Shown here: positions 1 to 64,000 of the stretch, in pieces
How positions within the stretch are numbered: position 1 is the first letter of the stretch
How the letters are laid out: every line of letters begins with the position of its first letter
Assembly: GCF_041435215.1 (NCBI RefSeq)
Contig: NZ_CP108394.1
Location: forward strand, 10,602,001-10,666,000
DNA from: Streptomyces sp. NBC_01314
Lineage (GTDB): Bacteria; Actinomycetota; Actinomycetes; Streptomycetales; Streptomycetaceae
DNA length: 64,000 nucleotides
Direction of reading: 5' to 3'
Notes under the pieces: model-generated
Database searches by the model: none
Told to the model about the DNA's origin: nothing
Seen by the model: only the letters and a program-made list of their open reading frames with translations
Position numbers and translations under genes: made by a program

Positions 1-525
1 CTGCAGCTCCCCCGCTGGCGGATCCATTCGAACCGACGGGGCGACGAACACGTCACTCAACTGGAGCGGCGGACGGCCGACCGGATCGCTCCCGGAGGCC
101 AAGACTTCGACCCGCGCGTACCGTCGGCGCAGCCCCGCAAAGTACGCCTGGCGCGCGGCGTCGAACCCGTCCTGGCTGTCCGCTGCCGGAGTACGAGCGT
201 GCGGGCTCGCCGCCTTCTGGGCGGCTTCCACGTGCATCTCCGGTCGGGCCGTGCCGTGTGAGTGCGCCCCGCGCAGGCGTGACAGCTCCGCCCTCTCCGA
301 GCCGCTGATGCCCAACGCGTTGAGGATCGCCTTGAGCGTGAAAGACGACGGCGGCCCCTTCTCGGGGTTCAACGCATTGTTGACCGTCGCCTTACTGACC
401 GCCTCATCAGCGAGTTCCGTCCGCCTGACGATATCGGCTTGGCTCAGGCACTGACGGTCCATAGCGGCCTTGAGTCGCCTCTTCAGTTCCCTGTTGGCGC
501 CCGTGTCGGGCTCTGCATAGGCCAC
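1..525 (-). CDS. XRE-type HTH / NACHT-NTPase N-terminal part (5' part only, runs off left edge)
   Basis: The minus strand is open from a GTG at 525 to the window edge (175 residues), with a purine-rich GGGGGCAGG stretch just upstream as ribosome binding site. Residues about 10-75 form a Cro/C1-type helix-turn-helix (LSQADIVRRTELADE, then KATVNNALNP). A linker then leads to a block reading GLRRRYARVEVLA and LQLSDVFVAPSVRMDPP. In Streptomyces that block (YLRRRYxRLDLE... LxxVFVxQxVRxDPP) immediately precedes the NACHT ATPase domain of large STAND proteins. The NTPase itself would lie beyond position 1. STAND proteins are signalling or defence ATPases that oligomerise on sensing a trigger. The XRE-NACHT assignment is inferred from the linker only; a plain XRE regulator is the alternative. 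Confidence 0.6.
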   Translation of the reverse strand, partial: MAYAEPDTGANRELKRRLKAAMDRQCLSQADIVRRTELADEAVSKATVNNALNPEKGPPSSFTLKAILNALGISGSERAELSRLRGAHSHGTARPEMHVEAAQKAASPHARTPAADSQDGFDAARQAYFAGLRRRYARVEVLASGSDPVGRPPLQLSDVFVAPSVRMDPPAGELQ

Positions 526-549
526 CCTGCCCCCTTGCTGTTCATTCTT

Positions 550-561
550 GTTCACGTGAAC
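550..561. promoter_or_regulatory. 12-bp perfect palindrome, candidate operator
   Basis: GTTCACGTGAAC lies 25 bp upstream of the XRE-NACHT start, in the divergent gap with the small protein at 651. A third half-site-like GGTGAAC follows at once. It could be the site of the HTH protein itself or part of the shared promoter. Pattern evidence only. Confidence 0.35.
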
Positions 562-650
562 CCGGTGAACGCCTCACGAGCTGATTCTGTACTCGACCGG
601 CCGGCCGATCCCGCCTGAATCGGCACGATCGTTATGGAGGAGTACCGGAG

Positions 651-875
651 ATGACCACCGAACTGGCTCTGGCCATCGCCCCCGTTCTGCTGGTGGGAGT
701 GCATGTGCTGCGGCAATACAAGGCCCAGACGAAGACGATGGGACTGGTCCGCGAGATCCGCGACTTGATCACGTTGCGCATGGTGCTACGCGACGCGAAG
801 CCCAATCAGCGCGAAAGGCTGCTCGCGGCACACCGCGAGTGGCGTGTCGAGCCGACCAGAAAGCACCGAGGCTGA
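651..875 (+). CDS. small single-pass membrane protein, function unknown
   Basis: A 74-residue protein that starts at an ATG with GGAG 7-8 nt upstream. Residues about 4-20 (ELALAIAPVLLVGVHVL) are hydrophobic and would form one N-terminal membrane segment or anchor. The rest is short, basic and helical (IRDLITLRMVLRDAKPNQRERLL), likely cytoplasmic. It is divergent from the XRE-NACHT gene. I do not recognise the family. Its clean start, ribosome site and codon usage support a real gene. It may be a partner of the STAND protein, but only position suggests that. Confidence 0.5.
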   Translation: MTTELALAIAPVLLVGVHVLRQYKAQTKTMGLVREIRDLITLRMVLRDAKPNQRERLLAAHREWRVEPTRKHRG

Positions 876-1141
876 GCTTGTCCTACCTTCCAAGCCGTGG
901 GTCAGAGCTGGTCATTCGTAAGATCGGCGGGCCCAGGGGATCTGGGTGTGGCTGTGAGTTTGTCGCCGTTGGATGGCTCAAAGAACTTGGCCGCCCGGAG
1001 CCCCGCGACGACTCGACCGCTCATTGGGATACGCGACTCGATCGCTGTGCAGGGCAACGTCGGCGAGGTCGTCCGAAGCCCTACCAACCGTCACGGCGGC
1101 GGCTTGACATCGTCATTGGGAAGTTTTCAACGTCGTGGGGG

Positions 1142-1972
1142 TCAGTTCAGCAGGGCGGCCGTGAACGTGTTGCGGTAGGCGGCCAACCAGGCTTGCATCC
1201 GGTCCCAGCGTTCCCATCCACCACGCTCGGCAAGTGCCTGGAGGTAGACGGGGTCACCGTCAGCCACGCGGCTGGCGACGAAGGCCCGGCAGGTCTCGGT
1301 GGCCTGTTCGATGGCGCCGGGCAACTCGGCACGTTCCCGCGACGACAGGCCGTAGCTGTCCGCGAGAATCCGCAGCCGTACGGGTGCATCCAGCCCGGCG
1401 GAGTAGAGGGCGGCTGCGGATGCGGGATGGAGCATGGGAACCCAATAGCGGGCGGTCATGGCGACGTCCCAGAGGGGGCGGCCTGGTGCCGCCAGGTCGA
1501 AATCGATCAGGGCAGCGGCACGGCCGCCACGGAAGACGACGTTGTCCGGGCACACGTCGTTGTGGCACAGCATCGTTCCTCCCTCCGGGTCGGCGAGGTC
1601 CCGGGGCCACTCGACACGGGTGTCAATCGCGATGGCCGCACTGGCCTCGTGCAGGCGTCGCAGCAGGCTCCCCACTGATTCGAGGGCAGTTTCCGTCAGC
1701 ACCCAGCGCGGAAACGGAGGCAGGGCGACGTCGCCGGGGATGAAGGTCAGTTGCTCACGGCCGTCCGCGGTCAGGCCGGCTGGGGTCGGAGCTGCGTCGA
1801 AGCCGTGCTCCTTCAGCGCGCGGAGGTAGGCATGGAGGGCGTACGCGTTGCGTGGCGCCGGGCGTTCCACCAACGCACCCCTACGAAAGACCGCGCCTGC
1901 GTTCGCCATGCCGCCGACCAGCGCCTCGCCGTCCGCCGCCTCACCCTCACCTTCACCCGTCATACCGATCAC
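1142..1972 (-). CDS. APH-family phosphotransferase (aminoglycoside/choline kinase-like)
   Basis: A 276-residue protein of the phosphotransferase enzyme family with a kinase-like fold. The catalytic loop reads CHNDVCPDNVVF (H137, D139, N144) and the metal-binding loop reads LIDFD (D157, D159), equivalent to HGD...N and DFG in aminoglycoside 3'-phosphotransferases. The N-terminal lobe is short and glycine-rich. The first 22 residues are low-complexity, and an internal Met at residue 4 or 22 could be the true start. The family phosphorylates small molecules (aminoglycosides, macrolides, choline, homoserine, sugars); the substrate cannot be read from sequence. The gene stands alone next to transposase debris, which fits horizontal movement. 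Resistance activity is possible but not shown. Confidence 0.75.
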   Translation of the reverse strand: MIGMTGEGEGEAADGEALVGGMANAGAVFRRGALVERPAPRNAYALHAYLRALKEHGFDAAPTPAGLTADGREQLTFIPGDVALPPFPRWVLTETALESVGSLLRRLHEASAAIAIDTRVEWPRDLADPEGGTMLCHNDVCPDNVVFRGGRAAALIDFDLAAPGRPLWDVAMTARYWVPMLHPASAAALYSAGLDAPVRLRILADSYGLSSRERAELPGAIEQATETCRAFVASRVADGDPVYLQALAERGGWERWDRMQAWLAAYRNTFTAALLN

Positions 1973-2104
1973 GCTATCGCCAGATCGGTCCGGTGGGCCG
2001 GGATCGAAACGGGACTCGAACTTGGTCGCCCACCTGAGGATTCGCCGGATACCTCAGTGGCCTCGGCCTGATCCTGTGCTCCGGACCAAGGACGCTCGTG
2101 ACCA

Positions 2105-2880
2105 GAGCGAGGCCATGGAGATGACGATGCTGTATTCCGATGCGTCGTCGAGGACGTGATCACGGGCGGCCAGTGGCGTGACGGGGACCCGGACGTCCTG
2201 GTCGTCGTCGAGGACGGATACGACGCCCGCGCATGGCCCACCTCCTTCGGCCTGCCGGTCGAAGTGCTCGGCCGGCTGCGTTCGGATCGGGTGATGCGCA
2301 AGCCCGTGCCCCAGCCCCGGAAATCGCCGCCGCAGGGCGGGCGGCCTCCGAAGCACGGCAAAGAGTTCCGTGTCGCCAGGCCGGACACCTGGGGTGAGCC
2401 GGACACAGCGACCATGCAGGTCACCGACCGCTACGGCACCGCCCGGGCGATGGCGTGGGACCGTATCCACCCTCGGCTCACCACCCGCTCGGCCTGGATC
2501 GATCACGTCGGCGAACTCCCGCTCATCGAGGGCACGTTGATCCGTCTTCAGGCCGACCACCTGCCCGGCGGCGGGGACCCGCTGCCGGTCTGGCTGTGGT
2601 CCTCCGGGACCGGGATGAATTCGAACCTGACGCCGGACATGCTGCTCTTGGCGGACCGCGCTTTCCACACCAATGATCTGCTCGCGCAGATCGCCCGCCG
2701 CGGCACGCAGTTCTTGGTGCGTTGCACCAGTCGTCGACACCCGCCGGTCCTGGCCCTGTTGCCCGACGGCTCCTACCTCGCGCGTGTCGTCGGGCTCACC
2801 CTGCGCGTGATCGAGGCCGAGATCCGCACCCGTACTGCCGACGGCAGCACTTCGGCGACACCTACCGGCGACTTTTGGCC
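2105..2880 (+). pseudogene. two fused transposase fragments (IS701-like then IS4-like)
   Basis: From about 2105 to 2615 the frame encodes an internal piece of an IS701-type Streptomyces transposase (GDPDVLVVVEDGYDARAW, LPVEVLGRLRSDRVM, GGRPPKHG, AWDRIHPRL, LPVWLWSSG). At about 2615-2627 it switches in frame to a piece of an unrelated IS4-type transposase (LTPDMLLLADRAF with the DDE-type Asp, FLVRCTSRRHPPVLALLPDGSYLARV). Both pieces lack their ends, and the IS4 piece frameshifts near 2870. The fused frame runs on into the lipoprotein gene by chance. This is debris of one element inserted in or recombined with another, not a functional transposase. Confidence 0.75.
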
Positions 2881-2953
2881 ATGTGTCGCTTACTGTGCAA
2901 CGTTACCGGGGTTCGAGAATCGTTCAGGCCCGTGGAAGCGCACGTGGGGGGCA

Positions 2954-3724
2954 ATGAAGAAGGTCATGGTTGCAGCGGTGGCGAGCCTGTTGCTCGTTGG
3001 CTGTTCCAGCGCGGAGGAGAAAGCGCGGGACAGTGAGTCGAAGCCGGAAGCAACCGCCGTCGAGAGCCAGGCGATTGCGGACGTCGTCGAGGATGAGCCG
3101 GATCCTGTGACGGTGGACGAGATCTCGTGCGACTGGGACGACTACACCTCCGTGGAGGAGGCATGGGCGGGCAAGCACGAGCACTGCGATGTCACACTCA
3201 GCGGCACAGAGATGAGCGACACGGAGACGAAAGCCGTGGAGACCGCATACGGGGACGAGGAGGAACGCCTCGACTCCTTCGGCCGCCCGGATGAGGAGGG
3301 AGACCTTCAGAGCCTCGGCGTTCTGTACAGCATTTGCGCCGAGAGCGCCCCCCGGAACTATCTCGATTCAGCCAACGAAGTGCAGAAGAAGGAAATCCGC
3401 GGCGCCTTCCTTCTGTGTCCGGTTCATCCCCAGGCACGCAAGTATCGGAAGCAGATCAAGGATGCGCAGGAACGCGACAAGCTTCGGGCCGAGGGGCGGG
3501 TCTTCGGTGAGGGCGTCCATCGCGTGGGCCCCGACGAGATCAAGCCAGGTACCTATTTCGTCACCGACGTCGAGGGCTGCTACTGGGAGCGAACCGACGC
3601 CAACGGCGAGACGCTCGACAACAACTTCGTCACTGCCGCGAAGCGGGTCCAGGTCACCATCATCGCCAGCGACTACTCCTTCAACAGTAGGAGTTGCGGG
3701 GAGTGGCAGCCCGTGGGCATCTGA
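2954..3724 (+). CDS. secreted lipoprotein, function unknown
   Basis: A 256-residue protein. Residues 1-17 are a lipoprotein signal peptide, basic (MKK) then hydrophobic, with lipobox LVGC and the acylated Cys at 17. An acidic linker follows. The middle is Glu/Asp-rich with several Cys (CDWDD, HCDV, ICAESAP, LLCPVHPQ). The C-terminal about 60 residues (GTYFVTDVEGCYWERTD ... NSRSCGEWQPV) form a compact Cys-containing domain seen in many Streptomyces cell-surface lipoproteins. The frame is open upstream into transposase remnants, but the signal peptide fixes the start at 2954. A strong hairpin follows the stop. The predicted location is the outer face of the membrane. The role is unknown. Confidence 0.75.
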   Translation: MKKVMVAAVASLLLVGCSSAEEKARDSESKPEATAVESQAIADVVEDEPDPVTVDEISCDWDDYTSVEEAWAGKHEHCDVTLSGTEMSDTETKAVETAYGDEEERLDSFGRPDEEGDLQSLGVLYSICAESAPRNYLDSANEVQKKEIRGAFLLCPVHPQARKYRKQIKDAQERDKLRAEGRVFGEGVHRVGPDEIKPGTYFVTDVEGCYWERTDANGETLDNNFVTAAKRVQVTIIASDYSFNSRSCGEWQPVGI

Positions 3725-3745
3725 CAGCTCGTTGGTCGCGCCGCC

Positions 3746-3796
3746 CGGACGTCGAAGGGACCGCACACGGCTCGTGTGCGGTCCCTTCGACGTCCG
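3746..3796. terminator. 24-bp perfect hairpin terminator
   Basis: Two 24-nt arms (3746-3769 and 3773-3796) pair perfectly around a 3-nt loop, 22 nt after the lipoprotein stop. There is no U-tract, as is usual in Streptomyces terminators. Confidence 0.7.
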
Positions 3797-3799
3797 CCG

Positions 3800-4302
3800 G
3801 TCGTCGCGAATGGCTCGACGTCCTCGTCGGCGACGGCCGGCTCACCCCCGGCCCGCTGCTGCGCCGTATCGACCGCCACGGCAACATCGGCGCCAAGGCC
3901 GCCGGCCGCCCAAGGACGACCGCCGCCGCGCATCACCGCCGACACCGTCAACGACATCATCAAGGCCGCCGCCCGCGCCGCCCGGCTCACCCCGGTCCCC
4001 TCGCGGCCGCCGACGCAGCGCCCACCGCCGAAGAGGTCAACGCCATCCTCAAGGCCTGGCGCACCGCTCGGCGCGCAGCCCGCGCCTCCGCACGCCGCAT
4101 CACCGGCCACTGCTTCCGTCGCGGCTGGATCCAACAGGCCCTGGCAGCCGGCTACCCGCCCGAGACGGTCGCAGTGCACTCGCGCCACTCCCTGCGCAGC
4201 ACCGCCCTCGACGCCTACCGCCGCAAGAAGGTCCTCTGGAACCAGAACCCACCCGCTTCTTGGGCCGGGCCACCTGACCAGCCGCTCGTCCGCTACGACT
4301 GA
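3800..4302 (+). pseudogene. C-terminal fragment of a tyrosine recombinase, frameshifted twice
   Basis: The recognisable protein jumps between two frames. WLDVLVGDGRLTPGPLL and RRIDRHGNIGAKAAGR (about 3811-3900) are followed, one frame over, by RITADTVNDIIKAAARAARL (about 3931-3990). The first frame returns for APTAEEVNAILKAW, GHCFRRGWIQQALAAGYPPE, VAVHSRHSLRSTALDAY and RRKKVLWNQNP, ending at 4302. The R/H/Y pattern and the terminal Tyr are typical of phage-type integrases. The N-terminal two thirds are absent. The two compensating frameshifts mark it as dead. Confidence 0.7.
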
Positions 4303-4582
4303 GCGTCCGGGGGCCGGCGCTGCACCAAGTGCGACGGTTCCGGTTCTCGTCCGGCCTGGTGGTCAGGCCACCGGCAGGCCGGGCACAATCCCCGAGGGTT
4401 GGCTGCTATGAAGAGCCTTTTCCTCATCCTCATGGGCCAGAACGGGGAGCGGGGCCTTCCTGGCGGCAAGCCGACATGGGGACCCGCGGGCCGGGCGGCG
4501 CTCGATCGTGTTCTGACGTCCAGCTTGCGCTGGCCCTCTCCCGCATAGGCCCCTCTCCGATCTCGGAGCGACGCAGACCACT

Positions 4583-5099
4583 TCAAGGCGCTTTGCGGCT
4601 GGTGTCTGAGCTGGGATCCGGGGCCTGTTCAGCTATCGCTGATTCTTCGAGGAATCCAGCCTTCTGGTGACCGTGCGTGATCTCCGGGGCATATCGACTC
4701 AATGTTCCGGCGGTCTTGTTGCGGAGCCGAGTGGTGGTCTTGTCGTGGTAGCCGAGAGCCTCTGCAGTGACGGGAGCGGATCTCCAGGAGTTGCTGCCGG
4801 ATGGCGGCGCCGGGGGCGGCCGCGGCCGGGACACCGATGGCGTTGAGTAGTGCAGACGGGTGGTCGGGCCGAACGGCTGGCCCCCGGCGGCCGGGGAAGA
4901 GCCAGCGGGATGCCGGGTTGGTGGCGGTGTTCCTGTTGTCGCGGTCCGCGATGTGCTCCAGCAGCAGGTCAGCAACCGGTGCGGGAACAGGCGAGGCTGG
5001 TCCGCCGAGCCGTAGCAGCACCGTTTCTCCGTCGCGGATCACGTCGTCGACCGTGAGCCGGACGATCCGGGTCAGAGGTTGCGCGTAGGCAGCGGATGC
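4583..5099 (-). pseudogene. tyrosine-recombinase-like fragment, frameshifted and truncated
   Basis: Reading leftward from 5099 the frame gives ASAAYAQPLTRIVRLTVDDV, GETVLLRLGGPASPVPAPVA, LLLEHIADRDNRNTATNPAS and WLFPGRRG, with no start codon and a stop directly upstream. After about 4790 the reading frame shifts to PVTAEALGYHDKTTTRLRNK and TLSRYAPEITHG. This arrangement (LVRLTVDDVI..., NTATNPxSRWLFPGR, ALGYH, RYAPGDH) is that of a Streptomyces integrase/recombinase C-terminal half. It lies opposite to the integrase fragment at 3800-4302 and is a different family member. Confidence 0.65.
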
Positions 5100-5680
5100 C
5101 TACAGATATCTGATGGAGCGTCACTATTTGCCGTTTCTGTGGCGCGGCGTACGCGGTCTCGCACCCGATCGGTACATCACAATCGAACGCAGTGGTCACC
5201 CCTCTGTGGCAGGTCCCCAAGATGTGTGTGCCAGAACTTCACTTTCGCCTACAAACCAGGCGGCCGAACGCCGCTAAGCAGTACGAGCCGGCGCATCGAC
5301 TTCCAGCTCAAGCGGCACGCCATCACCTATGACTTGAGCATCGGCAAGTTGGACAACGCCTGTTTGGAGACGACCAGTTGCTTCGCCATGGAGCTGGGGA
5401 CCACGTGACGTTGGTGCGCGGAGCGACTGTCGCGTGGATTCGGGAAATGCTGCACGCGGCCCTCAACCTGAACGGCCCGACCCGCGCCCACGTCATCGTG
5501 ACCGCCGACGAGATCGTCACCGCGTTCACGGGGGCACAGGTCTGACGCTCACCGTAGAACTGCTCATCGGCGCGGCCAGTGTGCCGGCGACGACGGGATC
5601 GGTGAAGGGCCCTGAACCCGGCGACCGGGGCGCCTGTCGAGTTCGGTGCGGCGGTACGCCGAAGTCGTGGGGGCGATGGC
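5100..5680. other. gap with unassigned short reading frames
   Basis: No gene is recognised. A 46-residue frame at 5405-5545 (+) (GTG start; AWIREMLHAALNLNGPTRAH then TADEIVTAFTGAQV) has normal codon bias and may be the tail of a lost gene. The preceding about 300 bp is lower in GC than its surroundings (for example IDFQLKRHAITYDLSIGKLD in another frame), as expected for acquired DNA. I cannot assign either. Confidence 0.3.
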
Positions 5681-6148
5681 TTACGACCGGAGGCGGGCGC
5701 CTGTTCCCAGGCGGGCGGTGACTTCACGGGGAGTGAGGGTGGCGTGTTCCGTGGAGCACTCGACGACGACGCGGACCGGGGCGTCGCAGTCGGTGTGGCG
5801 GATGTCCAGGAGAGGGCCCTCGGGGCCGAGGGCGTGCGTCTCGCCCCACTGGCTCAGCGCCATGAGGACGGGCCACAGGTCCCAGCCCTTGCGGGTCAGG
5901 CGGTATTCGTTGCGGGAGCGGGTGCCGGGCTCCTGGTAGGGGACGGTTTTGAGGATGCCGCTGGAGGTCAGCTTGCGGAGGCGGTCGCTGAGGACGGCTT
6001 CCGACAGGCGGATGTGGCGGTGGAAGTCATCGAAGCGGCGGACGCCGTTGACGGCGTCACGCAGGATCAACAGTGTCCATTTCTCCCCGATCACGTCGAG
6101 CGTGCGCTGGACGGGGCAGTTCTCCGTGCTCGCCTCAAGCCACTCCAT
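5681..6148 (-). CDS. HxlR-family transcriptional regulator
   Basis: Taking the ATG at 6148 gives about 155 residues starting MEWLEASTENCPVQRTLDVI. The conserved Cys near the N-terminus, then GEKWTLLILRDAVNGVRRFDDFHRH, LSDRLRKLTSSGILK and YRLTRKGWDLWPVLMALSQWG, are the winged-helix and dimer segments of HxlR proteins. The first Cys often senses electrophiles or redox state in this family. Translation could instead start at 6211, but the family normally begins close to the Cys. It is divergent from a thioesterase gene with only about 100 bp between, and probably controls it. A decayed second copy of this pair lies at 11.6-11.95 kb. Confidence 0.85.
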   Translation of the reverse strand: MEWLEASTENCPVQRTLDVIGEKWTLLILRDAVNGVRRFDDFHRHIRLSEAVLSDRLRKLTSSGILKTVPYQEPGTRSRNEYRLTRKGWDLWPVLMALSQWGETHALGPEGPLLDIRHTDCDAPVRVVVECSTEHATLTPREVTARLGTGARLRS

Positions 6149-6179
6149 CCCGCCATCGTAAGGGACCTGCCTTCGCCAT

Positions 6180-6235
6180 TGACAGTCAGGTGAGTAAAAG
6201 TCTAGCTTCACTTGGAAAAGTCAGCTGACAGTCAG
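6180..6235. promoter_or_regulatory. direct repeats TGACAGTCAG x2 in the HxlR/thioesterase divergent promoter
   Basis: The 10-mer TGACAGTCAG occurs at 6180-6189 and 6226-6235, flanking an AT-richer stretch (AAAAGTCTAGCTTCACTTGG) likely to hold one or both promoters. HxlR regulators usually bind near their own divergent promoter. Assigning these repeats to the neighbouring HxlR is an inference. Confidence 0.45.
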
Positions 6236-6252
6236 AGGGAAGGCGCTGGACC

Positions 6253-6753
6253 GTGGGGCGAACGCGTACGTATCACTGGGACGACCCCGCGATCTCGGCG
6301 GAGGCCGCCGGGCGTATGGCCGGTATCGACTTCCTGCGCGAGGTGCAGGCGGGGAGACTGCCGAAGGCGCCGATCAGTCACACCGTCGACTTCGACCTGG
6401 ACGAGGTGGAGCCCGGCAGGGCGGTCTTCTCGCTGACACCGGGGGAGGAGCACTACAACCCGATCGGCAGTGTGCACGGGGGCGTCTTCGCCACCCTGCT
6501 CGACTCGGCGGCGGGCTGCGCCGTCCAGTCCACCCTCCCGCAGGGCATGGCGTACACCTCGCTCGACCTGACGGTGAAGTTCCTGCGGCGGATCACCGTG
6601 GAGACGGGCCCGGTGCGCGCCATCGGCACGGTCCTCAGCAAGGGCCGCCAAACCGCCCTTGCCCAGGCCCAGTTGGTCGACGCGCAGGGTCGTCTCCTCG
6701 CCCACGCCACCAGTAGCTGCCTGCTCTTCCCGGTGCCCGCATCTCAGGTGTGA
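6253..6753 (+). CDS. PaaI-type hotdog thioesterase
   Basis: A 166-residue protein from a GTG start with GGGAAGG upstream. It is a single hotdog-fold domain. The signature NPIGSVHGGVFATLLDSAAG (HGG at 75-77, Asp/Glu downstream) is that of PaaI/YdiI acyl-CoA thioesterases, and LDLTVKFLRRI plus RQTALAQAQLVD form the central strands. Such enzymes hydrolyse aryl- or acyl-CoA esters to free CoA in aromatic or fatty-acid catabolism. It is divergent from an HxlR regulator, a pairing seen for inducible detoxification genes. The acyl group is unknown. A C-terminal fragment of a close paralogue is at 11801-11949. Confidence 0.85.
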   Translation: MGRTRTYHWDDPAISAEAAGRMAGIDFLREVQAGRLPKAPISHTVDFDLDEVEPGRAVFSLTPGEEHYNPIGSVHGGVFATLLDSAAGCAVQSTLPQGMAYTSLDLTVKFLRRITVETGPVRAIGTVLSKGRQTALAQAQLVDAQGRLLAHATSSCLLFPVPASQV

Positions 6754-6849
6754 CTCCGCAGGCAGTGCCCTCGGACCGTGGGGCACCGGGACAACTGGGA
6801 GTGCATCGACATCCCGCTCGGCGGCTGCCCGCTGCCCCTTGGTCTTTTG

Positions 6850-7121
6850 TCATGGAACAGCAGGCGCTCGCCCGGGGTGGTGGTATCGAGCGCATCGTGC
6901 GGCGAGGTGAAGCCGATGCCGCGCTTGCGCAGGCCGGACACGATGGCGATGAGGTCCTGGATGGAGCGGCCGAGCCGGTCGAGCGCCGGGACGACGAGGG
7001 TGTCGCCTTCGCGGAGGTAGTCGAGGGCCTTCCACAGTTCCTCGCGCTCGGCGTTCTTGCCGGACTCCTTGTCGGCGAAGACCCGGATGCGGCCTGCTTG
7101 ATTGAGGGCGTGAATCGTCTG
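6850..7121 (-). pseudogene. serine recombinase (resolvase) catalytic-domain fragment
   Basis: Reading leftward from 7121 the frame gives IHALNQAGRIRVFADKESGK, NAEREELWKALDYLREGDT, LVVPALDRLGRSIQDLIAIV, SGLRKRGIGFTSPHDALDTT and PGERLLFHD. This is the middle of a resolvase/invertase N-terminal domain, including the conserved LDRLGRS. The first about 25 residues with the catalytic Ser, and all of the helix-turn-helix end, are missing. Sequence after FHD is unrelated. A decayed mobile-element gene. Confidence 0.75.
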
Positions 7122-7226
7122 ACACCGTTTTGCGGACCTGGTCCGGCGCTGGTCCGGCCGCGAACCCGTGCTGACGGATCTCGCTCATCAATCGGTCGAT
7201 TCTCGAACACGAGAGTCTCTGGGAGA

Positions 7227-7255
7227 TTCCTCCGGCGCGTCACGCGCCGGAGGAA
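7227..7255. terminator. 13-bp hairpin terminator for the HxlR gene
   Basis: Perfect 13-nt arms (TTCCTCCGGCGCG and its complement) around a TCA loop, ending 12 nt beyond the stop of the minus-strand HxlR gene. Confidence 0.65.
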
Positions 7256-7266
7256 GGAAGGGCTGG

Positions 7267-7599
7267 CTAGGGGATGGCCTCGATGCGCTCCATATGGTCC
7301 TCGCCCCATGCCCCGAGTGGCGCGAGTGCCGTGTTGAGCGAGCTGCCGAAATCGGTGAGCGAGTACTCCACCTTGGGCGGAACCTGCTGGTAGACCTTCC
7401 GGTGCACCAGGCCGCTGGCCTCCATCTCCCGGAGTTGAAGGATCAGCATCCTCTCGCTGATGCCGGGCACCGCCCGCCTCAACTCTCCGAAACGCAGCGG
7501 CCCCTCCTCACCGAGCGAAAACAGGATTAGCCCCTTCCACTTACCGCCCATGACGGCGATGGCGGCGTCGAGCCCGCAGATATAGGTCCGCTTGGTCAT
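7267..7599 (-). CDS. HxlR-family transcriptional regulator (imine reductase module)
   Basis: About 110 residues. The ATG at 7599 is chosen because AGGAG sits 7 nt upstream and the protein then begins MTKRTYICGLDAAIAVMGG, placing the conserved Cys at residue 8. KWKGLILFSLGEEGPLRFGE, GISERMLILQLREMEASGL and VEYSLTDFGSSLNTALAPLG are the winged helix and recognition parts. It is divergent from two imine-reductase-like genes at 7757 and 8841, which it probably controls through the repeats at 7621-7648. Confidence 0.85.
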   Translation of the reverse strand: MTKRTYICGLDAAIAVMGGKWKGLILFSLGEEGPLRFGELRRAVPGISERMLILQLREMEASGLVHRKVYQQVPPKVEYSLTDFGSSLNTALAPLGAWGEDHMERIEAIP

Positions 7600-7620
7600 C
7601 AGCACTCCTACTGACAAAAG

Positions 7621-7648
7621 TGTGGGTACCGAACAGAATTGTAGGTAC
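7621..7648. promoter_or_regulatory. TGTRGGTAC direct repeats, candidate HxlR operator
   Basis: TGTGGGTAC at 7621-7629 and TGTAGGTAC at 7640-7648 are spaced 19 bp, about two helical turns. They lie between the HxlR start (7599) and the first imine reductase (7757), in an AT-rich stretch that also contains TTGATC. Confidence 0.45.
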
Positions 7649-7756
7649 TTGATCAAATGTATGTGGGGATTCCAGAATGGAATGAGAGCCGCGCAGGACG
7701 CGCTGATCGGCGATTGCGTGGCTGCTCAACCATCCGACCGCTGACTGGAGTGACGC

Positions 7757-8647
7757 ATGACCAGGGATGCCCCCACACCCGTGACCATCGTCGGGCTGGG
7801 GTCGATGGGCCGGGCACTGGCCGGAGCGTTCGCCGACGCGGGGCACCCGACAACGGTGTGGAACCGCACGCCGGCCAAGGCCGTACCGCTGGTGGCCAAG
7901 GGCGCCGTCCATGCCCGGGCGGTGGAGGCCGCGGTCGAGGCGAGCCCGCTGATCATCACGTGCCTGACCACCTTCGAAGACACTCGCTCGGCCCTGGAGC
8001 CGGCTGCGGCGGCGCTGTCCGGGCGTGTCCTTGTCACGTTGAACAGCGGTTCGCCCGCCGGCGCCCGCGCCATGGCTGCCTGGGCGACCGGCCGCGGCGC
8101 CCGGTTTCTGGCCGGAGCGGTCAAGAACGTGCCGGAGGCCGTGGGAGGGTCGGACACGCTGCTGTACTACAGCGGAGACAAGACGGTGTTCGACGAGTAC
8201 GAGGCGACGCTGAAGGTACTGGGCGGCGACACCGTCCATCTGGGAGATGAGACCGATCTCGCCGCCCTGTACGAGATGGCCGTGGGCGCCATGCTGCTGC
8301 CCGCGCTCGTCGGTTTCTTCCAGGGGGCCGCGGCCGTTCAGGCCCGTGGGCTGGAGGCGAGCAGCATGGTGCGGTTCGCAGGGAAGTGGCTGGACATGAT
8401 CAAGTCTCTGCTGCCGGTCTACGCCATGGAAATCGACGGCGGTGACTACACCGATGCCGCCTCCTCCGTGAACCTCTTCCTCGCGGGCGCGGCCCATGAC
8501 ATGGAACTGGCCGAGGAGACGAACGTCGACGTGGCCTGGCTCGCTCCACTGCACGACCTGGTGGAGCGGGCGGCCGCGGCGGGTCACGGCGACCACAGCA
8601 TCTCGGCCCTGACCGAAGTACTCAGGAAGCCGGCACAGAAGGCGTGA
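7757..8647 (+). CDS. imine reductase-like NAD(P)-dependent oxidoreductase (copy 1)
   Basis: A 296-residue protein. The N-terminal Rossmann domain has GLGSMG (13-18) and WNRTPAK (35-41), the NADPH-selective NRT motif of imine reductases and beta-hydroxyacid dehydrogenases. The C-terminal helical domain ends AAAAGHGDHSISALTEVLRK, the hallmark tail of imine reductases (AGHGDDSxxxLIEVLRKP). These enzymes reduce cyclic imines or catalyse reductive amination. At the position of the catalytic Asp/Tyr (position 187 in the Streptomyces kanamyceticus enzyme) the sequence LYEMAVGA has Ala178, where copy 2 has Asp, so the chemistry may differ. It is the first of two tandem genes divergent from an HxlR regulator. 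Confidence 0.8.
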   Translation: MTRDAPTPVTIVGLGSMGRALAGAFADAGHPTTVWNRTPAKAVPLVAKGAVHARAVEAAVEASPLIITCLTTFEDTRSALEPAAAALSGRVLVTLNSGSPAGARAMAAWATGRGARFLAGAVKNVPEAVGGSDTLLYYSGDKTVFDEYEATLKVLGGDTVHLGDETDLAALYEMAVGAMLLPALVGFFQGAAAVQARGLEASSMVRFAGKWLDMIKSLLPVYAMEIDGGDYTDAASSVNLFLAGAAHDMELAEETNVDVAWLAPLHDLVERAAAAGHGDHSISALTEVLRKPAQKA

Positions 8648-8840
8648 CGCGACTTCTGTTCCGAGGCACATGTTCCCGCGGATCCGTCCATGGTCTTGGG
8701 TCACAGTCACGCCGCCTGCGACAGGCTGCGGCGGCCACCCGGCCTCGAAGGTGTCGGCGCAGGTCGTTCGGTGAGGGAACGGCACGTTCATACCTCACCC
8801 GGAAAGACGTTCAGGCTTTGATGTGATGTTGAGGAGTGTT

Positions 8841-9713
8841 GTGAGCAAGCACGATGTGACGGTCATTGGGCTCGGGCCAATGGGACGTGCGATGGCGAGC
8901 GCGTTCCTCGGCAGGGGCTACCGGGTCACCGTCTGGAACCGGACCGCAGGCAAGGCGGACGAGTTGGTGGGCGCGGGCGCCGACCTGGCCGCCACGGTCC
9001 ACGGCGCGCTCGCCGCGAGCGAACTGGTGATCCTCAGCCTGACGGACCACCACGCGATGTATGCCGTCCTTGAGTCGGCCACCGAGGCGCTGTCCGGCCG
9101 GGTCCTCGTCAATCTCAGCTCGGACACGCCCGAGAGTGCCCGCAGCGCTGCGCGGTGGGCGTCAGGACATGGGGCCCGGTACCTCACCGGAGGTGTGCAG
9201 GCCTCACCCCCGGGCATCGGGCAGCCCGGGCTCTCCACCTTCTACAGCGGGCCCAAGGAGGTGTTCGACGCGCACCGGGAGGCCCTGAAGGTGCTTACCG
9301 GCACGGACTACCGCGGCGAGGACCCAGGGCTGGCGGCGTTGTACTACCAGGTCGGGATGGACCTGTTCTGGACGACGGTGCTCGGCTGGCTGCACGCCCT
9401 CGCGCTGGCGGATGCCCACGGCGTCTCGGCCGAGGAGATCCTGCCGTCTGCGTCATCCGTGCTGTCCGGGATGCCAGATTTCCTGGCCTTCTACACACAG
9501 CGGATCGACGCGGGTGAGTACCCGGGCGACATCGAAAGGCTCGCCATGGGTGTGGCGAGCGTCGACCATGTCCTGCAGACCGCCAGGGGCGCGGGGGTCG
9601 ACACCTCGTTGCCGACGGCGGTCCTGGAGATTTTCCGGCGAGGCACAGCAGTCGGCCATGCCGACGACAGCGCGACCAGCTTGATCGAGGTCCTGAAGAA
9701 GCCCGCCGTATAG
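8841..9713 (+). CDS. imine reductase (copy 2, Asp-type)
   Basis: 290 residues from the GTG at 8841, chosen because GAGGAG lies 6 nt upstream; the upstream ATGs at 8823/8826 have no such site. GLGPMG (10-15), VWNRT (31-35) and the C-terminal AVGHADDSATSLIEVLKKP identify an imine reductase. LYYQVGMD places Asp174 at the proton-donor position, the type usually associated with (R)-selective enzymes, though selectivity cannot be asserted from sequence. It shares clear homology with copy 1 (about 190 bp upstream), so the pair arose by duplication and then diverged in the active site. Natural substrates of this family are mostly unknown. Confidence 0.85.
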   Translation: MSKHDVTVIGLGPMGRAMASAFLGRGYRVTVWNRTAGKADELVGAGADLAATVHGALAASELVILSLTDHHAMYAVLESATEALSGRVLVNLSSDTPESARSAARWASGHGARYLTGGVQASPPGIGQPGLSTFYSGPKEVFDAHREALKVLTGTDYRGEDPGLAALYYQVGMDLFWTTVLGWLHALALADAHGVSAEEILPSASSVLSGMPDFLAFYTQRIDAGEYPGDIERLAMGVASVDHVLQTARGAGVDTSLPTAVLEIFRRGTAVGHADDSATSLIEVLKKPAV

Positions 9714-9914
9714 CCGCTTCGTGCCGGTCCGGCTGACGCGCGGTCTCAATCGGCACCGCGAACCCCGCTACCTCTTTGTTGGCCCCGTCCTGCCCGAAGG
9801 ACGGCACTGGTGAGGCTCGTCATCGGCTGACCGGCGAAGATCAAGGCGGTGCGCAACCCGCGGTGGCTGTTCCGCGTCGCCCCCTCAGTCTTACGGCCTG
9901 CCTCGCCCGTCATC

Positions 9915-10114
9915 GCGGTCGCGTCCGGCTCGTCGTCTGTGTGCGGGTCGCGCAGGTGGCGTCGGCCCGGTACTGCGGGCCGGGTGAAGGCGTAGCAGCC
10001 GAGGAAGTTGATGTGGTCGTACTTGTAGCGGGGACGAGCGGGCGAGGAGCTTGTCGCTGACGGGGAAGCCGTCGGCGGCCGGCTGCTTGACGGCGGCGTC
10101 GATGTAAAGCCCGA
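9915..10114 (-). pseudogene. C-terminal tail of a Tn3-family transposase
   Basis: Reading leftward: GLYIDAAVKQPAADGFPVSD, KLLARSSPL, then a one-base frameshift, YDHINFLGCYAFTRP and LRDPHTDDEPD. Tn3-family transposases in actinomycetes end with this pattern (LxAAVxxLxxxG, SPLxxxHINFLGRYxF, LRPLRDP). The other roughly 900 residues are absent. Confidence 0.65.
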
Positions 10115-10232
10115 CTTCTCCCTGACGGTCAGGGCCGGGCGGCGGCGGCAGGTCGCCGTCGGTCGATCGCGGCGGCGGTCAAAGGCTGCGGCGACTGTGC
10201 CTCGTCGGCGTGGTGATCGGCGTGGTGGGGTG

Positions 10233-10272
10233 ACCGGACCGGACTGGCTCGGACCGGACCGGACTGGCTCGG
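10233..10272. repeat. two tandem copies of a 20-bp unit
   Basis: The unit ACCGGACCGGACTGGCTCGG is repeated exactly (10233-10252, 10253-10272) in the about 850-bp gap between the imine reductases and TetR-1. Apart from the Tn3 tail, no gene is seen in that gap. Confidence 0.7.
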
Positions 10273-10493
10273 AGCCGAAGCTGCGGTACGCCTGTCGCCC
10301 GGCGCGGTTGCTTCACCTGGGGCATGGCGAGGCTCGTGGTGATGGCCGGCACCGTGAGCCTCGCCGGCGAGGGTGAGTTCAGGTGCCGGGTCCGTGTCTG
10401 CCCTAGCTGATGAAAGTCCGACGCCCGCCTGTCGTCCTTGCCGCGGAGGGCGACCGGAGGCGAGGCGGCCGGCCCCGCTGTCGCCCTCTTTGG

Positions 10494-10507
10494 ATTACGT
10501 TCGCAAT
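10494..10507. promoter_or_regulatory. ATTACG-TT-CGCAAT, candidate TetR operator (site A1)
   Basis: Near-palindrome with one mismatch, 65 bp upstream of TetR-1. The same element (perfect ATTACG-TT-CGTAAT) occurs upstream of the MDR oxidoreductase at 17515 and, partly decayed, at 23955. It suggests autoregulation and a shared regulon. Confidence 0.55.
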
Positions 10508-10571
10508 ACCATAGACTGGTGAAGTCCGTGTAGGGCAACCGGTCTCTCCGGTCGGCAAAGGAGTGTGTGCT

Positions 10572-11162
10572 GTGGTGCGGTATGGAAAAGAGCACAAGTC
10601 GGCGACGAGGCGGCGGATCATCGAGGTGGCGGGCCGCCGGTTCAAGCAGGACGGTATCGACAGCTCCGGGGTCTCGACGCTCATGAAGGACGCGGGGCTG
10701 ACCAATGGGGCCTTCTATGCTCACTTCCAATCCAAAGATGACCTCGTCACCACGGCAATCGCCGACCAGTTGACGGTGCAGGCCGAGGATGTCGTCGCAC
10801 GGGCTGCGCCTGGCCGTGCCGGACTCGAGCAGATTGTGCGGGGGTACCTGTCGCCTCGGCACCGCGACAGCCTTGGCGATGGCTGTCCCAACGCCGCTCT
10901 GCTCGACGAGATCGGGCGTTGTGCCGATACGACCAGGCAGGCGTACACCGACGGCGTGCTGGTTCTCATCGACGGCATTGCCGCCCGCATGGTGCCTGAG
11001 GACCCGCCCTCCGCACGTGTGAAGGCGCTCAGCCTCCTCGGCCTGATGGCCGGGACACTGCAGCTAGCCCGCGCCTTGACCGACAGCCAACTCTCCAATG
11101 AGCTCCTCGATCAGGGGATAGACAACGCCCTGGCCCTGCTGGACGCCGGGCAGCGCGTCTGA
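10572..11162 (+). CDS. TetR-family repressor TetR-1
   Basis: 196 residues from GTG 10572, with AAAGGAG 9 nt upstream; GTGs at 10563 and 10575 are alternatives. The N-terminal helix-turn-helix reads TRRRIIEVAGRRFKQDG, GVSTLMKDAGLTNGAFYAHF and QSKDDLV. The ligand domain carries GYLSPRHRDSLGDGCPNAAL and GRCADTTRQAYTDG. It is closely related along its whole length to the TetR at 24452-25024 (both have YGKEHK/YAKEHK, FKQDGID, TNGAFYAHF, GYLSP, LLDEIGRCAD), so the two are paralogues. No adjacent target gene survives on either side, since the neighbours are pseudogenes. The operator-like sequence at 10494 is shared with distant genes. Confidence 0.85.
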   Translation: MVRYGKEHKSATRRRIIEVAGRRFKQDGIDSSGVSTLMKDAGLTNGAFYAHFQSKDDLVTTAIADQLTVQAEDVVARAAPGRAGLEQIVRGYLSPRHRDSLGDGCPNAALLDEIGRCADTTRQAYTDGVLVLIDGIAARMVPEDPPSARVKALSLLGLMAGTLQLARALTDSQLSNELLDQGIDNALALLDAGQRV

Positions 11163-11589
11163 CGCACCACATCCCCAGCCCCAGGCAGTGGCTCTCCATG
11201 ATTCTGCCCCGACGTCGAGATCGCCGGCTGGGGCGGGCGCCTTGCCGATGCCTCCGCGGCGATGCTCGACCGGCTCCCGCGCCGGCCGCACTCGTCGACA
11301 TCGACGGCCCCTCCCCTGCCGGCTCCGCAACCACCAGAACCAGGCCGAGATGCTGTGGAGTGGAGGGGACGTCCGTGTCGGATTCAGTGAGGACGACGAG
11401 TGGATGACGAGACGAGTGGATGGCCAGCAGGTGACGAGCAGATCTGGCCGAAGGCGAGAACCCTCATCAATGCCGCCAGGCCGTCCTGCTCCAGCGCGTC
11501 ACGTCCTACGCGAAGGGCGTGACCAACTGCATGCCGGACCGGTCGCTCCGGCCCGCAGTCGAACGGGACGATTCAATCCGAGCTGGTCG
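11163..11589. other. gene-free stretch with coding-like remnants
   Basis: There is no intact gene. Two short plus-strand stretches have codon bias but no start or recognisable family (DVEIAGWGGRLADASAAMLD near 11215, and QAVLLQRVTSYAKGVTNCMP near 11480). They are probably leftovers from the same decay that produced the next three pseudogenes. Confidence 0.35.
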
Positions 11590-11770
11590 GCGACACCGGA
11601 TCGGGTGCCGCTGCCAGGCTGAGTGAGGCGGCGCTCGGCCGATGTGGCAGCGGAGTCCGTTGCCGGTGTCGCGCAGGATCAGCAGCGTCCACAGCTCCCG
11701 TCACGTCGAGCGTGTGCTGGACCGGGCGGCTGTCCGTGCTCACCTCAAGGCTCACCTCAAGCCACTTCAT
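11590..11770 (-). pseudogene. decayed HxlR gene (second copy of 5681-6148)
   Basis: From an ATG at 11770: MKWLEV..., TDSRPVQHTLDVTG, a one-base frameshift, then ELWTLLILRDTGNGLRCH. This matches the first about 45 residues of the HxlR at 6148 (MEWLEASTENCPVQRTLDVI, GEKWTLLILRDAVNGVR). An internal duplication (VSLEVS) and loss of everything after the first helix confirm decay. The conserved N-terminal Cys is also lost (Arg). Confidence 0.75.
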
Positions 11771-11800
11771 CCCGCCACCACGGGGCTCCTGACTTCATTA

Positions 11801-11949
11801 TGGACACCGGCAAGGTCCGCGCCATCGGCACGGTCGTCAGCAGGGGGCGCCAAACCGCTCTCGCGCAGGCCCATTTGGTCGACGAGGCGGACCGCCTGCT
11901 CGCCCACGCCACCAGCACCTGCATGCTCTTTCCCATCTCCGCGCACTGA
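11801..11949 (+). pseudogene. C-terminal fragment of a PaaI-type thioesterase (second copy of 6253-6753)
   Basis: The frame DTGKVRAIGTVVSRGRQTAL, AQAHLVDEADRLLAHATSTC, MLFPISAH matches the last about 48 residues of the thioesterase at 6253 (ETGPVRAIGTVLSKGRQTAL, AQAQLVDAQGRLLAHATSSC). The first about 115 codons are missing. About 20 bp of the original divergent promoter, then the junction, separate it from the decayed HxlR gene. Confidence 0.8.
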
Positions 11950-12048
11950 ACCGAGACGGGCATGTTCGCGGCTCGCACGGGCAGCGCTCCCGACCGCGAC
12001 CTCGACCTCGGTTGACGGTCACATCACCGCACGTATGCATCACGGCAG

Positions 12049-12400
12049 GTGCTGGAACCGCTGGTCGACATGGGGATGTCCGCCCATCGACCGGTGCTCT
12101 TCGCCAATCTCGCCGGGCTCCTGGTCGGCCGCGGCGGGTTCGTGCTCGTGATCGGCGTGTCATATCTGGTCCAGATGGCGTCGAAGGTCGCGGGATACGG
12201 ATTCGACGCGACTGTGCTGCGTTCCTCGGTGGAGTACCTGTTGCCCAGCACCTGGCGTCGCTGCTCACCGCGCCGGTCGGCGGACAGTTGGTCCGCCGGC
12301 GCGGTCCGCGGGTGGTCCTGGCGCTGCCCTCGGCGAGCGGCACGGCGGTCAGCGGTGTCCTCCTGGCGCGGCAGGTCCTCGCAGCCTGCGACCGGGCACC
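12049..12400 (+). pseudogene. fragment of an MFS exporter
   Basis: LVDMGMSAHRPVLFANLAGL, LVGRGGFVLVIGVSYLVQM, YGFDATVLRSSVEYLLPS, a frameshift near 12245, then LASLLTAPVGGQLVRRRGPR and VVLALPSASG. This is the TM7-TM10 part of a 14-TM drug/metabolite exporter (PVLFANLAGLLVGxGM..., LxxSVEYLLPST..., GxxLVRRRGPR). Both ends are missing. Confidence 0.7.
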
Positions 12401-12833
12401 CCATCGAGTGCCGGCCTACGTCCCCCCCCATGCCTGAACATGCCCCTGCGGGGCCTCGTCACCCGCAAAGTGCTGTGCACCGGGGTCCCGGCGTCCTGGC
12501 GCACCCGGGCAGGGACGAGTTGCTCCGGCCTCGCGGGCTTCTCCCGGGGCGCGCAGGTCTTGGAGGAGGGGAGGGGTGAGCCGAAGCCGAGGAGGTGCGG
12601 CGATCGGGACCGGCGCGCCAGAGCGCCTTCAGGGCCGGCGCCACCTGACCTCCGTTTCGCGTTGGGTCTTCAGGCCGGGCCGATTCACGCCTCGTCCGGT
12701 CCCTTACGCGACGTGACGTCCAGATGGGGCGACCGTTCGTGACAGGGCCGTGAGATGGGTGGAGGCGTCCGCCTGCTCATGCCGCCGTGGCCGGATGGGC
12801 GAAGAGAGTGGGGCGAGGGCGCCACTCTTGTGA

Positions 12834-12908
12834 GTACGGTCATAATCTAAATTTTGTCAGGCCCTTGTTCGCAGGTCGACGCCCTGCTTATTGTCATACA
12901 GTCATAAT
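12834..12908. promoter_or_regulatory. two GGTCATAAT-type sites upstream of the GtrA-like gene
   Basis: GTACGGTCATAAT (12834-12846) and ATACAGTCATAAT (12896-12908) recur 62 bp apart in an AT-rich stretch 90-165 bp before the gene at 13000. The same core (GTATGGTCGTAAT) precedes the amidase and the SDR. The rest of 12401-12999 holds nothing recognisable. Confidence 0.45.
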
Positions 12909-12999
12909 GTAAAAGGTCAATGAGCATGCGGGCGCAGCATCCTGCCGGACCCGCCGGCCCCAGAGGCCCAGCAACTCTCTCAGTCGAAGGGGACTTCCC

Positions 13000-13584
13000 A
13001 TGAAGTCGCTGGTCTTGCCGAAGACGACGCCGGGGGCAGCGGACGAGGCGTGGGATGACGTACGGACGGACATCGATACGGCCGTGGCGCGACCGAACCC
13101 GGCCACCCCCGGCCCGCTCGCCTCCTTCGCCCGGTTCGTCCTCCTCGGCGGCGGTGTCGGGGTGGCGTCCAGCGGTGCCGTGGTCGAGCTCGCCGGACTG
13201 ATGCCCTGGGTGGTGGCGAATGCTCTGGTCACCGTCGCCTCGACGCTCCTCAGTACGGAGCTCCACGCGCGCTTCACCTTCGGGACAGGGCATGCCGGAT
13301 GGCGCCAGCACTGGCAGTCCGCCGGGTCGGCCACGGCCGCCTACGCGGTGACCTCCATCGCGGTGCTCGTCCTGCACCTCGTGCAGCCGTCGGCCGGAGC
13401 GCTCTACGAGCAGGTCGTCTACCTCACCGCCGCCGGGCTCTCCGGTGTCGGACGTTTCCTGGTGCTGCGTGTGTTCGTCTTCGCCGGTGGCCGGACCCGG
13501 CCCGCGGTGCGGGCAATGAGCCCGGCGCCGGCACGGGAAACGGGCGCCAAGGTGTCCCTGCTCTTCCCGGTTCCGGCGTTGTGA
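13000..13584 (+). CDS. GtrA-like polytopic membrane protein
   Basis: A 194-residue protein with GAAGGGG 7-8 nt before the ATG. After a hydrophilic N-terminus, four hydrophobic segments are visible at about residues 42-60, 66-88, 108-128 and 133-156. FARFVLLGGGVGVASSGAVV and NALVTVASTLLSTELHARFTF resemble the first two helices of GtrA proteins (RFxxVGxxxxxxxxxL ... NxxAxxxxxxxNFxxxRxWxF). GtrA members are thought to move or bind polyprenyl-linked sugars in cell-wall or surface glycosylation. There is no glycosyltransferase neighbour, so a pathway cannot be named. Its promoter carries two TetR-type sites shared with other modules here. Confidence 0.6.
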   Translation: MKSLVLPKTTPGAADEAWDDVRTDIDTAVARPNPATPGPLASFARFVLLGGGVGVASSGAVVELAGLMPWVVANALVTVASTLLSTELHARFTFGTGHAGWRQHWQSAGSATAAYAVTSIAVLVLHLVQPSAGALYEQVVYLTAAGLSGVGRFLVLRVFVFAGGRTRPAVRAMSPAPARETGAKVSLLFPVPAL

Positions 13585-14075
13585 GAAGCCGTCCGACAGT
13601 GTCTCCCTCGCCGATGACCGCAGACTTCAGACGCCGCAGACTTCAGATGACCGCCGGGCGGAATGCCGCTCTGTGGGAGGCCGCCGTCCGGGGAGAGACC
13701 GACAGCCCCCAGCCACAGGGTGGCCGTCGCCTCCCCCCAAGTCGGCCATGGACTGGCGGTGAGAACGCCGACGAGCCGGGCCCCTGGCACCTCGCCGCGG
13801 CGCTGGAAGCCGTGGGCAGACCCGACGAGGACGTGGCCCGACTGCTGGAAGAGTCGGCCCGCCGGTCCTGGGCGTGCGGTGGCTGTGCCACGGCGGCCCG
13901 TGCCTTGCGGCGCGCGGCGACGCTGTCCCCCAGACCGTCGCGGACTTCGCCGCCCGGTTCATCGAGGTATGGGTGCCGCGTGGGGTGCGCGCTTCAGCGC
14001 CGGCGCGGAGTTCCGGGGCTGCCCGGCCGGCTCGCCGATGCCCGGAGTGGATTCCTACCCCAGGGATGATCTCCT
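13585..14075. other. gap with short direct repeats, no recognised gene
   Basis: GCAGACTTCAGA occurs at 13620-13631 and 13636-13647 (16-bp period), flanked by two GATGACCG. Open frames exist downstream (for example EDVARLLEESARRSW, QTVADFAARFIEVWVPRGVR), but none keeps one frame with a start and a known family. It is possibly a decayed regulator or anti-sigma gene. I cannot assign it. Confidence 0.35.
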
Positions 14076-14690
14076 TCACGGCCCCTTGGGCAGGGTCAGC
14101 CGCCGAACCAGGTCCACCCAGGTGGCCTGGAGGCGCGCGGTGGCCACCCCGCGCTCCTTGCGCAGGTAGTCCGCCGCTTCGAAGCTCGTGAAGGCGAGAA
14201 GGGCGTGGGCGAGCATGTCGTGGTCCCCGTCAACCCCCGTCTCACGCAGGAGAGTTGAGACATGACCATGGATGGCCCGGCCGGTGTCCGAGGCGTTGCG
14301 GCGTGCGTAGGGCACCTGGCGTCCCAGCGCCGTGCCCAGGTCCGCGTCGGCGGCGATGCGCTCGAGCAGGGCGCAGCCGAACGCTGCCAGACGATCTCCC
14401 GCAGGCGCTCCTGGCCCCAGAGGAGGCGGACCTGAGGTATACACCTCCTGGAACTCCGCCTCGGCTTCGTCGAGGAGAGCGAGCAGGAGGCCGTCGCGGT
14501 CGCCGAACCGGCGAAAGAGCGTGCCTTTTCCTACGCCGGCCGCCTCGGCGACCTCCCGCATCGTCACATTCTCGACCCCCTGCTCGGCGATCAGTCGTCC
14601 GGCCGCTTCCAGCAGCCGGGAGCGATTGCGCGCGGCATCGGATCGCTCGGCGGTGACGCCGACCGATGTGTTGTTCGGTCTCTCCGTCAC
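14076..14690 (-). CDS. TetR-family transcriptional regulator
   Basis: A 204-residue protein. After a polar tail, the helix-turn-helix reads NRSRLLEAAGRLIAEQGVEN, VTMREVAEAAGVGKGTLFRRF and GDRDGLLLALLDEAE. The C-terminal ligand domain (LERIAADADLGTALGRQVPY, DHDMLAHALLAFTSFEAADYL) is of the type found with oxidoreductase or hydrolase targets. GCGTACAT is repeated at about 14716 and 14752 just upstream of the start and may be half-sites for autoregulation. The alpha/beta hydrolase upstream on the same strand (15011-15859) is the likeliest partner, but the 320-bp gap makes a shared transcript uncertain. Confidence 0.85.
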   Translation of the reverse strand: MTERPNNTSVGVTAERSDAARNRSRLLEAAGRLIAEQGVENVTMREVAEAAGVGKGTLFRRFGDRDGLLLALLDEAEAEFQEVYTSGPPPLGPGAPAGDRLAAFGCALLERIAADADLGTALGRQVPYARRNASDTGRAIHGHVSTLLRETGVDGDHDMLAHALLAFTSFEAADYLRKERGVATARLQATWVDLVRRLTLPKGP

Positions 14691-14872
14691 TGTTCACTCC
14701 CGTGATGTCGCGCGTGCGTACATCCACGCTTCCGTCCTGGATCTGCGCCTGGCGTACATGGACGGGAAGGCGGCTGAGGGGCGAGGGGGCCGGTCGGCGC
14801 GCAGGTCGTGACAGGAGCCACGTAGGGGCCCTCGGAGGTCCGGCGTCCACTGAGGGTTCACGCCGCCTGTAC

Positions 14873-14973
14873 TGGTCATGAGGCACCCGGGGTCAGCATC
14901 GGCTCCCGGCCCCGGGACGCCCGGCGGCGATGATCGCCACTCGGAGCAGGCGGTACCTCGCATGGTCATGAGG
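14873..14973. repeat. TGGTCATGAGG direct repeats in the TetR/hydrolase gap
   Basis: The 11-mer TGGTCATGAGG occurs at 14873-14883 and 14963-14973, exactly 90 bp apart, each followed by a GGCACC/TGCC-like trimer. The gap 14691-15010 otherwise contains no gene. It could be a looping operator pair. Confidence 0.4.
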
Positions 14974-15010
14974 TGCCGTCTGATTCGGTGTCAGGGGTCT
15001 GCCGCTCGAC

Positions 15011-15859
15011 TCAGGCGGCGAGGAAGTTGGCCACCTCGGTCGCGAAGGCATTGACATGCTGGAACAGGAAGGCGTGGCCGGCGTCGCTGTAGAGGACCAG
15101 GGTGGCCGAGTCGAGGTGCTGGACGGCGACGTAGGAGGCCAGGGCGTTGACCATCACGTCGTGGACGCCGTTGGCGTACAGGACGGGCTGCTTGATGGTC
15201 TCCAGATTCGCCCGTACCTGTTCGAACGGAACCGTCATGAACTTGACGATCGCCTCGCGTTGGCGCACGGCCGCTGTCTCGGACACCGCGGGGCCCCCGG
15301 CGGCCAGTCGTGTCGAGACCTTGGTGAGGTGCTCGACCCCGGCGGCACGGGCCGCGGCGGTCTCGGGGTAGAACAGGTAGAGCATGTCGTCCGCGTCGGC
15401 GTCGGGCTTGGCCATGATGGCCTGCACCTTCTCGGGCAACGGCGGCAGCTCGGGCACCGGGCCCGGACCGCTGCCCGCCACGACCAGCTTGCGGACGAGG
15501 TCGGGCCGCCGCAGCGCAACGTGCTGGGCGACGAAGCCGCCCATGGACCATCCGAGCAGGTCGGCCCGCGCCAGGCCGAGGGCCTCGATGAATTCGATGG
15601 CGCCGTCGGCGAATCCTTCGATGGAGTCGCGCGGCTCACCGGTCGTGTATCCGATCCCGATGTTGTCGAAAAGGATCACGTCGTGCTCGGCGGCCAGGAG
15701 GTCCAGGAACTCGGGGTCCCACCAGTCGATGGTCCCGCGGAAGCGGTTCACCAGGACCAGGGGGACGCCGCCTCGTGGGCCCATCCGCCGGTAGGTGAAC
15801 GTTGCGGAAGCGCCTTCCACGGACAGGTCCTCGGTCTTGTCTGCCAGATAAATGCGCAT
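15011..15859 (-). CDS. alpha/beta-hydrolase
   Basis: A 282-residue protein with GAGGAGAAG upstream of the ATG. It is a classic alpha/beta-hydrolase fold. The nucleophile elbow is GWSMGG (Ser105), the acid is in NGVHDVM (Asp near 232), and the His is in DAGHAFLF (near 261). The oxyanion region reads LVNRFRGTIDWWD, with Asn-Arg where many family members have HG. Paralogues with this VNRFRG/MGGFVAQ signature are common in Streptomyces next to MDR oxidoreductases, as here (16363-17367 on the same strand, 503 bp upstream). The second copy of the pair is at 22673-23910. Substrate unknown; ester or lactone hydrolysis is likely, and haloperoxidase-like activity is possible. Confidence 0.8.
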   Translation of the reverse strand: MRIYLADKTEDLSVEGASATFTYRRMGPRGGVPLVLVNRFRGTIDWWDPEFLDLLAAEHDVILFDNIGIGYTTGEPRDSIEGFADGAIEFIEALGLARADLLGWSMGGFVAQHVALRRPDLVRKLVVAGSGPGPVPELPPLPEKVQAIMAKPDADADDMLYLFYPETAAARAAGVEHLTKVSTRLAAGGPAVSETAAVRQREAIVKFMTVPFEQVRANLETIKQPVLYANGVHDVMVNALASYVAVQHLDSATLVLYSDAGHAFLFQHVNAFATEVANFLAA

Positions 15860-16142
15860 GATGTGCTTCTCCTCTTGCCGGTGTGCCTGAGAGATGTGGT
15901 CTGTCGGGCCGGGCGTCAGTCGGACGCTTTGCTGGCTTGCGGATCTTTCGTCGAGGACCCGGTCGTGGAACGGCGCGGCGCCTCGTGCGAATGCGTGAGG
16001 CCGACGGGCTGACGGGTGGTGCGGTCACGGCTCGGGGTCGGTGGTTGCCGCGACGATTGCCCTGACGACGGTTGAGTGGTCGGCCTTCGCCGTCCTGTGC
16101 CGCCGCCGCTGCCCTCACGCCGATGGCTCGCGACGGGGCGGG

Positions 16143-16213
16143 CGTGGGCACCGAGCATCGGCATCGACGGGCACGGTGCGGATTCCTGGCGGCTGCTTCT
16201 CACGGGAGCTGCG
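16143..16213. repeat. about 71-bp repeat, copy 1 (other copy 28535-28607)
   Basis: The stretch containing CCGAGCATCGGCATC, GGTGCGGATTCCTGGC and GGGAGCTGCGG matches 28535-28607 almost base for base. On the minus strand both copies begin with codons for PQLP-stop, so copy 1 seems to carry the last codons and 3' flank of an SDR gene like 28593-29291. The surrounding gap 15860-16362 has no gene. Confidence 0.65.
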
Positions 16214-16362
16214 GACGGCCCATCGACTCGCCGCGGCCTACGAGTGGGAGTTCGCCCACCCGATCGCCAACGTCGCACGTCAGGCGAGGAGTTCGGAGCC
16301 CGAGATCCTCGCCGAGCAACTCGCCTCGTGGAGGATCTCGGCCTTCCGGAAGGACTGTTCCC

Positions 16363-17367
16363 TCATACCATCTTGACGACGACCTTGCCGGCCTTCGCGC
16401 GCCTCTTCTCGGCGTACTCCAGCGCCTCTCGGGTCGACTCGAACGGGAAGACGGTGTCGACGACGGGGTGGATCCTGCCGGCGTCGACGAGTGGGGTGAG
16501 CTTGCGCAACTGGTCGCCGCTGGCCTTCATGAACAGGAACGAGTACGTCACCTGCCGGCGCCGGGCGCGGCGTCGGATCCGGAAGCTCAGTGCGGACATC
16601 ACCAGCCGGATGATCGGATTCGCACCCAGCTCCCTGGCGAAAGCCGCGTCGGGCGGGCCCGCGACACTGATGACCTGCCCGCCGGGCTTGAGCACGTCCA
16701 GGGACTTGTGGAGCGTCTTGCCGCCGAGAGAGTCCAGGACGACGTCGTAGTCGTGCAGCACCGTCTCGAATGCCTGCTTCTTGTAGTCGACGACGATGTC
16801 CGCGCCCAGACGCTTCGCCAGGTCGACGTTGGCCGTGCTCGCGGTGGTGGCCACGTGCGCGCCCAGCTGCTTCGCCAGCTGGACGGCGATGGTGCCCAGG
16901 CCGCCGGAACCCGCGTGGATGAGGACCTTCTGGCCCGGCTGGACGCGCGCCCGCTCTACCAGCACCTGCCATGCGGTCAGGGCGACCAGCGGAAGGGACG
17001 CGGCCTCCTCCATGGTCAGTGTGACCGGCTTGATCGCCACGTCGTCCTGGTGCACGGCGATGAGTTCGGCGAACGTGCCGATGCGGTCCTGGTCGGGCCG
17101 CGCGTAGACCTCGTCGCCCACCGAGAACCGAGTGACGGCCGCACCCACCTCGACCACCACCCCGGCCAGGTCGTTGCCCGGGACGAAAGGAACCCGGTAC
17201 GGCAGGATTGCCTTGAATGCCCCGTCCAGGGTCTTGAGATCGAGCGGGTTGATGCTCGCCGCATAAATCTGGATCAGGACGTCGTCCGCGCCCACCTCCG
17301 GGTCCGGCGCCTCACCGGCCCGCAGGCCGGCCCTGTCGCCGTAGCGCTCGACCAGGAATGCCCTCAT
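16363..17367 (-). CDS. MDR-family NADP-dependent oxidoreductase (quinone-oxidoreductase-like)
   Basis: A 334-residue protein. The N-terminal GroES-like domain reads AASINPLDLKTLDG and PFVPGNDLAGVVVEVGAAVT. The NADPH-binding Rossmann domain reads KVLIHAGSGGLGTIAVQLAK (GxGGxG at 153-158). It has no zinc-ligand Cys cluster, so it belongs to the zinc-free quinone oxidoreductase/enoyl reductase branch. It ends GKVVVKMV, as is typical. The ATG has GGAGAGAACG upstream. A perfect ATTACG-TT-CGTAAT palindrome lies 148 bp upstream of the start. A deleted second copy, including this leader, is at 23619-23910 beside another alpha/beta-hydrolase. Confidence 0.85.
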   Translation of the reverse strand: MRAFLVERYGDRAGLRAGEAPDPEVGADDVLIQIYAASINPLDLKTLDGAFKAILPYRVPFVPGNDLAGVVVEVGAAVTRFSVGDEVYARPDQDRIGTFAELIAVHQDDVAIKPVTLTMEEAASLPLVALTAWQVLVERARVQPGQKVLIHAGSGGLGTIAVQLAKQLGAHVATTASTANVDLAKRLGADIVVDYKKQAFETVLHDYDVVLDSLGGKTLHKSLDVLKPGGQVISVAGPPDAAFARELGANPIIRLVMSALSFRIRRRARRRQVTYSFLFMKASGDQLRKLTPLVDAGRIHPVVDTVFPFESTREALEYAEKRRAKAGKVVVKMV

Positions 17368-17514
17368 CGTTCTCTCCGTATCTTGCTCGCAAGCGGACGG
17401 GCTGGGTGCGGTGCCCGGCGTTCACCTCGGCCGGCAGGGCTTTCGAGGGCCCGTCTTGCGTCATGGATGCCGTCGGTAGCCGGTGTGGTCAACGAAAGAT
17501 CCAAAGCCAGTTGA

Positions 17515-17528
17515 ATTACGTTCGTAAT
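17515..17528. promoter_or_regulatory. ATTACG-TT-CGTAAT perfect palindrome (site A2), candidate TetR operator
   Basis: Six-base arms around TT, 148 bp upstream of the MDR start, within TTGAATTACGTTCGTAAT. The first 13 bases TTGAATTACGTTC are identical at 23952-23964. A related site precedes TetR-1 at 10494. Confidence 0.6.
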
Positions 17529-17721
17529 ATTAAATGGTCGGCCGGTGGATGGCAAGTAAGCCCTCGTCTGTGAAGGTGCATCGCGCCTGGGGCGGAATCG
17601 GGGCATCAACGAGAAGCGCCCGGCCGCCGGGCCATCGCCCGCAAGGCCCCGCGACAGTCGGCTCTGTGGCGAGGCATGGGTGCGGTGTGGTGTGGTTTCA
17701 AGCAGTGCGCCCCGGCGGGGC

Positions 17722-17775
17722 GGACGGGCGCCCTGCGGCAATGGACGGGCGCGCGCTGTCCGCATGGACGGGCGC
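17722..17775. repeat. three copies of GGACGGGCGC
   Basis: Copies at 17722, 17743 and 17766 (spacing 21 and 23 bp) lie in the gap 17529-17865 between the GlxA-type regulator's stop and the MDR promoter. No gene is seen there. They may be chance GC-rich repeats or a terminator/regulatory region. Confidence 0.35.
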
Positions 17776-17865
17776 GTGCTGTGTGGCGAAGGCCATTCCC
17801 CCCCCCGGCCGTGAACGGTGCGCCGGTTCGTCAACGCGTCCGCAGGGCGGGAGGCGCGGTGGTGC

Positions 17866-18825
17866 TCAGTGCGTGGGGGACAGGGTGCCGCGGAAGGTGC
17901 GCCGGTAGGTGAGCGGGGAGACGCCGATGGCGGCGTGCAGGTGTTCTCGTAGCGATGTGCCGCCGGCGAAGCCGACTTGGCCGGCGATCTCGTCCACCGG
18001 CAGGTCGGTGGTTTCCAGGAGGTGTCGTGCGCGGTCGACGCGCTGCTGGATCAGCCAGCGTCCCGGGCTCATGCCCACCTCTTCGGTGAAGCGGCGGGCG
18101 AAGGTGCGCAGGCTCATGTGGGAGTGCTCGGCGAGGTCCGTCAGGGTCATGGGCTCGTGGAGGTTCTCCAGCGCCCACTGGCGGGCGGTGGCCGTTCCGC
18201 TGGCCGTGGCCTCGGGCACCGGGTGCTGGATGTACTGCGCCTGTCCTCCTTCGCGCCACGGGGGGACGATGCACATGCGGGCCACCTGATTGGCGACTTC
18301 AGTGCCGTGGTCCTTGCGAATGATGTGCAGGCAGACGTCGAGCCCGGAGGCGGCGCCGGCCGAGGTCAGCACATCTCCGTCATCGATGAACAGGACGTCG
18401 GGATCCAGTGCGACCTGAGGGAAGCGTGCGCGGAAGAGGTCCGCGACCATCCAGTGGGTGGTGGCCGGCCGACCGTCGAGGAGACCGGCTGCGGCAAGGA
18501 CGAAGGCGCCGGTGCAGATCGATACGAGGCGGGCGCCTGGAGCCACGGACGCGAGCACCTGGACCACGGCTTGCGGAGCTTCCCGGGTCACGGCGGTGGT
18601 GACGAAGGGCGGGATGATGACGGTGTCGGCGGTGTGCAGCACCTCCGGGCCGTGCTCGACGGTGATCGAGAAGTCGGAGTTGGTGCGGACCGGGCGGCCG
18701 TCGACGCTGCAGGTGAGAACCTCGTAACGGCCCACCGCCGCCCCGAATACCCGGCTGGGAATGCCCAGTTCGAAGGGGTACACACCGTCGATGGCCAGAA
18801 CGACGACTCGATGAATGGGCACCAT
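17866..18825 (-). CDS. GlxA-type AraC regulator (DJ-1/PfpI domain + AraC HTH)
   Basis: 319 residues from the ATG at 18825, chosen because the protein then begins with the DJ-1/PfpI domain (VVVLAIDGVYPFELGIPSRVFG). The open frame extends further upstream but is not protein-like. Residues 1 to about 190 are glutamine-amidotransferase-like, with SICTGAFVLAAAGLLDG (the Cys position of the fold) and ATTHWMVADLF. The C-terminus is an AraC helix-turn-helix pair: LTDLAEHSHMSLRTFARRFT, GMSPGRWLIQQRVDRARHLL, VGFAGGTSLREHLHAAIGVS. Such proteins activate catabolic or transport genes in response to small ligands. The OYE/amidase operon upstream on the same strand is a possible target. Confidence 0.85.
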   Translation of the reverse strand: MVPIHRVVVLAIDGVYPFELGIPSRVFGAAVGRYEVLTCSVDGRPVRTNSDFSITVEHGPEVLHTADTVIIPPFVTTAVTREAPQAVVQVLASVAPGARLVSICTGAFVLAAAGLLDGRPATTHWMVADLFRARFPQVALDPDVLFIDDGDVLTSAGAASGLDVCLHIIRKDHGTEVANQVARMCIVPPWREGGQAQYIQHPVPEATASGTATARQWALENLHEPMTLTDLAEHSHMSLRTFARRFTEEVGMSPGRWLIQQRVDRARHLLETTDLPVDEIAGQVGFAGGTSLREHLHAAIGVSPLTYRRTFRGTLSPTH

Positions 18826-19266
18826 GGCGTGATCCCGTCGAAAGTTGGAATTCAGGCCATGGTATCGGACCGTTACGGCAACGCGCAGCACGCGCAGCGT
18901 CGCCCTGTGCGCAACGGTCCTTTCGCCGAGCAACGGCGCCTTGGCCTTCCCGACGGGGACCCGGTGGGGTGGTCGCCGACACCTGACGTCTGCCGCGGAC
19001 GAGATTGCCGGCCATCCGGCAAGGGCCACGGCTCGGAGACCCGGATGGGCCGCATGATCAGCACCATGGGCAGGAGGACCCGAGGCGTTCACCGCGACCT
19101 TCAGCGAACCTGGGACCGGTGGTGAGGTCGCGCCGGGCCCAGCACGGTTCAGGCGACAAGCAGGTGCCACTGGGGTCGGTGGACAGTGCTGAGACGCTCC
19201 ATCGGGTAGCGCGGCCTGTCCCGAGCCGGGCTCAGCGTGGGCTCCGACCGTGGAAGCTGCAGGCGC
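18826..19266. other. gap with no recognised gene
   Basis: The stretch separates the OYE gene's stop from the GlxA start. Frames on both strands are long but lack protein-like composition. The promoter of the GlxA gene must lie within the first about 150 bp. No repeat or hairpin stands out. Confidence 0.4.
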
Positions 19267-20514
19267 TCATGACCCGCCACGCCTGGCGCGGAACGAGGTG
19301 CGCCCGTTCCGCCGAACCATTGCGAGGGTGGCTGCAAGGCTGCCGCGATTCAGGTCGGGCCGCAGGCCGTTCCCGAGGCGATGTATCTGGTCGGTGTGCC
19401 AGCTGATGTCCAGTACGCCGTCCAGGACCTTGAGGTCGGCGATTTTACCCAGCAGGGTCCTCATGCCGTAGCGCACCTGGTGTGCCGTGAGTGCGTCGGC
19501 CCGCCCTTCGAGGATGAGCCGGGCCGCGTCTGGTGTGGTGATCGTCGGCCGGCCGATGCCGACCACGTCGCATTCGCCGGCCTGTACGGCTCGCAGCATG
19601 GCATCGCGGGTGCGGAATCCGCCTGTGACGGCGAGGGGGATGTCGCCCACGCGCTTGCGAACCGTGCGGGCGTATTCCAAGAAGTACGCCTCGCGTGCCC
19701 TGGTGCTGGGGGCCGCCGAGCCACTCATGGCCATGGACTCGTAACTACCGCCGCTGACCTCGATGAGGTCGACGCCTTCGTGGGCGAGCGCGGCCAGCAC
19801 GGCCTGGGACTCGTCCTCGGTGAAGCCGCCCCGCTGGAAGTCCGCCGAGTTGAGTTTGACGCCCACCGCGAAGCCGGGCCCGACGCGGCCGCGGATGCGG
19901 CGGACGACCTCGAGGCCGAAACGCATCCGCCGCTCGAGATCGCCGCCCCAGTCGTCGTCGCGCCGGTTCGACAGCGGTGACAGGAACTGCGAGATGAGAT
20001 ACCCGTGGGCCGCTTGCACCTGTACACCGTTGAAGCCGGCTGTCTCGCACACGGCCGCGGCCGTGGCGAAGCGCTCGATGATCTCCTCGATCTCCGCGGG
20101 TCGCAGTTCGCGCGGCGTCGTGGCTCCGGGCAGTTTCGGCGGGACCGGGCTGGGGGCCACCGGCGTGTGTCCGAGTGCCAAGGGGTTGGCCTGGCGTCCG
20201 GGGTGGTTGAGCTGTGCCCAGATCGCACCGCCCGAGTCCTGGGCCGACTTGGCCCAGCGCGAGAGCGCGTCGAGATCACGCTCGTCCTCGATGACGATGT
20301 TGCCCGGTTCACCGAGCTGTGCGCGATCGACCATGACGTTGCCGGTGATCATGAGGCCGTAGCCGCCGCGGCTCCATGTGGAGTACAGACGGCCGAGGCG
20401 CCCGTCGGGGGCGTTGTTCTTGTTTCCCAGCGACTCGCTGAGTGCCGACTTCATGAGGCGGTTGGGCAGTATCTGGCCGTTCGGGAGAGTGAGGGGGGTG
20501 TCCAGCGTATTCAT
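19267..20514 (-). CDS. Old Yellow Enzyme-type NADH:flavin oxidoreductase
   Basis: A 415-residue TIM-barrel flavoprotein. FMN- and substrate-binding motifs include NRLMKSALSESLG, AQLNHPGRQ (101-108), GVQVQAAHGYLISQFLSP (His170, Tyr172), NRRDDDWGGDLERRMRF and DVVGIGRPTITTP. Catalysis is reduction of activated C=C bonds (enones, 2,4-dienoyl-CoA) with NAD(P)H via FMN. There is no Fe-S cluster motif and no C-terminal pyridine-nucleotide domain, so this is a single-domain class member. It starts 80 bp beyond the stop of the amidase on the same strand and probably shares its transcript. Together they could process an unsaturated amide or ketone. Confidence 0.88.
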   Translation of the reverse strand: MNTLDTPLTLPNGQILPNRLMKSALSESLGNKNNAPDGRLGRLYSTWSRGGYGLMITGNVMVDRAQLGEPGNIVIEDERDLDALSRWAKSAQDSGGAIWAQLNHPGRQANPLALGHTPVAPSPVPPKLPGATTPRELRPAEIEEIIERFATAAAVCETAGFNGVQVQAAHGYLISQFLSPLSNRRDDDWGGDLERRMRFGLEVVRRIRGRVGPGFAVGVKLNSADFQRGGFTEDESQAVLAALAHEGVDLIEVSGGSYESMAMSGSAAPSTRAREAYFLEYARTVRKRVGDIPLAVTGGFRTRDAMLRAVQAGECDVVGIGRPTITTPDAARLILEGRADALTAHQVRYGMRTLLGKIADLKVLDGVLDISWHTDQIHRLGNGLRPDLNRGSLAATLAMVRRNGRTSFRARRGGS

Positions 20515-20593
20515 CGGGGCCTACTTCGGTGTGGTCGCCGCCAGCCGGGGTTGCCTGGAGGTCGGGTTCGGGGCAGTGGGGGTCGGCGGATCG

Positions 20594-22063
20594 TCACATG
20601 AAGGCCGGAGGGGGCTGGTAGCCCTCGAGTTCTCGGCCGAGGAGCTCGGCGAACTTGATGGTGGTGAGGTCTCCGCCGCTCGGACCCATCGCCTGGAGCC
20701 CGACCGGCAGACCGTCTCGGCCGGTTCGCACGGGGATGGTCGTCGCCGGAGAGCCGGCCACGTTGGCGATGGCGCTCCACTTGACCTGGTCCCAGTAGGG
20801 GCGAGGCCGCTCGTCGACCTGGATCCGGCGTCCGAATCTGTCGATCGGTTTGTTGTGATGAGGCGGTGCCGTGGTCGGTGTGACCGGCATGAGCAGAACA
20901 TCGAAGTCCCGGAAGAACTCGGTCCACCGCTGCCGCAGCTCATGGCGTGCCACGTCCGCCTGGAGCCAGCTGTAGTGGGACTGGAAGGTTCCTCGCAGGG
21001 CGTGCAGCGCTTCTCCACGAGGATGCTGGACGAGACGCGCGAGGAGTGCGGTGTTGGAGGCCGCTGTCAGTCCGGATCGGTCGTAGGTGAACGCACCGAA
21101 GAGCAGGCGCAGGAAGATGTCATGACTGGTCGCCATGTCTCCCGGGAGGCCGGAGGGCCGCAACTCGACCTTCGCGCCGGCCGCCTTGAGGGCATTGAGG
21201 GCGTCGTCCATCGCTGTGGCGACATCGTGGTCGACGGGACACGACACGTCCTCGGGCCACACCGCGATCCGGAAGCCACGCAGTTCGCTCGCCCTGGGTG
21301 GAGCGAGGGTGTAGCTGAATCCGCCGTCGCGCTCGGGCGGTCCCACCGTCGCGTGCAGGATGGGGACGAGATCGCGCGCCTCGCGCACCTGGGCGCCCGC
21401 GCAGGCGAGGTCGATCTCCCCCCATCGCCCGACACCGGGTCCGCCCGGCACGTGGCCGATCAGCGGGATGGACCGCCAGGTCGCCTTGTGTCCGTAGAGG
21501 CCGTTGAAGTGTGCTGGGATGCGGGTGGATCCGCCGATCTCCGAGCCGAAGTCGAAAGCGGTCAGCCCCGCGGCTGTGGCCACGGCGCCACCCCCTGCGG
21601 AGCCTCCGGAGGTGCGTGTGGTGTTCCACGGGTTCAACGTGGGTCCGAACACCGGGTTGTCCGCCTGGACGTCCTGGTTCCCCGCGGGCATGTTGGTCTT
21701 GCCGATGATCAACGCACCCGCGGCACGCAGCCGTCGTACCGCTTCGGCGTCCTGTTCGGGCACGTAGTCCTTGAGGTGGGGCCGACCACAGACGGTCCGC
21801 AGACCAGCGGTCTCGTAGCTGTCCTTCAGCGTGATCGGCAGACCGTGCAGCGGGCCGAGTTCTGCCCCACTCGCCCGTTTCGCGTCGGCATTCCTGGCCG
21901 CGTGTCGCGCCCGCTCGACGTCAAGGGTGACGATCGCGTTGAGCGTGCCGTTGTGGGCGTCGATGCGGCTCAGGTAGACCTCGAGCAGTTCCTCACTCGA
22001 CACCTCGCCCGAGGCCAGCGCACTCAACTGGTCAGCGGCTGACTGAAATGGGAGGTCATGCAC
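20594..22063 (-). CDS. amidase signature family hydrolase
   Basis: A 489-residue protein. The Ser-cisSer-Lys triad is visible: Lys80 in GLPITLKDSYETAG, cis-Ser155 in TSGGSAGGGAVATAAG, and nucleophile Ser179 in FDFGSEIGGSTRIPAH. The N-terminal AADQLSALASGEVSSEELLE is typical of free-standing amidases rather than GatA, since no gatB/C neighbour exists. It hydrolyses amides to acid and ammonia; substrates range from aryl acetamides to fatty amides. It is first in a likely two-gene operon with the OYE gene. A GTATGGTCGTAAT site lies 92-104 bp upstream on the minus strand. Confidence 0.88.
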   Translation of the reverse strand: MHDLPFQSAADQLSALASGEVSSEELLEVYLSRIDAHNGTLNAIVTLDVERARHAARNADAKRASGAELGPLHGLPITLKDSYETAGLRTVCGRPHLKDYVPEQDAEAVRRLRAAGALIIGKTNMPAGNQDVQADNPVFGPTLNPWNTTRTSGGSAGGGAVATAAGLTAFDFGSEIGGSTRIPAHFNGLYGHKATWRSIPLIGHVPGGPGVGRWGEIDLACAGAQVREARDLVPILHATVGPPERDGGFSYTLAPPRASELRGFRIAVWPEDVSCPVDHDVATAMDDALNALKAAGAKVELRPSGLPGDMATSHDIFLRLLFGAFTYDRSGLTAASNTALLARLVQHPRGEALHALRGTFQSHYSWLQADVARHELRQRWTEFFRDFDVLLMPVTPTTAPPHHNKPIDRFGRRIQVDERPRPYWDQVKWSAIANVAGSPATTIPVRTGRDGLPVGLQAMGPSGGDLTTIKFAELLGRELEGYQPPPAFM

Positions 22064-22154
22064 GAAGGGCCTCGTTTCTGTATGCGCTGATTCGGCGGGA
22101 CCAGAGGCCGAGAGGGGGAGGTCCCCTGACGCCCCAAGGGCGAACGGTCATACT

Positions 22155-22167
22155 ATTACGACCATAC
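22155..22167 (-). promoter_or_regulatory. GTATGGTCGTAAT (site B), amidase promoter
   Basis: Read on the minus strand, this 13-mer is identical to 29396-29408 upstream of the SDR. GTAAT follows 9 bp from ATTAC to make a wider inverted repeat (22155-22173). It lies about 95 bp before the amidase start. Confidence 0.55.
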
Positions 22168-22171
22168 GGTA

Positions 22172-22672
22172 ATTTCTAGCCCTTCCCTCATGAAGTTCCG
22201 CGGCCGGGCGCCACTCGGGCCTTTCCGGAATCGATTGCGCCCGGAAGGCCCGCGACGGGCAGTCGCGCCAAGCGTGCGTGAGAGGTCGAAGAACGAAGCC
22301 CGGTCTGTGATCGCACGGGTCGAGACGGGGGAAGCCGTTTTTGTCCGTGCCGCTGGGCCGCCTTGCACCCAGCGATTGACGCGCAGTGGGCGCTGACAAG
22401 CCTCTGCGGCGGGATCGGATGCCAAGGCGTGGAGCCTGTTCACGGGGCCGTCGTGAGGTGATCGACGCGACCGCCGAGAAGGTGCAGACCGGATCGCAGT
22501 GGGTGCGCCTGCCACTGAGACGCGCAACTGGCGGGGCTCAGCCGGGGCTCAGCCGTCGGATGGCGGAGTGTTCGGACGCTGCGGGAGGCGCGCGGGATGG
22601 GCCGGGCATCCCATCGCGCCTCTGGTCCGGCGTCAGTACGGCGAATGTGAGGCCCGCTCCAGCGGCATCCGA
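22172..22672. other. gene-free gap
   Basis: Lies downstream of the alpha/beta-hydrolase at 22673 and upstream of the amidase promoter. No frame has both a ribosome site and protein-like content. No hairpin or repeat was noticed. Confidence 0.4.
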
Positions 22673-23548
22673 TCAAACTCGGGACTCGAGGAACCCGAGC
22701 GCCCTAGCGACGAAATCCTCGTGGTTCTGGAAGACCCCTCCGTGGCCGGAATCAGGATAGAGGGGGACGAGTTCGCTCTTGGGCAGACGGGCGGCCAGGT
22801 CGATCGTGTTCTGGCTGGGCACCATCCGGTCGTGGTCACCGTTTGCCACGAGGACGGGCTGGCGTACGGCCGACAGGTCTGACGGGGCCTGGCGGCCCCA
22901 TCGTTTGACGGCCTTCAGCTGGGCGCGGAGCGACGGCAGCGAGATGTCCTTGTCGCGGTTGTCCGTGCGCTCCTCCAGTCGTCGCAGGAGGGCGCGGCCT
23001 GCCTGTCGGCCGCTTGTGGTGTCGGTGAAGAAGAGGGAGAGTTTTGGGTCCTGGCGGGTCAGGGCGCCCTTGATCGTGGCCTGGATGGCGAGAGCCGGAA
23101 CCCTGTCGATGCCGTGGCCGCCCGCGGGACCGGTGCCCGCGAGGATGACCTTGCGGACGAGGTGTGGTTCTTCTTCCGCGACGACCTGCGCGATGAAGCC
23201 GCCCATCGACAGACCGAACAGATCGACCTGGTCGAAGCCGAGGGCCCGGATGAACCGCACCGCGTCGTGGGCCATCCCTTCGATCGTGTCCGGCGTGGAA
23301 CCGCCCGACCCGCCGACCCCGCGGTTTCCGAAGGTGATCACCCGGCGTCGTGCGGCGAGTCCGTCGACGACGCGCGGATCCCAGTTGTCCAGGTTCCCGG
23401 CCATGTGGATCAGGAGGATCAGCGGCACTCCGTCCTCGGGACCGAGCTCCCGGTAGACGAAGTCCATCCCGCCGACGGACACGGAGCGGGTCGGCGCGTT
23501 CTTGTGGCTCGATCGTGAGGGGGGCGGGGAGTTCCGCGGTGCGCTCAT
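22673..23548 (-). CDS. alpha/beta-hydrolase (paralogue of 15011-15859)
   Basis: 291 residues from ATG 23548. The open frame continues upstream through MDR remnants, but the fold starts at residue 20-25 (SVSVGGMDFVYRELGPEDGV). The nucleophile is in FGLSMGGFIAQ (Ser about 119), the acid in ANGDHDRM, and the His in DSGHGGVFQNHED. Unlike 15011-15859 it keeps a His in the oxyanion region (LLIHMAGNLDNWDP). Architecture and the neighbouring MDR remnant mirror the 15-17 kb pair, so this is the second copy of that module with the hydrolase still intact. Substrate unknown. Confidence 0.82.
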   Translation of the reverse strand: MSAPRNSPPPSRSSHKNAPTRSVSVGGMDFVYRELGPEDGVPLILLIHMAGNLDNWDPRVVDGLAARRRVITFGNRGVGGSGGSTPDTIEGMAHDAVRFIRALGFDQVDLFGLSMGGFIAQVVAEEEPHLVRKVILAGTGPAGGHGIDRVPALAIQATIKGALTRQDPKLSLFFTDTTSGRQAGRALLRRLEERTDNRDKDISLPSLRAQLKAVKRWGRQAPSDLSAVRQPVLVANGDHDRMVPSQNTIDLAARLPKSELVPLYPDSGHGGVFQNHEDFVARALGFLESRV

Positions 23549-23618
23549 GTCCAGGTCTTTCGTGTAGGTGGGTGTCGGGGCGGTCTCGTTGCCGGGGGAC
23601 CGGAGGGAATCGGGTTCT

Positions 23619-23910
23619 TCACGTGATCGTGACGACGACCGTGCCTGTCTTCGCGTGCCCTGTCCCGGCGTACTCCAGCGCCTTCCGGGTCGACTCGAAC
23701 GGGAAGGCGGTGTCGGGTTGCGGGCCGAATCCTGTCGGCGTCGATGAGCGGGGTGAGCGTGGCCGGCTTGATCGCCACATCGTCCTGGTGCACTGCGACG
23801 AGTTCGGTGAACGTGTCGACGCGGTCCTTGTCGGGTCGCGCATGGCGTCATCGTCGATCGTGCACCCGTAACTGCCGCACCCGCCTCGACCACCACCCCG
23901 GCCAGGTCGT
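23619..23910 (-). pseudogene. decayed MDR oxidoreductase (second copy of 16363-17367)
   Basis: Three pieces of the MDR protein remain, in shifting frames: DDLAGVVVEAGAAVT (residues about 66-79 of the intact copy), AVHQDDVAIKPATLTP with flanks (about 90-117), and AFPFESTRKALEYAGTGHAK plus TGTVVVTIT-stop (about 305-334). The N-terminal 65 codons and the whole Rossmann domain are deleted. The leader CACACCGG...GGCATCCATGACG of the intact gene is still recognisable at about 23909-23930, joined directly to codon 66. This proves duplication followed by internal deletion. Confidence 0.8.
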
Positions 23911-23954
23911 CATGGATGCCGGTGTGACTGGCACACCGGGCTCCGGCTGATTGA

Positions 23955-23968
23955 ATTACGTTCATCAT
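23955..23968. promoter_or_regulatory. ATTACG-TT-CATCAT, decayed site A3
   Basis: Shares TTGAATTACGTTC with site A2 at 17515, but the right arm has lost symmetry. It sits in front of the decayed MDR copy and could still serve the intact hydrolase 400 bp downstream. Confidence 0.45.
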
Positions 23969-24451
23969 TCTATGAGGTTGGTCAACGGCCCGCAAGGGGG
24001 CCCTGGCTCCCCGGTGTGTCATGTCTCGTGGCGGCGAGACGCCGGTCGGCGGCGCGGGCGCTTCGGTCATGCCCCGACATGGCTCACAGGTGACCCCGCC
24101 GCCTCCGGGCGGGCGGGCCGGGGCGTGGTCGCTGTGGCGGCCATGCTTCTGGTGGCCTCCTGTTCCAGGAGCAGTTTGTGACGGAAGCCCTCGACTTTCT
24201 TGAGGGGTAGCGGGTGAGGGCAGGGGCGGGCGGTATGCGCGCTGGGGACGTCGGTGGCTTCCCCGGCCCGGGTGGTCGACGCCCGTCGACCAGTCATGCG
24301 TGTCGGAGAGGCCACTTGACGAGTCCGAAGGGGCGGAGAGCGGCCATTACCCGGACGGACGGAAGGTTGTCGCATCCGGGTTCGGCTCAATGCCCTCGCG
24401 CATCGCCGGGCGGAGGTCGGCCACCAGACTGCTGCGACCCGGACGTTCCTC
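23969..24451. other. gene-free gap
   Basis: Lies between the TetR-2 stop and the decayed MDR promoter. Open frames on both strands look like shadows of GC-biased DNA. Nothing is supported. Confidence 0.4.
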
Positions 24452-25024
24452 TCAGGGCATGAACGTGCGGGCGTTCTCGATTCCCTGCTCGAGGACCTCG
24501 TCGGCGAACTTGCGGTCGGCGAGGGCGCGGGACAGTTGCAGTGTCCCCACCAGCATGGTGAAGAGCCCAATGGCCCTGCCGCGAGCGGACTGCGGATCCG
24601 CAGGCGCCAGACGAGCGGCGATCTCTTCCACGATGGCCGTCGCGCCCTCGGTGTACGCCTGCTTGGTGACGTCCGCGCAGCGGCCGATCTCGTCGAGCAG
24701 TGCGGCGGAGGGGCATCCGGTGCTGGGCCGGTCACGGTGCTCGGGCGACAGGTAGCCGCGAACGAAGTCCTCGACTCCCTGTCGGCCGGGCCGCAGAGTG
24801 TCGTACTTCTCCACCTGTGTGCGCAGTTCATCGGCGACAACGTTGGCGACGAGGTCGTCCTTGGAGGCGAAGTGGGCGTAGAACGCTCCGTTGGTGAGCC
24901 CGGCGTCGGCCATCAGTGTCGAGATGCCTGAGCCGTCTATGCCGTCCTGCTTGAATCGGTGGCCGGCCTTCTCGATGATCCGTTGCCGCGTCACCTGCTT
25001 GTGCTCCTTGGCGTAGCGCGCCAC
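24452..25024 (-). CDS. TetR-family repressor TetR-2 (paralogue of TetR-1)
   Basis: 190 residues from GTG 25024, with GGAAGGA 6 nt upstream. The helix-turn-helix reads TRQRIIEKAGHRFKQDGIDG, SGISTLMADAGLTNGAFYAHF and ASKDDLV. The ligand domain carries GYLSPEHRDRPSTGCPSAAL, LLDEIGRCADVTKQAYTEGA and VGTLQLSRALADRKFADEVL. The same blocks occur in TetR-1 (10572-11162), including the unusual YLSPxHRD motif, so both likely recognise similar DNA and perhaps related ligands. It lies between the MDR-remnant/hydrolase module and the CGNR regulator, with a GCGGTCATAAT-type half-site 73 bp upstream. Confidence 0.88.
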   Translation of the reverse strand: MARYAKEHKQVTRQRIIEKAGHRFKQDGIDGSGISTLMADAGLTNGAFYAHFASKDDLVANVVADELRTQVEKYDTLRPGRQGVEDFVRGYLSPEHRDRPSTGCPSAALLDEIGRCADVTKQAYTEGATAIVEEIAARLAPADPQSARGRAIGLFTMLVGTLQLSRALADRKFADEVLEQGIENARTFMP

Positions 25025-25096
25025 AGGGTTCCTTCCGTCGCGATGTAAGGCCGTTGCTTGGAATCCGAGTCCAGTCTCTTGCCTGGCGTAAATAAT

Positions 25097-25107
25097 ATTA
25101 TGACCGC
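25097..25107 (-). promoter_or_regulatory. GCGGTCATAAT half-site before TetR-2
   Basis: On the minus strand GCGGTCATAAT lies 73-83 bp upstream of the TetR-2 start in an AT-rich stretch (AATAATATTATGACC). It matches the GGTC[GA]TAAT core at 12834, 22155 and 29396. Confidence 0.45.
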
Positions 25108-25290
25108 GAGGTAATGTGAATCGTCTACGTGGGGCCGGCGGTACTGGCGAGACACCGCGGGTGCGTCGCGCACGTCGACGTCCGGATTCGCTGCGTACGA
25201 GGCCACCCGGTGCAAGCGAAGGACATCGAGAGCGTCCCCGGCCCAGCCTCTCGTACGAGTGCGCCCGAGTGAGCTGCGGAAAGTCCTGCG

Positions 25291-25896
25291 TCAGCTTTCC
25301 GTGATCCGGCCGCTCTGTCGTGTACGCGCCTGATGGAGGCGGACCTTGGTGCGGTTTCCGCAGCGGGACATGGAGCACCAGCGGCGGTTGCGGGCCGGAG
25401 AGCGGTCCAGGAAACGCAGCGCGCAGTGGTCCGCTCCGCAGACGCGTACGCGCCGGATCTCGGCGGACAGAAGCAGGTCGACGGCGTCCTGGGCGATGAG
25501 CGCCAGCGCGAGTGCGGGGTCGGCGGTGAGGGTCGTGGCGTCGGCGGGTTCCAGTCGGTCGTCGGTGATGACGAGTTGCAGGGTGGGTCTGGGGGCCGCC
25601 GCTGCCGAGCGGTTGAGCAGCGTCACGTCGCCGGATGTGGGCAGTCGGCCGTCGGCGACCGCCAGTACGGCCCGGTCGACGGTCTCACGCAGGTGCCGGG
25701 CGGACCCAAGAACGGCTGCCGTTGTGGGACCTGTGGACCCCGGTGTGAGCAGAAGGGCCTCCCGGAGCCAGCCCATCAGGTCGTCCGGTCCCCGGAGTGT
25801 CTCCTCCGGAGTGGTTCTCCACCGGCTTCGGAGAGTGTTGGCGAAGTCCAGGCAGACCCGTCCGCCATCCCAGATCCACAAGTCGTCCGTTGCCAT
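25291..25896 (-). CDS. ABATE/CGNR zinc-finger transcription regulator
   Basis: A 201-residue protein. The N-terminal about 120 residues form the ABATE domain (WIWDGGRVCLDFANTLRSRW, LMGWLREALLL). The C-terminal zinc-binding CGNR motif reads RVRVCGADHCALRFLDRSPA then RRWCSMSRCGNRTKV, with two Cys pairs. ABATE domains are thought to bind small ligands and CGNR fingers to bind DNA, so this is a single-ligand repressor or activator. It is divergent from the dehalogenase-like hydrolase at 25961, with 64 bp between and an inverted repeat in the gap. Control of that gene is the obvious inference. Confidence 0.88.
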   Translation of the reverse strand: MATDDLWIWDGGRVCLDFANTLRSRWRTTPEETLRGPDDLMGWLREALLLTPGSTGPTTAAVLGSARHLRETVDRAVLAVADGRLPTSGDVTLLNRSAAAAPRPTLQLVITDDRLEPADATTLTADPALALALIAQDAVDLLLSAEIRRVRVCGADHCALRFLDRSPARNRRWCSMSRCGNRTKVRLHQARTRQSGRITES

Positions 25897-25917
25897 GTCT
25901 CCATTCTGCCCGCTAGC

Positions 25918-25938
25918 CTAACCGTCTTAGGCGGTTAG
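25918..25938. promoter_or_regulatory. CTAACCG-N7-CGGTTAG inverted repeat, candidate CGNR operator
   Basis: Perfect 7-nt arms (25918-25924 and 25932-25938) around TCTTAGG, in the 64-bp divergent gap. The right arm ends 22 bp before the hydrolase ATG, so binding would block both genes. TTAG also repeats in the centre. Confidence 0.65.
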
Positions 25939-25960
25939 CTCATGTCAGGAAGGCGCACCC

Positions 25961-26833
25961 ATGGGACAGCCGACAGTGACAACCGGAGTGACACAGGTGG
26001 ACGGGGTCCGTCTGCACTATGTCCGGGCGGGATCCGGCCCTCTGCTCGTTCTGCTCCATGGCTGGCCGCAGACCTCCGACTGCTGGCGGCCGGTACTGGC
26101 GGATCTCGCCGCCGACCACACCGTTGTGGCGCCGGACCTGCGCGGATACGGCCTCAGCGACAAGCCCACCACTGGTTACGACAAGCGCCGGATGGCCGCC
26201 GACATGGCAGGCCTCGTCGAGGCGCTCGGCTTCGAGCGGGCCATGGTCGTGGGGCACGACCGCGGCGCTCGTGTGGGGCACCGCTGGGCGCTGGACCGTC
26301 CGGACCAGGTGGAGCGGCTGGCCGTGCTCGACATCGTTCCCACCCGGGAGATGTTCCGCCGCCTGGACGCCTCGCTCGCCTCCGGTTACTGGCACTGGCT
26401 GTTCCATATGCAGCCCGATCTGCCCGAGCGCCTGGTGGGGCACGACATCCGCGGGTATCTCGAGTACTTCTTCGAGCGGTGGACCTACAACCGCCACGGA
26501 CTCACGGCCGACGCGGTCGACGGTTATGTCCGTGCGTTCTCCCGCCCGGGCGCCCTGCGCGCGAGCCTCGACGACTACCGCGCCATGGAGGAGGACACCG
26601 CGCTCGACGACATCGACGCCGCCGAAGGCCACCGCCTCACCATGCCGCTGCTGGCGCTGTGGGGTTCCGCGGGGCTGCCTGCCCGCCTGCCGACACTGGA
26701 GATCTGGCGGGGCTACGCGGACGACGTCACCGGTGCCGAGATCCCGGAGTGCGGCCACTTCATCCCGGAGGAGCAACCGGAGGCGCTGTTGGCGCATCTG
26801 CGGCCTTTCCTGGCCGACAAGAAGAGCCGGTGA
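25961..26833 (+). CDS. fluoroacetate/haloacetate dehalogenase-like alpha/beta-hydrolase
   Basis: A 290-residue protein. The nucleophile elbow is GHDRGARVGHRWALD, with Asp (Asp100) rather than Ser. Relative to it, Arg101, Arg104, Asp124, His145-Trp146 and Trp174 fall at nearly the same spacing as the catalytic and fluoride-binding residues of the Rhodopseudomonas fluoroacetate dehalogenase (D110, R111, R114, D134, H155, W156, W185). The base His266 is in ECGHFIPEE and a Tyr is in DDYRAM. That set is characteristic of haloacetate dehalogenases, which hydrolyse C-F or C-Cl bonds. A plain epoxide hydrolase usually has HDWG and two lid tyrosines. It is divergent from a CGNR regulator and is followed by a terminator. 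Substrate unproven. Confidence 0.7.
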   Translation: MGQPTVTTGVTQVDGVRLHYVRAGSGPLLVLLHGWPQTSDCWRPVLADLAADHTVVAPDLRGYGLSDKPTTGYDKRRMAADMAGLVEALGFERAMVVGHDRGARVGHRWALDRPDQVERLAVLDIVPTREMFRRLDASLASGYWHWLFHMQPDLPERLVGHDIRGYLEYFFERWTYNRHGLTADAVDGYVRAFSRPGALRASLDDYRAMEEDTALDDIDAAEGHRLTMPLLALWGSAGLPARLPTLEIWRGYADDVTGAEIPECGHFIPEEQPEALLAHLRPFLADKKSR

Positions 26834-26971
26834 ACCCCCACGGTGATGGAGCGGCGCCCCTCAGCCGGTCGAGCGCCGGCCCGAGGGGCGCGATGTCCGA
26901 GGGGCCCTCGAACGCAGTGTGATGCCCGCATGGCGAGCGAGCCTGGACGGGCAGGACGGCAGGACGGGGCT

Positions 26972-27014
26972 GAGGGGCGGCGCGGCCTCGCCGTAACCGG
27001 CTGGGCCGCCCCTC
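26972..27014. terminator. bidirectional hairpin between convergent genes
   Basis: Ten-nt perfect arms GAGGGGCGGC/GCCGCCCCTC with a 23-nt loop, between the dehalogenase-like gene (+) and the MFS gene (-). Confidence 0.55.
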
Positions 27015-27024
27015 GGGCCGGGCT

Positions 27025-28476
27025 TCAGATCGCGACCGGGGCGCCCGCCGGACCATATCCTGCGGCAAGGTCGGCAGTCGGGCCGCCTGCTTTGCGCTGC
27101 CGGGGTATCAGCAACGCCAGGGCCGCGGCCAGGGCGACCGCACCGGCGCCGACCCAGAGCGCCGGGACCAGGCCGTCCACGAACAGTGAGGCGGACCCGT
27201 AGCCGCCCTGGGCGGAGAAGACCGCCGCCAGCGACGCGACGCCGATGGCGCCGCCGACCTCACGGATCGCGTTGTTGGCGCCGGAGGCGATGCCCTGCTC
27301 CTCCGGGCGGACCGTGCTCATGACGAGGTTCGCGCTGGGGGCGAAGAACATGCCCATGCCGATGCCGCAGACGATCAGGGCCGGCAGCAGAGCGGTGTAC
27401 GACACCTGCGGCTCGACGGCCAGTGCCCAGAGCCCGAGGCCCACCGCGTTCAGGGCCATGCCCACCATGACGACAGGGGCGCCGCCGATGCGGTCGGACA
27501 GTGCTCCGGCCAGTGGTCCGGCGATCATGGGCATGGCGGTCCAGGGCAGCATGCGCACGCCGGCCTCCATCGGCGAGTAGCCGCCGACGGTCTGCAGGTA
27601 CTGGCTGAGAAGGAAGATCGCCCCGAACATGCCCACGAACATCAGCAGGCTGGCCGCGTTGATGGCGCTGAAGGAGCGGTGGCGGAAGAGGCGCATCGGC
27701 AGCATCGGGTGCTTGGCGCGCAGTTCGTAGCGGACGAAGCCGACGAGCAGGGCGGCCCCCGCGATGAAGCCGCCCAGCACCGGGGTGCTGGTCCAGCCGT
27801 CGACGTTGCCGCGTATGAGGGCGTAGATGATGCCGAACAGACCGCCGCTGGCCAGGACCGTGCCGACAAGGTCGAGACTCGGGTTCGGGCCGCGGCTCTC
27901 GTCCAGCCGCAGCAGGGCCAGCGGCATCAGCGCCAGGCCGAGCGGGACGTTCACCCAGAAGATCCACTGCCAGGCGATGTGCTCGGTGAGTGCGCCGCCG
28001 ATCAGCGGTCCGGTGGCGACGGCGATGCCGCTGGCCGCGCCCCAGATACCCAAGGCGACACCGCGCCGCTCGGCCGGGACGGCCGCCGACAACAGGGTGA
28101 GTGTCAGGGGCGTCACGATCGCGGCTCCGACGCCCTGCGCGGCGCGGGCGGCGATCAGTTCACTCATTCCTGGGGCGAGGGCGGCCGCTGCGGAGGCGGC
28201 GGTGAAGATCGCGAGCCCGATGACGAACAGTCTTCGGCGGCCGAAGCGGTCGCCGAGGGAGGCGCCGAACATGAGCAGGACCGCGAAGGTGAGGGTGTAG
28301 GCGCTCACCGTCCATTCGAGGTCTTCGAGGCCGCCGCCGAGGTCCTCGCGGATGGAGGGGAGGGCGGTGGTGACGATCAGGTTGTCGAGCGCGGCGATGA
28401 ATCCGGCCGCGCTGGTGATGGCCACGGCCCAGATGGCGCTGCCGCGCCGAGCCGGTTGCTTGCGTTGCTGATCCAT
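27025..28476 (-). CDS. DHA2-family (14-TM) MFS drug exporter
   Basis: 483 residues from ATG 28476 (AAGGGA 8 nt upstream); the frame opens earlier but begins protein-like at MDQQRKQ. Motif D1 is ALDNLIVTTALPSIREDLG, motif A is GASLGDRFGRRRLFVIGLA, and motif C is ASGIAVATGPLIGGALTEHI. Fourteen hydrophobic segments can be counted. This EmrB/QacA branch exports drugs and dyes by proton antiport. The SDR (28593) lies 117 bp upstream on the same strand and may be cotranscribed, giving a modify-and-export module under the site at 29396. Confidence 0.9.
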   Translation of the reverse strand: MDQQRKQPARRGSAIWAVAITSAAGFIAALDNLIVTTALPSIREDLGGGLEDLEWTVSAYTLTFAVLLMFGASLGDRFGRRRLFVIGLAIFTAASAAAALAPGMSELIAARAAQGVGAAIVTPLTLTLLSAAVPAERRGVALGIWGAASGIAVATGPLIGGALTEHIAWQWIFWVNVPLGLALMPLALLRLDESRGPNPSLDLVGTVLASGGLFGIIYALIRGNVDGWTSTPVLGGFIAGAALLVGFVRYELRAKHPMLPMRLFRHRSFSAINAASLLMFVGMFGAIFLLSQYLQTVGGYSPMEAGVRMLPWTAMPMIAGPLAGALSDRIGGAPVVMVGMALNAVGLGLWALAVEPQVSYTALLPALIVCGIGMGMFFAPSANLVMSTVRPEEQGIASGANNAIREVGGAIGVASLAAVFSAQGGYGSASLFVDGLVPALWVGAGAVALAAALALLIPRQRKAGGPTADLAAGYGPAGAPVAI

Positions 28477-28534
28477 GAGGTTCCCTTGGCAGACGTACCT
28501 GGCGTGAGCAATGGATGTGGATGCCGGGGCGCGG

Positions 28535-28607
28535 CGTGCGATACCGAGCACCGGCATCCACCGGCTCGGTGCGGATTCCTGGCTGCCGGACCTCAGGGGA
28601 GCTGCGG
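28535..28607. repeat. about 73-bp repeat, copy 2 (other copy 16143-16213)
   Basis: Covers the last codons of the SDR and its 3' flank. Shares CCGAGCA.CGGCATC, CGGTGCGGATTCCTGGC and GGGAGCTGCGG with copy 1. Confidence 0.65.
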
Positions 28608-29291
28608 GTAGAGCACGGAAACGCCTCCGGCCAGTGCGGCCTGTGCCTGGCGGGCGGCGTTGTCCGCGAGGATCTCGTAGGCGCCGGCGGCGATGCCGTC
28701 GACGGCGATTCGGGCGATGTCGGCGGGGTCGGACTTGGCCGCGTCGACGGTCCGGACCATGTCGGTGTCCATGTAGCCGACGTGCAGGCCGGCTACGCGG
28801 ATGCCCTGGGCGGCGAGTTGCTGGCGCAGGGCGTTGGTGAGCGACCACTGAGCGGACTTGGCGGCGCAGTACGCGCCGAATTCCGGGAAGCTGACCCAGG
28901 ACAGGCCGGACAGGATGTTCAGGATCGCTCCCCCGCCGTTGGCGGCGATCTGGGGTGCGAAGGCGCGGGCCACCGAGAGGGTGCCGAAGTAGTGCGTGTC
29001 CATCTCCAGGCGGATGTCGTCCAGGTCCGCGGTGAGCAGGTCGGCGCCGGTGGAGGACCCCGCGTTGTTGACCAGGACGGTCACGTCGCCGGTGACTGCG
29101 GCGGCGGCCGCGACGGAGGCGGGGTCGGTGATGTCGAGCGCGATCGGCTTGGCGCCGGGCAGGTCGACATGGTCGGGGTTACGGGCGCCGGCGTAGACGG
29201 TGGCGCCACGGCTGAGCAGTTCGGCCGCGAGGGCCCGGCCGAAGCCCCGGTTGGCTCCGGTGACAAGGGCGGTGCTGGTGGAGAGGTCCAT
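28593..29291 (-). CDS. short-chain dehydrogenase/reductase (SDR)
   Basis: A 232-residue classical SDR. The cofactor motif is VTGANRGFGRALAAEL, the structural motif is VLVNNAGSS, and the catalytic Ser/Tyr/Lys set is NILSGLSWVSFPEFGAYCAAK. There is no Arg after GARNP that would fix NADP preference with certainty. The length is standard for the family. The gene precedes the MFS exporter on the same strand. A GTATGGTCGTAAT site lies 105 bp upstream of the start. The substrate is unknown; carbonyl reduction of a xenobiotic before export would fit the context. Confidence 0.87.
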   Translation of the reverse strand: MDLSTSTALVTGANRGFGRALAAELLSRGATVYAGARNPDHVDLPGAKPIALDITDPASVAAAAAVTGDVTVLVNNAGSSTGADLLTADLDDIRLEMDTHYFGTLSVARAFAPQIAANGGGAILNILSGLSWVSFPEFGAYCAAKSAQWSLTNALRQQLAAQGIRVAGLHVGYMDTDMVRTVDAAKSDPADIARIAVDGIAAGAYEILADNAARQAQAALAGGVSVLYPQLP

Positions 29292-29395
29292 GGAGAGTTC
29301 CTGGTGAAGTGGGTGTTCCCGGGCAGCCGCAGAGCGGGCCGTCGGACCGGAAGGGGGATCTGGGTCATCGGCTGAGAGGGCCCGGATCCATTAAA

Positions 29396-29408
29396 GTATG
29401 GTCGTAAT
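29396..29408 (+). promoter_or_regulatory. GTATGGTCGTAAT (site B), SDR/MFS promoter
   Basis: Identical 13-mer to the amidase-promoter site at 22155, lying 105-117 bp upstream of the SDR start within AT-rich DNA (TTAAAGTATGGTCGTAATGT). Confidence 0.55.
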
Positions 29409-29462
29409 GTTAACGGGGCCGAGTCGGTGGTCGCAAGGGCTCTGTGCGGAGCGGGGGAAACG

Positions 29463-29496
29463 GAGGGGGCCTGCCGTGTGCACGGCAGGCCCCCTC
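29463..29496. terminator. 16-bp hairpin terminator for the NADP oxidoreductase
   Basis: Perfect 16-nt arms (29463-29478, 29481-29496) with a TG centre, 24 nt beyond the stop of the minus-strand gene at 29520. Confidence 0.75.
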
Positions 29497-29519
29497 GCGC
29501 GGTCGGCTGAAAGGCGGAC

Positions 29520-30536
29520 TCAGAGCTTGACGATCATCTTCCCGACGCTCTCGCCCCGCATCATCGCGAGGAAGGCGTCCAGGGTGTTGTCGAGGCCGTC
29601 CCGCACGGTTTCGCGGTAGCGGAGCTTGCCCTCGGCGAGCCAGCCGCCGACCTCGCGGACGAAGTCGGGCTGGAGGTCCAGCTCTTCGCTGAACATGAAT
29701 GCCAGGATGTCGGACCGCGTCACCAGCAGGTTCCACAGGTTGCGCGGCCCGACGACCTTCTCGTCGTTGTACTGGGAGACCATCCCGCACAGGACGATCC
29801 GCGCGTGCAGCTTGAGAGCGCCGATCGCCGCCTCCAGGTGCTCGCCCCCGACGTTGTCGAAGAAGACGTCGATGCCGTCCGGGGCCGCGTGGGCCAGCTG
29901 CTCGGCGACCGGCCCGTTCTTGTAGTTGAAGGCCGCGTCGTAGCCGTACTCCTCGATCAGCAGCTTGACCTTGTCGTCCGAGCCCGCGCTGCCTATGACG
30001 CGGCCGGCACCCTTCAGCTTGGCGATCTGACCGACCTGGCTGCCGACCGCGCCCGCCGCGCCGGAGACGAAGACCGTGTCGCCCTCCTTGATCTTCGCGA
30101 ACCGCTCGAGCCCGATGTACGCGGTGAGGCCGGTGACGCCGAGGGCGCCCAGGTAGGCGGTGAGCGGGGCCAGATTCGGGTCCACCTTCTGGGCGGTCGC
30201 CGCGTCGAGGACCGCGTGGTCGCGCCAGCCGAGTACGTGGATCACGTGGTCGCCGGGCGCGAAGCCCTCGGCGTTGGAGGCGAGGACGCGGCCGACCGCG
30301 GGGCCGTCGAGCGGTGCGTCCACCTCGTAGGGCTCGATGTAGGACTTCTTGTCACTCATCCGGCCGCGCATGTAGGGGTCTACCGAGAGGTACTCGTTGG
30401 CGACCAGGAGCTGCCCGGGGCCGAGTGTGGGGAGTTCCACCTCGCGCAGCGAGAGGTTCGACGCCGTCGGCCGGCCCTCGGGGCGGGAGTCCAGGTGCCA
30501 TGCGTGGGCGGTGGTGGGCAGGTTCTGCTCGGACAT
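29520..30536 (-). CDS. zinc-free MDR NADP-dependent oxidoreductase (leukotriene B4 12-hydroxydehydrogenase/curcumin-reductase type)
   Basis: A 338-residue protein. Family signatures are VNEYLSVDPYMRGRMSD, LGALGVTGLTAYIGLERFAK, the Rossmann loop FVSGAAGAVGSQVGQIAKLK, and DVFFDNVGGEHLEAAI. It has no zinc ligands. Members reduce alpha,beta-unsaturated carbonyls (2-alkenals, curcumin, prostaglandins) with NADPH, a detoxification role. It lies downstream of the TetR at 30663 on the same strand. Two copies of the TetR-type palindrome (30583-30617) sit between them, so it has its own repressible promoter. Terminator at 29463-29496. Confidence 0.9.
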   Translation of the reverse strand: MSEQNLPTTAHAWHLDSRPEGRPTASNLSLREVELPTLGPGQLLVANEYLSVDPYMRGRMSDKKSYIEPYEVDAPLDGPAVGRVLASNAEGFAPGDHVIHVLGWRDHAVLDAATAQKVDPNLAPLTAYLGALGVTGLTAYIGLERFAKIKEGDTVFVSGAAGAVGSQVGQIAKLKGAGRVIGSAGSDDKVKLLIEEYGYDAAFNYKNGPVAEQLAHAAPDGIDVFFDNVGGEHLEAAIGALKLHARIVLCGMVSQYNDEKVVGPRNLWNLLVTRSDILAFMFSEELDLQPDFVREVGGWLAEGKLRYRETVRDGLDNTLDAFLAMMRGESVGKMIVKL

Positions 30537-30582
30537 GTGGATCGAGTCCCTTCGGAGAGGTGCTGCTCTGAGAGTGGTGAAC

Positions 30583-30617
30583 AGAAAGGTCTGTCTACTG
30601 AACGGAGAGGTCTGTCT
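30583..30617. promoter_or_regulatory. two AG(A)NAG-GT-CTGTCT sites before the NADP oxidoreductase
   Basis: AGAAAG-GT-CTGTCT (30583-30596) and GGAGAG-GT-CTGTCT (30604-30617), 21 bp apart. They share the GGTCTGTCT half with the palindromes at 31254-31295, marking a second operator cluster for the TetR encoded between them. Confidence 0.65.
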
Positions 30618-30662
30618 GGTATGGGTCTTGGGAAGGAGCCGCGAGCGGCGCGTTTCAGGGGG

Positions 30663-31238
30663 CTATCGGGGGCAGGTCGCGTCGAGCAGGGCGCGTGCGG
30701 CCTGCTTGGCGGCCTCGGCGGCGGCGTCGGCATTTTCGACGCGGGTCGCCGCCAGTGTGCCGTCGATGAGGACCGTGAGCTGGAATGCGAGCGTGTCAGG
30801 GTCCGCCGCGCCGGCTGCGGTGGCCAGGTCGCGCACCCATTCGCGGACGGTGCGCTTGTGCTCGGCGGTGATGGCGTGAGCGGTGCTGCCGGGTTCGTAC
30901 TCCGCCACCGCGTTGATGAACGCACAGCCCAGCGTGCCCTCTCGCGCCGCGTACTCCAGTGCGACGAAGAGGCCGAAGAGCTGCTCGCGTGGGTCGTCCC
31001 CGGCCGCGAGTGCCGCTGAGCGCAGCTGGCGCCGCCAGCTGTCGTCCATCCGCCGCAGGTAGGCGGCGACCACGTCGTCCTTGCTGGGGAACTGCTTGTA
31101 CAGCGTGGCCTTGGCGACTCCCGACTCGGCGATCAGCCGGTCCACCCCCACGGCGTGGATGCCGTGTGCGTAGAACAGCGCGCAGGCGGTGTCGAGAATG
31201 CGGTCCCGGGCCGGGAGTCGCTTGGGCGTGGTGGTCAT
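30663..31238 (-). CDS. TetR-family repressor with operators on both flanks
   Basis: A 191-residue protein. The helix-turn-helix reads RDRILDTACALFYAHGIHAV, GVDRLIAESGVAKATLYKQF and PSKDDVVAAYLRRMD. A Cys in LGCAFINAVAEY lies in the ligand domain, a pattern common in repressors of electrophile-responsive oxidoreductases. The related TetR at 50929 has GCPFLNVSVEV at the same place. The gene lies between an NADPH enone-reductase-type gene and a divergent luciferase-like gene, and nearly identical palindromes occur in both intergenic gaps. It most likely represses both transcripts and itself. Confidence 0.9.
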   Translation of the reverse strand: MTTTPKRLPARDRILDTACALFYAHGIHAVGVDRLIAESGVAKATLYKQFPSKDDVVAAYLRRMDDSWRRQLRSAALAAGDDPREQLFGLFVALEYAAREGTLGCAFINAVAEYEPGSTAHAITAEHKRTVREWVRDLATAAGAADPDTLAFQLTVLIDGTLAATRVENADAAAEAAKQAARALLDATCPR

Positions 31239-31253
31239 GAGGTGTAAGTTAAC

Positions 31254-31295
31254 AGACAGGTCTGTCTACTGCAAGAAGTGAACAGACCTGTCTGT
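31254..31295. promoter_or_regulatory. AGACAG-GT-CTGTCT and ACAGAC-CT-GTCTGT palindromes
   Basis: A perfect 14-bp palindrome at 31254-31267 and a second at 31282-31295, 28 bp apart, in the 91-bp divergent gap between the TetR (start 31238) and the luciferase-like gene (start 31330). This is the classic placement for TetR autoregulation. Confidence 0.75.
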
Positions 31296-31329
31296 CTAAT
31301 CCAGTACTTGACTGCGAGGAGATGTTTCG

Positions 31330-32220
31330 ATGGGCGGCATCGATGGCCTGGATCTCGGGAGGTTCGGGGTCTATACCTTCGACTTCGAGGTCCAGTCGGC
31401 GGCTCGGATACGCGAGTCGGTCCGGGAGCTCGAGGAGCAGGGCTGGCGGGCGTTGTGGATTCCCGAGCTCCTCGGGCGCGACGCGTTCACGCACGCCGGC
31501 TATCTGCTCTCCTGTACCGAGCAGATGCGTGTCATCAACGGCATCGCACAGATCTGGTCACGCGGTGCCCGGTGGGCGTACGGCGCCGGCCTCCTGCTGG
31601 CCGACGCCTACCCCGACCGGCATGTGCTCGGTCTGGGATTCGGCGGCGGGCAGGGGCCGGGGACCAAGCCCCTGGCCGCCATGACCGCATACCTCGACGA
31701 GATGGACGCGCTCCAGACGCCCAACCCCCTGCCGAAGACTCCGATGCGCCGCATCATGGCCGCGTACGGGCCCAAAATGCTTGAGCTGGCCGGCGAACGC
31801 ACGGCCGGCGCGCAGACCTATCACGTCAACGTGGCGCATACCGCGCTGGCGCGCGAGATCCTCGGGCCGGACACGTTCCTGGGCGTCGAGCACGCTGTGC
31901 TGTTCGAGTCCGACCCCGGCAGGGCCCGCGCGATCGCGCGTGAACACCTGCATCCGTACCTGAACTCCCCTTACAACGTCGCGAAGTTCCGCCGACTGGG
32001 CTACTCGGAGGAGGAGATCGCCGGTGCCGGCGACCGCATCGTCGACGACCTCGTGTTCTGGGGCGACCTGGACACCATTGTCGAGAAGCTCCATGCCCAT
32101 GTCGCGGCCGGAGCCGATCATGTCGCGGTGCAGGTGATCGGGATCGAGCCGGGCGAATCCGCGATGCCGTACTGGCGCATGCTCGGTGAGGCACTCCTGC
32201 CTCGGGGCGGCAACGCCTGA
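31330..32220 (+). CDS. LLM-class (luciferase-like, F420/FMN-dependent) oxidoreductase
   Basis: A 296-residue TIM-barrel protein of the bacterial-luciferase superfamily, with GAGGAG about 8 nt before the ATG. Segments EEQGWRALWIPELLGRDAF, INGIAQIWSRGARWAYGAG, HVLGLGFGGGQGPGTKPLAA and VFWGDLDTIVEKLHAHVAAG follow the order of F420-dependent mycobacterial-type LLM enzymes. The family oxidises or reduces small molecules using F420H2 or FMNH2. It is divergent from the TetR at 30663 and preceded by two palindromes. Terminator at 32234-32267. Substrate unknown; the partner enone reductase suggests an unsaturated or carbonyl compound. Confidence 0.85.
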   Translation: MGGIDGLDLGRFGVYTFDFEVQSAARIRESVRELEEQGWRALWIPELLGRDAFTHAGYLLSCTEQMRVINGIAQIWSRGARWAYGAGLLLADAYPDRHVLGLGFGGGQGPGTKPLAAMTAYLDEMDALQTPNPLPKTPMRRIMAAYGPKMLELAGERTAGAQTYHVNVAHTALAREILGPDTFLGVEHAVLFESDPGRARAIAREHLHPYLNSPYNVAKFRRLGYSEEEIAGAGDRIVDDLVFWGDLDTIVEKLHAHVAAGADHVAVQVIGIEPGESAMPYWRMLGEALLPRGGNA

Positions 32221-32233
32221 TCTGTGGTTTGTG

Positions 32234-32267
32234 CAGGCGCCGCGAGCGGGACGAGTCGCGGCGCCTG
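32234..32267. terminator. 12-bp hairpin terminator
   Basis: Perfect arms CAGGCGCCGCGA (32234-32245) and its complement (32256-32267) with a 10-nt loop, 14 nt after the stop of the luciferase-like gene. Confidence 0.7.
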
Positions 32268-32388
32268 GCACGGGGCGGGGCGGGAACGGGCGAGGCAATT
32301 CTGGGTGGGCGCCCCGCTCGGGTGGACACGTCAGGGCCGCCCGCCGCAGGGGTGAGGACCGTCACCCGGTGGGCCCCGACCGTGGGGG

Positions 32389-32742
32389 TCACTCGGCCGG
32401 GGTGCGGAGGTCCTTGCGGAGGATCTTGCCCGACGCCGACTTGGGTATGGCGTCGATGAACTCGACCCGCCGGACCTTCTTGTACGGGGCGACCTGGCGC
32501 GCGACGAGCTCGATGACCTCGTCCGCGGTGAGGTCGGTGCCGGGTCGGCCGACGACGAAGGCCTTGGGGATCTCCTCACCCTCGTCGTCGGTGACCCCGA
32601 TGACCGCTGTGTCGGTGATGGCCGGGTGGGTCAGCAGCAGGGCCTCGCGTTCGGCGGGCGGGACCTGGTAGCCCTTGTGCTTGATCAGTTCCTTGAGCCG
32701 GTCGACGATGAACACCCGGCCGGCGTGGTCCTGGTGCAGCGA
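32389..32742 (-). pseudogene. C-terminal fragment of an acyl-CoA synthetase
   Basis: The frame begins directly after the stop codon of the preceding hydrolase and reads [40 protein letters not shown], ... [42 protein letters not shown]. This is the last about 115 residues of an ANL acyl-CoA/4-coumarate ligase, with the acyl-AMP-binding hinge VDRLKELI and catalytic Lys in SGKILR. The AMP-forming N-terminal 400 residues are gone. The abrupt junction at 32742/32743 marks a deletion that fused it to the hydrolase operon. Confidence 0.8.
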
Positions 32743-33669
32743 TCAGGGTGTGGTCGCCGCGTCGTGCGGGACGGTGCGATGAACCGGCGCTGCCGAAGGC
32801 TCTGCCGGTTCGGGTCGGTCGGGGCTTCGTGCGTCGGCGAGAAACGCCAGGACGCGGGTGGCGAACTCGTCGGGGCATTCGATCTGAGGCATGTGACCGA
32901 TCCCGGTGAACAGATGGGCCTCGGCGCGCGGGAGGAGCCGACGGGCGGAGTCGAGGTGACGGGCGGGCAGGACACGATCACGGTCGCCCCAGACGATCAG
33001 GGTGGGGCGGGGGTGCTTCGCGACCGCCGCGGTCAACTCGGCGCGCCAGCGGGGCTTGGTGCCGCGCAGGGTGGCAAGTTCGCGGAGGGTCTCCAGCAGC
33101 ACAGTGCTCGGGTCGGGTTGGCGGGCGATGGCCAAGGCGTGTTCGATCCGCACCGTGGTGGCCAGTCCCGGGTCGGCGAAGAGCAGGCGTTCGGCCATTT
33201 TTGCGCCGGCCTCCGTGGTGCGGCGAGTGGCCAGACGGCCGAGAACGGGGGCGGCAAGCAGCCGCAGCGGGAGCGCGACCTCGGCGCCGAATCCGGCACT
33301 GTTGACCAGCACCAGGCCGGCCACCCGTTCCGGAGCGAGGACGAGCAACTGCTGCGCGACCGCGCCACCGAGAGAGTTACCGAGCACCTGCAGCGGCCGC
33401 TGCTCGCCGAGGGCGTCGAGAGTCTCGAGCACCCCACGTGCCAGGACCTCCAGTGTGGTGGGCTCGGGGGAGCGCGCAGAGAACCCGAAGCCCGGAAGGT
33501 CGAGGGCGATCAACCGATGTCCCTGGGCGAGGCGCGGGAACTGCGGGGCCCAGTCCTCGAGGCTGCGGCCGATGCCGTGCAACAGCAGCACGGGCGGGTC
33601 GGCCGGATCCCCCTCGACACGGACGCGGGTGCGGCGGCCATTGGCGGAGATGAAGGCGGGCGTGCTCAT
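32743..33669 (-). CDS. alpha/beta-hydrolase coupled to the monooxygenase
   Basis: 308 residues from ATG 33669. The start codon overlaps the monooxygenase stop (ATGA), indicating translational coupling. Motifs are LLLHGIGRSLEDWAPQF (oxyanion His-Gly), nucleophile VLGNSLGGAVAQQ (Ser about 99), acid GDRDRVLPARH, and base IGHMPQIECPDE. Close to MhpC/BphD-like and lactone hydrolases. Next to a Baeyer-Villiger monooxygenase the natural job is to open the ester or lactone that enzyme makes. The last 30 residues are Pro/Ala-rich and reach the deletion junction with the acyl-CoA ligase fragment, so the tail may not be original. Confidence 0.87.
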   Translation of the reverse strand: MSTPAFISANGRRTRVRVEGDPADPPVLLLHGIGRSLEDWAPQFPRLAQGHRLIALDLPGFGFSARSPEPTTLEVLARGVLETLDALGEQRPLQVLGNSLGGAVAQQLLVLAPERVAGLVLVNSAGFGAEVALPLRLLAAPVLGRLATRRTTEAGAKMAERLLFADPGLATTVRIEHALAIARQPDPSTVLLETLRELATLRGTKPRWRAELTAAVAKHPRPTLIVWGDRDRVLPARHLDSARRLLPRAEAHLFTGIGHMPQIECPDEFATRVLAFLADARSPDRPEPAEPSAAPVHRTVPHDAATTP

Positions 33670-35204
33670 GCCGCCGCCGCTTCCTCGGACGTCGCCATCG
33701 CGCCCGGTGTCGCGGCCGAGCCCACCACGGTGGAGGAGAACTTCAGAGCGGGGTCCTCGACCGGGCCGCCCAGCCGGGCACGGTCGAGGGCGTAGTCCTG
33801 GCTCACCGTCCACGGGCCGTGGGAGCCCTGCTGCGGGAACAAGGGCATACCGCGGTTGATGTATGCCGTGTCCATGTCGAGGAACGGCCGTCCGGTGAGC
33901 GTCGGGTCGTCGGCGATCGGGGTGACGGTGGAGTAGCCGTGGCGGTCCATGTGGGCGAGCAGTCGGCACAGGTGGTCGGAGACCAGGTCGACCTTGAGCG
34001 TCCACGCGTTGGTGGTGTAGCCGAGCGCGAACGCGAAGTTGGGCAAGCTGCTGACCATCATGGACTTGTAGATGAGGTGGTCGTGGAGATCGACGGCCTG
34101 CCCGTCCACGTGCAGCGCGATCCCGCCGAAGGGCAGCATGTTCAGCCCGGTGGCCGTGACGATGATGTCGGCGTCGAGTTCGGTACCCGACTCGAGCAGG
34201 ATCCCGTGTCCGGTGAACCGCACGATGCGGTCGGTGACCACGGATGCCGCACCGCTGGAGATGGCCTTGAAGATGTCGGAGTCGGGGACCACGCACAACC
34301 GTTGGTCCCACGGGTTGTACTGGGGGTTGAAGTGGGTGTCGACCGCGTACCCCTCAGGCAGTGCACTGGCGTTGAGCTTGCGGATCAGACGGCGCATCTG
34401 CCCCGGGTAGCGGCGGCTGAGGGCCAGGAGCAGGCGCTGACGGTTGATGTTGATTTGTCGTGAGAGCCGCCACGCGGCCGTCTCCGGCAGCAGCCGGCGC
34501 AGGGTGTTGGCGATCGGGTCCCGGCGCGGGATCGGCAGTACGTACGACGGTGAGCGCTGCAGCATCGTGACGTGGCCCGCCTTCTCGGCCATCGACGGCA
34601 GGAGCGTCACGGCTGTGGCGCCGCTGCCGATGACGACGACCTTCTTGCCGGTGTGATCGAGATCCTCCGGCCACTGCTGCGGGTGGATGATCGGGCCGCT
34701 GAAGTCCTCGCGCCCCTCGAAGTGGGGGGTGTATCCGCCGGCGTAGTCGTAGTAGCCGGCGGCGGAGAACAGCACATGGCAGGTGACGTCGAACTGCTCG
34801 CCGTCGCTGGTGCGCTCCAGTGTGACGGTCCAGCGCGCCTGGCCGGACGAGAAGTCCGCGCGGAGCACCTTGTGGCCGAGGTGCAGGTGCCGGTCGAGGT
34901 CGTTCTCGGCGATCGCCTCGTGCAGATAGTCGAGGATCTCGTGGGCGTCGGCGATGGCGTTGTCCTTGGTCCACGGTTTGAACGCGAAGCCGAAGCTCTG
35001 CATGTCCGCGTCGGACCGGATGCCCGGGTAGCGGAACAGGTCCCAGGTCCCGCCGATCGCGTCTCGGCCGTCGACGATGGCGAAGGTCCGGCCCGGCTGC
35101 TTCGTCTTCAGGTGATGGCCCAGGTCGATGCCGGAGATGCCGGCTCCGACGATCAGTACGTCGACGTGTTCGAGTCTCCGTGCCACCTCAGCGGTTGCGC
35201 TCAT
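33666..35204 (-). CDS. Baeyer-Villiger-type flavin monooxygenase (EthA-like)
   Basis: A 512-residue protein. FAD motif is VLIVGAGISGIDLGHHL (GAGISG 20-25). The Baeyer-Villiger fingerprint FxGxxxHxxxWP is intact as F168-SG-PIIH174-PQQ-W178-P. The NADPH Rossmann loop is KVVVIGSGATAVTLLPSMA. Other landmarks are GGTWDLFRYPGIRSDADM and YNPWDQRLCVVPDSDIF, as in mycobacterial EthA. Catalysis is insertion of oxygen next to a ketone using NADPH and O2, giving an ester or lactone. First gene of an operon with the hydrolase at 32743. An inverted repeat at 35659 and a divergently placed HxlR gene upstream suggest control. Confidence 0.92.
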   Translation of the reverse strand: MSATAEVARRLEHVDVLIVGAGISGIDLGHHLKTKQPGRTFAIVDGRDAIGGTWDLFRYPGIRSDADMQSFGFAFKPWTKDNAIADAHEILDYLHEAIAENDLDRHLHLGHKVLRADFSSGQARWTVTLERTSDGEQFDVTCHVLFSAAGYYDYAGGYTPHFEGREDFSGPIIHPQQWPEDLDHTGKKVVVIGSGATAVTLLPSMAEKAGHVTMLQRSPSYVLPIPRRDPIANTLRRLLPETAAWRLSRQININRQRLLLALSRRYPGQMRRLIRKLNASALPEGYAVDTHFNPQYNPWDQRLCVVPDSDIFKAISSGAASVVTDRIVRFTGHGILLESGTELDADIIVTATGLNMLPFGGIALHVDGQAVDLHDHLIYKSMMVSSLPNFAFALGYTTNAWTLKVDLVSDHLCRLLAHMDRHGYSTVTPIADDPTLTGRPFLDMDTAYINRGMPLFPQQGSHGPWTVSQDYALDRARLGGPVEDPALKFSSTVVGSAATPGAMATSEEAAAA

Positions 35205-35658
35205 GTCAGTTTTCCTTCGGTCGGCGAGATCAAGGGCACGAGGTCAGGTACGACGGAGATGTCGGGCATATCGAGGAAACCAGGACGCTGGTAGGCCGGG
35301 GCGGTGTAGTCGGCGCGCGGGTGACTCCACGACTGGTGGTCCGGGTGGGTGCCGACGCGGGCAGGCTCGTCCCGTCAGGCAAGGGTGAGGGACAGCGACA
35401 GCCGGGCGGTGTTGTCGGCGGAGGTGTTCAACGGCTGTCTGTTGTCGCTTGGTTGATCATCCAGCGGGACGGTGCCACAGACATACGGCTGTTGTCGGCC
35501 GGCTCGGCCGCTTGCTGAAGCGCTCATGGCACACCTCGTCGTGTGACTGCCCCCGCCGTGGCGGCGGCGGGTGTGGGGAGCGGTGCTCGGCCATCTGATC
35601 CGAGCGGGACGCCCACGTGCTCACGCTCATTTGCGGGCTCAGGGGATCACATTAAGAG
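35205..35658. other. long leader of the monooxygenase operon, no gene seen
   Basis: About 450 bp without a supported reading frame. It lies between the operon start and the operator-like repeat at 35659. No riboswitch-like fold was recognised. Confidence 0.4.
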
Positions 35659-35683
35659 AGTCACTATCATCATGCAAGTGACT
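35659..35683. promoter_or_regulatory. AGTCACT-N11-AGTGACT inverted repeat, candidate HxlR operator
   Basis: Perfect 7-nt arms around an 11-nt AT-rich centre (ATCATCATGCA), 28 bp beyond the HxlR stop and upstream of the monooxygenase operon in its transcription direction. Confidence 0.55.
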
Positions 35684-35711
35684 GGTTGTCGTGACGGTGG
35701 TCACCCTGGGC

Positions 35712-36206
35712 TCACGAGGCCTGCTCGTTCCTCCGCTCGAGTACGGCTCGGAGCCGTACGTCCGCGGCCGGTCCCGGCAGGAACATGGTGTGCTCCTCGT
35801 CGATGGGGTGGCCGGTCGTGCGGTCGATCAGGAGCGGATCGACGTCGGTGCCTGACTCCTTGTCCACCAGACGGACGTTCGGCGCCTCCGGCGGGAAGTG
35901 CTTGGCGCCGAAGGCGTACAGGGCGGTGAGTACCGGTAGGAAGGCGTGTCCGGCCTCGGTGAGGACGTACTCGTCCCGCGGCGGGCGGTCACTGTAGCGG
36001 CGGCGTTCGAGGAGGCCGGCCTCGACGAGCGCGCCGAGTCGGCGGGTCAGGGAGTTCGGTGAGATGCCCAGGCTCTTCTGGAACCCGTCGAACCGGGTGA
36101 TGCCATGTGTCGCGTCGCGCAGGATGAGAATGCTCCACCACTCGCCGACCCGTTCCAGCGCCAGCGCGACCGGGCAGCTCATGTCCTGAAAGCTCTTCCG
36201 TTCCAT
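35712..36206 (-). CDS. HxlR-family transcriptional regulator (monooxygenase module)
   Basis: A 164-residue protein. It starts MERKSFQDMSCPVALALERV, with the conserved Cys at 11. The winged helix reads GEWWSILILRDATHGITRFD, GFQKSLGISPNSLTRRLGAL and VEAGLLERRRYSDRPPRDEY. The C-terminal about 40 residues (FPPEAPNVRLVDKESGTDVD, IDRTTGHPIDEEHTMFLPGP) extend beyond the core and resemble those of HxlR proteins that sense acyl or aromatic ligands. It is on the same strand as and upstream of the Baeyer-Villiger operon, with the repeat at 35659 between, and is the likely regulator of that operon. Confidence 0.88.
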   Translation of the reverse strand: MERKSFQDMSCPVALALERVGEWWSILILRDATHGITRFDGFQKSLGISPNSLTRRLGALVEAGLLERRRYSDRPPRDEYVLTEAGHAFLPVLTALYAFGAKHFPPEAPNVRLVDKESGTDVDPLLIDRTTGHPIDEEHTMFLPGPAADVRLRAVLERRNEQAS

Positions 36207-36299
36207 GATGGAAGTCTACGGATGAGGTATCGGAACCGGAGGTGGTGAGTCACCGGTCGAACCGGTCGTTTCCGCCGTCGGCGGCAGGGCGATCCGCCG

Positions 36300-36640
36300 G
36301 CCCGGACGAGGTGGACTTCCTCGTCGCCGAGCTGGAGCACACCGGACTGGCCGGTCCGCTGAACTACTACCGGACCCTCGACCTGAACCGGGAGGTCCTT
36401 GGAGAGTACGAGAGCAGGCCGGTGACCGTGCCCGCGCTCTTCATCGGTGGCGACCGGGACGTGACGACGATCTGGAGCCGGGAAGCGATCGCCCGGATCG
36501 CGGAGAACGTCCACGACCTGCGCGGATCGGTGATCCTGGCGGACTGTGGGCACTGGATCGGCAGGAGCGGCCCGAGGCGGTCAACAGAGAGTTGCTGGAC
36601 TTCCTCAACGGCCTCTGGCGCGGGCCCCGGCGGTCTCTGA
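36300..36640 (+). pseudogene. C-terminal fragment of an epoxide hydrolase, frameshifted
   Basis: PDEVDFLVAELEHTGLAGPL, NYYRTLDLNREVLGEYESRP, TVPALFIGGDRDVTT and VILADCGHWI are the lid, acid and His segments of an EphA-type epoxide hydrolase. At about 36562 the frame shifts by one base and continues QERPEAVNRELLDFLNGLW. The N-terminal half with the nucleophile is missing. Confidence 0.75.
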
Positions 36641-36772
36641 TCCGGAAGAGGGCACATCGGCCGGGTGGGGCGGCGACGGCGAGGGTCGTCGTCGCCCGGC
36701 ACCCCGGAATTCCAGCCGGCCTCGCGGGAAACGGGGAAGAGGCCGGGAAGTGCCCGCGCCTACCTTTACCCG

Positions 36773-36788
36773 TACATTTTGGTCTATG
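36773..36788 (+). promoter_or_regulatory. possible leaderless promoter of the SpoIIE phosphatase gene
   Basis: TACATT at 36773-36778 is a fair -10 hexamer placed so that transcription would begin at or next to the ATG at 36786. No ribosome binding site is visible before that ATG. Leaderless mRNAs are common in Streptomyces. Inference from position only. Confidence 0.35.
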
Positions 36789-38948
36789 GGAACCGACGCC
36801 CATGCCTTCCTTGCGGATCTCGCCCGAGGGCTCAAGCCGCAATCGGATCAGCTGACCGAATCGGTGCTGCAGCGCCTGCGCAGCGAGCTGCCCGAGGTGT
36901 GGAGGTACGAGGACATCGCCGCCGCGGCGCCGGCGGGTCTGGCCGAGCATGTCGACAGCATTCTGGACTTTCTTGAGCACGGCCGCGAACTGTCCGAAAT
37001 CAAGACGCCCCCCGCGGCCATTGTCTTCGCTTCTCGGCTCGCTGAGCACGGGGTGCAGATCAGCGAACTCCTGCGCGTCCATCGGCTCGTCCACGCAGGG
37101 TTGCTCGAGCTGTTCTACGAGGAGACCGGACATCTTACCAAGGACCCTGAGCTGATCAACGAAGTGATGATCACACTGAGCGCGATGGCTTTCGAGTACG
37201 CCGATCGCACCTCGCAGCAGGCGGTCGCGGTGTATCAGAGAGCACGCGACCGATGGCTGCAGCGGCGGCTGATCACGATCAACGAGGCCGGCACGCGGAT
37301 CGGGACCACTCTGGACACCGCCCGTACCGCTCAGGAGCTGGCAGACGTCGGCACCGACCACCTCGCCGACCTCGTCATCGTCGACCTCCTTGAGGCCGCT
37401 CTGCGAGAAGAGGGGACGCAACCGGCAGAGGGCCCGGCGGTACTCCGCCGGGTCACGCGGTCCGTTTCGGACGGCAGCCCGGACCGGACAGCCGACTCAT
37501 GGCCGAGACACTTCTACCCGGAAGGGTCGGAGCCGGCTGTCGCGCTGGCCACCGGACAACCCCTCCGCCTCGGCATCACGGCCTCCGAAACGCCGACGTG
37601 GCTGAAGGTGCCCGCAGACGGCAGCGGTGCCTCGGGTGCGGGCGGCATCCACTCCATGCTCCTCGTCCCGCTGTGGGCACGGGGCAATCCGCTGGGACTG
37701 GCGCAGTTCTGCCGCCGTCGGTCGGCGGATCCGTTCGACGACGACGACTTGCTTCTCGCCCAGGAGATCGTCTCCAGAGCAGCGGTGAACATCGACAACG
37801 CCCGGCGTTACACCCAGGAGCGGTCCATCGCCCTCACCCTCCAGCGCAGCCTGCTGCCTCAGCACGCACCGGACGAGTCCGCCGTCGAGACCGCCTCCCG
37901 CTACCTGCCCAGCGGAGCCCGCGCCGGCGTGGGCGGTGACTGGTACGACGTGATCCCGCTCTCCGGAGCCCGGGTCGCCCTCGTCGTGGGCGACGTGGTG
38001 GGCCGCGGCCTTCAGGCCTCGGCCACCATGGGCCGACTACGAACGGCCGTTCGCACTCTGGCGGACATCGACCTCACCCCCGACGAACTGCTGACACACC
38101 TCGACGACGTGGTCATCCGGCTGCAGCGCGCGGAACAACGGGGCATGGACGAGATCAGCGCCACGTGCCTGTACGCGGTCTACGATCCCGTCTCCCGTGT
38201 GTGTTCCCTGGCAAGCGCCGGACATGTCCTGCCGGCCGTGGTGACTCCCGGTGACGCGCCGGACTCCCGCGTGGTCACCTTCCCGGAGTTGCCCATCGGC
38301 CCGCCCCTGGGCCTGGGCGGGCTGCCCTTCGAAACAGCCCAGTTCGAACTGTCACCGGGCAGTCTTCTGGCGCTGTACACCGATGGCCTCATCGAAAGTC
38401 GCGAGGGCGACGTCGACGGAGCCCTCGCGGTCATGTCCGACGTCCTCGCCCTGGCGCCGGCGTCCCTGGAGGAGACCTGCGACGGACTGCTCCACGCCCT
38501 CCTGCCGAACCGCCCCTCCGATGATGTCGCTCTTCTTCTGGCGCGCACCCGAGCGCTGGACGGCGACCATGTCGCCACACTGGATCTCCCCTCCGATCCG
38601 GCCGTCATCTCCGAAGCGCGCGCTTTCGCCTCCGACCAGCTGGCTGCCTGGGGGCTGGACGAGATGGCCTTCACCACGGAACTCGTGGTCAGCGAACTGG
38701 TGACGAACGCGATCCGCTACGGCAAGAGCCCCGTCCGGCTGCGGATGATCCTAGAGTCCACCGTGACGTGCGAGGTTTCCGACGCCAGCGGTACCACCCC
38801 GCACCTGCGCCGCGCCCGGGCGTTCGACGAGGGCGGTCGCGGCCTGCTCCTGGTCGCCCAGCTCACCGAACGCTGGGGCACGCGGCACCACCGCGAGGGG
38901 AAGGTCATCTGGGCGGAACAGCTGATTCCGTCCGCCCTCGCGGAGTAG
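36786..38948 (+). CDS. SpoIIE/PP2C-type phosphatase with GAF and ATPase domains
   Basis: 720 residues from ATG 36786. Residues about 1-165 form an all-helical RsbR/PucR-like N-terminal domain (LTESVLQRLRSELPEVWR, VQISELLRVHRLVHAGLLEL). About 180-345 is a GAF sensor domain. About 360-585 is a PP2C SpoIIE phosphatase (LQRSLLPQ, GVGGDWYDVIPLSGARVALV, VGDVVGRGLQAS, LALYTDGLIESR). The last about 130 residues are an anti-sigma-type HATPase (ELVVSELVTNAIRYGKSPVR, GGRGLLLVAQLTERWG). It combines phosphatase and kinase-like switch activities that set anti-anti-sigma phosphorylation in stress or sporulation signalling. No partner sigma factor is nearby. The 3' end is 9 bp from the convergent acyl-CoA synthetase. 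Confidence 0.92.
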   Translation: MGTDAHAFLADLARGLKPQSDQLTESVLQRLRSELPEVWRYEDIAAAAPAGLAEHVDSILDFLEHGRELSEIKTPPAAIVFASRLAEHGVQISELLRVHRLVHAGLLELFYEETGHLTKDPELINEVMITLSAMAFEYADRTSQQAVAVYQRARDRWLQRRLITINEAGTRIGTTLDTARTAQELADVGTDHLADLVIVDLLEAALREEGTQPAEGPAVLRRVTRSVSDGSPDRTADSWPRHFYPEGSEPAVALATGQPLRLGITASETPTWLKVPADGSGASGAGGIHSMLLVPLWARGNPLGLAQFCRRRSADPFDDDDLLLAQEIVSRAAVNIDNARRYTQERSIALTLQRSLLPQHAPDESAVETASRYLPSGARAGVGGDWYDVIPLSGARVALVVGDVVGRGLQASATMGRLRTAVRTLADIDLTPDELLTHLDDVVIRLQRAEQRGMDEISATCLYAVYDPVSRVCSLASAGHVLPAVVTPGDAPDSRVVTFPELPIGPPLGLGGLPFETAQFELSPGSLLALYTDGLIESREGDVDGALAVMSDVLALAPASLEETCDGLLHALLPNRPSDDVALLLARTRALDGDHVATLDLPSDPAVISEARAFASDQLAAWGLDEMAFTTELVVSELVTNAIRYGKSPVRLRMILESTVTCEVSDASGTTPHLRRARAFDEGGRGLLLVAQLTERWGTRHHREGKVIWAEQLIPSALAE

Positions 38949-38957
38949 CCGTAGGGA

Positions 38958-40451
38958 TCAGGATCCGGCAGACGCCGCGGCGTGGGCGGTCCGCAACGAG
39001 GGCTTGTCGATCTTGCCGACCGCGTTCTTCGGGATGGCCTTCACCACGAAGAACGCGGTCGGGCGCTTGTAGCCGGTGAGGCTGCGCGCGCACAGGGCTT
39101 TCAGAGCCTCGGAATCGACGGTCGAACCCGGGCGCGGCTGGACGTAGGCGACCACCACCTCTCCCCACGTCTCGTCGGGTACGCCGATCACGGCGGCCTC
39201 AAGTACCGACGGATCGCCGGCTAGCACGTCCTCGATCTCCCTGGGGTAGATGTTCTCCCCACCCCGGATGATCATGTCCTTCGAACGCCCGACCAGGGTC
39301 AGATACCCCTCGGCGTCGAGGTGGCCGATGTCGCCCGTGTGCAACCAGCCGCCGATGACGACCTCGGCTGTCTCGTCCGGACGGCCGAGATAGCCACGCA
39401 TGACGTTGGCCCCCCTCACGACGACCTCACCGTCGATGCCCGGTGCCACCTCGATACCGTCGGCGTCGACGATCCGGATCTCCTGGCCCGGGAAGGCGAG
39501 CCCCACGGTTCCCGCGCGGCGAGGGCCCGCGACCGGGTTGATGGTGGAGCCGCAGGTCCCTTCGGACAGCCCGTACCCCTCGATGAGGGGAACGCCGTAC
39601 CGGGCCTCGAACCGGGTCAGCAACTCGGCGGAGGCGGGCGCGGCGCCGCAGACCCCGAACCTCAGCGACGATGTGTCGGGCCGGACGTCCTCGGGGAGCG
39701 CCGCGAGCATGCCGTAGATCGTCGGCACGGCGCTGAAGAAGGTGGGGCGCTCCCGCTCGACGAGGTCGAAGAACGTACGGGGGTCGAACCGGCCCGCGAT
39801 CACGACGCTCGCGCCCACGAGCAGAGGCATGAGGACGCTGACCACGATTCCGTTGACGTGGAAGAGCGGCAGGATCAGCAGGCACCGGTCGGTCGGTCCG
39901 ACGTCCAACGCCTGGTGCCCCATCTCCACCATGGCGTCGATGTTGGCGTGGTCGAGCATCACACCCTTGGGAACACCGGTCGTACCGCTGGTGTAGATGA
40001 GCAGGGCCAGCGCGGACGGGTCCGGAACCGGTGCCTGATCCGGCTCCGTCACCGTCCCTTCAGCCAGTTCGTCGAGTTCGTCGAGTTCGGCGACGGCGAG
40101 TACGGCGGTACCGTCCGTCACGACGGCCGCACCGTCCTCGACCACCAGCAGGCGCGCACCGGAGTCCTTGAGCTGTCGGACCACTTCGGCATCGGTCATG
40201 CTCGGGTTGACCGGTGTGACGGTGGCGCCGAGCCGCCAGGAGGCGAACAGCAGGAGGACGAACTCGACACGGTTCGTCAGCTTGAGGGCGACGACGTCTC
40301 CGGGGCCGATTCCGAGAGCGTGGAGCTGACGTGCCGCCGTACGGACGCGGTTCAGCAGTTGGGTGTTGGTGAGGGACTGGTGCCCGTCCGAGACCGCGGC
40401 CCCATGGGGGTCGAGTTCGGCGCGGCGGTCGGTCAGGGAAGCGAAATCCAT
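38958..40451 (-). CDS. acyl-CoA synthetase (ANL superfamily)
   Basis: A 497-residue protein. ATP-binding P-loop is LLIYTSGTTGVPKGVML. Other landmarks are the LPLFHVNG region, GYGLSEGTCGSTINP, the GWLHTGDIGHLDAEGYL motif and hinge GRSKDMIIRGGENIYPREIE. The catalytic Lys is in AVGKIDKPSLR. The family adenylates a fatty or aryl acid and transfers it to CoA. It is third in an operon of enoyl-CoA hydratase, alpha/beta-hydrolase and ligase (41419, 40488, 38958). The order fits release of an acid by hydrolysis, CoA activation, then hydration. Chain length cannot be read. Confidence 0.92.
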   Translation of the reverse strand: MDFASLTDRRAELDPHGAAVSDGHQSLTNTQLLNRVRTAARQLHALGIGPGDVVALKLTNRVEFVLLLFASWRLGATVTPVNPSMTDAEVVRQLKDSGARLLVVEDGAAVVTDGTAVLAVAELDELDELAEGTVTEPDQAPVPDPSALALLIYTSGTTGVPKGVMLDHANIDAMVEMGHQALDVGPTDRCLLILPLFHVNGIVVSVLMPLLVGASVVIAGRFDPRTFFDLVERERPTFFSAVPTIYGMLAALPEDVRPDTSSLRFGVCGAAPASAELLTRFEARYGVPLIEGYGLSEGTCGSTINPVAGPRRAGTVGLAFPGQEIRIVDADGIEVAPGIDGEVVVRGANVMRGYLGRPDETAEVVIGGWLHTGDIGHLDAEGYLTLVGRSKDMIIRGGENIYPREIEDVLAGDPSVLEAAVIGVPDETWGEVVVAYVQPRPGSTVDSEALKALCARSLTGYKRPTAFFVVKAIPKNAVGKIDKPSLRTAHAAASAGS

Positions 40452-40487
40452 GGCGAGGTGTACCTGTCTCGGTGTGATGCGATCCGG

Positions 40488-41411
40488 TCAAGGAGTCGAC
40501 GCGGCGGGCGCCGGGTGCAACTGGCGGGAGAGGAACGCGACCTGATCGCGTACCAGTGCCTCGAAGGTCTCACCGTTGTAGAAGTCGAAGTGGCCGGCGT
40601 CGTACCTCTTGATCTCTCCCAGGGGCGCGGTGGCCGCGTACCGGAGGGTCTGGGCGGGAGGCGTGACCGAGTCGGTGTCGCTGACGCAGAAGAGGATCGG
40701 CATGGTGACCTTCCTCGCCGCACGCCCGGGCCGGTAGCCGGCGATGGTCGGAATCACCCGTGCCGCCACCTCGTTGCGGAACGTCGTCCCGGGCGGCTGC
40801 AGCGCCTGGTATCCGGGCAGGGCGTCCGGGGCGTTCATCAGGGCCGGCGAACCGGGTGGGGCGGCGATGGGAACCATCGCGGGCGCCTTGCCGCGCACTC
40901 TGGCCGACAGATCCCGGGCCAGCACGGGGGTTATCCTGAGCGACGCCATCGGGCCGAGCGCGAGCGCGGAGGCGAGACCGTCGGTGAACGGGCACTGTGC
41001 CACGGCCGCGCGCAGTTCGGGATGGCGGGAGGCGACGGTGATGGCGTGGCCGCCGCCGAAGGAACTGCCCCACACCGCGACGCGAGCGCGGTCGACGTCA
41101 GGACAGGATGTGACGTAGGCGAGGGCGGCGTCCCAGTCGGCGAGCTGACGCTTGATCGACAGGAGCTGGCGGGGGTGGCCGCCGCTGTCGCCGAAGTGCC
41201 TGTAGGTGAAGGCCACGGCGGCTATGCCGGCCTGCGCGAAACGCTCGGCGAAGGCGTCCAGGCGCATCTCACGGGTGGCGCCCAGGCCGTGCCCGAGGAC
41301 GACGACGGGCGGGGAGGTGACGCCCGTGGGGAGGTAGAGCCATCCGGCGCACCTGCTGTCGCCGGACGAGAACGTGATGTCACGACGGGTGTAGGGCTGG
41401 GAAGTGGTCAT
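40488..41411 (-). CDS. alpha/beta-hydrolase (dienelactone hydrolase/dipeptidyl-peptidase-like)
   Basis: A 307-residue protein. Oxyanion region is VVVLGHGLGATREMRLDAFA. The nucleophile is in VAVWGSSFGGGHAITVAS (Ser about 118), the acid in FCVSDTDSVTP, and the base in YDAGHFDFYNGE. FTYRHFGDSGGHPRQLLSIK is typical of the family, which includes dienelactone hydrolases and carboxylesterases. It begins 8 nt after the enoyl-CoA hydratase stop, so the two are cotranscribed. The downstream ligase starts 36 nt after its stop. It probably makes the acid used by the ligase. Confidence 0.87.
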   Translation of the reverse strand: MTTSQPYTRRDITFSSGDSRCAGWLYLPTGVTSPPVVVLGHGLGATREMRLDAFAERFAQAGIAAVAFTYRHFGDSGGHPRQLLSIKRQLADWDAALAYVTSCPDVDRARVAVWGSSFGGGHAITVASRHPELRAAVAQCPFTDGLASALALGPMASLRITPVLARDLSARVRGKAPAMVPIAAPPGSPALMNAPDALPGYQALQPPGTTFRNEVAARVIPTIAGYRPGRAARKVTMPILFCVSDTDSVTPPAQTLRYAATAPLGEIKRYDAGHFDFYNGETFEALVRDQVAFLSRQLHPAPAASTP

Positions 41412-41418
41412 CGTCGGC

Positions 41419-42387
41419 TCACCGTCCGTTCGCCGAGCGGCGACCGGGCACGCTGCCCGACGCGAGGGACTGCGCGTAGGTGTCCGGCCGGTAGAGCGGG
41501 AGCTCGCCGGTGGCGTCCGTCGTCGCCATGTAGTCGAGCATCAGTTCCTGGCCTTCCTTCGACATGACTCTGGTGAAGAACTCGGCGCGTTCGACGTGCA
41601 GGCCGTCCTCCAGTGACATCGAGCCGCCGAAGTACACCGACCTCTTGGCGGCCGCGACCGACCCCTTCGGCCGCTTGCCGAAGTGCTCCGCGAGTTCGAC
41701 CGCCTGTGCCACCACCTTGTCCTGCGGAACGATCTTGTCGACCGCCCCGTTGGCGAGCGCCTCCGCGGGCGTGAACGGCTTGCCTTCGAGGATCGCGGCC
41801 AAGGACCGGTGGGTGCCGATCAGACGGGTCAGCCGCTGGGTCCCACCTCCGCCCGGGATGATGCCGAGGAGGATTTCCGGTTGGCCGATGAAGAAGTCCC
41901 CGTCGGCCATGACCCGCAGATCGCACGCCCAGGCGAACTCGGCGCCGAGGCCGAGAGCCGAACCGTTGAGGGCGGCGACGAAGAGCACACCGCTGCTGTT
42001 CATCCGCAGGAACGTCGTGTGCAGGCGTTCCAGTTGCAGGGCTCCCCGCATCGGGGTCCTGCGCATCACGGGCCCGAGGAAACGCAACCGGTCCACATGC
42101 TTCGCCATCCGTACGACGGCGGCGGCGCCGCGTCGGCCGACCGTCGGGCTCGCGGCGCCCTCTTCCTGCAGCCAACCGACTGCGGCATGGCTGACGAACC
42201 GCTCGGGATGTGCCCCGGTGAAGACGACGGCGCGGATGTCCGGATCGCGGTCGGCCCGGGCCACCAGCTTGTCGAGCTGATTGGCGATGTCGAGGCCGAA
42301 CACCTGGTGGGGGCCGCCGTCGACGCGGACGACCAGGACGGCCCCGCGTTGCTCGATCTCCAGGTGGCCCTTGTCTTTGTATGGCAT
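41419..42387 (-). CDS. enoyl-CoA hydratase/isomerase-family protein
   Basis: 322 residues from ATG 42387 (GGGAGC upstream); the frame opens earlier without protein-like content. It is a crotonase fold. An unusual insert RGAAAVVRMAKHVDRLRFLG precedes the oxyanion loop FVAALNGSALGLGAEFAWAC, followed by FFIGQPEILLGIIPGGGGTQ, the second catalytic loop with Glu. LTRLIGTHRSLAAILEGKPF and TPAEALANGAVDKIVP are canonical. Members hydrate or isomerise enoyl-CoAs in beta-oxidation-like pathways. First gene of the operon reaching 38958. A TetR lies divergent 263 bp away with an ATAAC-N3-GTTAT palindrome. Confidence 0.9.
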   Translation of the reverse strand: MPYKDKGHLEIEQRGAVLVVRVDGGPHQVFGLDIANQLDKLVARADRDPDIRAVVFTGAHPERFVSHAAVGWLQEEGAASPTVGRRGAAAVVRMAKHVDRLRFLGPVMRRTPMRGALQLERLHTTFLRMNSSGVLFVAALNGSALGLGAEFAWACDLRVMADGDFFIGQPEILLGIIPGGGGTQRLTRLIGTHRSLAAILEGKPFTPAEALANGAVDKIVPQDKVVAQAVELAEHFGKRPKGSVAAAKRSVYFGGSMSLEDGLHVERAEFFTRVMSKEGQELMLDYMATTDATGELPLYRPDTYAQSLASGSVPGRRSANGR

Positions 42388-42605
42388 GGATTCTGCTCCC
42401 GGCTCGCGTTCATGGGGGAGTGGAAAGGGTGTGGCGGGCAGCGACGGGTGGGTGTCGCGCCGAGGGGGTGCGGATCGCCCCGGTGGGCTGTGGCCGCGCG
42501 GGCGGCAGAAAACCTGGACGGCGCGTGATGGGGTGTCCAAGGACGAGTGCCTGTGTCCGGGACGGCACCTCACCCGTGATGTGTACTATTGCCGCGCAGG
42601 GTTAG

Positions 42606-42618
42606 ATAACCAAGTTAT
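42606..42618. promoter_or_regulatory. ATAAC-CAA-GTTAT palindrome, candidate TetR operator
   Basis: Perfect 5-nt arms around a 3-nt centre, 32 bp before the TetR start. The same arrangement (ATAAC-TTC-GTTAT) lies 10 bp before the SDR start at 44264, which suggests one regulator for both. Confidence 0.6.
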
Positions 42619-42650
42619 TTCAACTGTGTCAACGATGGAGGCCGAGAGAA

Positions 42651-43334
42651 ATGCCAGGGCGGGCGAGACTTGAGAACGCACCTGACCGGCTTGTGCGAGC
42701 CGCCATCGGCCTGCTCGCCGAGCAGGGGCCGTCGGCTGTCAAGGCGCGCACGGTGGCGTCCGCGAGCGGACTGTCGACGATGGTGCTCTACAGCCACTTC
42801 GGGGGAATCCCCGAGCTGATGCGAGCTGTTGTCGACCACGGGTTCAAAGAGCTTGGCGCGGCGTTCGCGCTGGTGCCGGTGACGGAGGATCCGATCGCGG
42901 ATCTCTTCGTCATGGCCTTGACCTGTCGTCGAGTGGCCCGCGAGAACCCTCACCTGTACGACCTGATGTTCGGGCTGTCCACTCGGGCGACGTACCGGCC
43001 GCTGTCGGACGCGGATCATCGTTTGAGTGGGCGTTCGCCGGCCTTCAGGGACGCCCACACCCATGTCACCGCGGCGTGTGCGCGCCTTGTGGCCTCCGGC
43101 AGGGTCGAGCAGCAGGAACCCGAGGTCATAGCCGCACAGTTGTGGAGCATGGTCCACGGCTACATCACTCTCGAACTGGCCGATCACTTCGTCGAGTTCG
43201 AGGACGCGGTGGCGCAGGTGATGCTGCCGCTGGGCGTGAACTTCTCTGTCGGGTTGGGCGACGAGCGGAAGCGTGCCGAGGCCTCGCACGAAACGGGCGC
43301 GCGCTTGTACGACTCGATGGTGCAGGGCCACTGA
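42651..43334 (+). CDS. TetR-family regulator with TetR_C_33-like (WHG) domain
   Basis: A 227-residue protein with GGAGG 9 nt before the ATG. The helix-turn-helix reads RLVRAAIGLLAEQGPSAVKA, RTVASASGLSTMVLYSHF and GGIPELMRAVVDHGF. The C-terminal domain has ALTCRRVARENPHLYDLMFG, FRDAHTHVTAACARLVASG and AAQLWSMVHGYITLELADHF, with the W-x-MVHG signature of the WHG (TetR_C_33) ligand domain. Many such proteins repress fatty-acid or lipid catabolic genes. Divergent from the enoyl-CoA hydratase operon and convergent with the SDR at 43368. Confidence 0.9.
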   Translation: MPGRARLENAPDRLVRAAIGLLAEQGPSAVKARTVASASGLSTMVLYSHFGGIPELMRAVVDHGFKELGAAFALVPVTEDPIADLFVMALTCRRVARENPHLYDLMFGLSTRATYRPLSDADHRLSGRSPAFRDAHTHVTAACARLVASGRVEQQEPEVIAAQLWSMVHGYITLELADHFVEFEDAVAQVMLPLGVNFSVGLGDERKRAEASHETGARLYDSMVQGH

Positions 43335-43367
43335 AAGCCGGGTGGTCGGCTGCTGCCCTGTACGCGG

Positions 43368-44264
43368 CTAGGAAGACTTGGTCTCCGCGGTGGGCGCGCC
43401 GGCGCCCGGCGTGATTTGGTCATGCCTGCCCAGCGCCGCGACCTCGCGTTCCAGGGACGGAACCGCTCGGGCCGCGAAGCGCCTCGCCCAGGGCCAGGTC
43501 AGGGGTGAATTCAGTGCCGCCTTCGCCCAGTTGGCCACGACGACCGCGCGCGGGACATACACGCGACTGCGTCGGCGCACCAGTCCGTCGACGATCGCGG
43601 CGGCCGCCCGGTCGGAACTCGTCGTGACGTTGCCCGGATACGGCAGCCGCTGACGCAGTCCCTGGAACGAGGGGAGGTCCGCCTCGGCGCCCCGGACGAG
43701 GTCCGTGTCGATCCAGGACGGGTGTACAAGGCCGACCGTGACCCCGAGGTGCGCCACCTCCTGGCGGTAGGTCAGGGCGAGCAGCTCGGCCGCGGCCTTG
43801 CTCGCGCCGTAGGAGGCCATCGCGGCCAGCGGCATGAACGACAGCGCGGACGCCACGACCAGCACGTGGCCCCGACTGCGTTCCAGGTGGGGTGTCGCGT
43901 ACTTGAGGGTGCGGAACACGCCGTTCAGGTTGACGTCGATCACCCGCTCGAACGACGCCTCGTCCGTCTGCCGCACCGTCCCGTACGCCACGACCCCGGC
44001 ATTGGCGACGACGAGGTCGATGCCGCCCATGACCTCCGCGGCCTCGTCGATCGCCGACCGCAGAGCGGCGCCGTCGCGCACATCGGCCTCACGCCAGGAA
44101 GCGGTGGGGCCCAGGTCATCGGCGAGGGCGCGCAACCGGTCGGGTTCGAGGCCGATCAGGGTCACACGAGCGCCTCGGGCGGCGGCCAGGCGGGCCACCT
44201 TCTCGCCGATGCCGCGTGCCGCTCCGGTGACAACCAGTTTTCTGCCCAGCAGGTCACGTTTCAT
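43368..44264 (-). CDS. short-chain dehydrogenase/reductase (long C-terminal extension)
   Basis: A 298-residue protein. The cofactor motif is VVTGAARGIGEKVARLAAAR, then VVANAGVVAYGTVRQTDEAS, and the catalytic set is VVASALSFMPLAAMASYGAS-K (Ser, Tyr, Lys). The C-terminal about 60 residues (VDGLVRRRSRVYVPRAVVVA, PLTWPWARRFAARAVPSLER) extend past the normal SDR and resemble the membrane-associated tail of mycobacterial lipid-processing SDRs. A palindrome overlaps the promoter 10 bp upstream of the ATG. It probably belongs to the same regulon as the enoyl-CoA hydratase operon. Confidence 0.87.
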   Translation of the reverse strand: MKRDLLGRKLVVTGAARGIGEKVARLAAARGARVTLIGLEPDRLRALADDLGPTASWREADVRDGAALRSAIDEAAEVMGGIDLVVANAGVVAYGTVRQTDEASFERVIDVNLNGVFRTLKYATPHLERSRGHVLVVASALSFMPLAAMASYGASKAAAELLALTYRQEVAHLGVTVGLVHPSWIDTDLVRGAEADLPSFQGLRQRLPYPGNVTTSSDRAAAAIVDGLVRRRSRVYVPRAVVVANWAKAALNSPLTWPWARRFAARAVPSLEREVAALGRHDQITPGAGAPTAETKSS

Positions 44265-44273
44265 GGCGGCAAC

Positions 44274-44286
44274 ATAACTTCGTTAT
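44274..44286. promoter_or_regulatory. ATAAC-TTC-GTTAT palindrome before the SDR
   Basis: Same arm sequence and spacing as 42606-42618. The left arm is 10 bp from the SDR ATG, in the gap shared with the divergent HxlR gene (44357). Confidence 0.6.
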
Positions 44287-44356
44287 TGATGGAACACAAG
44301 AGTCGCGCGCACCGGTCGTCCGCTGTACCTGCTGGGTCTCACGACTGGACGAACCT

Positions 44357-44866
44357 ATGCTGGCTGTCATGAGGCGGACATCCTTTGCGCAGTGGCCCTG
44401 TTCGATCGCGCGGACCATGGATCTGCTGGGGGACTGGTGGACGCCCTTGGTGCTGCGTGAGGCGTTCTACGGGATCCGGCGGTTCGACGCGTTCCAGGAC
44501 TCCCTGGGGATCGCCCGGAACACGCTGACGGACCGGCTGCGCAGGCTGGTGGAGGAAGGGCTGCTGGAGAAGCGGCCGTACCAGACGGAGCCGGTTCGGT
44601 ACGACTACGTACTCACCGACATGGGACGCGACTTCTACGACGTGCTGCTGGTGATGAACCGGTGGGGCGACCGCTGGCTGGCCGGTGAGGCGGGCCCGCC
44701 GGTGGCCATGCACCACGATGTGTGCGGGCAGGAGACCCATGCCGAGGTGGTGTGTGCCGCCTGCGGCGAGCCGATGACCGTGGACAACACGCGTCCCCGG
44801 ATCGGCCCTGGCTATCCACCCCATCTGGCCGAGCGGCCGGATGTGCGGGAGCGTTTCGCGGGCTGA
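44357..44866 (+). CDS. HxlR-family transcriptional regulator with Cys-rich tail
   Basis: A 169-residue protein from ATG 44357 (ATG 44369 is an alternative). SFAQWPCSIARTMDLLGDWW carries the conserved Cys. TPLVLREAFYGIRRFDAFQD, LGIARNTLTDRLRRLVEEGL and YDYVLTDMGRDFYDVLLVMN form the winged helix and linker. The C-terminus HHDVCGQETHAEVVCAACGE has a CxxxxxxxxxCxxC cluster that could bind zinc and is found in a subset of actinomycete HxlR proteins. The neighbouring SRPBCC/luciferase-like operon on the same strand is the likely target. Confidence 0.88.
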   Translation: MLAVMRRTSFAQWPCSIARTMDLLGDWWTPLVLREAFYGIRRFDAFQDSLGIARNTLTDRLRRLVEEGLLEKRPYQTEPVRYDYVLTDMGRDFYDVLLVMNRWGDRWLAGEAGPPVAMHHDVCGQETHAEVVCAACGEPMTVDNTRPRIGPGYPPHLAERPDVRERFAG

Positions 44867-44896
44867 CCCAGGGGGCCACGGCAGCGGTGCTCGCCC

Positions 44897-44928
44897 TTGA
44901 CAAGTAAGTCTATCTACGCAACTTTACT
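44897..44928 (+). promoter_or_regulatory. -35-like TTGACA and imperfect inverted repeat before SRPBCC operon
   Basis: TTGACA (44897-44902) is a perfect -35 hexamer; the -10 is unclear (AACTTT at 17 bp). AGTAAGT (44903-44909) and ACTTTACT (44921-44928) form an imperfect inverted repeat over the spacer, ideal for repression by the adjacent HxlR protein. Confidence 0.5.
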
Positions 44929-44979
44929 GGTCGGTGCTCGAATGAGGGTTCTCGGTACAGGCAGGGAGGCCGCAGGATC

Positions 44980-45522
44980 ATGGAGTGGACGGGTGCGCGC
45001 TACGCGGACAAGCCGTCGGTTGAGGTCCATACCTGGATCGCCGCCCCGCCGGCACGGGTGTGGGCGCTGGTCGCCGACATCGAGCTGATGCCGCGCTGGA
45101 GCTCCGAGCTGGAGTCGGTCGAGTGGCTGGACGGCAGGAGCGGCCCTGCTCCGGGAGCCCGCTTCATCGGCCGGAGCAAGCATGCGTCGTTCGGGGAGTG
45201 GGCCACCACGTCCCACATCGTCGAGTACGAGCCGTCCAAGACGCTCGCCTGGGCGGTCGAGGATCCGCAGCACCCGTCGGCGCTCTGGCGGTTCACGTTG
45301 GCGCCGCGGGACGGCGGCACTCTGCTCACGCAGTGGATGCAGATGGGGCCGGGCCGCTCGGGCCTGTCCTTCGCCATCGATCGCATGCCGGAGAAGGAGC
45401 AGAAGATCGTCTTCGTACGCATGCGGGAGTTCGAGGCCAACATGGCCGTCACCCTCGAAGAGATCAAGAAGCTGGCCGAGAGCGCCGAGAGCGCCGGGGC
45501 TTCGGGAGAGGCGAGTCTCTGA
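44980..45522 (+). CDS. SRPBCC (START/Bet v1-like) family protein
   Basis: A 180-residue protein with AGGGAGG upstream. The fold signature is VEVHTWIAAPPARVWALVAD, IELMPRWSSELESVEWLDGR, FIGRSKHASFGEWATTSHIV and ALWRFTLAPRDGGTLLTQWM, with a long C-terminal helix (EEIKKLAESAESAG). Members bind hydrophobic ligands or act as cyclases/dehydratases on polyketide-like rings. The stop overlaps the start of the next gene (TGATG), so it is coupled to the luciferase-like oxidoreductase. It may deliver or shape the substrate for that enzyme. No direct evidence for a substrate. Confidence 0.82.
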   Translation: MEWTGARYADKPSVEVHTWIAAPPARVWALVADIELMPRWSSELESVEWLDGRSGPAPGARFIGRSKHASFGEWATTSHIVEYEPSKTLAWAVEDPQHPSALWRFTLAPRDGGTLLTQWMQMGPGRSGLSFAIDRMPEKEQKIVFVRMREFEANMAVTLEEIKKLAESAESAGASGEASL

Positions 45523-46580
45523 TGCGCACCTCCACCACGATCGAAGCCTCCGGAGCCGACTGGCGGGAGATCGTCGACTACGTCACCGAGGCGGAGAACC
45601 TCGGTCTGGACATCTGCTGGGTGGCGGAGGCGTGGGGCTCCGAGGCGCCTTCGGCCCTGGGCTATCTCGCCGCGAAGACCGAGCGCATGCTTCTCGGATC
45701 CGGGATCATCCAGCTCGGCACCCGCACGCCGATGGCCATCGCCCGCGCCGCGATCACGCTGTCGCAGATATCCCAGGGGCGCTTTCTGCTCGGACTGGGC
45801 CCCTCCGGCCCGCAGGTGATCGAAGGACTCCACGGCGTGTCCTTCGCCCGGCCGCTGTCACGCATGCGCGAGACCGTCGAGATCGTGCGCCAGGCCGCGT
45901 CGGGCGAGAAGATCTCCTATTCCGGGCGGGAGTTCCGGATCCCGCTGCCTGGCGAGGCGAAACCCATGCGTCTGTCGATGCGCGCCGAGTACGACATCCC
46001 CGTCTACCTGGCCACCCTTTCGCCGAAGACGCTGCACCTGACCGGTGAGATCGCCGACGGCTGGCTGGGCACCAGTTTCGTACCCGAGGGCGCCAAGGAG
46101 GCGTACTTCGACCACTTGGACCAGGGGCTTGCCGCCGCCGGTCGCACCCGCTCCGACCTCGACATCTGCCAGGGCGCCGAGGTCGCCTTCGCGGAGGACG
46201 AGGACGTGCTGCGCGCGATGGTGGCCGGACGCAAGAAGGAGCTGGCCTTCAGCCTCGGCGGCATGGGTTCCGCGACCACGAACTTCTACAACAACGCCTA
46301 CAGCCGCCAGGGCTGGGCCGAGGTGGCGGCCGAGGTCCGCACCCGCTGGCAGGCCGGTGACCGAGATGGCGCGGCCGGCCTGGTCACCGACGAGATGGTC
46401 CTCGCGACCACGCTGATCGGAACCGAGGACATGGTGCGTGAGCGGCTGCGTGTGTGGCGCGACGCCGGTGTCGACACCGTTCGCTTCTATCCCGCCGGGG
46501 AGACCATCGACGCCCGACTCGCCACCCTGGGCCGGGCCATCCAGCTGGTTCACGACATCGAGGACGAGGCGGCAGGGTAG
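45522..46580 (+). CDS. LLM-class (F420-dependent) oxidoreductase
   Basis: 352 residues from ATG 45522. Segments WREIVDYVTEAENLGLDICW, VAEAWGSEAPSALGYLAAKT, LLGSGIIQLGTRTPMAIARA and RFLLGLGPSGPQVIEGLHGV match the F420-dependent LLM subfamily (methylenetetrahydromethanopterin-reductase-like). PVYLATLSPKTLHLTGEIAD is the central barrel strand. F420 is abundant in Streptomyces. It overlaps the SRPBCC gene by one base. The pair is probably one hydride-transfer module controlled by the HxlR at 44357. Confidence 0.88.
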   Translation: MRTSTTIEASGADWREIVDYVTEAENLGLDICWVAEAWGSEAPSALGYLAAKTERMLLGSGIIQLGTRTPMAIARAAITLSQISQGRFLLGLGPSGPQVIEGLHGVSFARPLSRMRETVEIVRQAASGEKISYSGREFRIPLPGEAKPMRLSMRAEYDIPVYLATLSPKTLHLTGEIADGWLGTSFVPEGAKEAYFDHLDQGLAAAGRTRSDLDICQGAEVAFAEDEDVLRAMVAGRKKELAFSLGGMGSATTNFYNNAYSRQGWAEVAAEVRTRWQAGDRDGAAGLVTDEMVLATTLIGTEDMVRERLRVWRDAGVDTVRFYPAGETIDARLATLGRAIQLVHDIEDEAAG

Positions 46581-46648
46581 CGACGACAGGCCATGGCTGC
46601 CGAGGCGGGCGGCCATCGCCGACGCCGTCCGTCAGGCCCCGGCGCAGG

Positions 46649-47287
46649 TCAACCGCGGGCGCTGATGCCGTCGGCGGCCAGGCCCGACATCAGCAGAGTG
46701 ATCGCATGGAACGTCCTGTCCAGGGCGTCCTCCCGATCCGCCGCGGCGGCGATGATCTGGTTGCCCTCGCACAGGCCGGCCAACAGCAACCGGGCGACAG
46801 TGGAGACGGGAACGTCCGGTTGCAGGTCACCGCGCTCGGCCAGAACGGCCAGCAGCCGTTCGATCGGCGGCTGGGCGACGGTGTCGTTGATGTGCCGGTA
46901 TCGATCCCCCAGAACCGAGGGCGCCTGGGCCATCAGCTCGCGGTGCAGGGGGTCGTCGATGGTCCGCCGTAGGAACGCGTGCGTGAGGCCGGCCACCGTG
47001 GTCATGGCGGGCTGGTCCGGTGCGGCACGGATCGCCTCGGACGTCGCGTCTCCCAGGGCGCCGACCCGGTGGATCAGCTCCGTGTAGAGCTCGGCGAACA
47101 TCGCTTTCTTGTCCGGGAAGTGGTGGTAGAAGGTGCCCTTGCTCACCAGCGCCGCCCCGGTGATGGCCTCCACGGACGTCTTCGCGAACCCCTTGTCGAC
47201 CAACAGCTTCCGCGCGGCCGCCACCAGGTCCGCCCGGGTCTGCTCCGCGTACATCTGTCGTCGGTTTGGACCTCGCATACGCACCAT
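46649..47287 (-). CDS. TetR-family transcriptional regulator
   Basis: A 212-residue protein; the Met at residue 4 (47278) is an alternative start. The helix-turn-helix reads TRADLVAAARKLLVDKGFAK, TSVEAITGAALVSKGTFYHHF and PDKKAMFAELYTEL. The ligand domain has AFLRRTIDDPLHRELMAQAP, VLGDRYRHINDTVAQPPIER and LLLAGLCEGNQIIAAAADRE, the layout of TetR_C_13-type repressors. A palindrome ATACG-N6-CGTAT covers the start codon, so it is probably strongly autoregulated. No other gene adjoins it in the same direction, so its target is unknown; the luciferase-like gene converges on it. Confidence 0.87.
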   Translation of the reverse strand: MVRMRGPNRRQMYAEQTRADLVAAARKLLVDKGFAKTSVEAITGAALVSKGTFYHHFPDKKAMFAELYTELIHRVGALGDATSEAIRAAPDQPAMTTVAGLTHAFLRRTIDDPLHRELMAQAPSVLGDRYRHINDTVAQPPIERLLAVLAERGDLQPDVPVSTVARLLLAGLCEGNQIIAAAADREDALDRTFHAITLLMSGLAADGISARG

Positions 47288-47292
47288 CGTAT
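47277..47292. promoter_or_regulatory. ATACG-N6-CGTAT palindrome over the TetR start
   Basis: Perfect 5-nt arms around CACCAT, with the ATG inside the centre (minus strand). Confidence 0.5.
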
Positions 47293-47884
47293 ATTCGATG
47301 ACCTGGGGTCAGTGAATGACTTGTGGTCAGCCGATGGTCGTGGTGACCAAGCCCTCCGGAAGGCAGGCGGAGCCGTGGAGAAGCGCAGGATCGTGCCGCT
47401 GGGTGGGCTGGGTCGGGCGGTGGGCCCGCCCGGTGCGGATCGCCGCCACGCTCCAGGCACCCCTGCCGCGATCGCCGAGGGTGCGGGCAGCGTTGACGCG
47501 ATGGTCCGAGCGGCTCCCCGGATCGCACCGCGAACCGGACCTCGACGGCCGTTCCACGGTGTACACGGGCCGGCCGTGCGGCCCTGGGTCTCGACACCCT
47601 CAGGCTCGGTGCCGCTGAGGCCGGAGTACACGAAATCGACGGGACGTCCGTCCGCCGTCGATGATTGCCGCGTGGGCATGGACCTTGGCATCGGGGCGCT
47701 GTAGTGGACGTCCGGGCAACTCGTCGCCGAGCTGGACCGTGTGCCGGCCGCGCCCTCGCCCTTCAGCAGCCCCCTGTATCGGGCGCTGGCGGGACGCACC
47801 GCTGTTGAGTTGATGACCAGATTGTTCGATCGGGACGAGTCGGCCTCCTGCGGGGCGTCGGCCCCCAGCGGAAAGGAACCGTCC
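47293..47884. other. gap with unassigned remnants upstream of lpdA
   Basis: No supported gene. In the lpdA frame, 47741-47884 reads [20 protein letters not shown] and [18 protein letters not shown], plausible protein but lacking a recognised family. It may be the end of a lost gene joined to the lpdA leader. Confidence 0.35.
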
Positions 47885-49297
47885 ATGGACGAGCAGGATG
47901 AGCGCTTCGACGTCGTCGTACTCGGCGCCGGCCCCGGCGGATACGTCGCCGCCATCCGGGCTGCCCAGCTGGGCAAGCGCGTCGCCGTCGTCGAGGAGAA
48001 GTACTGGGGCGGCGTCTGCCTGAACGTGGGCTGCATTCCCACCAAGGCCCTGCTGCGCAACGCAGAGCTGGCGCATGTCTTCACGCGCGAGGCGAAGACC
48101 TTCGGCATCAAGGTCGACGGGAAGATCTCCTTCGACTACGGGGAGGCCTTCCGCCGTAGCCGGAAGGTCGCGGACGGCCGGGTCAAGGGCGTCCACTTCC
48201 TGATGAAGAAGAACAAGATCACGGAAATCAGCGGTCGCGGCACGTTCGTCGACCCGCACACACTCCAGGTGGCCGACTACGACGGCAACACACGCACGAT
48301 CGGCTTCGATCACTGCATCATCGCCGCCGGGGCGACCCCCAAGCTGCTGCCCGGCACCAAGCGCAGCGCGCGCGTGGTGACGTTCGAGGAGCAGATCCTC
48401 GCCGAGGACCTGCCGCAGTCGATCGTCATCGCGGGCGCCGGCGCCATCGGCATCGAGTTCGCTTACGTCCTGCACAACTACGGCGTGAAGGTCACGATCG
48501 TCGAGTTCCTGGATCGGGTCGCGCCGCTGGAGGACGTCGAGGTCTCCGCCGAACTGGGCAAGCAGTACCGGAAGTTGGGCATCGACGTTCTCACCTCGAC
48601 CCGCGTCGAGTCGATCGACGAGTCCGGCCCGCAGGTCCGTGTCACGGTCACCGGCAAGGACGGCGCCCAGCAGGTCCTGGAGGCCGACAAGGTCCTGCAG
48701 GCGATCGGCTTCGCCCCGAACGTCACCGGTTACGGCCTGGAGAACACGGGCGTGACGGTCACCGAGCGCGGCGCGATCGACGTGGACGGCCGTTGCCGCA
48801 CCTCGGTCCCGCACATCTACGCCATCGGTGACGTCACCGCGAAGCTGATGCTCGCGCACGCCGCCGAGGCGATGGGCGTGGTCGCCGCCGAGACGATCGC
48901 GGACGCGGAGACCATGGAGCTGGACTATGTGATGATCCCGCGGTCCACCTTCTGCCAACCGCAGATCGCCAGCTTCGGCTACACCGAGGCGCAGGCGAGG
49001 GAGAAGGGATTCGACGTCCGGGTCGCCAAGTTCCCGTTCACCGCGAACGCCAAGGCCCATGGCCTGGGCGACGCGACCGGCTTCGTGAAGCTGATCAGCG
49101 ACGCCAAGTACGGCGAGCTCCTCGGAGGCCATCTGATCGGTCCGGACGTCACCGAACTGCTGCCGGAGCTGACCCTGGCCCAGCAGTGGGACCTCACCGT
49201 CCACGAGGTCGCCCGCAACGTCCACGCCCACCCCACCCTGGGTGAGGCCGTCAAGGAGGCCGTGCACGGCCTCGCGGGCCACATGATCAACATGTAG
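47885..49297 (+). CDS. lpdA: dihydrolipoyl dehydrogenase (E3)
   Basis: 470 residues from ATG 47885 (AAAGGA 6 nt upstream). FAD motif is [20 protein letters not shown]. The redox-active disulfide is [13 protein letters not shown] (Cys45, Cys50). The NAD motif is [20 protein letters not shown], the second FAD loop is [20 protein letters not shown], and the interface active-site dyad is HAHPTLGE (His449, Glu454). It has no N-terminal lipoyl domain. It regenerates lipoamide in pyruvate, 2-oxoglutarate and branched-chain 2-oxoacid dehydrogenase complexes. No E1 or E2 gene is nearby, so it is the stand-alone E3. Terminator at 49313-49357. Confidence 0.96.
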
Positions 49298-49312
49298 GGG
49301 GCGGCGACAGGA

Positions 49313-49357
49313 CCCCTTGGCACCGGACCGGTCCCGCGATCGCGAGCGGCCAAGGGG
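49313..49357. terminator. hairpin terminator after lpdA
   Basis: CCCCTTGG (49313-49320) pairs with CCAAGGGG (49350-49357), starting 16 nt past the lpdA stop. Confidence 0.6.
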
Positions 49358-49372
49358 ATCTGTCTCCCTACG

Positions 49373-49515
49373 TCAGGAGGCAGTCTGGCGCCGGACCGCG
49401 ACCATCAGGAGATCGAGCAGGCTGCCCAACTGGTCGCGCCCGCCGCCGGTGAGGTCGTCGTGAACATACCGACGAGGGTGACGACGATGTCGTCGGCGTG
49501 GACGTCGGCTGGGTG
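49373..49515 (-). pseudogene. C-terminal scrap of a TetR-family gene
   Basis: DVHADDIVVTLVGMF, a frameshift, then GGGRDQLGSLLDLLMVAVRR and QTAS-stop. This matches the last helices of SbtR-type TetR proteins (DVxADDLLVxLxGxF ... RxQLGRLLDLLMDGLR). No helix-turn-helix part remains. Confidence 0.6.
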
Positions 49516-49542
49516 GGACGTGCCGCGGCTGGACGGGTGGCG

Positions 49543-49574
49543 CCGTCCCGCACCGTGCACACGATGCGGGACGG
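49543..49574. terminator. 10-bp hairpin after the aldo-keto reductase
   Basis: CCGTCCCGCA (49543-49552) and TGCGGGACGG (49565-49574), about 48 nt beyond the stop of the minus-strand gene at 49622. Confidence 0.5.
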
Positions 49575-49621
49575 AAAAGTGGCGTCGGCGGCAGGGGGCC
49601 GTCGGCGGCGGGATCCGAGGC

Positions 49622-50677
49622 TCAGGCCGTGGGAGTGGAGGGCTGGGTGACGAGGGAGGCGTCACCGCCCTGGACGGCGTCCCGGGCGCGAGCGGTCGCC
49701 TCGTGGGGCACTCCGAGGGGGACGGCGCTGACGTCGGACAGGCGCGCGAACTGCTTCGGCGTGAGCTGGACGTCCAGGGCGTCCAGATAGTCGTCGAGCT
49801 GGGTGAGGTTACGCGGGCCGATGATCGGGACGAACGAGGTGGACGCCTGGGCGGCACGCTCACGGACCCAGGCCACCGACACCTGGGCGGGCGTCGCGCC
49901 GGTCTCCTCGGAGATGGCCAGAACGGTGTCGACGACGGCGGTCTTCTGTTCGGTGCTCTCGGTGTGGATGATCGCCTTGAGGTCGGTCAGCCGCCCCTCG
50001 GTGCTGCGGCGGTACTTGCCGGTGAGCAGTCCGCCGCCGAGGGGGGACCACAGGGCTGCGCCGAGTCCCAGGCTCTCGGCCATCGGGAGCAGCTCGCGGT
50101 CGGCGGTCCGCTCGACGAGGCTGTACTCGATCTGGATGCCCGCGACCGGTGCCCAGTTCTTCAGGTCCGCGAGGGTGGCGGCGCGGGAGACACGCCATGC
50201 GGGGAAGTTGGACAGGGCGGCATGGAGGATCTTGCCGGAGCTGACCAGGTCGTCCAGCCCGCGCAGGATCTCCTCCATGGGGGTGAGGTCGTCGGGGAAG
50301 TGGACCCAGTACAGGTCGATGTAGTCGGTGCCGAGGCGCTTCAGGCTCGCCTCCAGCGAAGCGACCATGTTCTTGCGGCTGTTGCCCGTCCTGGAGATGC
50401 CGGGCTGCGGGGAGGCCCCGTTGGTGAACTTGGTGGCAAGGACGAAGTGGTCCCGGTCGGCGGCGACGAACTTCCCCACCAGTTCTTCGGACTCGCCGAA
50501 CTGGTATCCGTCGGCGGTGTCGAGAAATGTTCCGCCGGCCTCGGCGAACCTGTCGAACATCCGGCGAGCCTCGTCCGGCTCCGCACCGGCACCCCAGCCG
50601 GTGCCGAAGTTCCCCGTACCGAGTGCGTACTCGGAAACGCGCAGTCCTGTCCGTCGTCCGAAGGTCGTGTATCGCAT
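49622..50677 (-). CDS. aldo/keto reductase
   Basis: 351 residues from ATG 50677, chosen for AAGGAGA 6-7 nt upstream and start MRYTTFGRRTGLRVSEYALG. The TIM-barrel catalytic tetrad is visible: FLDTADGYQFGESEEL (Asp, Tyr), LATKFTNGASP (Lys), and LYWVHFPDDLTPMEE (His). The cofactor region near the C-terminus is FVPIIGPRNLTQLDDYLDAL. It reduces aldehydes, ketones or methylglyoxal-type carbonyls with NADPH. It is divergent from the TetR at 50929 with two operator-like repeats between, so it is the probable target. Terminator hairpin at 49543. Confidence 0.92.
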   Translation of the reverse strand: MRYTTFGRRTGLRVSEYALGTGNFGTGWGAGAEPDEARRMFDRFAEAGGTFLDTADGYQFGESEELVGKFVAADRDHFVLATKFTNGASPQPGISRTGNSRKNMVASLEASLKRLGTDYIDLYWVHFPDDLTPMEEILRGLDDLVSSGKILHAALSNFPAWRVSRAATLADLKNWAPVAGIQIEYSLVERTADRELLPMAESLGLGAALWSPLGGGLLTGKYRRSTEGRLTDLKAIIHTESTEQKTAVVDTVLAISEETGATPAQVSVAWVRERAAQASTSFVPIIGPRNLTQLDDYLDALDVQLTPKQFARLSDVSAVPLGVPHEATARARDAVQGGDASLVTQPSTPTA

Positions 50678-50847
50678 CGGGTCTCCTTGGTGCTGGTTTC
50701 GCATCGATGGTGGGGTGGGCGGTGGCGCGGGAGGCGCTGGTCAGGGCGGTGGCCCGGCGCGGCGGTCAGGAGGGGCTGAGCACGCTCTGAACGGATGCCG
50801 CGCCGACGGACCGCCCATCCGCGTGCGGCGCGATGCCGGACGCGGTT

Positions 50848-50921
50848 AAGTAAGACGATCGGTCTACTTAAGGCTCCACGGTAGCTGGCCGCACCGGTCT
50901 ATGTAAAACGATCGGTATCCT
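50848..50921. promoter_or_regulatory. two GTAARACGATCGGTMT sites, candidate TetR operators
   Basis: AAGTAAGACGATCGGTCTAC (50848-50867) and TATGTAAAACGATCGGTATC (50900-50919) share GTAA[AG]ACGATCGGT. The second ends 9 bp before the TetR GTG start; the first lies toward the aldo-keto reductase. Confidence 0.7.
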
Positions 50922-50928
50922 CAAGGCT

Positions 50929-51531
50929 GTGACCGAATCTCATCCCGTACGTCGGCGTCGTGGGCGGGGCGCCCGGGAGCGGATCCTCAAAGCGGCGACC
51001 GAGCTGTTCACGGCGCAGGGGATCAACGCGACCGGGATGGACCAGCTGTCGACCGTCGCCGAAGTATCGAAACGCACCCTCTACACGCACTTCCCCAGCA
51101 AGGACGAGCTCGTCGGGGCGTATCTGCGGCCCCTGGTGGACGATCTCCTGCCCGTTCCCCCGTCGCCCGACCGACCGGCACCGAGCCCGCGTGAGCAGCT
51201 CCTCGCCGTCTTCGACTGGAAGCTGCCGGAAACCACCGCTCCGTTCCGGGGGTGCCCCTTCCTGAACGTCAGCGTCGAAGTGCCTGACCCCGGGCATTCC
51301 GCCCATCAGCTGGCCGCCGTGTACAAGAGGGAGTTCGCCCGTCGCCTCACGGAGATCGCACGGCAGGCCGGGGCCGCAGACCCGGAAAGCCTCGGTGAGC
51401 AACTGGCACTGCTCTTCGACGGCGCGGCCGCACGCGGCACCGCGCTCAACAGCAGCCACCCCGGAGCGTGCGCGCGATCCATCGCGGAGTCGTTGGTCGA
51501 TGCCGCCCTCCCCGGCCCGGCATCCGCGTGA
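50929..51531 (+). CDS. TetR-family repressor of the aldo-keto reductase module
   Basis: A 200-residue protein from GTG 50929; the start is close to the second operator-like repeat. The helix-turn-helix reads ARERILKAATELFTAQGINA, TGMDQLSTVAEVSKRTLYTHF and PSKDELVGAYLRPLV. The ligand domain has APFRGCPFLNVSVEVPDPGH with a Cys, similar to the Cys segment of the TetR at 30663 (GTLGCAFINAVAEYEPGS). These belong to the same branch, which commonly responds to reactive carbonyl or halogenated compounds. Divergent from the aldo-keto reductase. Confidence 0.9.
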   Translation: MTESHPVRRRRGRGARERILKAATELFTAQGINATGMDQLSTVAEVSKRTLYTHFPSKDELVGAYLRPLVDDLLPVPPSPDRPAPSPREQLLAVFDWKLPETTAPFRGCPFLNVSVEVPDPGHSAHQLAAVYKREFARRLTEIARQAGAADPESLGEQLALLFDGAAARGTALNSSHPGACARSIAESLVDAALPGPASA

Positions 51532-51765
51532 TGAGGTCGGCAATGTCGGCGCGGCGTCGGGCGAGGCCTGCGGGACCCGCCCTCTCCGGCGAATTCGTCA
51601 CCAGCCGTCCTGCTCGCCATGGTCGGCCGGCCCGCTGTACCCACCCGCACAGGGCTTCCTCGTCCGATAGAAACTCGAACCGATGGAAGCTCGAACTGAT
51701 CACCACCGCGACGGCCGCGGCGTCGCCGCCTTCCCTGGGCGAGCCGATCCGCGAGGCTGGACGGT

Positions 51766-52632
51766 ATGGACGCCCACAGCGAGCCCTTCGAAGGTGACCC
51801 AGGCCTGTTCGGGCCTGCCTCTGTGACGTGGCAGGCCCATGGCGACCCCGTGATGTGGATCGCCGGGATCCGCGCGCTGTATCTCCAGGCCCTGCACCCC
51901 CGCGCGGTACGCGGTGTCATGCAGAACTCCGACTTCAGCAAGGAGGCCTGGGGCCGGCTGCTGCGCACGGCGAACTTCGTCGGCACGACGACGTACGGCA
52001 CCACGGAGGCCGCAGAGGAGGCCGGCGCCCGCGTCCGGAAGATCCACCGGCTGCTGTCGGCGACCGACCCGGACACGGGGGAGCGGTACCGCGTCGACGA
52101 ACCCGAACTGCTGCTGTGGGTGCACTGCGCCGAGATCGACTCCTATCTCCACATCCTGCGCCGCACCGGCTACCCCCTCACCGGGGCCGCCGCCGACCGC
52201 TATATCGGCGAACACCGCGTCAGTGCCCGCCTGGTGGGCCTCGACCCGGACGACGTGCCCGGGAACCGGGCGGAGTTGGCGGCCTACTTCGAGAAGGTCC
52301 GGCCCGAGCTGGCTGCCGGGCCCGAGGCGCGGGAGGTCGACGACTTCCTGCGCCGACCGCCCGCCCACCCGTTGCTCGTACCGGCACGTGAAGCACTGTG
52401 GCGGCGCGTGGCGAACCTGGCGTACGCCTCCCTGCCGCCGTACGCCCACGAGTTGTACGGCAGGCCGGGCCCCGCACCGGCCGTGGTCACCCGCCGCCTA
52501 CGGCTCACCGGCACCCTGTTGCGCTGTGTTCCCGCCCGTCTGCGCTGGCAGCTCCCGCCCAAGCACATCCTCCGCGCCATGTCACGGCTCGGCCCCGGCT
52601 CCCGCCCGGCACCGTACAAAGTCGGCAGATAG
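51766..52632 (+). CDS. MpaB-type oxygenase (DUF2236 family)
   Basis: A 288-residue protein. Signatures of the family are DPVMWIAGIRALYLQALHPR, AVRGVMQNSDFSKEAWGRLL, RTANFVGTTTYGTTEAAEEA, VRKIHRLLSATDPDTGERYR and ELLLWVHCAEIDSYLHILRR. The conserved His in LHP and WVHCAE are heme-ligand or near-heme residues in related latex-clearing and MpaB proteins. These are heme b or membrane-associated oxygenases that cleave C=C bonds in prenyl chains. Here there is no obvious membrane segment. It lies 66 bp upstream of the kinase gene. Substrate unknown. Confidence 0.82.
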   Translation: MDAHSEPFEGDPGLFGPASVTWQAHGDPVMWIAGIRALYLQALHPRAVRGVMQNSDFSKEAWGRLLRTANFVGTTTYGTTEAAEEAGARVRKIHRLLSATDPDTGERYRVDEPELLLWVHCAEIDSYLHILRRTGYPLTGAAADRYIGEHRVSARLVGLDPDDVPGNRAELAAYFEKVRPELAAGPEAREVDDFLRRPPAHPLLVPAREALWRRVANLAYASLPPYAHELYGRPGPAPAVVTRRLRLTGTLLRCVPARLRWQLPPKHILRAMSRLGPGSRPAPYKVGR

Positions 52633-52698
52633 GTCGCCATACTGGACGGGACAGGGTCTGTCCTTCGGATCAGGTCGGCTTCGGGCGAAGGGTGCCGA

Positions 52699-55086
52699 AT
52701 GACCACCGGTGAGCCCCGTGGCCCAGACCTGATCCGGAAGACAGACGCCAGGGGAGGGCGGGTCCGTACGGATACGGGGGCATCGTTGGCGATGGCGGAC
52801 ACCAGGCTGATCCAAGGCCGGTACCGGCTGCTCGATCTGATCGGGCGCGGGGGGATGGGTGAGGTCTGGCGCGCGAGGGACGAGTCGCTGGGGCGGCTGG
52901 TCGCGGTCAAGTGTCTCAAACCCGTCAACGCCCAGCCCGACCAGTCCTTCACCCGTGTCCTGCGAGAACGCTTCCGGCGCGAGGCGCGTGTCGCGGCCGC
53001 CCTCCAGCACCGGGGGGTGACCGTCGTCCATGACTTCGGAGAGTCCGACGGGGTGCTGTTCCTCGTCATGGAGTTGTTGGAGGGCCGCAACCTCAGCCAG
53101 CTCCTGGAGGACAACAAGCACCATCCGCTGGCCGTCCCCGTGGTCGTCGAGATCGCCGACCAAGTGGCCGCCGCCCTCGCCTACACCCATCAACAGGGCA
53201 TCGTGCACCGTGACCTGAAGCCCGCGAACATCATGCTGCTCATCGACGGCACCGTGAAGATCTGCGACTTCGGCATCGCCCGTCTCGGCCGCGACGTCAC
53301 CTTCACCTCCCGCCTCACCGGCACCGGCATCGCGATGGGCACCCCGCACTACATGTCGCCGGAGCAGATCAGCGGCGACCAGGTCGACCGGCGCAGCGAC
53401 CTCTACTCCTTCGGTTGTGTGCTCTACGAGATCGCCACCGGGGTACCGCCGTTCGACCTCGACGACGCCTGGGCGGTCCTCATGGGCCACCGCGACACCG
53501 CGCCGAGGCCCCCGCGCAGCCACCGCGACGAGGTGCCCGAGTACCTCGACCACATCATCCTGGACCTGTTGGCCAAGGAACCCGAGGAACGACCGTACGA
53601 CGCGCGCGAGGTGGGCCGCAGGGTCGGAGAGGGGCGGGCGGCGACCGCGGTGGCACCGGCCCGCTTCCATGTGCCGACCATCGTCTCGCGCCCTGTCCCG
53701 CCCGAGTCCGCCCACGGTGGGCACCGGCCCCGGACGCGCCCCGAGCAGCCGTCGTCGCGCGAAGCCAGGCTGCCCTCCTGGACCCGTGGCATGACCACGG
53801 GCCACAAGGCCACCGGCGCCGGAGCCGGGCTGGGCCTCACCCCGCCGGACGGCTCCGCCGGACTCACCGGGGAATGGATCGCCCGTCCCGCCCCCGGCCG
53901 TACCGAGCGACCCGTACGCAGCGAACGGCCCACTCCGTCACCGGAGTTGATCACCACGCTGGCAGGGCGGCACAACGCGGGTCTGAGCCTGGGCCGTCTG
54001 GGCCGCTGGACGGAGGCCGGCGAGGTGCACCGCGCGGTCGCCGTCGAACGCGAACACGCCCTCGGCCCCGACCACCCCGACACGCTGTCCAGCCGCTACG
54101 AGGTCGGCTTCACCCTCAGCCGCACCGGCCGCCCCGCCGACGCGCTGCGCGAGTTCGCCCACGTCGCCCACGCCCGCGAGCACGCCCTCGGCCCCGAGCA
54201 CCCCGACACCCTCGCCACCCGACAGGAAATGGCGTACGCACTGGGCCAGTTGGGCCGACACCTCGAAGCCCACCAGGCATACCTGTCCGTCCTCGGCGCC
54301 CGCGAACGCATCGCCGGCCCCGACCATCCGGACACCCTGCGCTGCCGCCACAACCTCGCCTTCAACCTCAGCAGACTCGGTCGCCTCGAGGACTCGTACC
54401 GGATGGCGAGCGAGGTCGCCGCCGCCCGCACCCGCGTGCTCGGCGCCAACCACCCCGACACCCTCGTCACGCGGTACGAAGTCGCTTACGCGCTCGGTCA
54501 GTTGGGCCGCTGGCCAGAGGCGCTGCAGACCTACCAGGAGGTCGCCGAGTCCCGCGCCCGGGCCCTGGGCCCCGACCACCCCGACACGCTCGCCGCCCGC
54601 CACGAGGTCGGGATCAGCCTCGGCCGGCTCGGCCGCAGCGCCGACGCGCTGACCCTCTACCGTGCCCTGGTCGACGACCGCACCCGTGTCCACGGCCCCG
54701 CCCACACCGAGACGCTGCGCGCCCGCCACGGCCTCGGCGTCAACCTCGGCCGCCTCAGCCGCTGGGAGGAGGCACTCGCCGAGTCCCGCGACGTGTGCGC
54801 CCTGCGCGAGCGCGTCCTCGGCCCCGACCACCCCGACACCCTGGTCAGCCGCCGTGAGGTCGCCGTCGGCCTGGGCTGGCTCGGCCGCTGGCCCGACGCC
54901 CTCACCGAGTACCGCGGCGTCGCCGACGCCCGCGAACGCGTCCTCGGCCCCGACCATCCGGACGCCCTCGCCAGCCGCAACGACGAGGCCCACTGCCTGG
55001 AACAACTCGGCCGCGGCCAGGAGGCGGCGGAGCTGTACCGGAGAGTGGCGGCGGTACGGCAGCGCCGGGCGACCGACGGGCGCTGA
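52699..55086 (+). CDS. Ser/Thr protein kinase fused to kinesin-light-chain-type TPR repeats
   Basis: A 795-residue protein (GAAGGG 8 nt before the ATG; ATG 52792 is an alternative start nearer the kinase fold). Kinase domain about 38-310: IGRGGMGEVWRAR (P-loop), VAVKCLK (Lys71), HRDLKPANIML (Asp172), DFGIARL (Asp190) and GTPHYMSPEQISG. A Pro/Arg-rich linker of about 100 residues follows. From about 425 there are eight full 42-residue repeats with the core LGPDHPDTL..R and a partial ninth, as in kinesin-light-chain-like TPRs. No transmembrane segment or PASTA repeat is seen, so it is a cytosolic Hanks-type kinase with a protein-binding scaffold. Partner unknown. Confidence 0.93.
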   Translation: MTTGEPRGPDLIRKTDARGGRVRTDTGASLAMADTRLIQGRYRLLDLIGRGGMGEVWRARDESLGRLVAVKCLKPVNAQPDQSFTRVLRERFRREARVAAALQHRGVTVVHDFGESDGVLFLVMELLEGRNLSQLLEDNKHHPLAVPVVVEIADQVAAALAYTHQQGIVHRDLKPANIMLLIDGTVKICDFGIARLGRDVTFTSRLTGTGIAMGTPHYMSPEQISGDQVDRRSDLYSFGCVLYEIATGVPPFDLDDAWAVLMGHRDTAPRPPRSHRDEVPEYLDHIILDLLAKEPEERPYDAREVGRRVGEGRAATAVAPARFHVPTIVSRPVPPESAHGGHRPRTRPEQPSSREARLPSWTRGMTTGHKATGAGAGLGLTPPDGSAGLTGEWIARPAPGRTERPVRSERPTPSPELITTLAGRHNAGLSLGRLGRWTEAGEVHRAVAVEREHALGPDHPDTLSSRYEVGFTLSRTGRPADALREFAHVAHAREHALGPEHPDTLATRQEMAYALGQLGRHLEAHQAYLSVLGARERIAGPDHPDTLRCRHNLAFNLSRLGRLEDSYRMASEVAAARTRVLGANHPDTLVTRYEVAYALGQLGRWPEALQTYQEVAESRARALGPDHPDTLAARHEVGISLGRLGRSADALTLYRALVDDRTRVHGPAHTETLRARHGLGVNLGRLSRWEEALAESRDVCALRERVLGPDHPDTLVSRREVAVGLGWLGRWPDALTEYRGVADARERVLGPDHPDALASRNDEAHCLEQLGRGQEAAELYRRVAAVRQRRATDGR

Positions 55087-55400
55087 GGCCAGGGCGACGT
55101 CCTGTCGCCGGCGGCCCGTCGTGGCGCCCGTCCCGCGATGTGCGGCTCCGGCCCATGACGCGGGTCCCGGGAGCGTTGTAGAGGGATAACCCTCGACCGG
55201 CCCTCGAATGAACCCGAGGGGAATGACATGTCTCCGTCAACGCTGCCATTCTTCCCCCACCTTCCACGCATGCCTCACACGGTGTGCGCAGGTCGGGAAC
55301 CCCCCACACCGCACTGCTCAGCTCGTCCCCCGGGCAGCACGACCCGTCTACCCGGTCTGTCACCGGCCGCCGACGCGCGGCCGTCGCAGTAGGAGCAAGA
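55087..55400. other. kinase 3' flank and protease promoter region
   Basis: A short hairpin GGCGAC-N5-GTCGCC (55093-55109) lies just past the kinase stop. The rest is the leader of the secreted protease, and no gene is seen. GTAGGAGC at 55389-55396 is the protease ribosome site. Confidence 0.45.
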
Positions 55401-57794
55401 GTGAGACGTATCCCCCCTCGGGCGGCAACAGCCGGAGCCCTGGCGGCCACAGCGGCGTTCCTGGCTCTCGGCATACAGGCGGTCCCCGCTGCCGCCAAGC
55501 CGGTGCCCCACCCCAGTCCCCTCCGCACGGGAGGCCTGCCGGCCGAACTCACCCCGGCCCAGCACACGGCGCTGCTGAAGAAGGCATTCAAGCAGACCGC
55601 GGCCACCGCCGACACCCTCGGGCTCGGCTCCAAGGAGAAGCTGGTCGTCAAGGACGTCTCCAAGGACAACGACGGCACGCTCCACACACGGTACGAACGC
55701 ACCTACGCAGGCCTGCCCGTCCTCGGCGGCGACCTCGTCGTGCACACCCCGCCCGCCTCCCGGGCGTCCGGCACGGTGAGCACCACCTTCAACAGCAAGC
55801 GCACCGTCAAGGTCACCTCCACCACCGCGACCTTCGCCAAGTCGGCCGCGGTGACCAAGGCCCTGAAGGCGGCCAGGGCCCTGGACGCGGAGAAGCCCAC
55901 CACCGACAGTGCCCGCAAGGTCGTCTGGGCGGGCGACGGTGCCCCGAAACTCGCCTGGGAGACCGTGGTCGGCGGCCTCCAGGACGACGGCACGCCCAGC
56001 CGGCTCCACGTCATCACCGACGCCACCACGGGCGCGAAGCTCTACCAGTTCCAGGCCATCAAGACCGGTACCGGAAACAGCCAGTACAGCGGCACCATCT
56101 CCATCGGCACCACGCTCTCCGGCTCGACGTACCAGCTGAACGACGCCACGCGCGGTACCGCCAAGACGTACAACCTCAGCAACGGCACGTCCGGCACCGG
56201 CACCCTGATGACCGACGCCGACGACGTGTGGGGCACCGGCTCCGGCTCCAACACCCAGACCGCCGGTGTCGACGCCCACTTCGGCGCCCAGACGACCTGG
56301 GACTTCTACAAGAACACCCTGGGCCGCAGCGGCATCAAGAACGACGGAGTCGCCGCCTACTCGCGCGTCCACTACAGCACCGCGTACGTCAACGCCTTCT
56401 GGGACGACGCCTGCTTCTGCATGACGTACGGTGACGGCGAGGGCGGTACCAAGGCCCTCACCTCGCTCGACATCGCCGGCCACGAGATGACCCACGGCGT
56501 CACCTCCAACACCGCGAACCTCAACTACACCGGAGAGTCCGGCGGCCTCAACGAGGCGACCTCCGACATCTTCGGCACGGGCGTGGAGTTCTACGCCGCC
56601 AACAGCTCCGACGTCGGTGACTACCTCGTCGGCGAGGAAGTCGACATCAACGGTGACGGCACACCGCTGCGTTACATGGACGAGCCCGACAAGGACGGCT
56701 CCTCGGCCGACAGCTGGTACTCGGGCATCGGCAACCTGGACGTCCACTACTCCTCGGGCCCGGCGAACCACATGTTCTACCTGCTCTCCGAGGGCAGCGG
56801 CTCCAAGACCATCAACGGCGTGACCTACAACAGCCCGACCTCGGACGGCGTCGCCGTCACGGGTATCGGCCGGGCCGCCGCCCTGCAGATCTGGTACAAG
56901 GCGCTCACGACCTACATGACGTCGAGCACCACCTACGCCGGCGCCCGCACCGCCGCGCTCAACGCCGCCGCGGCCCTGTACGGCACCAGCTCCACGCAGT
57001 ACGCGGGGGTCGGCAACGCCTTCGCCGGGATCAACGTCGGCAGCCACATCTCCGTGCCGACCACCGGCGTCACGGTCACCAACCCGGGCAGCCAGTCCTC
57101 GACCGTCGGCACCGCCGTGAGCCTGCAGGTCTCGGCCTCCAGCACCAACAGCGGCTCGCTGACCTACGCCGCGACCGGCCTGCCCACCGGCCTGTCGATC
57201 AGCGCCTCCACCGGCGTCGTCTCGGGCACCCCGACCACGGCCGGCACCTACAGCACCACCGTCACGGTGACCGACAGCACCGGCGCGACCGGCACGGCGA
57301 GCTTCACCTGGACGGTCAGCTCCTCCGGAGGCGGCAGCTGCACCTCGACACAGCTCCTGGGCAACGCGGGCTTCGAGTCGGGAAACACGACCTGGACGGC
57401 GTCGAGCGGTGTCATCACCAACTCCAGCAGCCAGGCGGCCCGCACCGGCTCCTACAAGGCCTGGCTCGACGGCTACGGATCGACCCACACCGACACGCTG
57501 TCGCAGTCGGTGACGATCCCGAGCGGCTGCACCAACACCACCTTCACCTTCTACCTGCACGTCGACACGGCCGAGACCACCACCAGCACCCAGTACGACA
57601 AGCTGACGGTCACCGCCGGGTCGACGACCCTGGCCACCTACTCCAACCTCAACGCGGCCTCCGGTTATGTACAGAAGTCCTTCAGCCTCGGGTCCTTCGC
57701 GGGCAGCACCGTGAGCCTGAAGTTCACCGGCGTCGAGGACTCCTCGCTGCAGACCAGCTTCGTCGTCGACGACACCGCCGTGACGACCGGCTGA
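55401..57794 (+). CDS. secreted M4-family (thermolysin-like) metalloprotease
   Basis: 797 residues from GTG 55401 (AGGAG 5 nt upstream). N-terminal signal peptide RRIPPRAATAGALAATAAFL, FLALGIQAVPAAAKP. An FTP/PepSY propeptide follows (DNDGTLHTRYERTYAGLPVL, GGDLVVHTP). The catalytic domain has zinc site HEMTH (His361, Glu362, His365) and third ligand Glu385 in GGLNEATSD, at thermolysin spacing. SGPANHMFYLLSEG holds the active-site His. The C-terminus carries an Ig-like putative domain (GLPTGLSISASTGVVSGTPT) and a jelly-roll domain with two Cys (SCTSTQLLGNAGFESG). It degrades extracellular protein as nutrient. Large hairpin after the stop. Confidence 0.95.
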   Translation: MRRIPPRAATAGALAATAAFLALGIQAVPAAAKPVPHPSPLRTGGLPAELTPAQHTALLKKAFKQTAATADTLGLGSKEKLVVKDVSKDNDGTLHTRYERTYAGLPVLGGDLVVHTPPASRASGTVSTTFNSKRTVKVTSTTATFAKSAAVTKALKAARALDAEKPTTDSARKVVWAGDGAPKLAWETVVGGLQDDGTPSRLHVITDATTGAKLYQFQAIKTGTGNSQYSGTISIGTTLSGSTYQLNDATRGTAKTYNLSNGTSGTGTLMTDADDVWGTGSGSNTQTAGVDAHFGAQTTWDFYKNTLGRSGIKNDGVAAYSRVHYSTAYVNAFWDDACFCMTYGDGEGGTKALTSLDIAGHEMTHGVTSNTANLNYTGESGGLNEATSDIFGTGVEFYAANSSDVGDYLVGEEVDINGDGTPLRYMDEPDKDGSSADSWYSGIGNLDVHYSSGPANHMFYLLSEGSGSKTINGVTYNSPTSDGVAVTGIGRAAALQIWYKALTTYMTSSTTYAGARTAALNAAAALYGTSSTQYAGVGNAFAGINVGSHISVPTTGVTVTNPGSQSSTVGTAVSLQVSASSTNSGSLTYAATGLPTGLSISASTGVVSGTPTTAGTYSTTVTVTDSTGATGTASFTWTVSSSGGGSCTSTQLLGNAGFESGNTTWTASSGVITNSSSQAARTGSYKAWLDGYGSTHTDTLSQSVTIPSGCTNTTFTFYLHVDTAETTTSTQYDKLTVTAGSTTLATYSNLNAASGYVQKSFSLGSFAGSTVSLKFTGVEDSSLQTSFVVDDTAVTTG

Positions 57795-57819
57795 CCGGCG
57801 TCACCTGATCCGTACCAGG

Positions 57820-57863
57820 ACCGGGGGCGACGTGGGTGCCCAACTGCCCGCGTCGCCCCCGGT
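57820..57863. terminator. 13-bp hairpin terminator after the protease
   Basis: ACCGGGGGCGACG (57820-57832) and its complement (57851-57863) with an 18-nt loop, 25 nt past the stop. Confidence 0.7.
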
Positions 57864-57950
57864 GCGCCGACTCCACCGGCGGTACGGCCGGTTCGTCCAC
57901 CTGCACCCGCACCCCTGGCCGACCTCGATCATCGCGTGTTACGAAGAGCC

Positions 57951-59570
57951 ATGCCTGCCACCCCCGCACACCCCCCTCAGCCCGGACGCCCGGCCGGACC
58001 CCGGCCGCACGACTCGTACGACGCCGTGATCGTCGGCGGTGGCCACAACGGCCTGGTCGCCGCCGCCTACCTCGCCCGCGCGGGGCGTTCCGTGCTCGTG
58101 CTGGAACGGCTGGACCACACCGGCGGCGCCGCCGTCTCCTCGCGCCCCTTCGCCGGGGTCGACGCCCGGCTGTCGCGGTACTCCTACCTGGTCAGCCTGC
58201 TGCCCCGGAAGATCGTGCGGGACCTGGACCTCGACTTCCGTGTCCGTGGCCGCACGATCTCGTCGTACACCCCCGTCGAACGCGACGGCCGGCCCACCGG
58301 CCTGCTCGTCGGCGGCGGCGAACGCCGCACCCGCGAGGCGTTCGCGCGGCTGACCGGTTCGGGCCGCGAGTACGAGGCCTGGCAGCGCTTCTACGCGATG
58401 ACGGGCCGCGTCGCCGGACGGGTGTTCCCGACGCTCACCGAGCCCCTGCCCACCCGGGACGACCTGCGTGACCGCATCGACGACGAGGAGGCGTGGCGGA
58501 TCCTCTTCGAGGAGCCGATCGGCACGGCCGTCGAATCGACCTTCGGCGACGACCTCGTACGCGGTGTCGTCCTCACCGACGCGCTCATCGGCACCTTCAC
58601 GGACGCCCACGACCCCTCCCTCCGCCAGAACCGCTGCTTCCTCTACCACGTGATCGGCGGCGGCACGGGCGCCTGGGACGTGCCCGTCGGTGGCATGGGC
58701 GCCCTCACGGACGCCCTGGCCACGGCCGCGCGCGCGGCGGGTGCCGTGATCGCCACGGGCCACGAGGCCCGCCGGATCGCGACGGACGGCCGGTCCGCCG
58801 AGATCACCTACCGGACCGCCGACACGGAGCGCACCGTCGCCGCACGGCACGTCCTGGTGAACGCCTCGCCGCGGGAACTGGCCACGCTGACCGGCGACGA
58901 ACCGCCCACCCCCGCCGAGGGCGCCCAGCTCAAGGTGAACATGCTGCTCAAGCGGCTCCCGAGGCTCCGCGACGAGTCCGTCGACCCACGCGAGGCCTTC
59001 TCCGGGACCTTCCACATCGCCGAGGGATACGGCCAACTGGCCGCCGCCTACGCCCAGGCGGCCTCCGGCGCACTGCCCGAGGCCCCGCCCTCCGAGATCT
59101 ACTGCCACTCCCTCACCGACCCGACCATCCTCGGCCCGGACCTGGCGGAACAGGGCTACCAGACACTCACCCTGTTCGGCCTGCACACACCCGCGCGGCT
59201 GTTCGAGGCCGACAACGACGGCGTACGCGAGGAACTCCTCAAGTCCACCCTCGCCCAACTGGACGCCCACCTCGCCGAACCCCTCGCCGACTGCCTGGCC
59301 ACCGACGCCGACGGCCGCCCCTGCATCGAGGCCAGGACCCCCCTCGACCTGGAACGCGACCTCGGCCTCCCCGGCGGCAACATCTTCCACCGCGACCTCG
59401 CCTGGCCCCACGTTCAGGAAGGCACCGGCCGCTGGGGCGTCGAGACCCGCCACGCCAACGTCCTGCTGTGCGGCGCGGGAGCCGTGCGCGGCGGCGGGGT
59501 GAGCGGGGTCCCCGGCCACAACGCGGCGATGGCGGTCCTGGAGGAGTCCGGGACGGGTGCCCTGCCGTAG
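57951..59570 (+). CDS. FAD-dependent oxidoreductase (phytoene desaturase/PYRD2-like)
   Basis: 539 residues from ATG 57951. The dinucleotide-binding motif is YDAVIVGGGHNGLVAAAYLA, RAGRSVLVLERLDHTGGAA. The C-terminal motif includes HANVLLCGAGAVRGGGVSGV, PGHNAAMAVL, as in the carotenoid-desaturase/amine-oxidase fold. Segments GGGTGAWDVPVGGMGALTDA and GHEARRIATDG are shared with PYROXD2-type NAD(P)/FAD enzymes. It oxidises C-C or C-N bonds; no carotenoid genes are nearby, so phytoene is unlikely. Stands alone between the protease and the flavin monooxygenase operon. Confidence 0.85.
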   Translation: MPATPAHPPQPGRPAGPRPHDSYDAVIVGGGHNGLVAAAYLARAGRSVLVLERLDHTGGAAVSSRPFAGVDARLSRYSYLVSLLPRKIVRDLDLDFRVRGRTISSYTPVERDGRPTGLLVGGGERRTREAFARLTGSGREYEAWQRFYAMTGRVAGRVFPTLTEPLPTRDDLRDRIDDEEAWRILFEEPIGTAVESTFGDDLVRGVVLTDALIGTFTDAHDPSLRQNRCFLYHVIGGGTGAWDVPVGGMGALTDALATAARAAGAVIATGHEARRIATDGRSAEITYRTADTERTVAARHVLVNASPRELATLTGDEPPTPAEGAQLKVNMLLKRLPRLRDESVDPREAFSGTFHIAEGYGQLAAAYAQAASGALPEAPPSEIYCHSLTDPTILGPDLAEQGYQTLTLFGLHTPARLFEADNDGVREELLKSTLAQLDAHLAEPLADCLATDADGRPCIEARTPLDLERDLGLPGGNIFHRDLAWPHVQEGTGRWGVETRHANVLLCGAGAVRGGGVSGVPGHNAAMAVLEESGTGALP

Positions 59571-60001
59571 AGCCGTAGGCAGGGCAGGCAGGTACGTGGG
59601 CGGCGGCCATTGTCCGGTCGCCGGAACACCCCTGCCAAACAATGCGCCGTGCGCTGGAATCAGTGGTGCGAGCGGCGACGGGGGGCCGTTCACGGGGGAA
59701 GCGCCCTGCTGATTGCCCGCGGTCAGCAGGGCCGCCGCCCGCTCGCAACTCCGCGGTGACCCGGTGCCAGGCCCGGCCCGACCACCCCGTGACCGACCCG
59801 GACGGATGCTCCCGCACTCAAGAAGCCACGTCCGCATCCACCCCCTGAGGGGCGCCGGGAACTGCGCGACCAGCCCCCACGGACCCGCACGCGCCATACC
59901 GCCTCCCGTGGCACCCCCTCCAGCGCGCCGTCCCCGCCAAATCTGACGGCGCATCAGAAAAACCCTTCCCTCGTCCGGAGGACTACGGCATTCTGCGCAC
60001 C
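59571..60001. other. gap with no recognised gene
   Basis: The stretch just upstream of 60002 must hold the promoter of the nitronate monooxygenase/ligase operon. AAACAATGCGCC near 59637 is the only AT-rich island. No frame is supported. Confidence 0.4.
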
Positions 60002-61114
60002 ATGCAGACGGAGCTGAGCAACAAACTCGGAGTCCAGTACGCCGTCTTCGGCTTCACGCCATTCCCCGCGGTCGCGGCGGCCATCAGCCGGGCCGGCGGC
60101 TTCGGGGTACTCGGCGCGGTCCGCTACACGGCCCCCGACGACCTCAAGCGCGACCTGGACTGGATCGAGGCCCACGTCGACGGCAAGCCGTACGGCCTGG
60201 ACGTCGTCATGCCGGCCAAGAAGGTCGAGGGCGTCACCGAGGCCGACGTCGAGGCGATGATCCCCGAGGCACACCGGCAGTTCGTCCAGGAAACCCTCGC
60301 CAAGTACGGCGTGCCCGAGCTGGCCGAGGGCGAGGTCTCCGGCTGGCGCATCACCGGCTGGATGGAGCAGGTCGCCCGCAGTCAGCTCGACGTCGCCTTC
60401 GACTACCCGATCAAGCTGGTGGCCAACGCGCTCGGCTCCCCACCCGCCGACGTCATCGACCGCGCCCACGAACAGGACGTCCTCGTCGCCGCGCTCGCCG
60501 GCAGCGCCCGCCACGCCCGCAAGCACGCCGAGGCGGGCATCGACATCGTCGTGGCCCAGGGCTACGAGGCCGGCGGTCACACCGGCGAGATCGCCTCCAT
60601 GGTGCTGACCCCCGAAGTCGTCGACGCCGTCGCCCCGTTGCCGGTCCTCGCCGCCGGCGGCATCGGCAGCGGACAGCAGGTGGCGGCCGCCCTCGCCCTG
60701 GGCGCCCAGGGCGTCTGGCTCGGTTCGCTCTGGCTGACCACCACCGAGGCCGAACTGCCCTCGCCCCGGCTGATCGAGAAACTGCTCGCCGCCGGCTCCG
60801 GCGACACGGTCCGCTCCCGCGCCCTCACCGGCAAACCCGCGCGCCAGCTCCGTACCGAATGGACCGACGCCTGGGACGACCCCACGGGACCCGGCACCCT
60901 CCCCATGCCCCTCCAAGGGCTGCTCGTCGCCGAGGCGGTCTCCCGGATCCAGAAGCACGAGGTGGATCCGCTGCTCGGCACCCCGGTCGGACAGATCGTC
61001 GGCCGGATGAACAGCGAACGCAGCGTCCAGGCAGTCTTCGACGACCTCACCCGGGGCTTCGAGAAGGCCGTGGACCACATCAACCGGATCGCCGGAAGGA
61101 GCGAGGGACAGTGA
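60002..61114 (+). CDS. nitronate monooxygenase/FabK-like FMN oxidoreductase
   Basis: A 370-residue TIM-barrel flavoprotein. FMN- and phosphate-binding segments are AAAISRAGGFGVLGAVRYTA, GIDIVVAQGYEAGGHTGEIA, PVLAAGGIGSGQQVAAALAL and GAQGVWLGSLWLTTTEAELP. GYEAGGHTG is the family signature shared by 2-nitropropane dioxygenase and enoyl-ACP reductase II. In actinomycetes such genes often sit with acyl-CoA synthetases, as here: the downstream ligase start overlaps the stop (GTGA). It may act on nitro-compounds or as an enoyl reductase. Substrate undecided. Confidence 0.9.
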   Translation: MQTELSNKLGVQYAVFGFTPFPAVAAAISRAGGFGVLGAVRYTAPDDLKRDLDWIEAHVDGKPYGLDVVMPAKKVEGVTEADVEAMIPEAHRQFVQETLAKYGVPELAEGEVSGWRITGWMEQVARSQLDVAFDYPIKLVANALGSPPADVIDRAHEQDVLVAALAGSARHARKHAEAGIDIVVAQGYEAGGHTGEIASMVLTPEVVDAVAPLPVLAAGGIGSGQQVAAALALGAQGVWLGSLWLTTTEAELPSPRLIEKLLAAGSGDTVRSRALTGKPARQLRTEWTDAWDDPTGPGTLPMPLQGLLVAEAVSRIQKHEVDPLLGTPVGQIVGRMNSERSVQAVFDDLTRGFEKAVDHINRIAGRSEGQ

Positions 61115-62706
61115 GCCAAGCCCCCCAAGGCCAAGCCCCCCAAGGCCAAGCCCCCCAGGGGCAACCTCCCCAGGGCTTCTGGGCCCAGGCCGCCGCCGAC
61201 CCCGGCCGCACGGTGCTCATCGCCCCCGGCGGGGAGGAATGGACCGCCGGACGACTGCACGCCGAGACCAACCGGCTGGTGCACGGCCTGCGCGCCGCCG
61301 GCCTCGAACGCGGTGACGCCTTCGCGGTCGTCCTGCCCAACGGCGTCGAGTTCTTCACCGCCTACCTCGCCGCCACCCAGGCCGGTTTCTACCTCGTCCC
61401 CGTCAACCACCACCTCGTGGGCCCCGAGATCGCCTGGATCGTCGCCGACTCGGGCGCCAAGGTGCTCATCGCGCACGAGCGGTTCGCCGAAGCCGCCCGG
61501 AACGCCGCCGACGAGGCCGAGCTCCCCGCGAGCCACCGGTACGCGGTCGGCACGGCCGACGGCTTCCGCCCGTACGCCGAACTGCTCGACGGGCAGCCCG
61601 AGTCGGCACCCGGCGACCGCACCCTCGGCTGGGTCATGAACTACACCTCGGGTACCACGGGCCGCCCCCGGGGAATCCGCCGCCCGCTGCCCGGCAAGCT
61701 CCCCGAGGAGTCCTACCTCGGCGGCTTCCTCGGCATCTTCGGCATCAGGCCGTTCGGCGACAACGTCCACCTGGTGTGCTCGCCGCTCTACCACACGGCC
61801 GTCCTGCAGTTCGCCGGCGCGTCCCTGCACATCGGGCACAGGCTGGTGCTGATGGACAAGTGGACACCGGAGGAGATGCTCCGCGTCATCGACGCCCACC
61901 GCTGCACGCACACCCACATGGTGCCCACCCAGTTCCACCGGCTCCTCGCCCTCCCCGAGGAGGTGCGCGCCCGCTACGACGTGTCGTCCATGCGGCACGC
62001 CATCCACGGGGCGGCGCCCTGCCCGGACCATGTGAAGCGGGCCATGATCGAGTGGTGGGGTGAGTGCGTCGAGGAGTACTACGCGGCCAGTGAGGGCGGC
62101 GGCGCCTTCGCCACCGCCGAGGACTGGCTGAAGAAGCCAGGCACGGTCGGCAAGGCCTGGCCCATCAGCGAACTCGCCGTCTTCGACGACGACGGCAACC
62201 GGCTGCCGCCCGGCGAACTCGGCACCGTCTACATGAAGATGAGCACCGGCGGCTTCTCGTACCACAAGGACGAGGGCAAGACGCGGAAGAACCGCATCGG
62301 CGACTTCTTCACCGTGGGCGACCTCGGCCTCATCGACGAGGACGGCTATCTCTTCCTCCGCGACCGCAAGATCGACCTCATCATCTCCGGCGGCGTCAAC
62401 ATCTACCCCGCCGAGATCGAGGCCGCCCTGCTCACCCACCCCGCCGTCGCCGACGCAGCCGCCTTCGGCATCCCGCACGACGACTGGGGCGAGGAGGTCA
62501 AAGCCGTGGTCGAGCCCGCCCCCGGATTCACCCCGGGGCCGGTGCTCGCCGAGGAGATCCTCGCCCACTGCACCCGCCGACTCGCCGGGTACAAGCGCCC
62601 GAAGAGCGTCGACTTCACCGAGGCGATGCCCCGCGACCCGAACGGCAAGCTCTACAAGCGGCGGCTGCGGGAGCCGTACTGGGAGGGCAGGCAGAAGGCC
62701 CTGTGA
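61111..62706 (+). CDS. acyl-CoA synthetase (fadD-type) with QAPQG-repeat N-terminus
   Basis: 531 residues from GTG 61111, overlapping the previous stop by four bases, with AAGGAG before it. Residues 3-22 are four copies of QAPQG/QPPQG, a low-complexity extension not part of the fold. P-loop is MNYTSGTTGRPRGIRRPL, then CSPLYHTAVLQFAGASLHIG, VEEYYAASEGGGAFA, FFTVGDLGLIDEDGYLFL, hinge DRKIDLIISGGVNIYPAEIE and catalytic Lys in DPNGKLYKRRLREPYWEGRQ. Such YxxxREPYWxGR-ending ligases are typical of sterol/fatty-acid-activating FadD proteins. Cotranscribed with the flavin oxidoreductase. Confidence 0.93.
   Translation: MSQAPQGQAPQGQAPQGQPPQGFWAQAAADPGRTVLIAPGGEEWTAGRLHAETNRLVHGLRAAGLERGDAFAVVLPNGVEFFTAYLAATQAGFYLVPVNHHLVGPEIAWIVADSGAKVLIAHERFAEAARNAADEAELPASHRYAVGTADGFRPYAELLDGQPESAPGDRTLGWVMNYTSGTTGRPRGIRRPLPGKLPEESYLGGFLGIFGIRPFGDNVHLVCSPLYHTAVLQFAGASLHIGHRLVLMDKWTPEEMLRVIDAHRCTHTHMVPTQFHRLLALPEEVRARYDVSSMRHAIHGAAPCPDHVKRAMIEWWGECVEEYYAASEGGGAFATAEDWLKKPGTVGKAWPISELAVFDDDGNRLPPGELGTVYMKMSTGGFSYHKDEGKTRKNRIGDFFTVGDLGLIDEDGYLFLRDRKIDLIISGGVNIYPAEIEAALLTHPAVADAAAFGIPHDDWGEEVKAVVEPAPGFTPGPVLAEEILAHCTRRLAGYKRPKSVDFTEAMPRDPNGKLYKRRLREPYWEGRQKAL
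61117..61176 (+). repeat. four tandem 15-bp units encoding QAPQG
   Basis: The unit CAAGCCCCCCAAGGC is repeated four times with two variant copies, at the start of the acyl-CoA synthetase. Confidence 0.85.
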
Positions 62707-62713
62707 CGGAAGG

Positions 62714-62742
62714 ACCCGGCCGGTGTGACGGGCCGGCCGGGT
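62714..62742. terminator. bidirectional hairpin between convergent genes
   Basis: ACCCGGCCGG (62714-62723) and CCGGCCGGGT (62733-62742) with a 9-nt loop, between the ligase stop and the methyltransferase stop. Confidence 0.7.
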
Positions 62743-62781
62743 ACGGGCGGGGCGGTCGCACGGTCCGCTCGCGCGCGGGCC

Positions 62782-63597
62782 TCAGCGCTTGCGAGCGACC
62801 CCGCCCACCGCGATCACCTCGCCGGAGCCGCCGGGCGCCGTCGGGTTCGGCCGCCAGTCGTTCAGCGGTACCACCCCCGGCGCCAGCAGCTCCAAGCCGT
62901 CGAAGAATCCGGCGAGTTCGGCCGGGCTGCGCAGGTAGTAGGGGACCGCGCCGCTCTCGTTGTAGGCGCGGGTGGCCTCGGCGTTGGCCTCGTTCGTGTC
63001 CACGCTGTCGTTGAACGCGAGGTAACTCCCCGACGGCAGGGCGGCCATCAGCGCGCCGATGATCGAGCGGGCCTCGTCGTAGTCGGCGATGTGCCCACTG
63101 ACCTGCATCAGCGTCAGCCCGACCGGCTGCGAGAGGTCGAGGGTCCGGGCCGCCTCGCGGAGGACGGTCTCGGGGTCGTGCAGATCGGAGTCGATGTAGT
63201 CGGTCGCCCCCTCGGGCGTGCCGGCGAGCAGCGCCCGCGCGTGGGTCAGGACCAGCGGGTCGTTGTCCACGTAGACGACCCGCGCCCGAGGGGCCACCCG
63301 CTGGGCGATCTCGTGCGTGTTGTCGGCGGTCGGCAGACCGGTGCCGATGTCCAGGAACTGACGTATGCCGGCCTCCGCGGCGAGGTGGGTCACCGCGCGC
63401 CCGAGGAAGGCCCGGGAGTCACGGGCCAGGTCGGTGATGCCCGGGAACACCGCGCGGAAGGCGTCGCCCGCCGCGTGGTCGACCGGGTAGTTGTCCTTGC
63501 CGCCCAGCCAGTAGTTCCAGATACGGGCCGAGTGCGGCACCGTCGTGTCGATCAGGGCGGTCGAATCCGTCTGCGGACGTAACGAGTCCTGCGCCAC
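62782..63597 (-). CDS. SAM-dependent methyltransferase-like protein (DUF574/PF04672 family)
   Basis: A 271-residue protein. The opening IDTTVPHSARIWNYWLGGKD and YPVDHAAGDAFRAVFPG is characteristic of this actinomycete family. The SAM-binding region is IRQFLDIGTGLPTADNTHEI, then VVYVDNDPLVLTHARALLAG. The Gly-rich loop and acidic ribose-binding residue are intact. Members are abundant in Streptomyces, often with regulatory genes, and no substrate is established. Terminator at 62714-62742 on its 3' side. Confidence 0.9.
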   Translation of the reverse strand: MAQDSLRPQTDSTALIDTTVPHSARIWNYWLGGKDNYPVDHAAGDAFRAVFPGITDLARDSRAFLGRAVTHLAAEAGIRQFLDIGTGLPTADNTHEIAQRVAPRARVVYVDNDPLVLTHARALLAGTPEGATDYIDSDLHDPETVLREAARTLDLSQPVGLTLMQVSGHIADYDEARSIIGALMAALPSGSYLAFNDSVDTNEANAEATRAYNESGAVPYYLRSPAELAGFFDGLELLAPGVVPLNDWRPNPTAPGGSGEVIAVGGVARKR

Positions 63598-63656
63598 CGG
63601 GCGGCCTCCTCAAGAAAAGCGGTGATATGCCAACGGCATGGTGCTGACACAGGAAT

Positions 63657-63683
63657 GGTGCCGCCCCGAGCGGGGGCGGCACC
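63657..63683. terminator. 11-bp hairpin terminator
   Basis: GGTGCCGCCCC and its complement around GAGCG, 13 nt past the stop of the minus-strand gene at 63696. Confidence 0.7.
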
Positions 63684-63695
63684 ACCTGCCTCGAC

Positions 63696-64000
63696 TCATT
63701 GGCTCACACGGACCACCTTCAACTTCGGCGAGGACAGGATGTCCTTCTCGCAGAAACGGGACGTCACCCACTTCTCCGCCGAGAACAGCCGTGTCTGGTC
63801 CAGGTGGTGAGGCGAGTTCGGGTTGGAGGACTGCGAATACGTCAGCAGCGTCCGGGCCACCGGGCAGCGGCCGCCGTCCCAGCCCACCGCCTGAATGTGG
63901 CTGGAACCCGACGAGACCTCCTGGTAGACACCCTCGGCCGGGCGCCACGGCGACTCGATCTTGTTCCACACGCCCAGCGACTCCGTGCCCCCGGGCACCG
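63696..64000 (-). CDS. penicillin acylase-family (Ntn hydrolase) C-terminal part, 5' end beyond right edge
   Basis: The last about 100 residues of a gene that enters from the right edge and ends at 63696. The segments DGGRCPVARTLLTYSQSSNP, NSPHHLDQTRLFSAEKWVTS and RFCEKDILSSPKLKVVRVSQ match the end of the beta subunit of penicillin/acyl-homoserine-lactone acylases (ILTYSQSTDPxSPHxxDQTxLYSxKxWxxxPF). These exported heterodimeric hydrolases self-cleave and split N-acyl amides. The nucleophile Ser and signal peptide lie outside the window. A terminator follows. Confidence 0.75.
   Translation of the reverse strand, partial: VPGGTESLGVWNKIESPWRPAEGVYQEVSSGSSHIQAVGWDGGRCPVARTLLTYSQSSNPNSPHHLDQTRLFSAEKWVTSRFCEKDILSSPKLKVVRVSQ

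Follow-up and report, generated by a model that had tools for sequence, protein, structure and literature searches.

Do short palindromic elements that recur in front of otherwise scattered genes mark one regulon, and is that regulon tied to two paralogous TetR genes that carry the same elements? This question is raised by a 64,000-nucleotide stretch of DNA from Streptomyces sp. NBC_01314 (the window), which spans positions 10,602,001 to 10,666,000 of one contig in a genome of 11.35 Mb (two contigs; 69% G+C). Eight copies of the element precede the two TetR genes and five redox, hydrolase, export or membrane gene groups, and every one of the eight sites named in a preliminary description of this DNA was found in place. 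Judging from the DNA of the window and of its relatives, we consider it very likely that a single operator, recognized by the TetR-1/TetR-2 subfamily, is present in all eight places and that these proteins would repress the genes concerned. The sites are listed without strand, with their scores under M24, a matrix trained on 100 sites of relatives.

10489..10512, operator TTTGGATTACGTTCGCAATACCAT at the TetR-1 promoter (27.9)
12828..12851, operator, outer member of a pair before the GtrA-like gene (28.4)
12890..12913, operator, inner member of the same pair (25.3)
17510..17533, operator at the MDR promoter (33.3)
22150..22173, operator at the amidase/OYE promoter (27.5; 9.4 bits and E 0.14 with the operator model R1 in a search of the window)
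23950..23973, operator upstream of the MDR remnant and hydrolase 2 (33.5)
25092..25115, operator at the TetR-2 promoter (21.9, the lowest among the eight)
29390..29413, operator at the SDR-MFS promoter (33.1)

The two regulator genes and the candidate target genes are as follows.

10563..11162, plus strand, TetR-1, TetR-family repressor of 199 aa (Pfam PF00440, 37.2 bits; cut-off 24)
13000..13584, plus strand, tentative GtrA-like membrane protein (Pfam GtrA_DPMS_TM)
15011..15859, minus strand, alpha/beta hydrolase 1 (Pfam PF00561), same strand as MDR and downstream of it
16363..17367, minus strand, MDR, a quinone oxidoreductase-like zinc-binding-type dehydrogenase (Pfam PF13602/PF08240)
19267..20514, minus strand, old yellow enzyme (OYE)-family flavin oxidoreductase (Pfam PF00724, 166.2 bits)
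20594..22063, minus strand, amidase (Pfam PF01425, 355.3 bits; NF004816, 613.4 bits, cut-off 503)
22673..23551, minus strand, alpha/beta hydrolase 2 (Pfam PF00561, 94.4 bits), the first gene still intact downstream of the 23950 operator
23626..23911, minus strand, broken remnant of a second MDR gene, in separate fragments with 53-87% protein and 82-84% DNA identity to MDR
24452..25024, minus strand, TetR-2, TetR-family repressor of 190 aa (Pfam PF00440, 33.8 bits; cut-off 24)
27025..28476, minus strand, MFS exporter of the DHA2/EmrB type (TIGR00711, 311.7 bits; cut-off 230.2)
28593..29291, minus strand, short-chain dehydrogenase (SDR) (NF006119, 320.1 bits; cut-off 249)

The MDR protein reaches 204.5 bits against a PIG3-like family, under the cut-off of 296.8, and hydrolase 1 is presumably co-transcribed with it. 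An operator pair does precede the gene that had been described as GtrA-like, but that assignment is weak (22.4 bits, below the cut-off of 26.1). Homologues of this gene were found 5 times under operator sites in relatives. A divergent partner gene to the left of the operator pair was considered and rejected: the DNA there is similar between relatives, and no conserved gene was established. The site at 23955, formerly taken for the promoter of an MDR copy, is real, but the copy itself is the broken remnant, followed by the intact alpha/beta hydrolase gene. PADLOC gave no match for the four proteins tested. The window also encodes TetR-3, an AraC-like regulator and TetR-4.

The operator consensus is a 24-bp palindrome, ATTGnATTACGATCGTAATnCAAT, and the window copies are near-palindromic. 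The element at 17515 had been called a perfect palindrome, and its 6-bp arms (ATTACG/CGTAAT) are indeed perfect, with a 2-base centre between them; 22155 and 29396 carry the identical 13-mer reported for them. The pentamer GTAAT occurs 9 times on the two strands of the 64-kb window, with 8 of the 9 occurrences within six of the eight sites and the ninth (24350) outside them. The consensus comes from two alignments of sites: one of 128 non-redundant sites (7 from the window) aligned on their stronger half, and one of 54 of 75 relatives' sites, among the matches listed, in both orientations (108 rows).

Chance expectation was estimated with matrices. M2, a symmetric 22-bp matrix whose seed consensus was set by hand from the relatives' conserved upstream element, took its 20 training sites from the upstream DNA of 28 non-redundant TetR relatives (L082 to L127), excluding the TetR-1 clade and the window. 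In the window, 14 positions score at least 10 with M2 and all 14 lie inside the eight sites, while random windows yield 0.75 (60 windows) or 0.52 (100 windows) such positions per 64 kb; the latter 100 were Markov-1 sequence with the window's dinucleotide make-up. With M24, the eight sites score 21.9 to 33.5, the next values (15.3 at 25078 and 14.4 at 22136) both adjoin operator sites, and the best unrelated place scores 10.8 (35655). At a score of at least 20, 100 random windows contain 0 positions (maximum 16.6) versus the 8 observed. Training of M24 and R1 took in relatives with genes syntenic to those of the window, and both are less independent than M2. R1 missed the operators at 12890 and 25092 when the window alone was searched, and those at 12890, 22150 and 25092 were not among its matches in the own genome.

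How might the operator act? Two 22-bp palindromes 8 bp apart fit each copy, including the eighth (25089/25097) as well as the other seven. This offset fit over a 24-bp operator suggests that two repressor dimers could occupy each site. Promoter boxes were counted in both orientations around 115 non-redundant sites of relatives, which makes 230 readings. The tetramer TTG[CA] starts at an offset between -26 and -22 in 61 cases (13, 9, 9, 6 and 24), against a background of 0 to 5 per offset from -58 to -27. Lower peaks occur at -10 (11), +6 (8) and +23 (9); the high count at +1 (41) comes from TTG within the operator arm itself. We read the peak at -26 to -22 as the -35 box, which would place the -10 box inside the outer arm of the operator. 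The boxes read by eye on the minus strand are TTGCCA-N17-TAATAT at the MDR promoter, where the operator at 17510 overlaps the TAATAT -10 box, TTGCGG-N17-TAGAAT at the 23950 site and TTGCGA-N18-TAACAT at the SDR promoter (29390). A -35-like box at this spacing was looked for at the amidase operator (22150) and not found. Because the operators overlap or adjoin -10 and -35 boxes, TetR-1, TetR-2 and probably their paralogues would act as repressors: bound protein would block RNA polymerase by promoter occlusion. In this mechanism TetR-1 and TetR-2 would each repress their own gene and, in addition, MDR-hydrolase 1, amidase-OYE, hydrolase 2, SDR-MFS and the GtrA-like gene. The operators at 12828 and 12890 are the sole 62-bp-spaced pair in the window, and pairs 62 or 63 bp apart were found 16 times in 79 relatives' loci, many of which are closely related.

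Repression of this kind would be relieved when a small-molecule ligand releases the repressor. A candidate signal is a thiol-reactive or enone/quinone-type compound that would be perceived through Cys108, which is present in all 105 aligned proteins (matches of at least 55% identity, without stops), including TetR-1 and TetR-2; Cys120 is present in 92 of the same 105. Reactive electrophiles are a plausible first guess because the invariant cysteine is combined with targets of the OYE, quinone oxidoreductase, SDR and exporter types. Instead of responding to electrophiles in general, the repressors might be released by one particular natural product or a butenolide-like hormone, and we give this a chance not far below even. 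In its favor, both TetR proteins find their best NCBIfam match in the ScbR autoregulator-receptor family NF041196 (53.1 and 53.0 bits). However, these scores are well below the cut-off of 150, the match is limited to N-terminal sequence (residues 14-93 and 11-78), and the targets appear to resemble detoxification enzymes. The Pseudomonas repressor CurR (NF058643) gives 28 bits for both proteins, below its cut-off of 300.

The preliminary description had divided the elements into two families, A and B. We dropped this split in favor of one 24-bp operator with GTTC or GGTC centres, for one matrix scores both and the centre types are mixed in relatives' loci. A related proposal is that there are two regulons, with TetR-1 reading GTTC-centred sites and TetR-2 reading GGTC-centred sites. 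Most TetR-1 orthologues (L049 to L081) have an upstream element much like the operator at 10489..10512, and the promoters of the Streptomyces TetR-1 clade are mostly of the GTTC type, as would be expected from such a division of labor; the TetR-2 promoter of the window has GGTC, and 22 of 36 hydrolase-2 sites in relatives have GACC or GGTC. However, the two proteins, which had been called paralogues with matching recognition helices, are 61% identical and indeed share the recognition-helix stretch DAGLTNGAFYAHF, and M24 scores both centre types. Furthermore, in Lentzea and Kutzneria the sites at TetR-1-like genes have centres of the GRYC type. Of the 79 loci, 34 contain both GTTC-type and GRYC-type centres, and in 20 of these 34 the fetched stretch holds no TetR-2-like gene (>60% identity), although one may be encoded elsewhere in those genomes. 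We therefore regard separate regulons as unlikely and continue with a single operator.

The 79 loci used here surround TetR-1/TetR-2 relatives, come from the best 80 of 171 confirmed ones and are mostly from Streptomyces. Of 37 non-redundant relatives, 29 have the operator ahead of their TetR gene, as scored by a matrix trained on those sites, and TetR relatives in other genera also have it upstream; the remaining 8 of the 37 (L125, L114, L110, L100, L097, L094, L089 and L082) have no site within 250 bp upstream. At a score of at least 13, the 79 loci hold 250 places, 27 of which have no assigned downstream frame, several of these owing to over-extended frames. Adjacent frames were counted, up to two per site, and several family names come from one representative each. 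Among the matches listed, these frames encode TetR proteins (72, plus 5 more distant), SDRs (41, plus 8, 5 and 2 in smaller clusters), alpha/beta hydrolases (40), MDRs (12), OYEs (11), GtrA (5), SnoaL-like proteins (4), HxlR (4), a resolvase family (4) and an amidase (1); two clusters of size 2 and the singletons, some of which are probably spurious frames, were left out of the naming. A downstream position alone is no proof of regulation.

We also surveyed 246 genomes of the genus with R1 (E ≤0.02, strict filters, at most 32 candidates scored per genome). An operator match was found in 13 genomes and the TetR subfamily (E 1e-60) in 30, and all 13 operator-positive genomes are among the 30 (hypergeometric P = 8.5e-14, phylogeny ignored). 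With the same limit on candidates, 17 of the 30 TetR-positive genomes, including the window's own, gave no R1 operator at E 0.02. The co-occurrence test is strongest for autoregulation because many operator matches adjoin a TetR gene. In all 15 loci fetched by R1 (14 regions, as L159 and L170 overlap), homologues of TetR, SDR, MDR or hydrolase genes lie no more than 3 kb away, which is partly expected because R1 was trained on promoters of such genes; L158 and L161 share the SDR-MFS gene order of the window.

These data bear on whether another regulator binds the sites, the TetR genes being merely among its targets. Other regulator genes are encoded nearby, as this reading would have it, but by coordinates the starts of TetR-3, the AraC-like gene and TetR-4 are all free of the eight window operators. 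Together with the 29 of 37 relatives whose own TetR gene follows the operator, and the unbroken presence of the subfamily in the operator-positive genomes at up to 32 candidates scored per genome, this makes a different regulator very improbable. A putative single regulon tied to both paralogous TetR genes is supported instead because the operator is found upstream of TetR relatives in other genera, because the 13 operator-positive genomes all carry the subfamily and because the operator precedes the same gene families elsewhere.

The preliminary description had further suggested that the regulon spans about 19 kb. Its unity held up, but its confinement to 19 kb did not, as there are further sites and three more TetR paralogues elsewhere in the genome. 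Besides TetR-1 and TetR-2, the subfamily has members at 670435, 6785178 and 11077106, which makes five genes in all. A weak site (18.4) lies upstream of the first of these three; neither of the other two has a site of at least 14 directly upstream, but each is within a few kb of an SDR gene whose own upstream site scores well (22.2 and 23.7). A scan of the genome for the motif had been proposed as a check. With up to 2 mismatches, the operator pattern gave 18 matches at 11 places versus 1 for the reversed pattern; 6 of the 11 places are in the window and one more is at 575908. A strict 19-base pattern matched twice in the own genome and 0 times in 120 other genomes of the genus, and the pattern at 3 mismatches was rejected as unspecific (212 matches versus 88 for the reversed control). 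With 150 of 456 candidates scored, R1 identified ten places at E values of up to 10, of which the window holds five; sites outside the window are as follows.

6754512, R1 site preceding an SDR gene
9488359, R1 site preceding an alpha/beta hydrolase gene, with an MFS gene further on that is 89% identical to that of the window
2626637, R1 site preceding another hydrolase gene
11191794, R1 site preceding a SnoaL-like gene
136642, similar site with no clear target

The MDR remnant at 23626-23911, a duplicate with a related promoter, and the 89% identical MFS gene could be taken as a sign that the repeats arose by copying of promoter DNA or from mobile elements and have no regulatory role, but the operator is kept in otherwise diverged promoters of several genera, with -35-like boxes at a preferred distance, and we dismiss this explanation as exceedingly improbable.

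Returning to the single regulon, its fullest form would be an actinobacterial electrophile-response network. In such a network, five paralogous TetR proteins with an invariant cysteine in the effector domain would share a 24-bp double-dimer operator, paired 62 to 63 bp apart at some promoters, and would jointly control many scattered and repeatedly duplicated detoxification modules. We put this forward tentatively, as possible but rather doubtful. Actinobacterial TetR genes that apparently had no prior description are now linked to a shared operator, to a regulator subfamily and to a set of targets, with the prediction that many genes for oxidoreductases and hydrolases are silenced by a single repressor subfamily. 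Searches with the operator could reveal regulon members in further genomes, and a reporter built on it could help to identify the inducer.

The predicted regulon is of a well-known kind, that of TetR-family autorepressors, and is apparently undescribed. Two hallmarks of such a system are present: a TetR_N helix-turn-helix domain and a palindromic operator at the regulator's own and target promoters. The earlier remark that no described system has this set agrees with our finding none among the listed matches in the open-licence literature. Occurrences of operator-core strings in open-licence papers were unrelated, judged by title, and none of the listed matches for ATTACG/CGTAAT with TetR and Streptomyces was relevant by title. 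The closest solved structure by sequence is a TetR-family protein (PDB 2fd5) from Pseudomonas aeruginosa, which matches over nearly the full length (91.9 bits) and has a GCP motif in common.

Among characterized regulators, SAV576 and SAV577 of Streptomyces avermitilis are, in the accessible portions of the two reports, likewise two similar TetR-family regulators with autoregulation (PMC3742746; PMC4051647). They differ, according to the same portions, in a 15-bp operator, CCRTACRVYGTATGS, and in adjacent targets (a cytochrome P450/NADPH-ferrihemoprotein reductase gene). By eye, the operators tabulated in the available text for SCO7222 and for six further streptomycete TetR regulators were unlike those of the window and were set aside (PMC3511530), as were the allicin-resistance islands of Pseudomonas, which in the available text have only gene types (tetR, sdr, oye) in common (PMC7119367). 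CssR of Corynebacterium glutamicum is, according to the accessible text, a TetR-family autorepressor whose operator is an imperfect palindrome of 25 bp and whose targets are linked to stress (PMC8176726). It resembles the window's regulators in being an actinobacterial autorepressor with a palindromic operator, but the operator sequence is another one. The same text reports a sole binding site and cysteines without a redox role (PMC8176726), and because these cysteines are not used for redox sensing, caution is advisable in assuming cysteine sensing here.

The other instructive likeness is to the NemR-nemA-gloA system of Escherichia coli, whose TetR-family repressor NemR is homologous to the TetR-1/TetR-2 subfamily (PDB 4yze, 33.6 bits, profile positions 6-139 on chain residues 5-143); a profile built from a protein fragment did not recover NemR. 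NemA is an OYE-family reductase, and the sensor cysteine of NemR is Cys106. The NemR regulon includes NemA and NemR senses through cysteine, as described in the accessible part of PMC7464077. In the window, by contrast, no regulator stands beside an OYE-glyoxalase operon, and no glyoxalase is among the ten window proteins scanned. The OYE gene (19267-20514) is instead located about 4 kb from TetR-2, behind the amidase gene. The two systems have homologous repressors and differ in target set and layout.

Pairs of the 24-bp operator separated by 62 to 63 bp, or about six helical turns, occur at the fetched loci L109, L116, L118, L120, L122 to L124, L126, and L127, among others, and several such pairs in the relatives are flanked by divergent genes. 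This spacing may reflect shared -35 regions or cooperative binding.

Three more regulator-like genes, recognized by eye as two TetR-like genes and one AraC-like gene, are interspersed in the window, and none of its eight operators is located at their starts:

14076-14690, regulator-like gene
17866-18826, regulator-like gene
30663-31238, regulator-like gene

Between an operator and the gene for hydrolase 2 lies what is left of another, now disrupted MDR gene (23626-23911), whose fragments share 53 to 87% identity at the protein level with the intact MDR (16363-17367).

Two neighboring ORFs appear, from inspection of their translations by eye alone, to encode NAD(P)-binding dehydrogenases that are paralogues of each other:

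7757-8647, + strand, 296 aa
8823-9713, + strand, 296 aa

Close to each end of contig NZ_CP108394.1 is a near-identical operator variant (positions 136642 and 11191794), the latter preceding a SnoaL-like gene.

Elsewhere in the same genome, more distant TetR genes near 520428 (L133) and 2616887 (L134) carry related upstream palindromes that score 19.4 and 22.5, respectively (for example, TTTAGATTACGGTAACTATCTAAA), a hint that the operator may belong to a broader superfamily.
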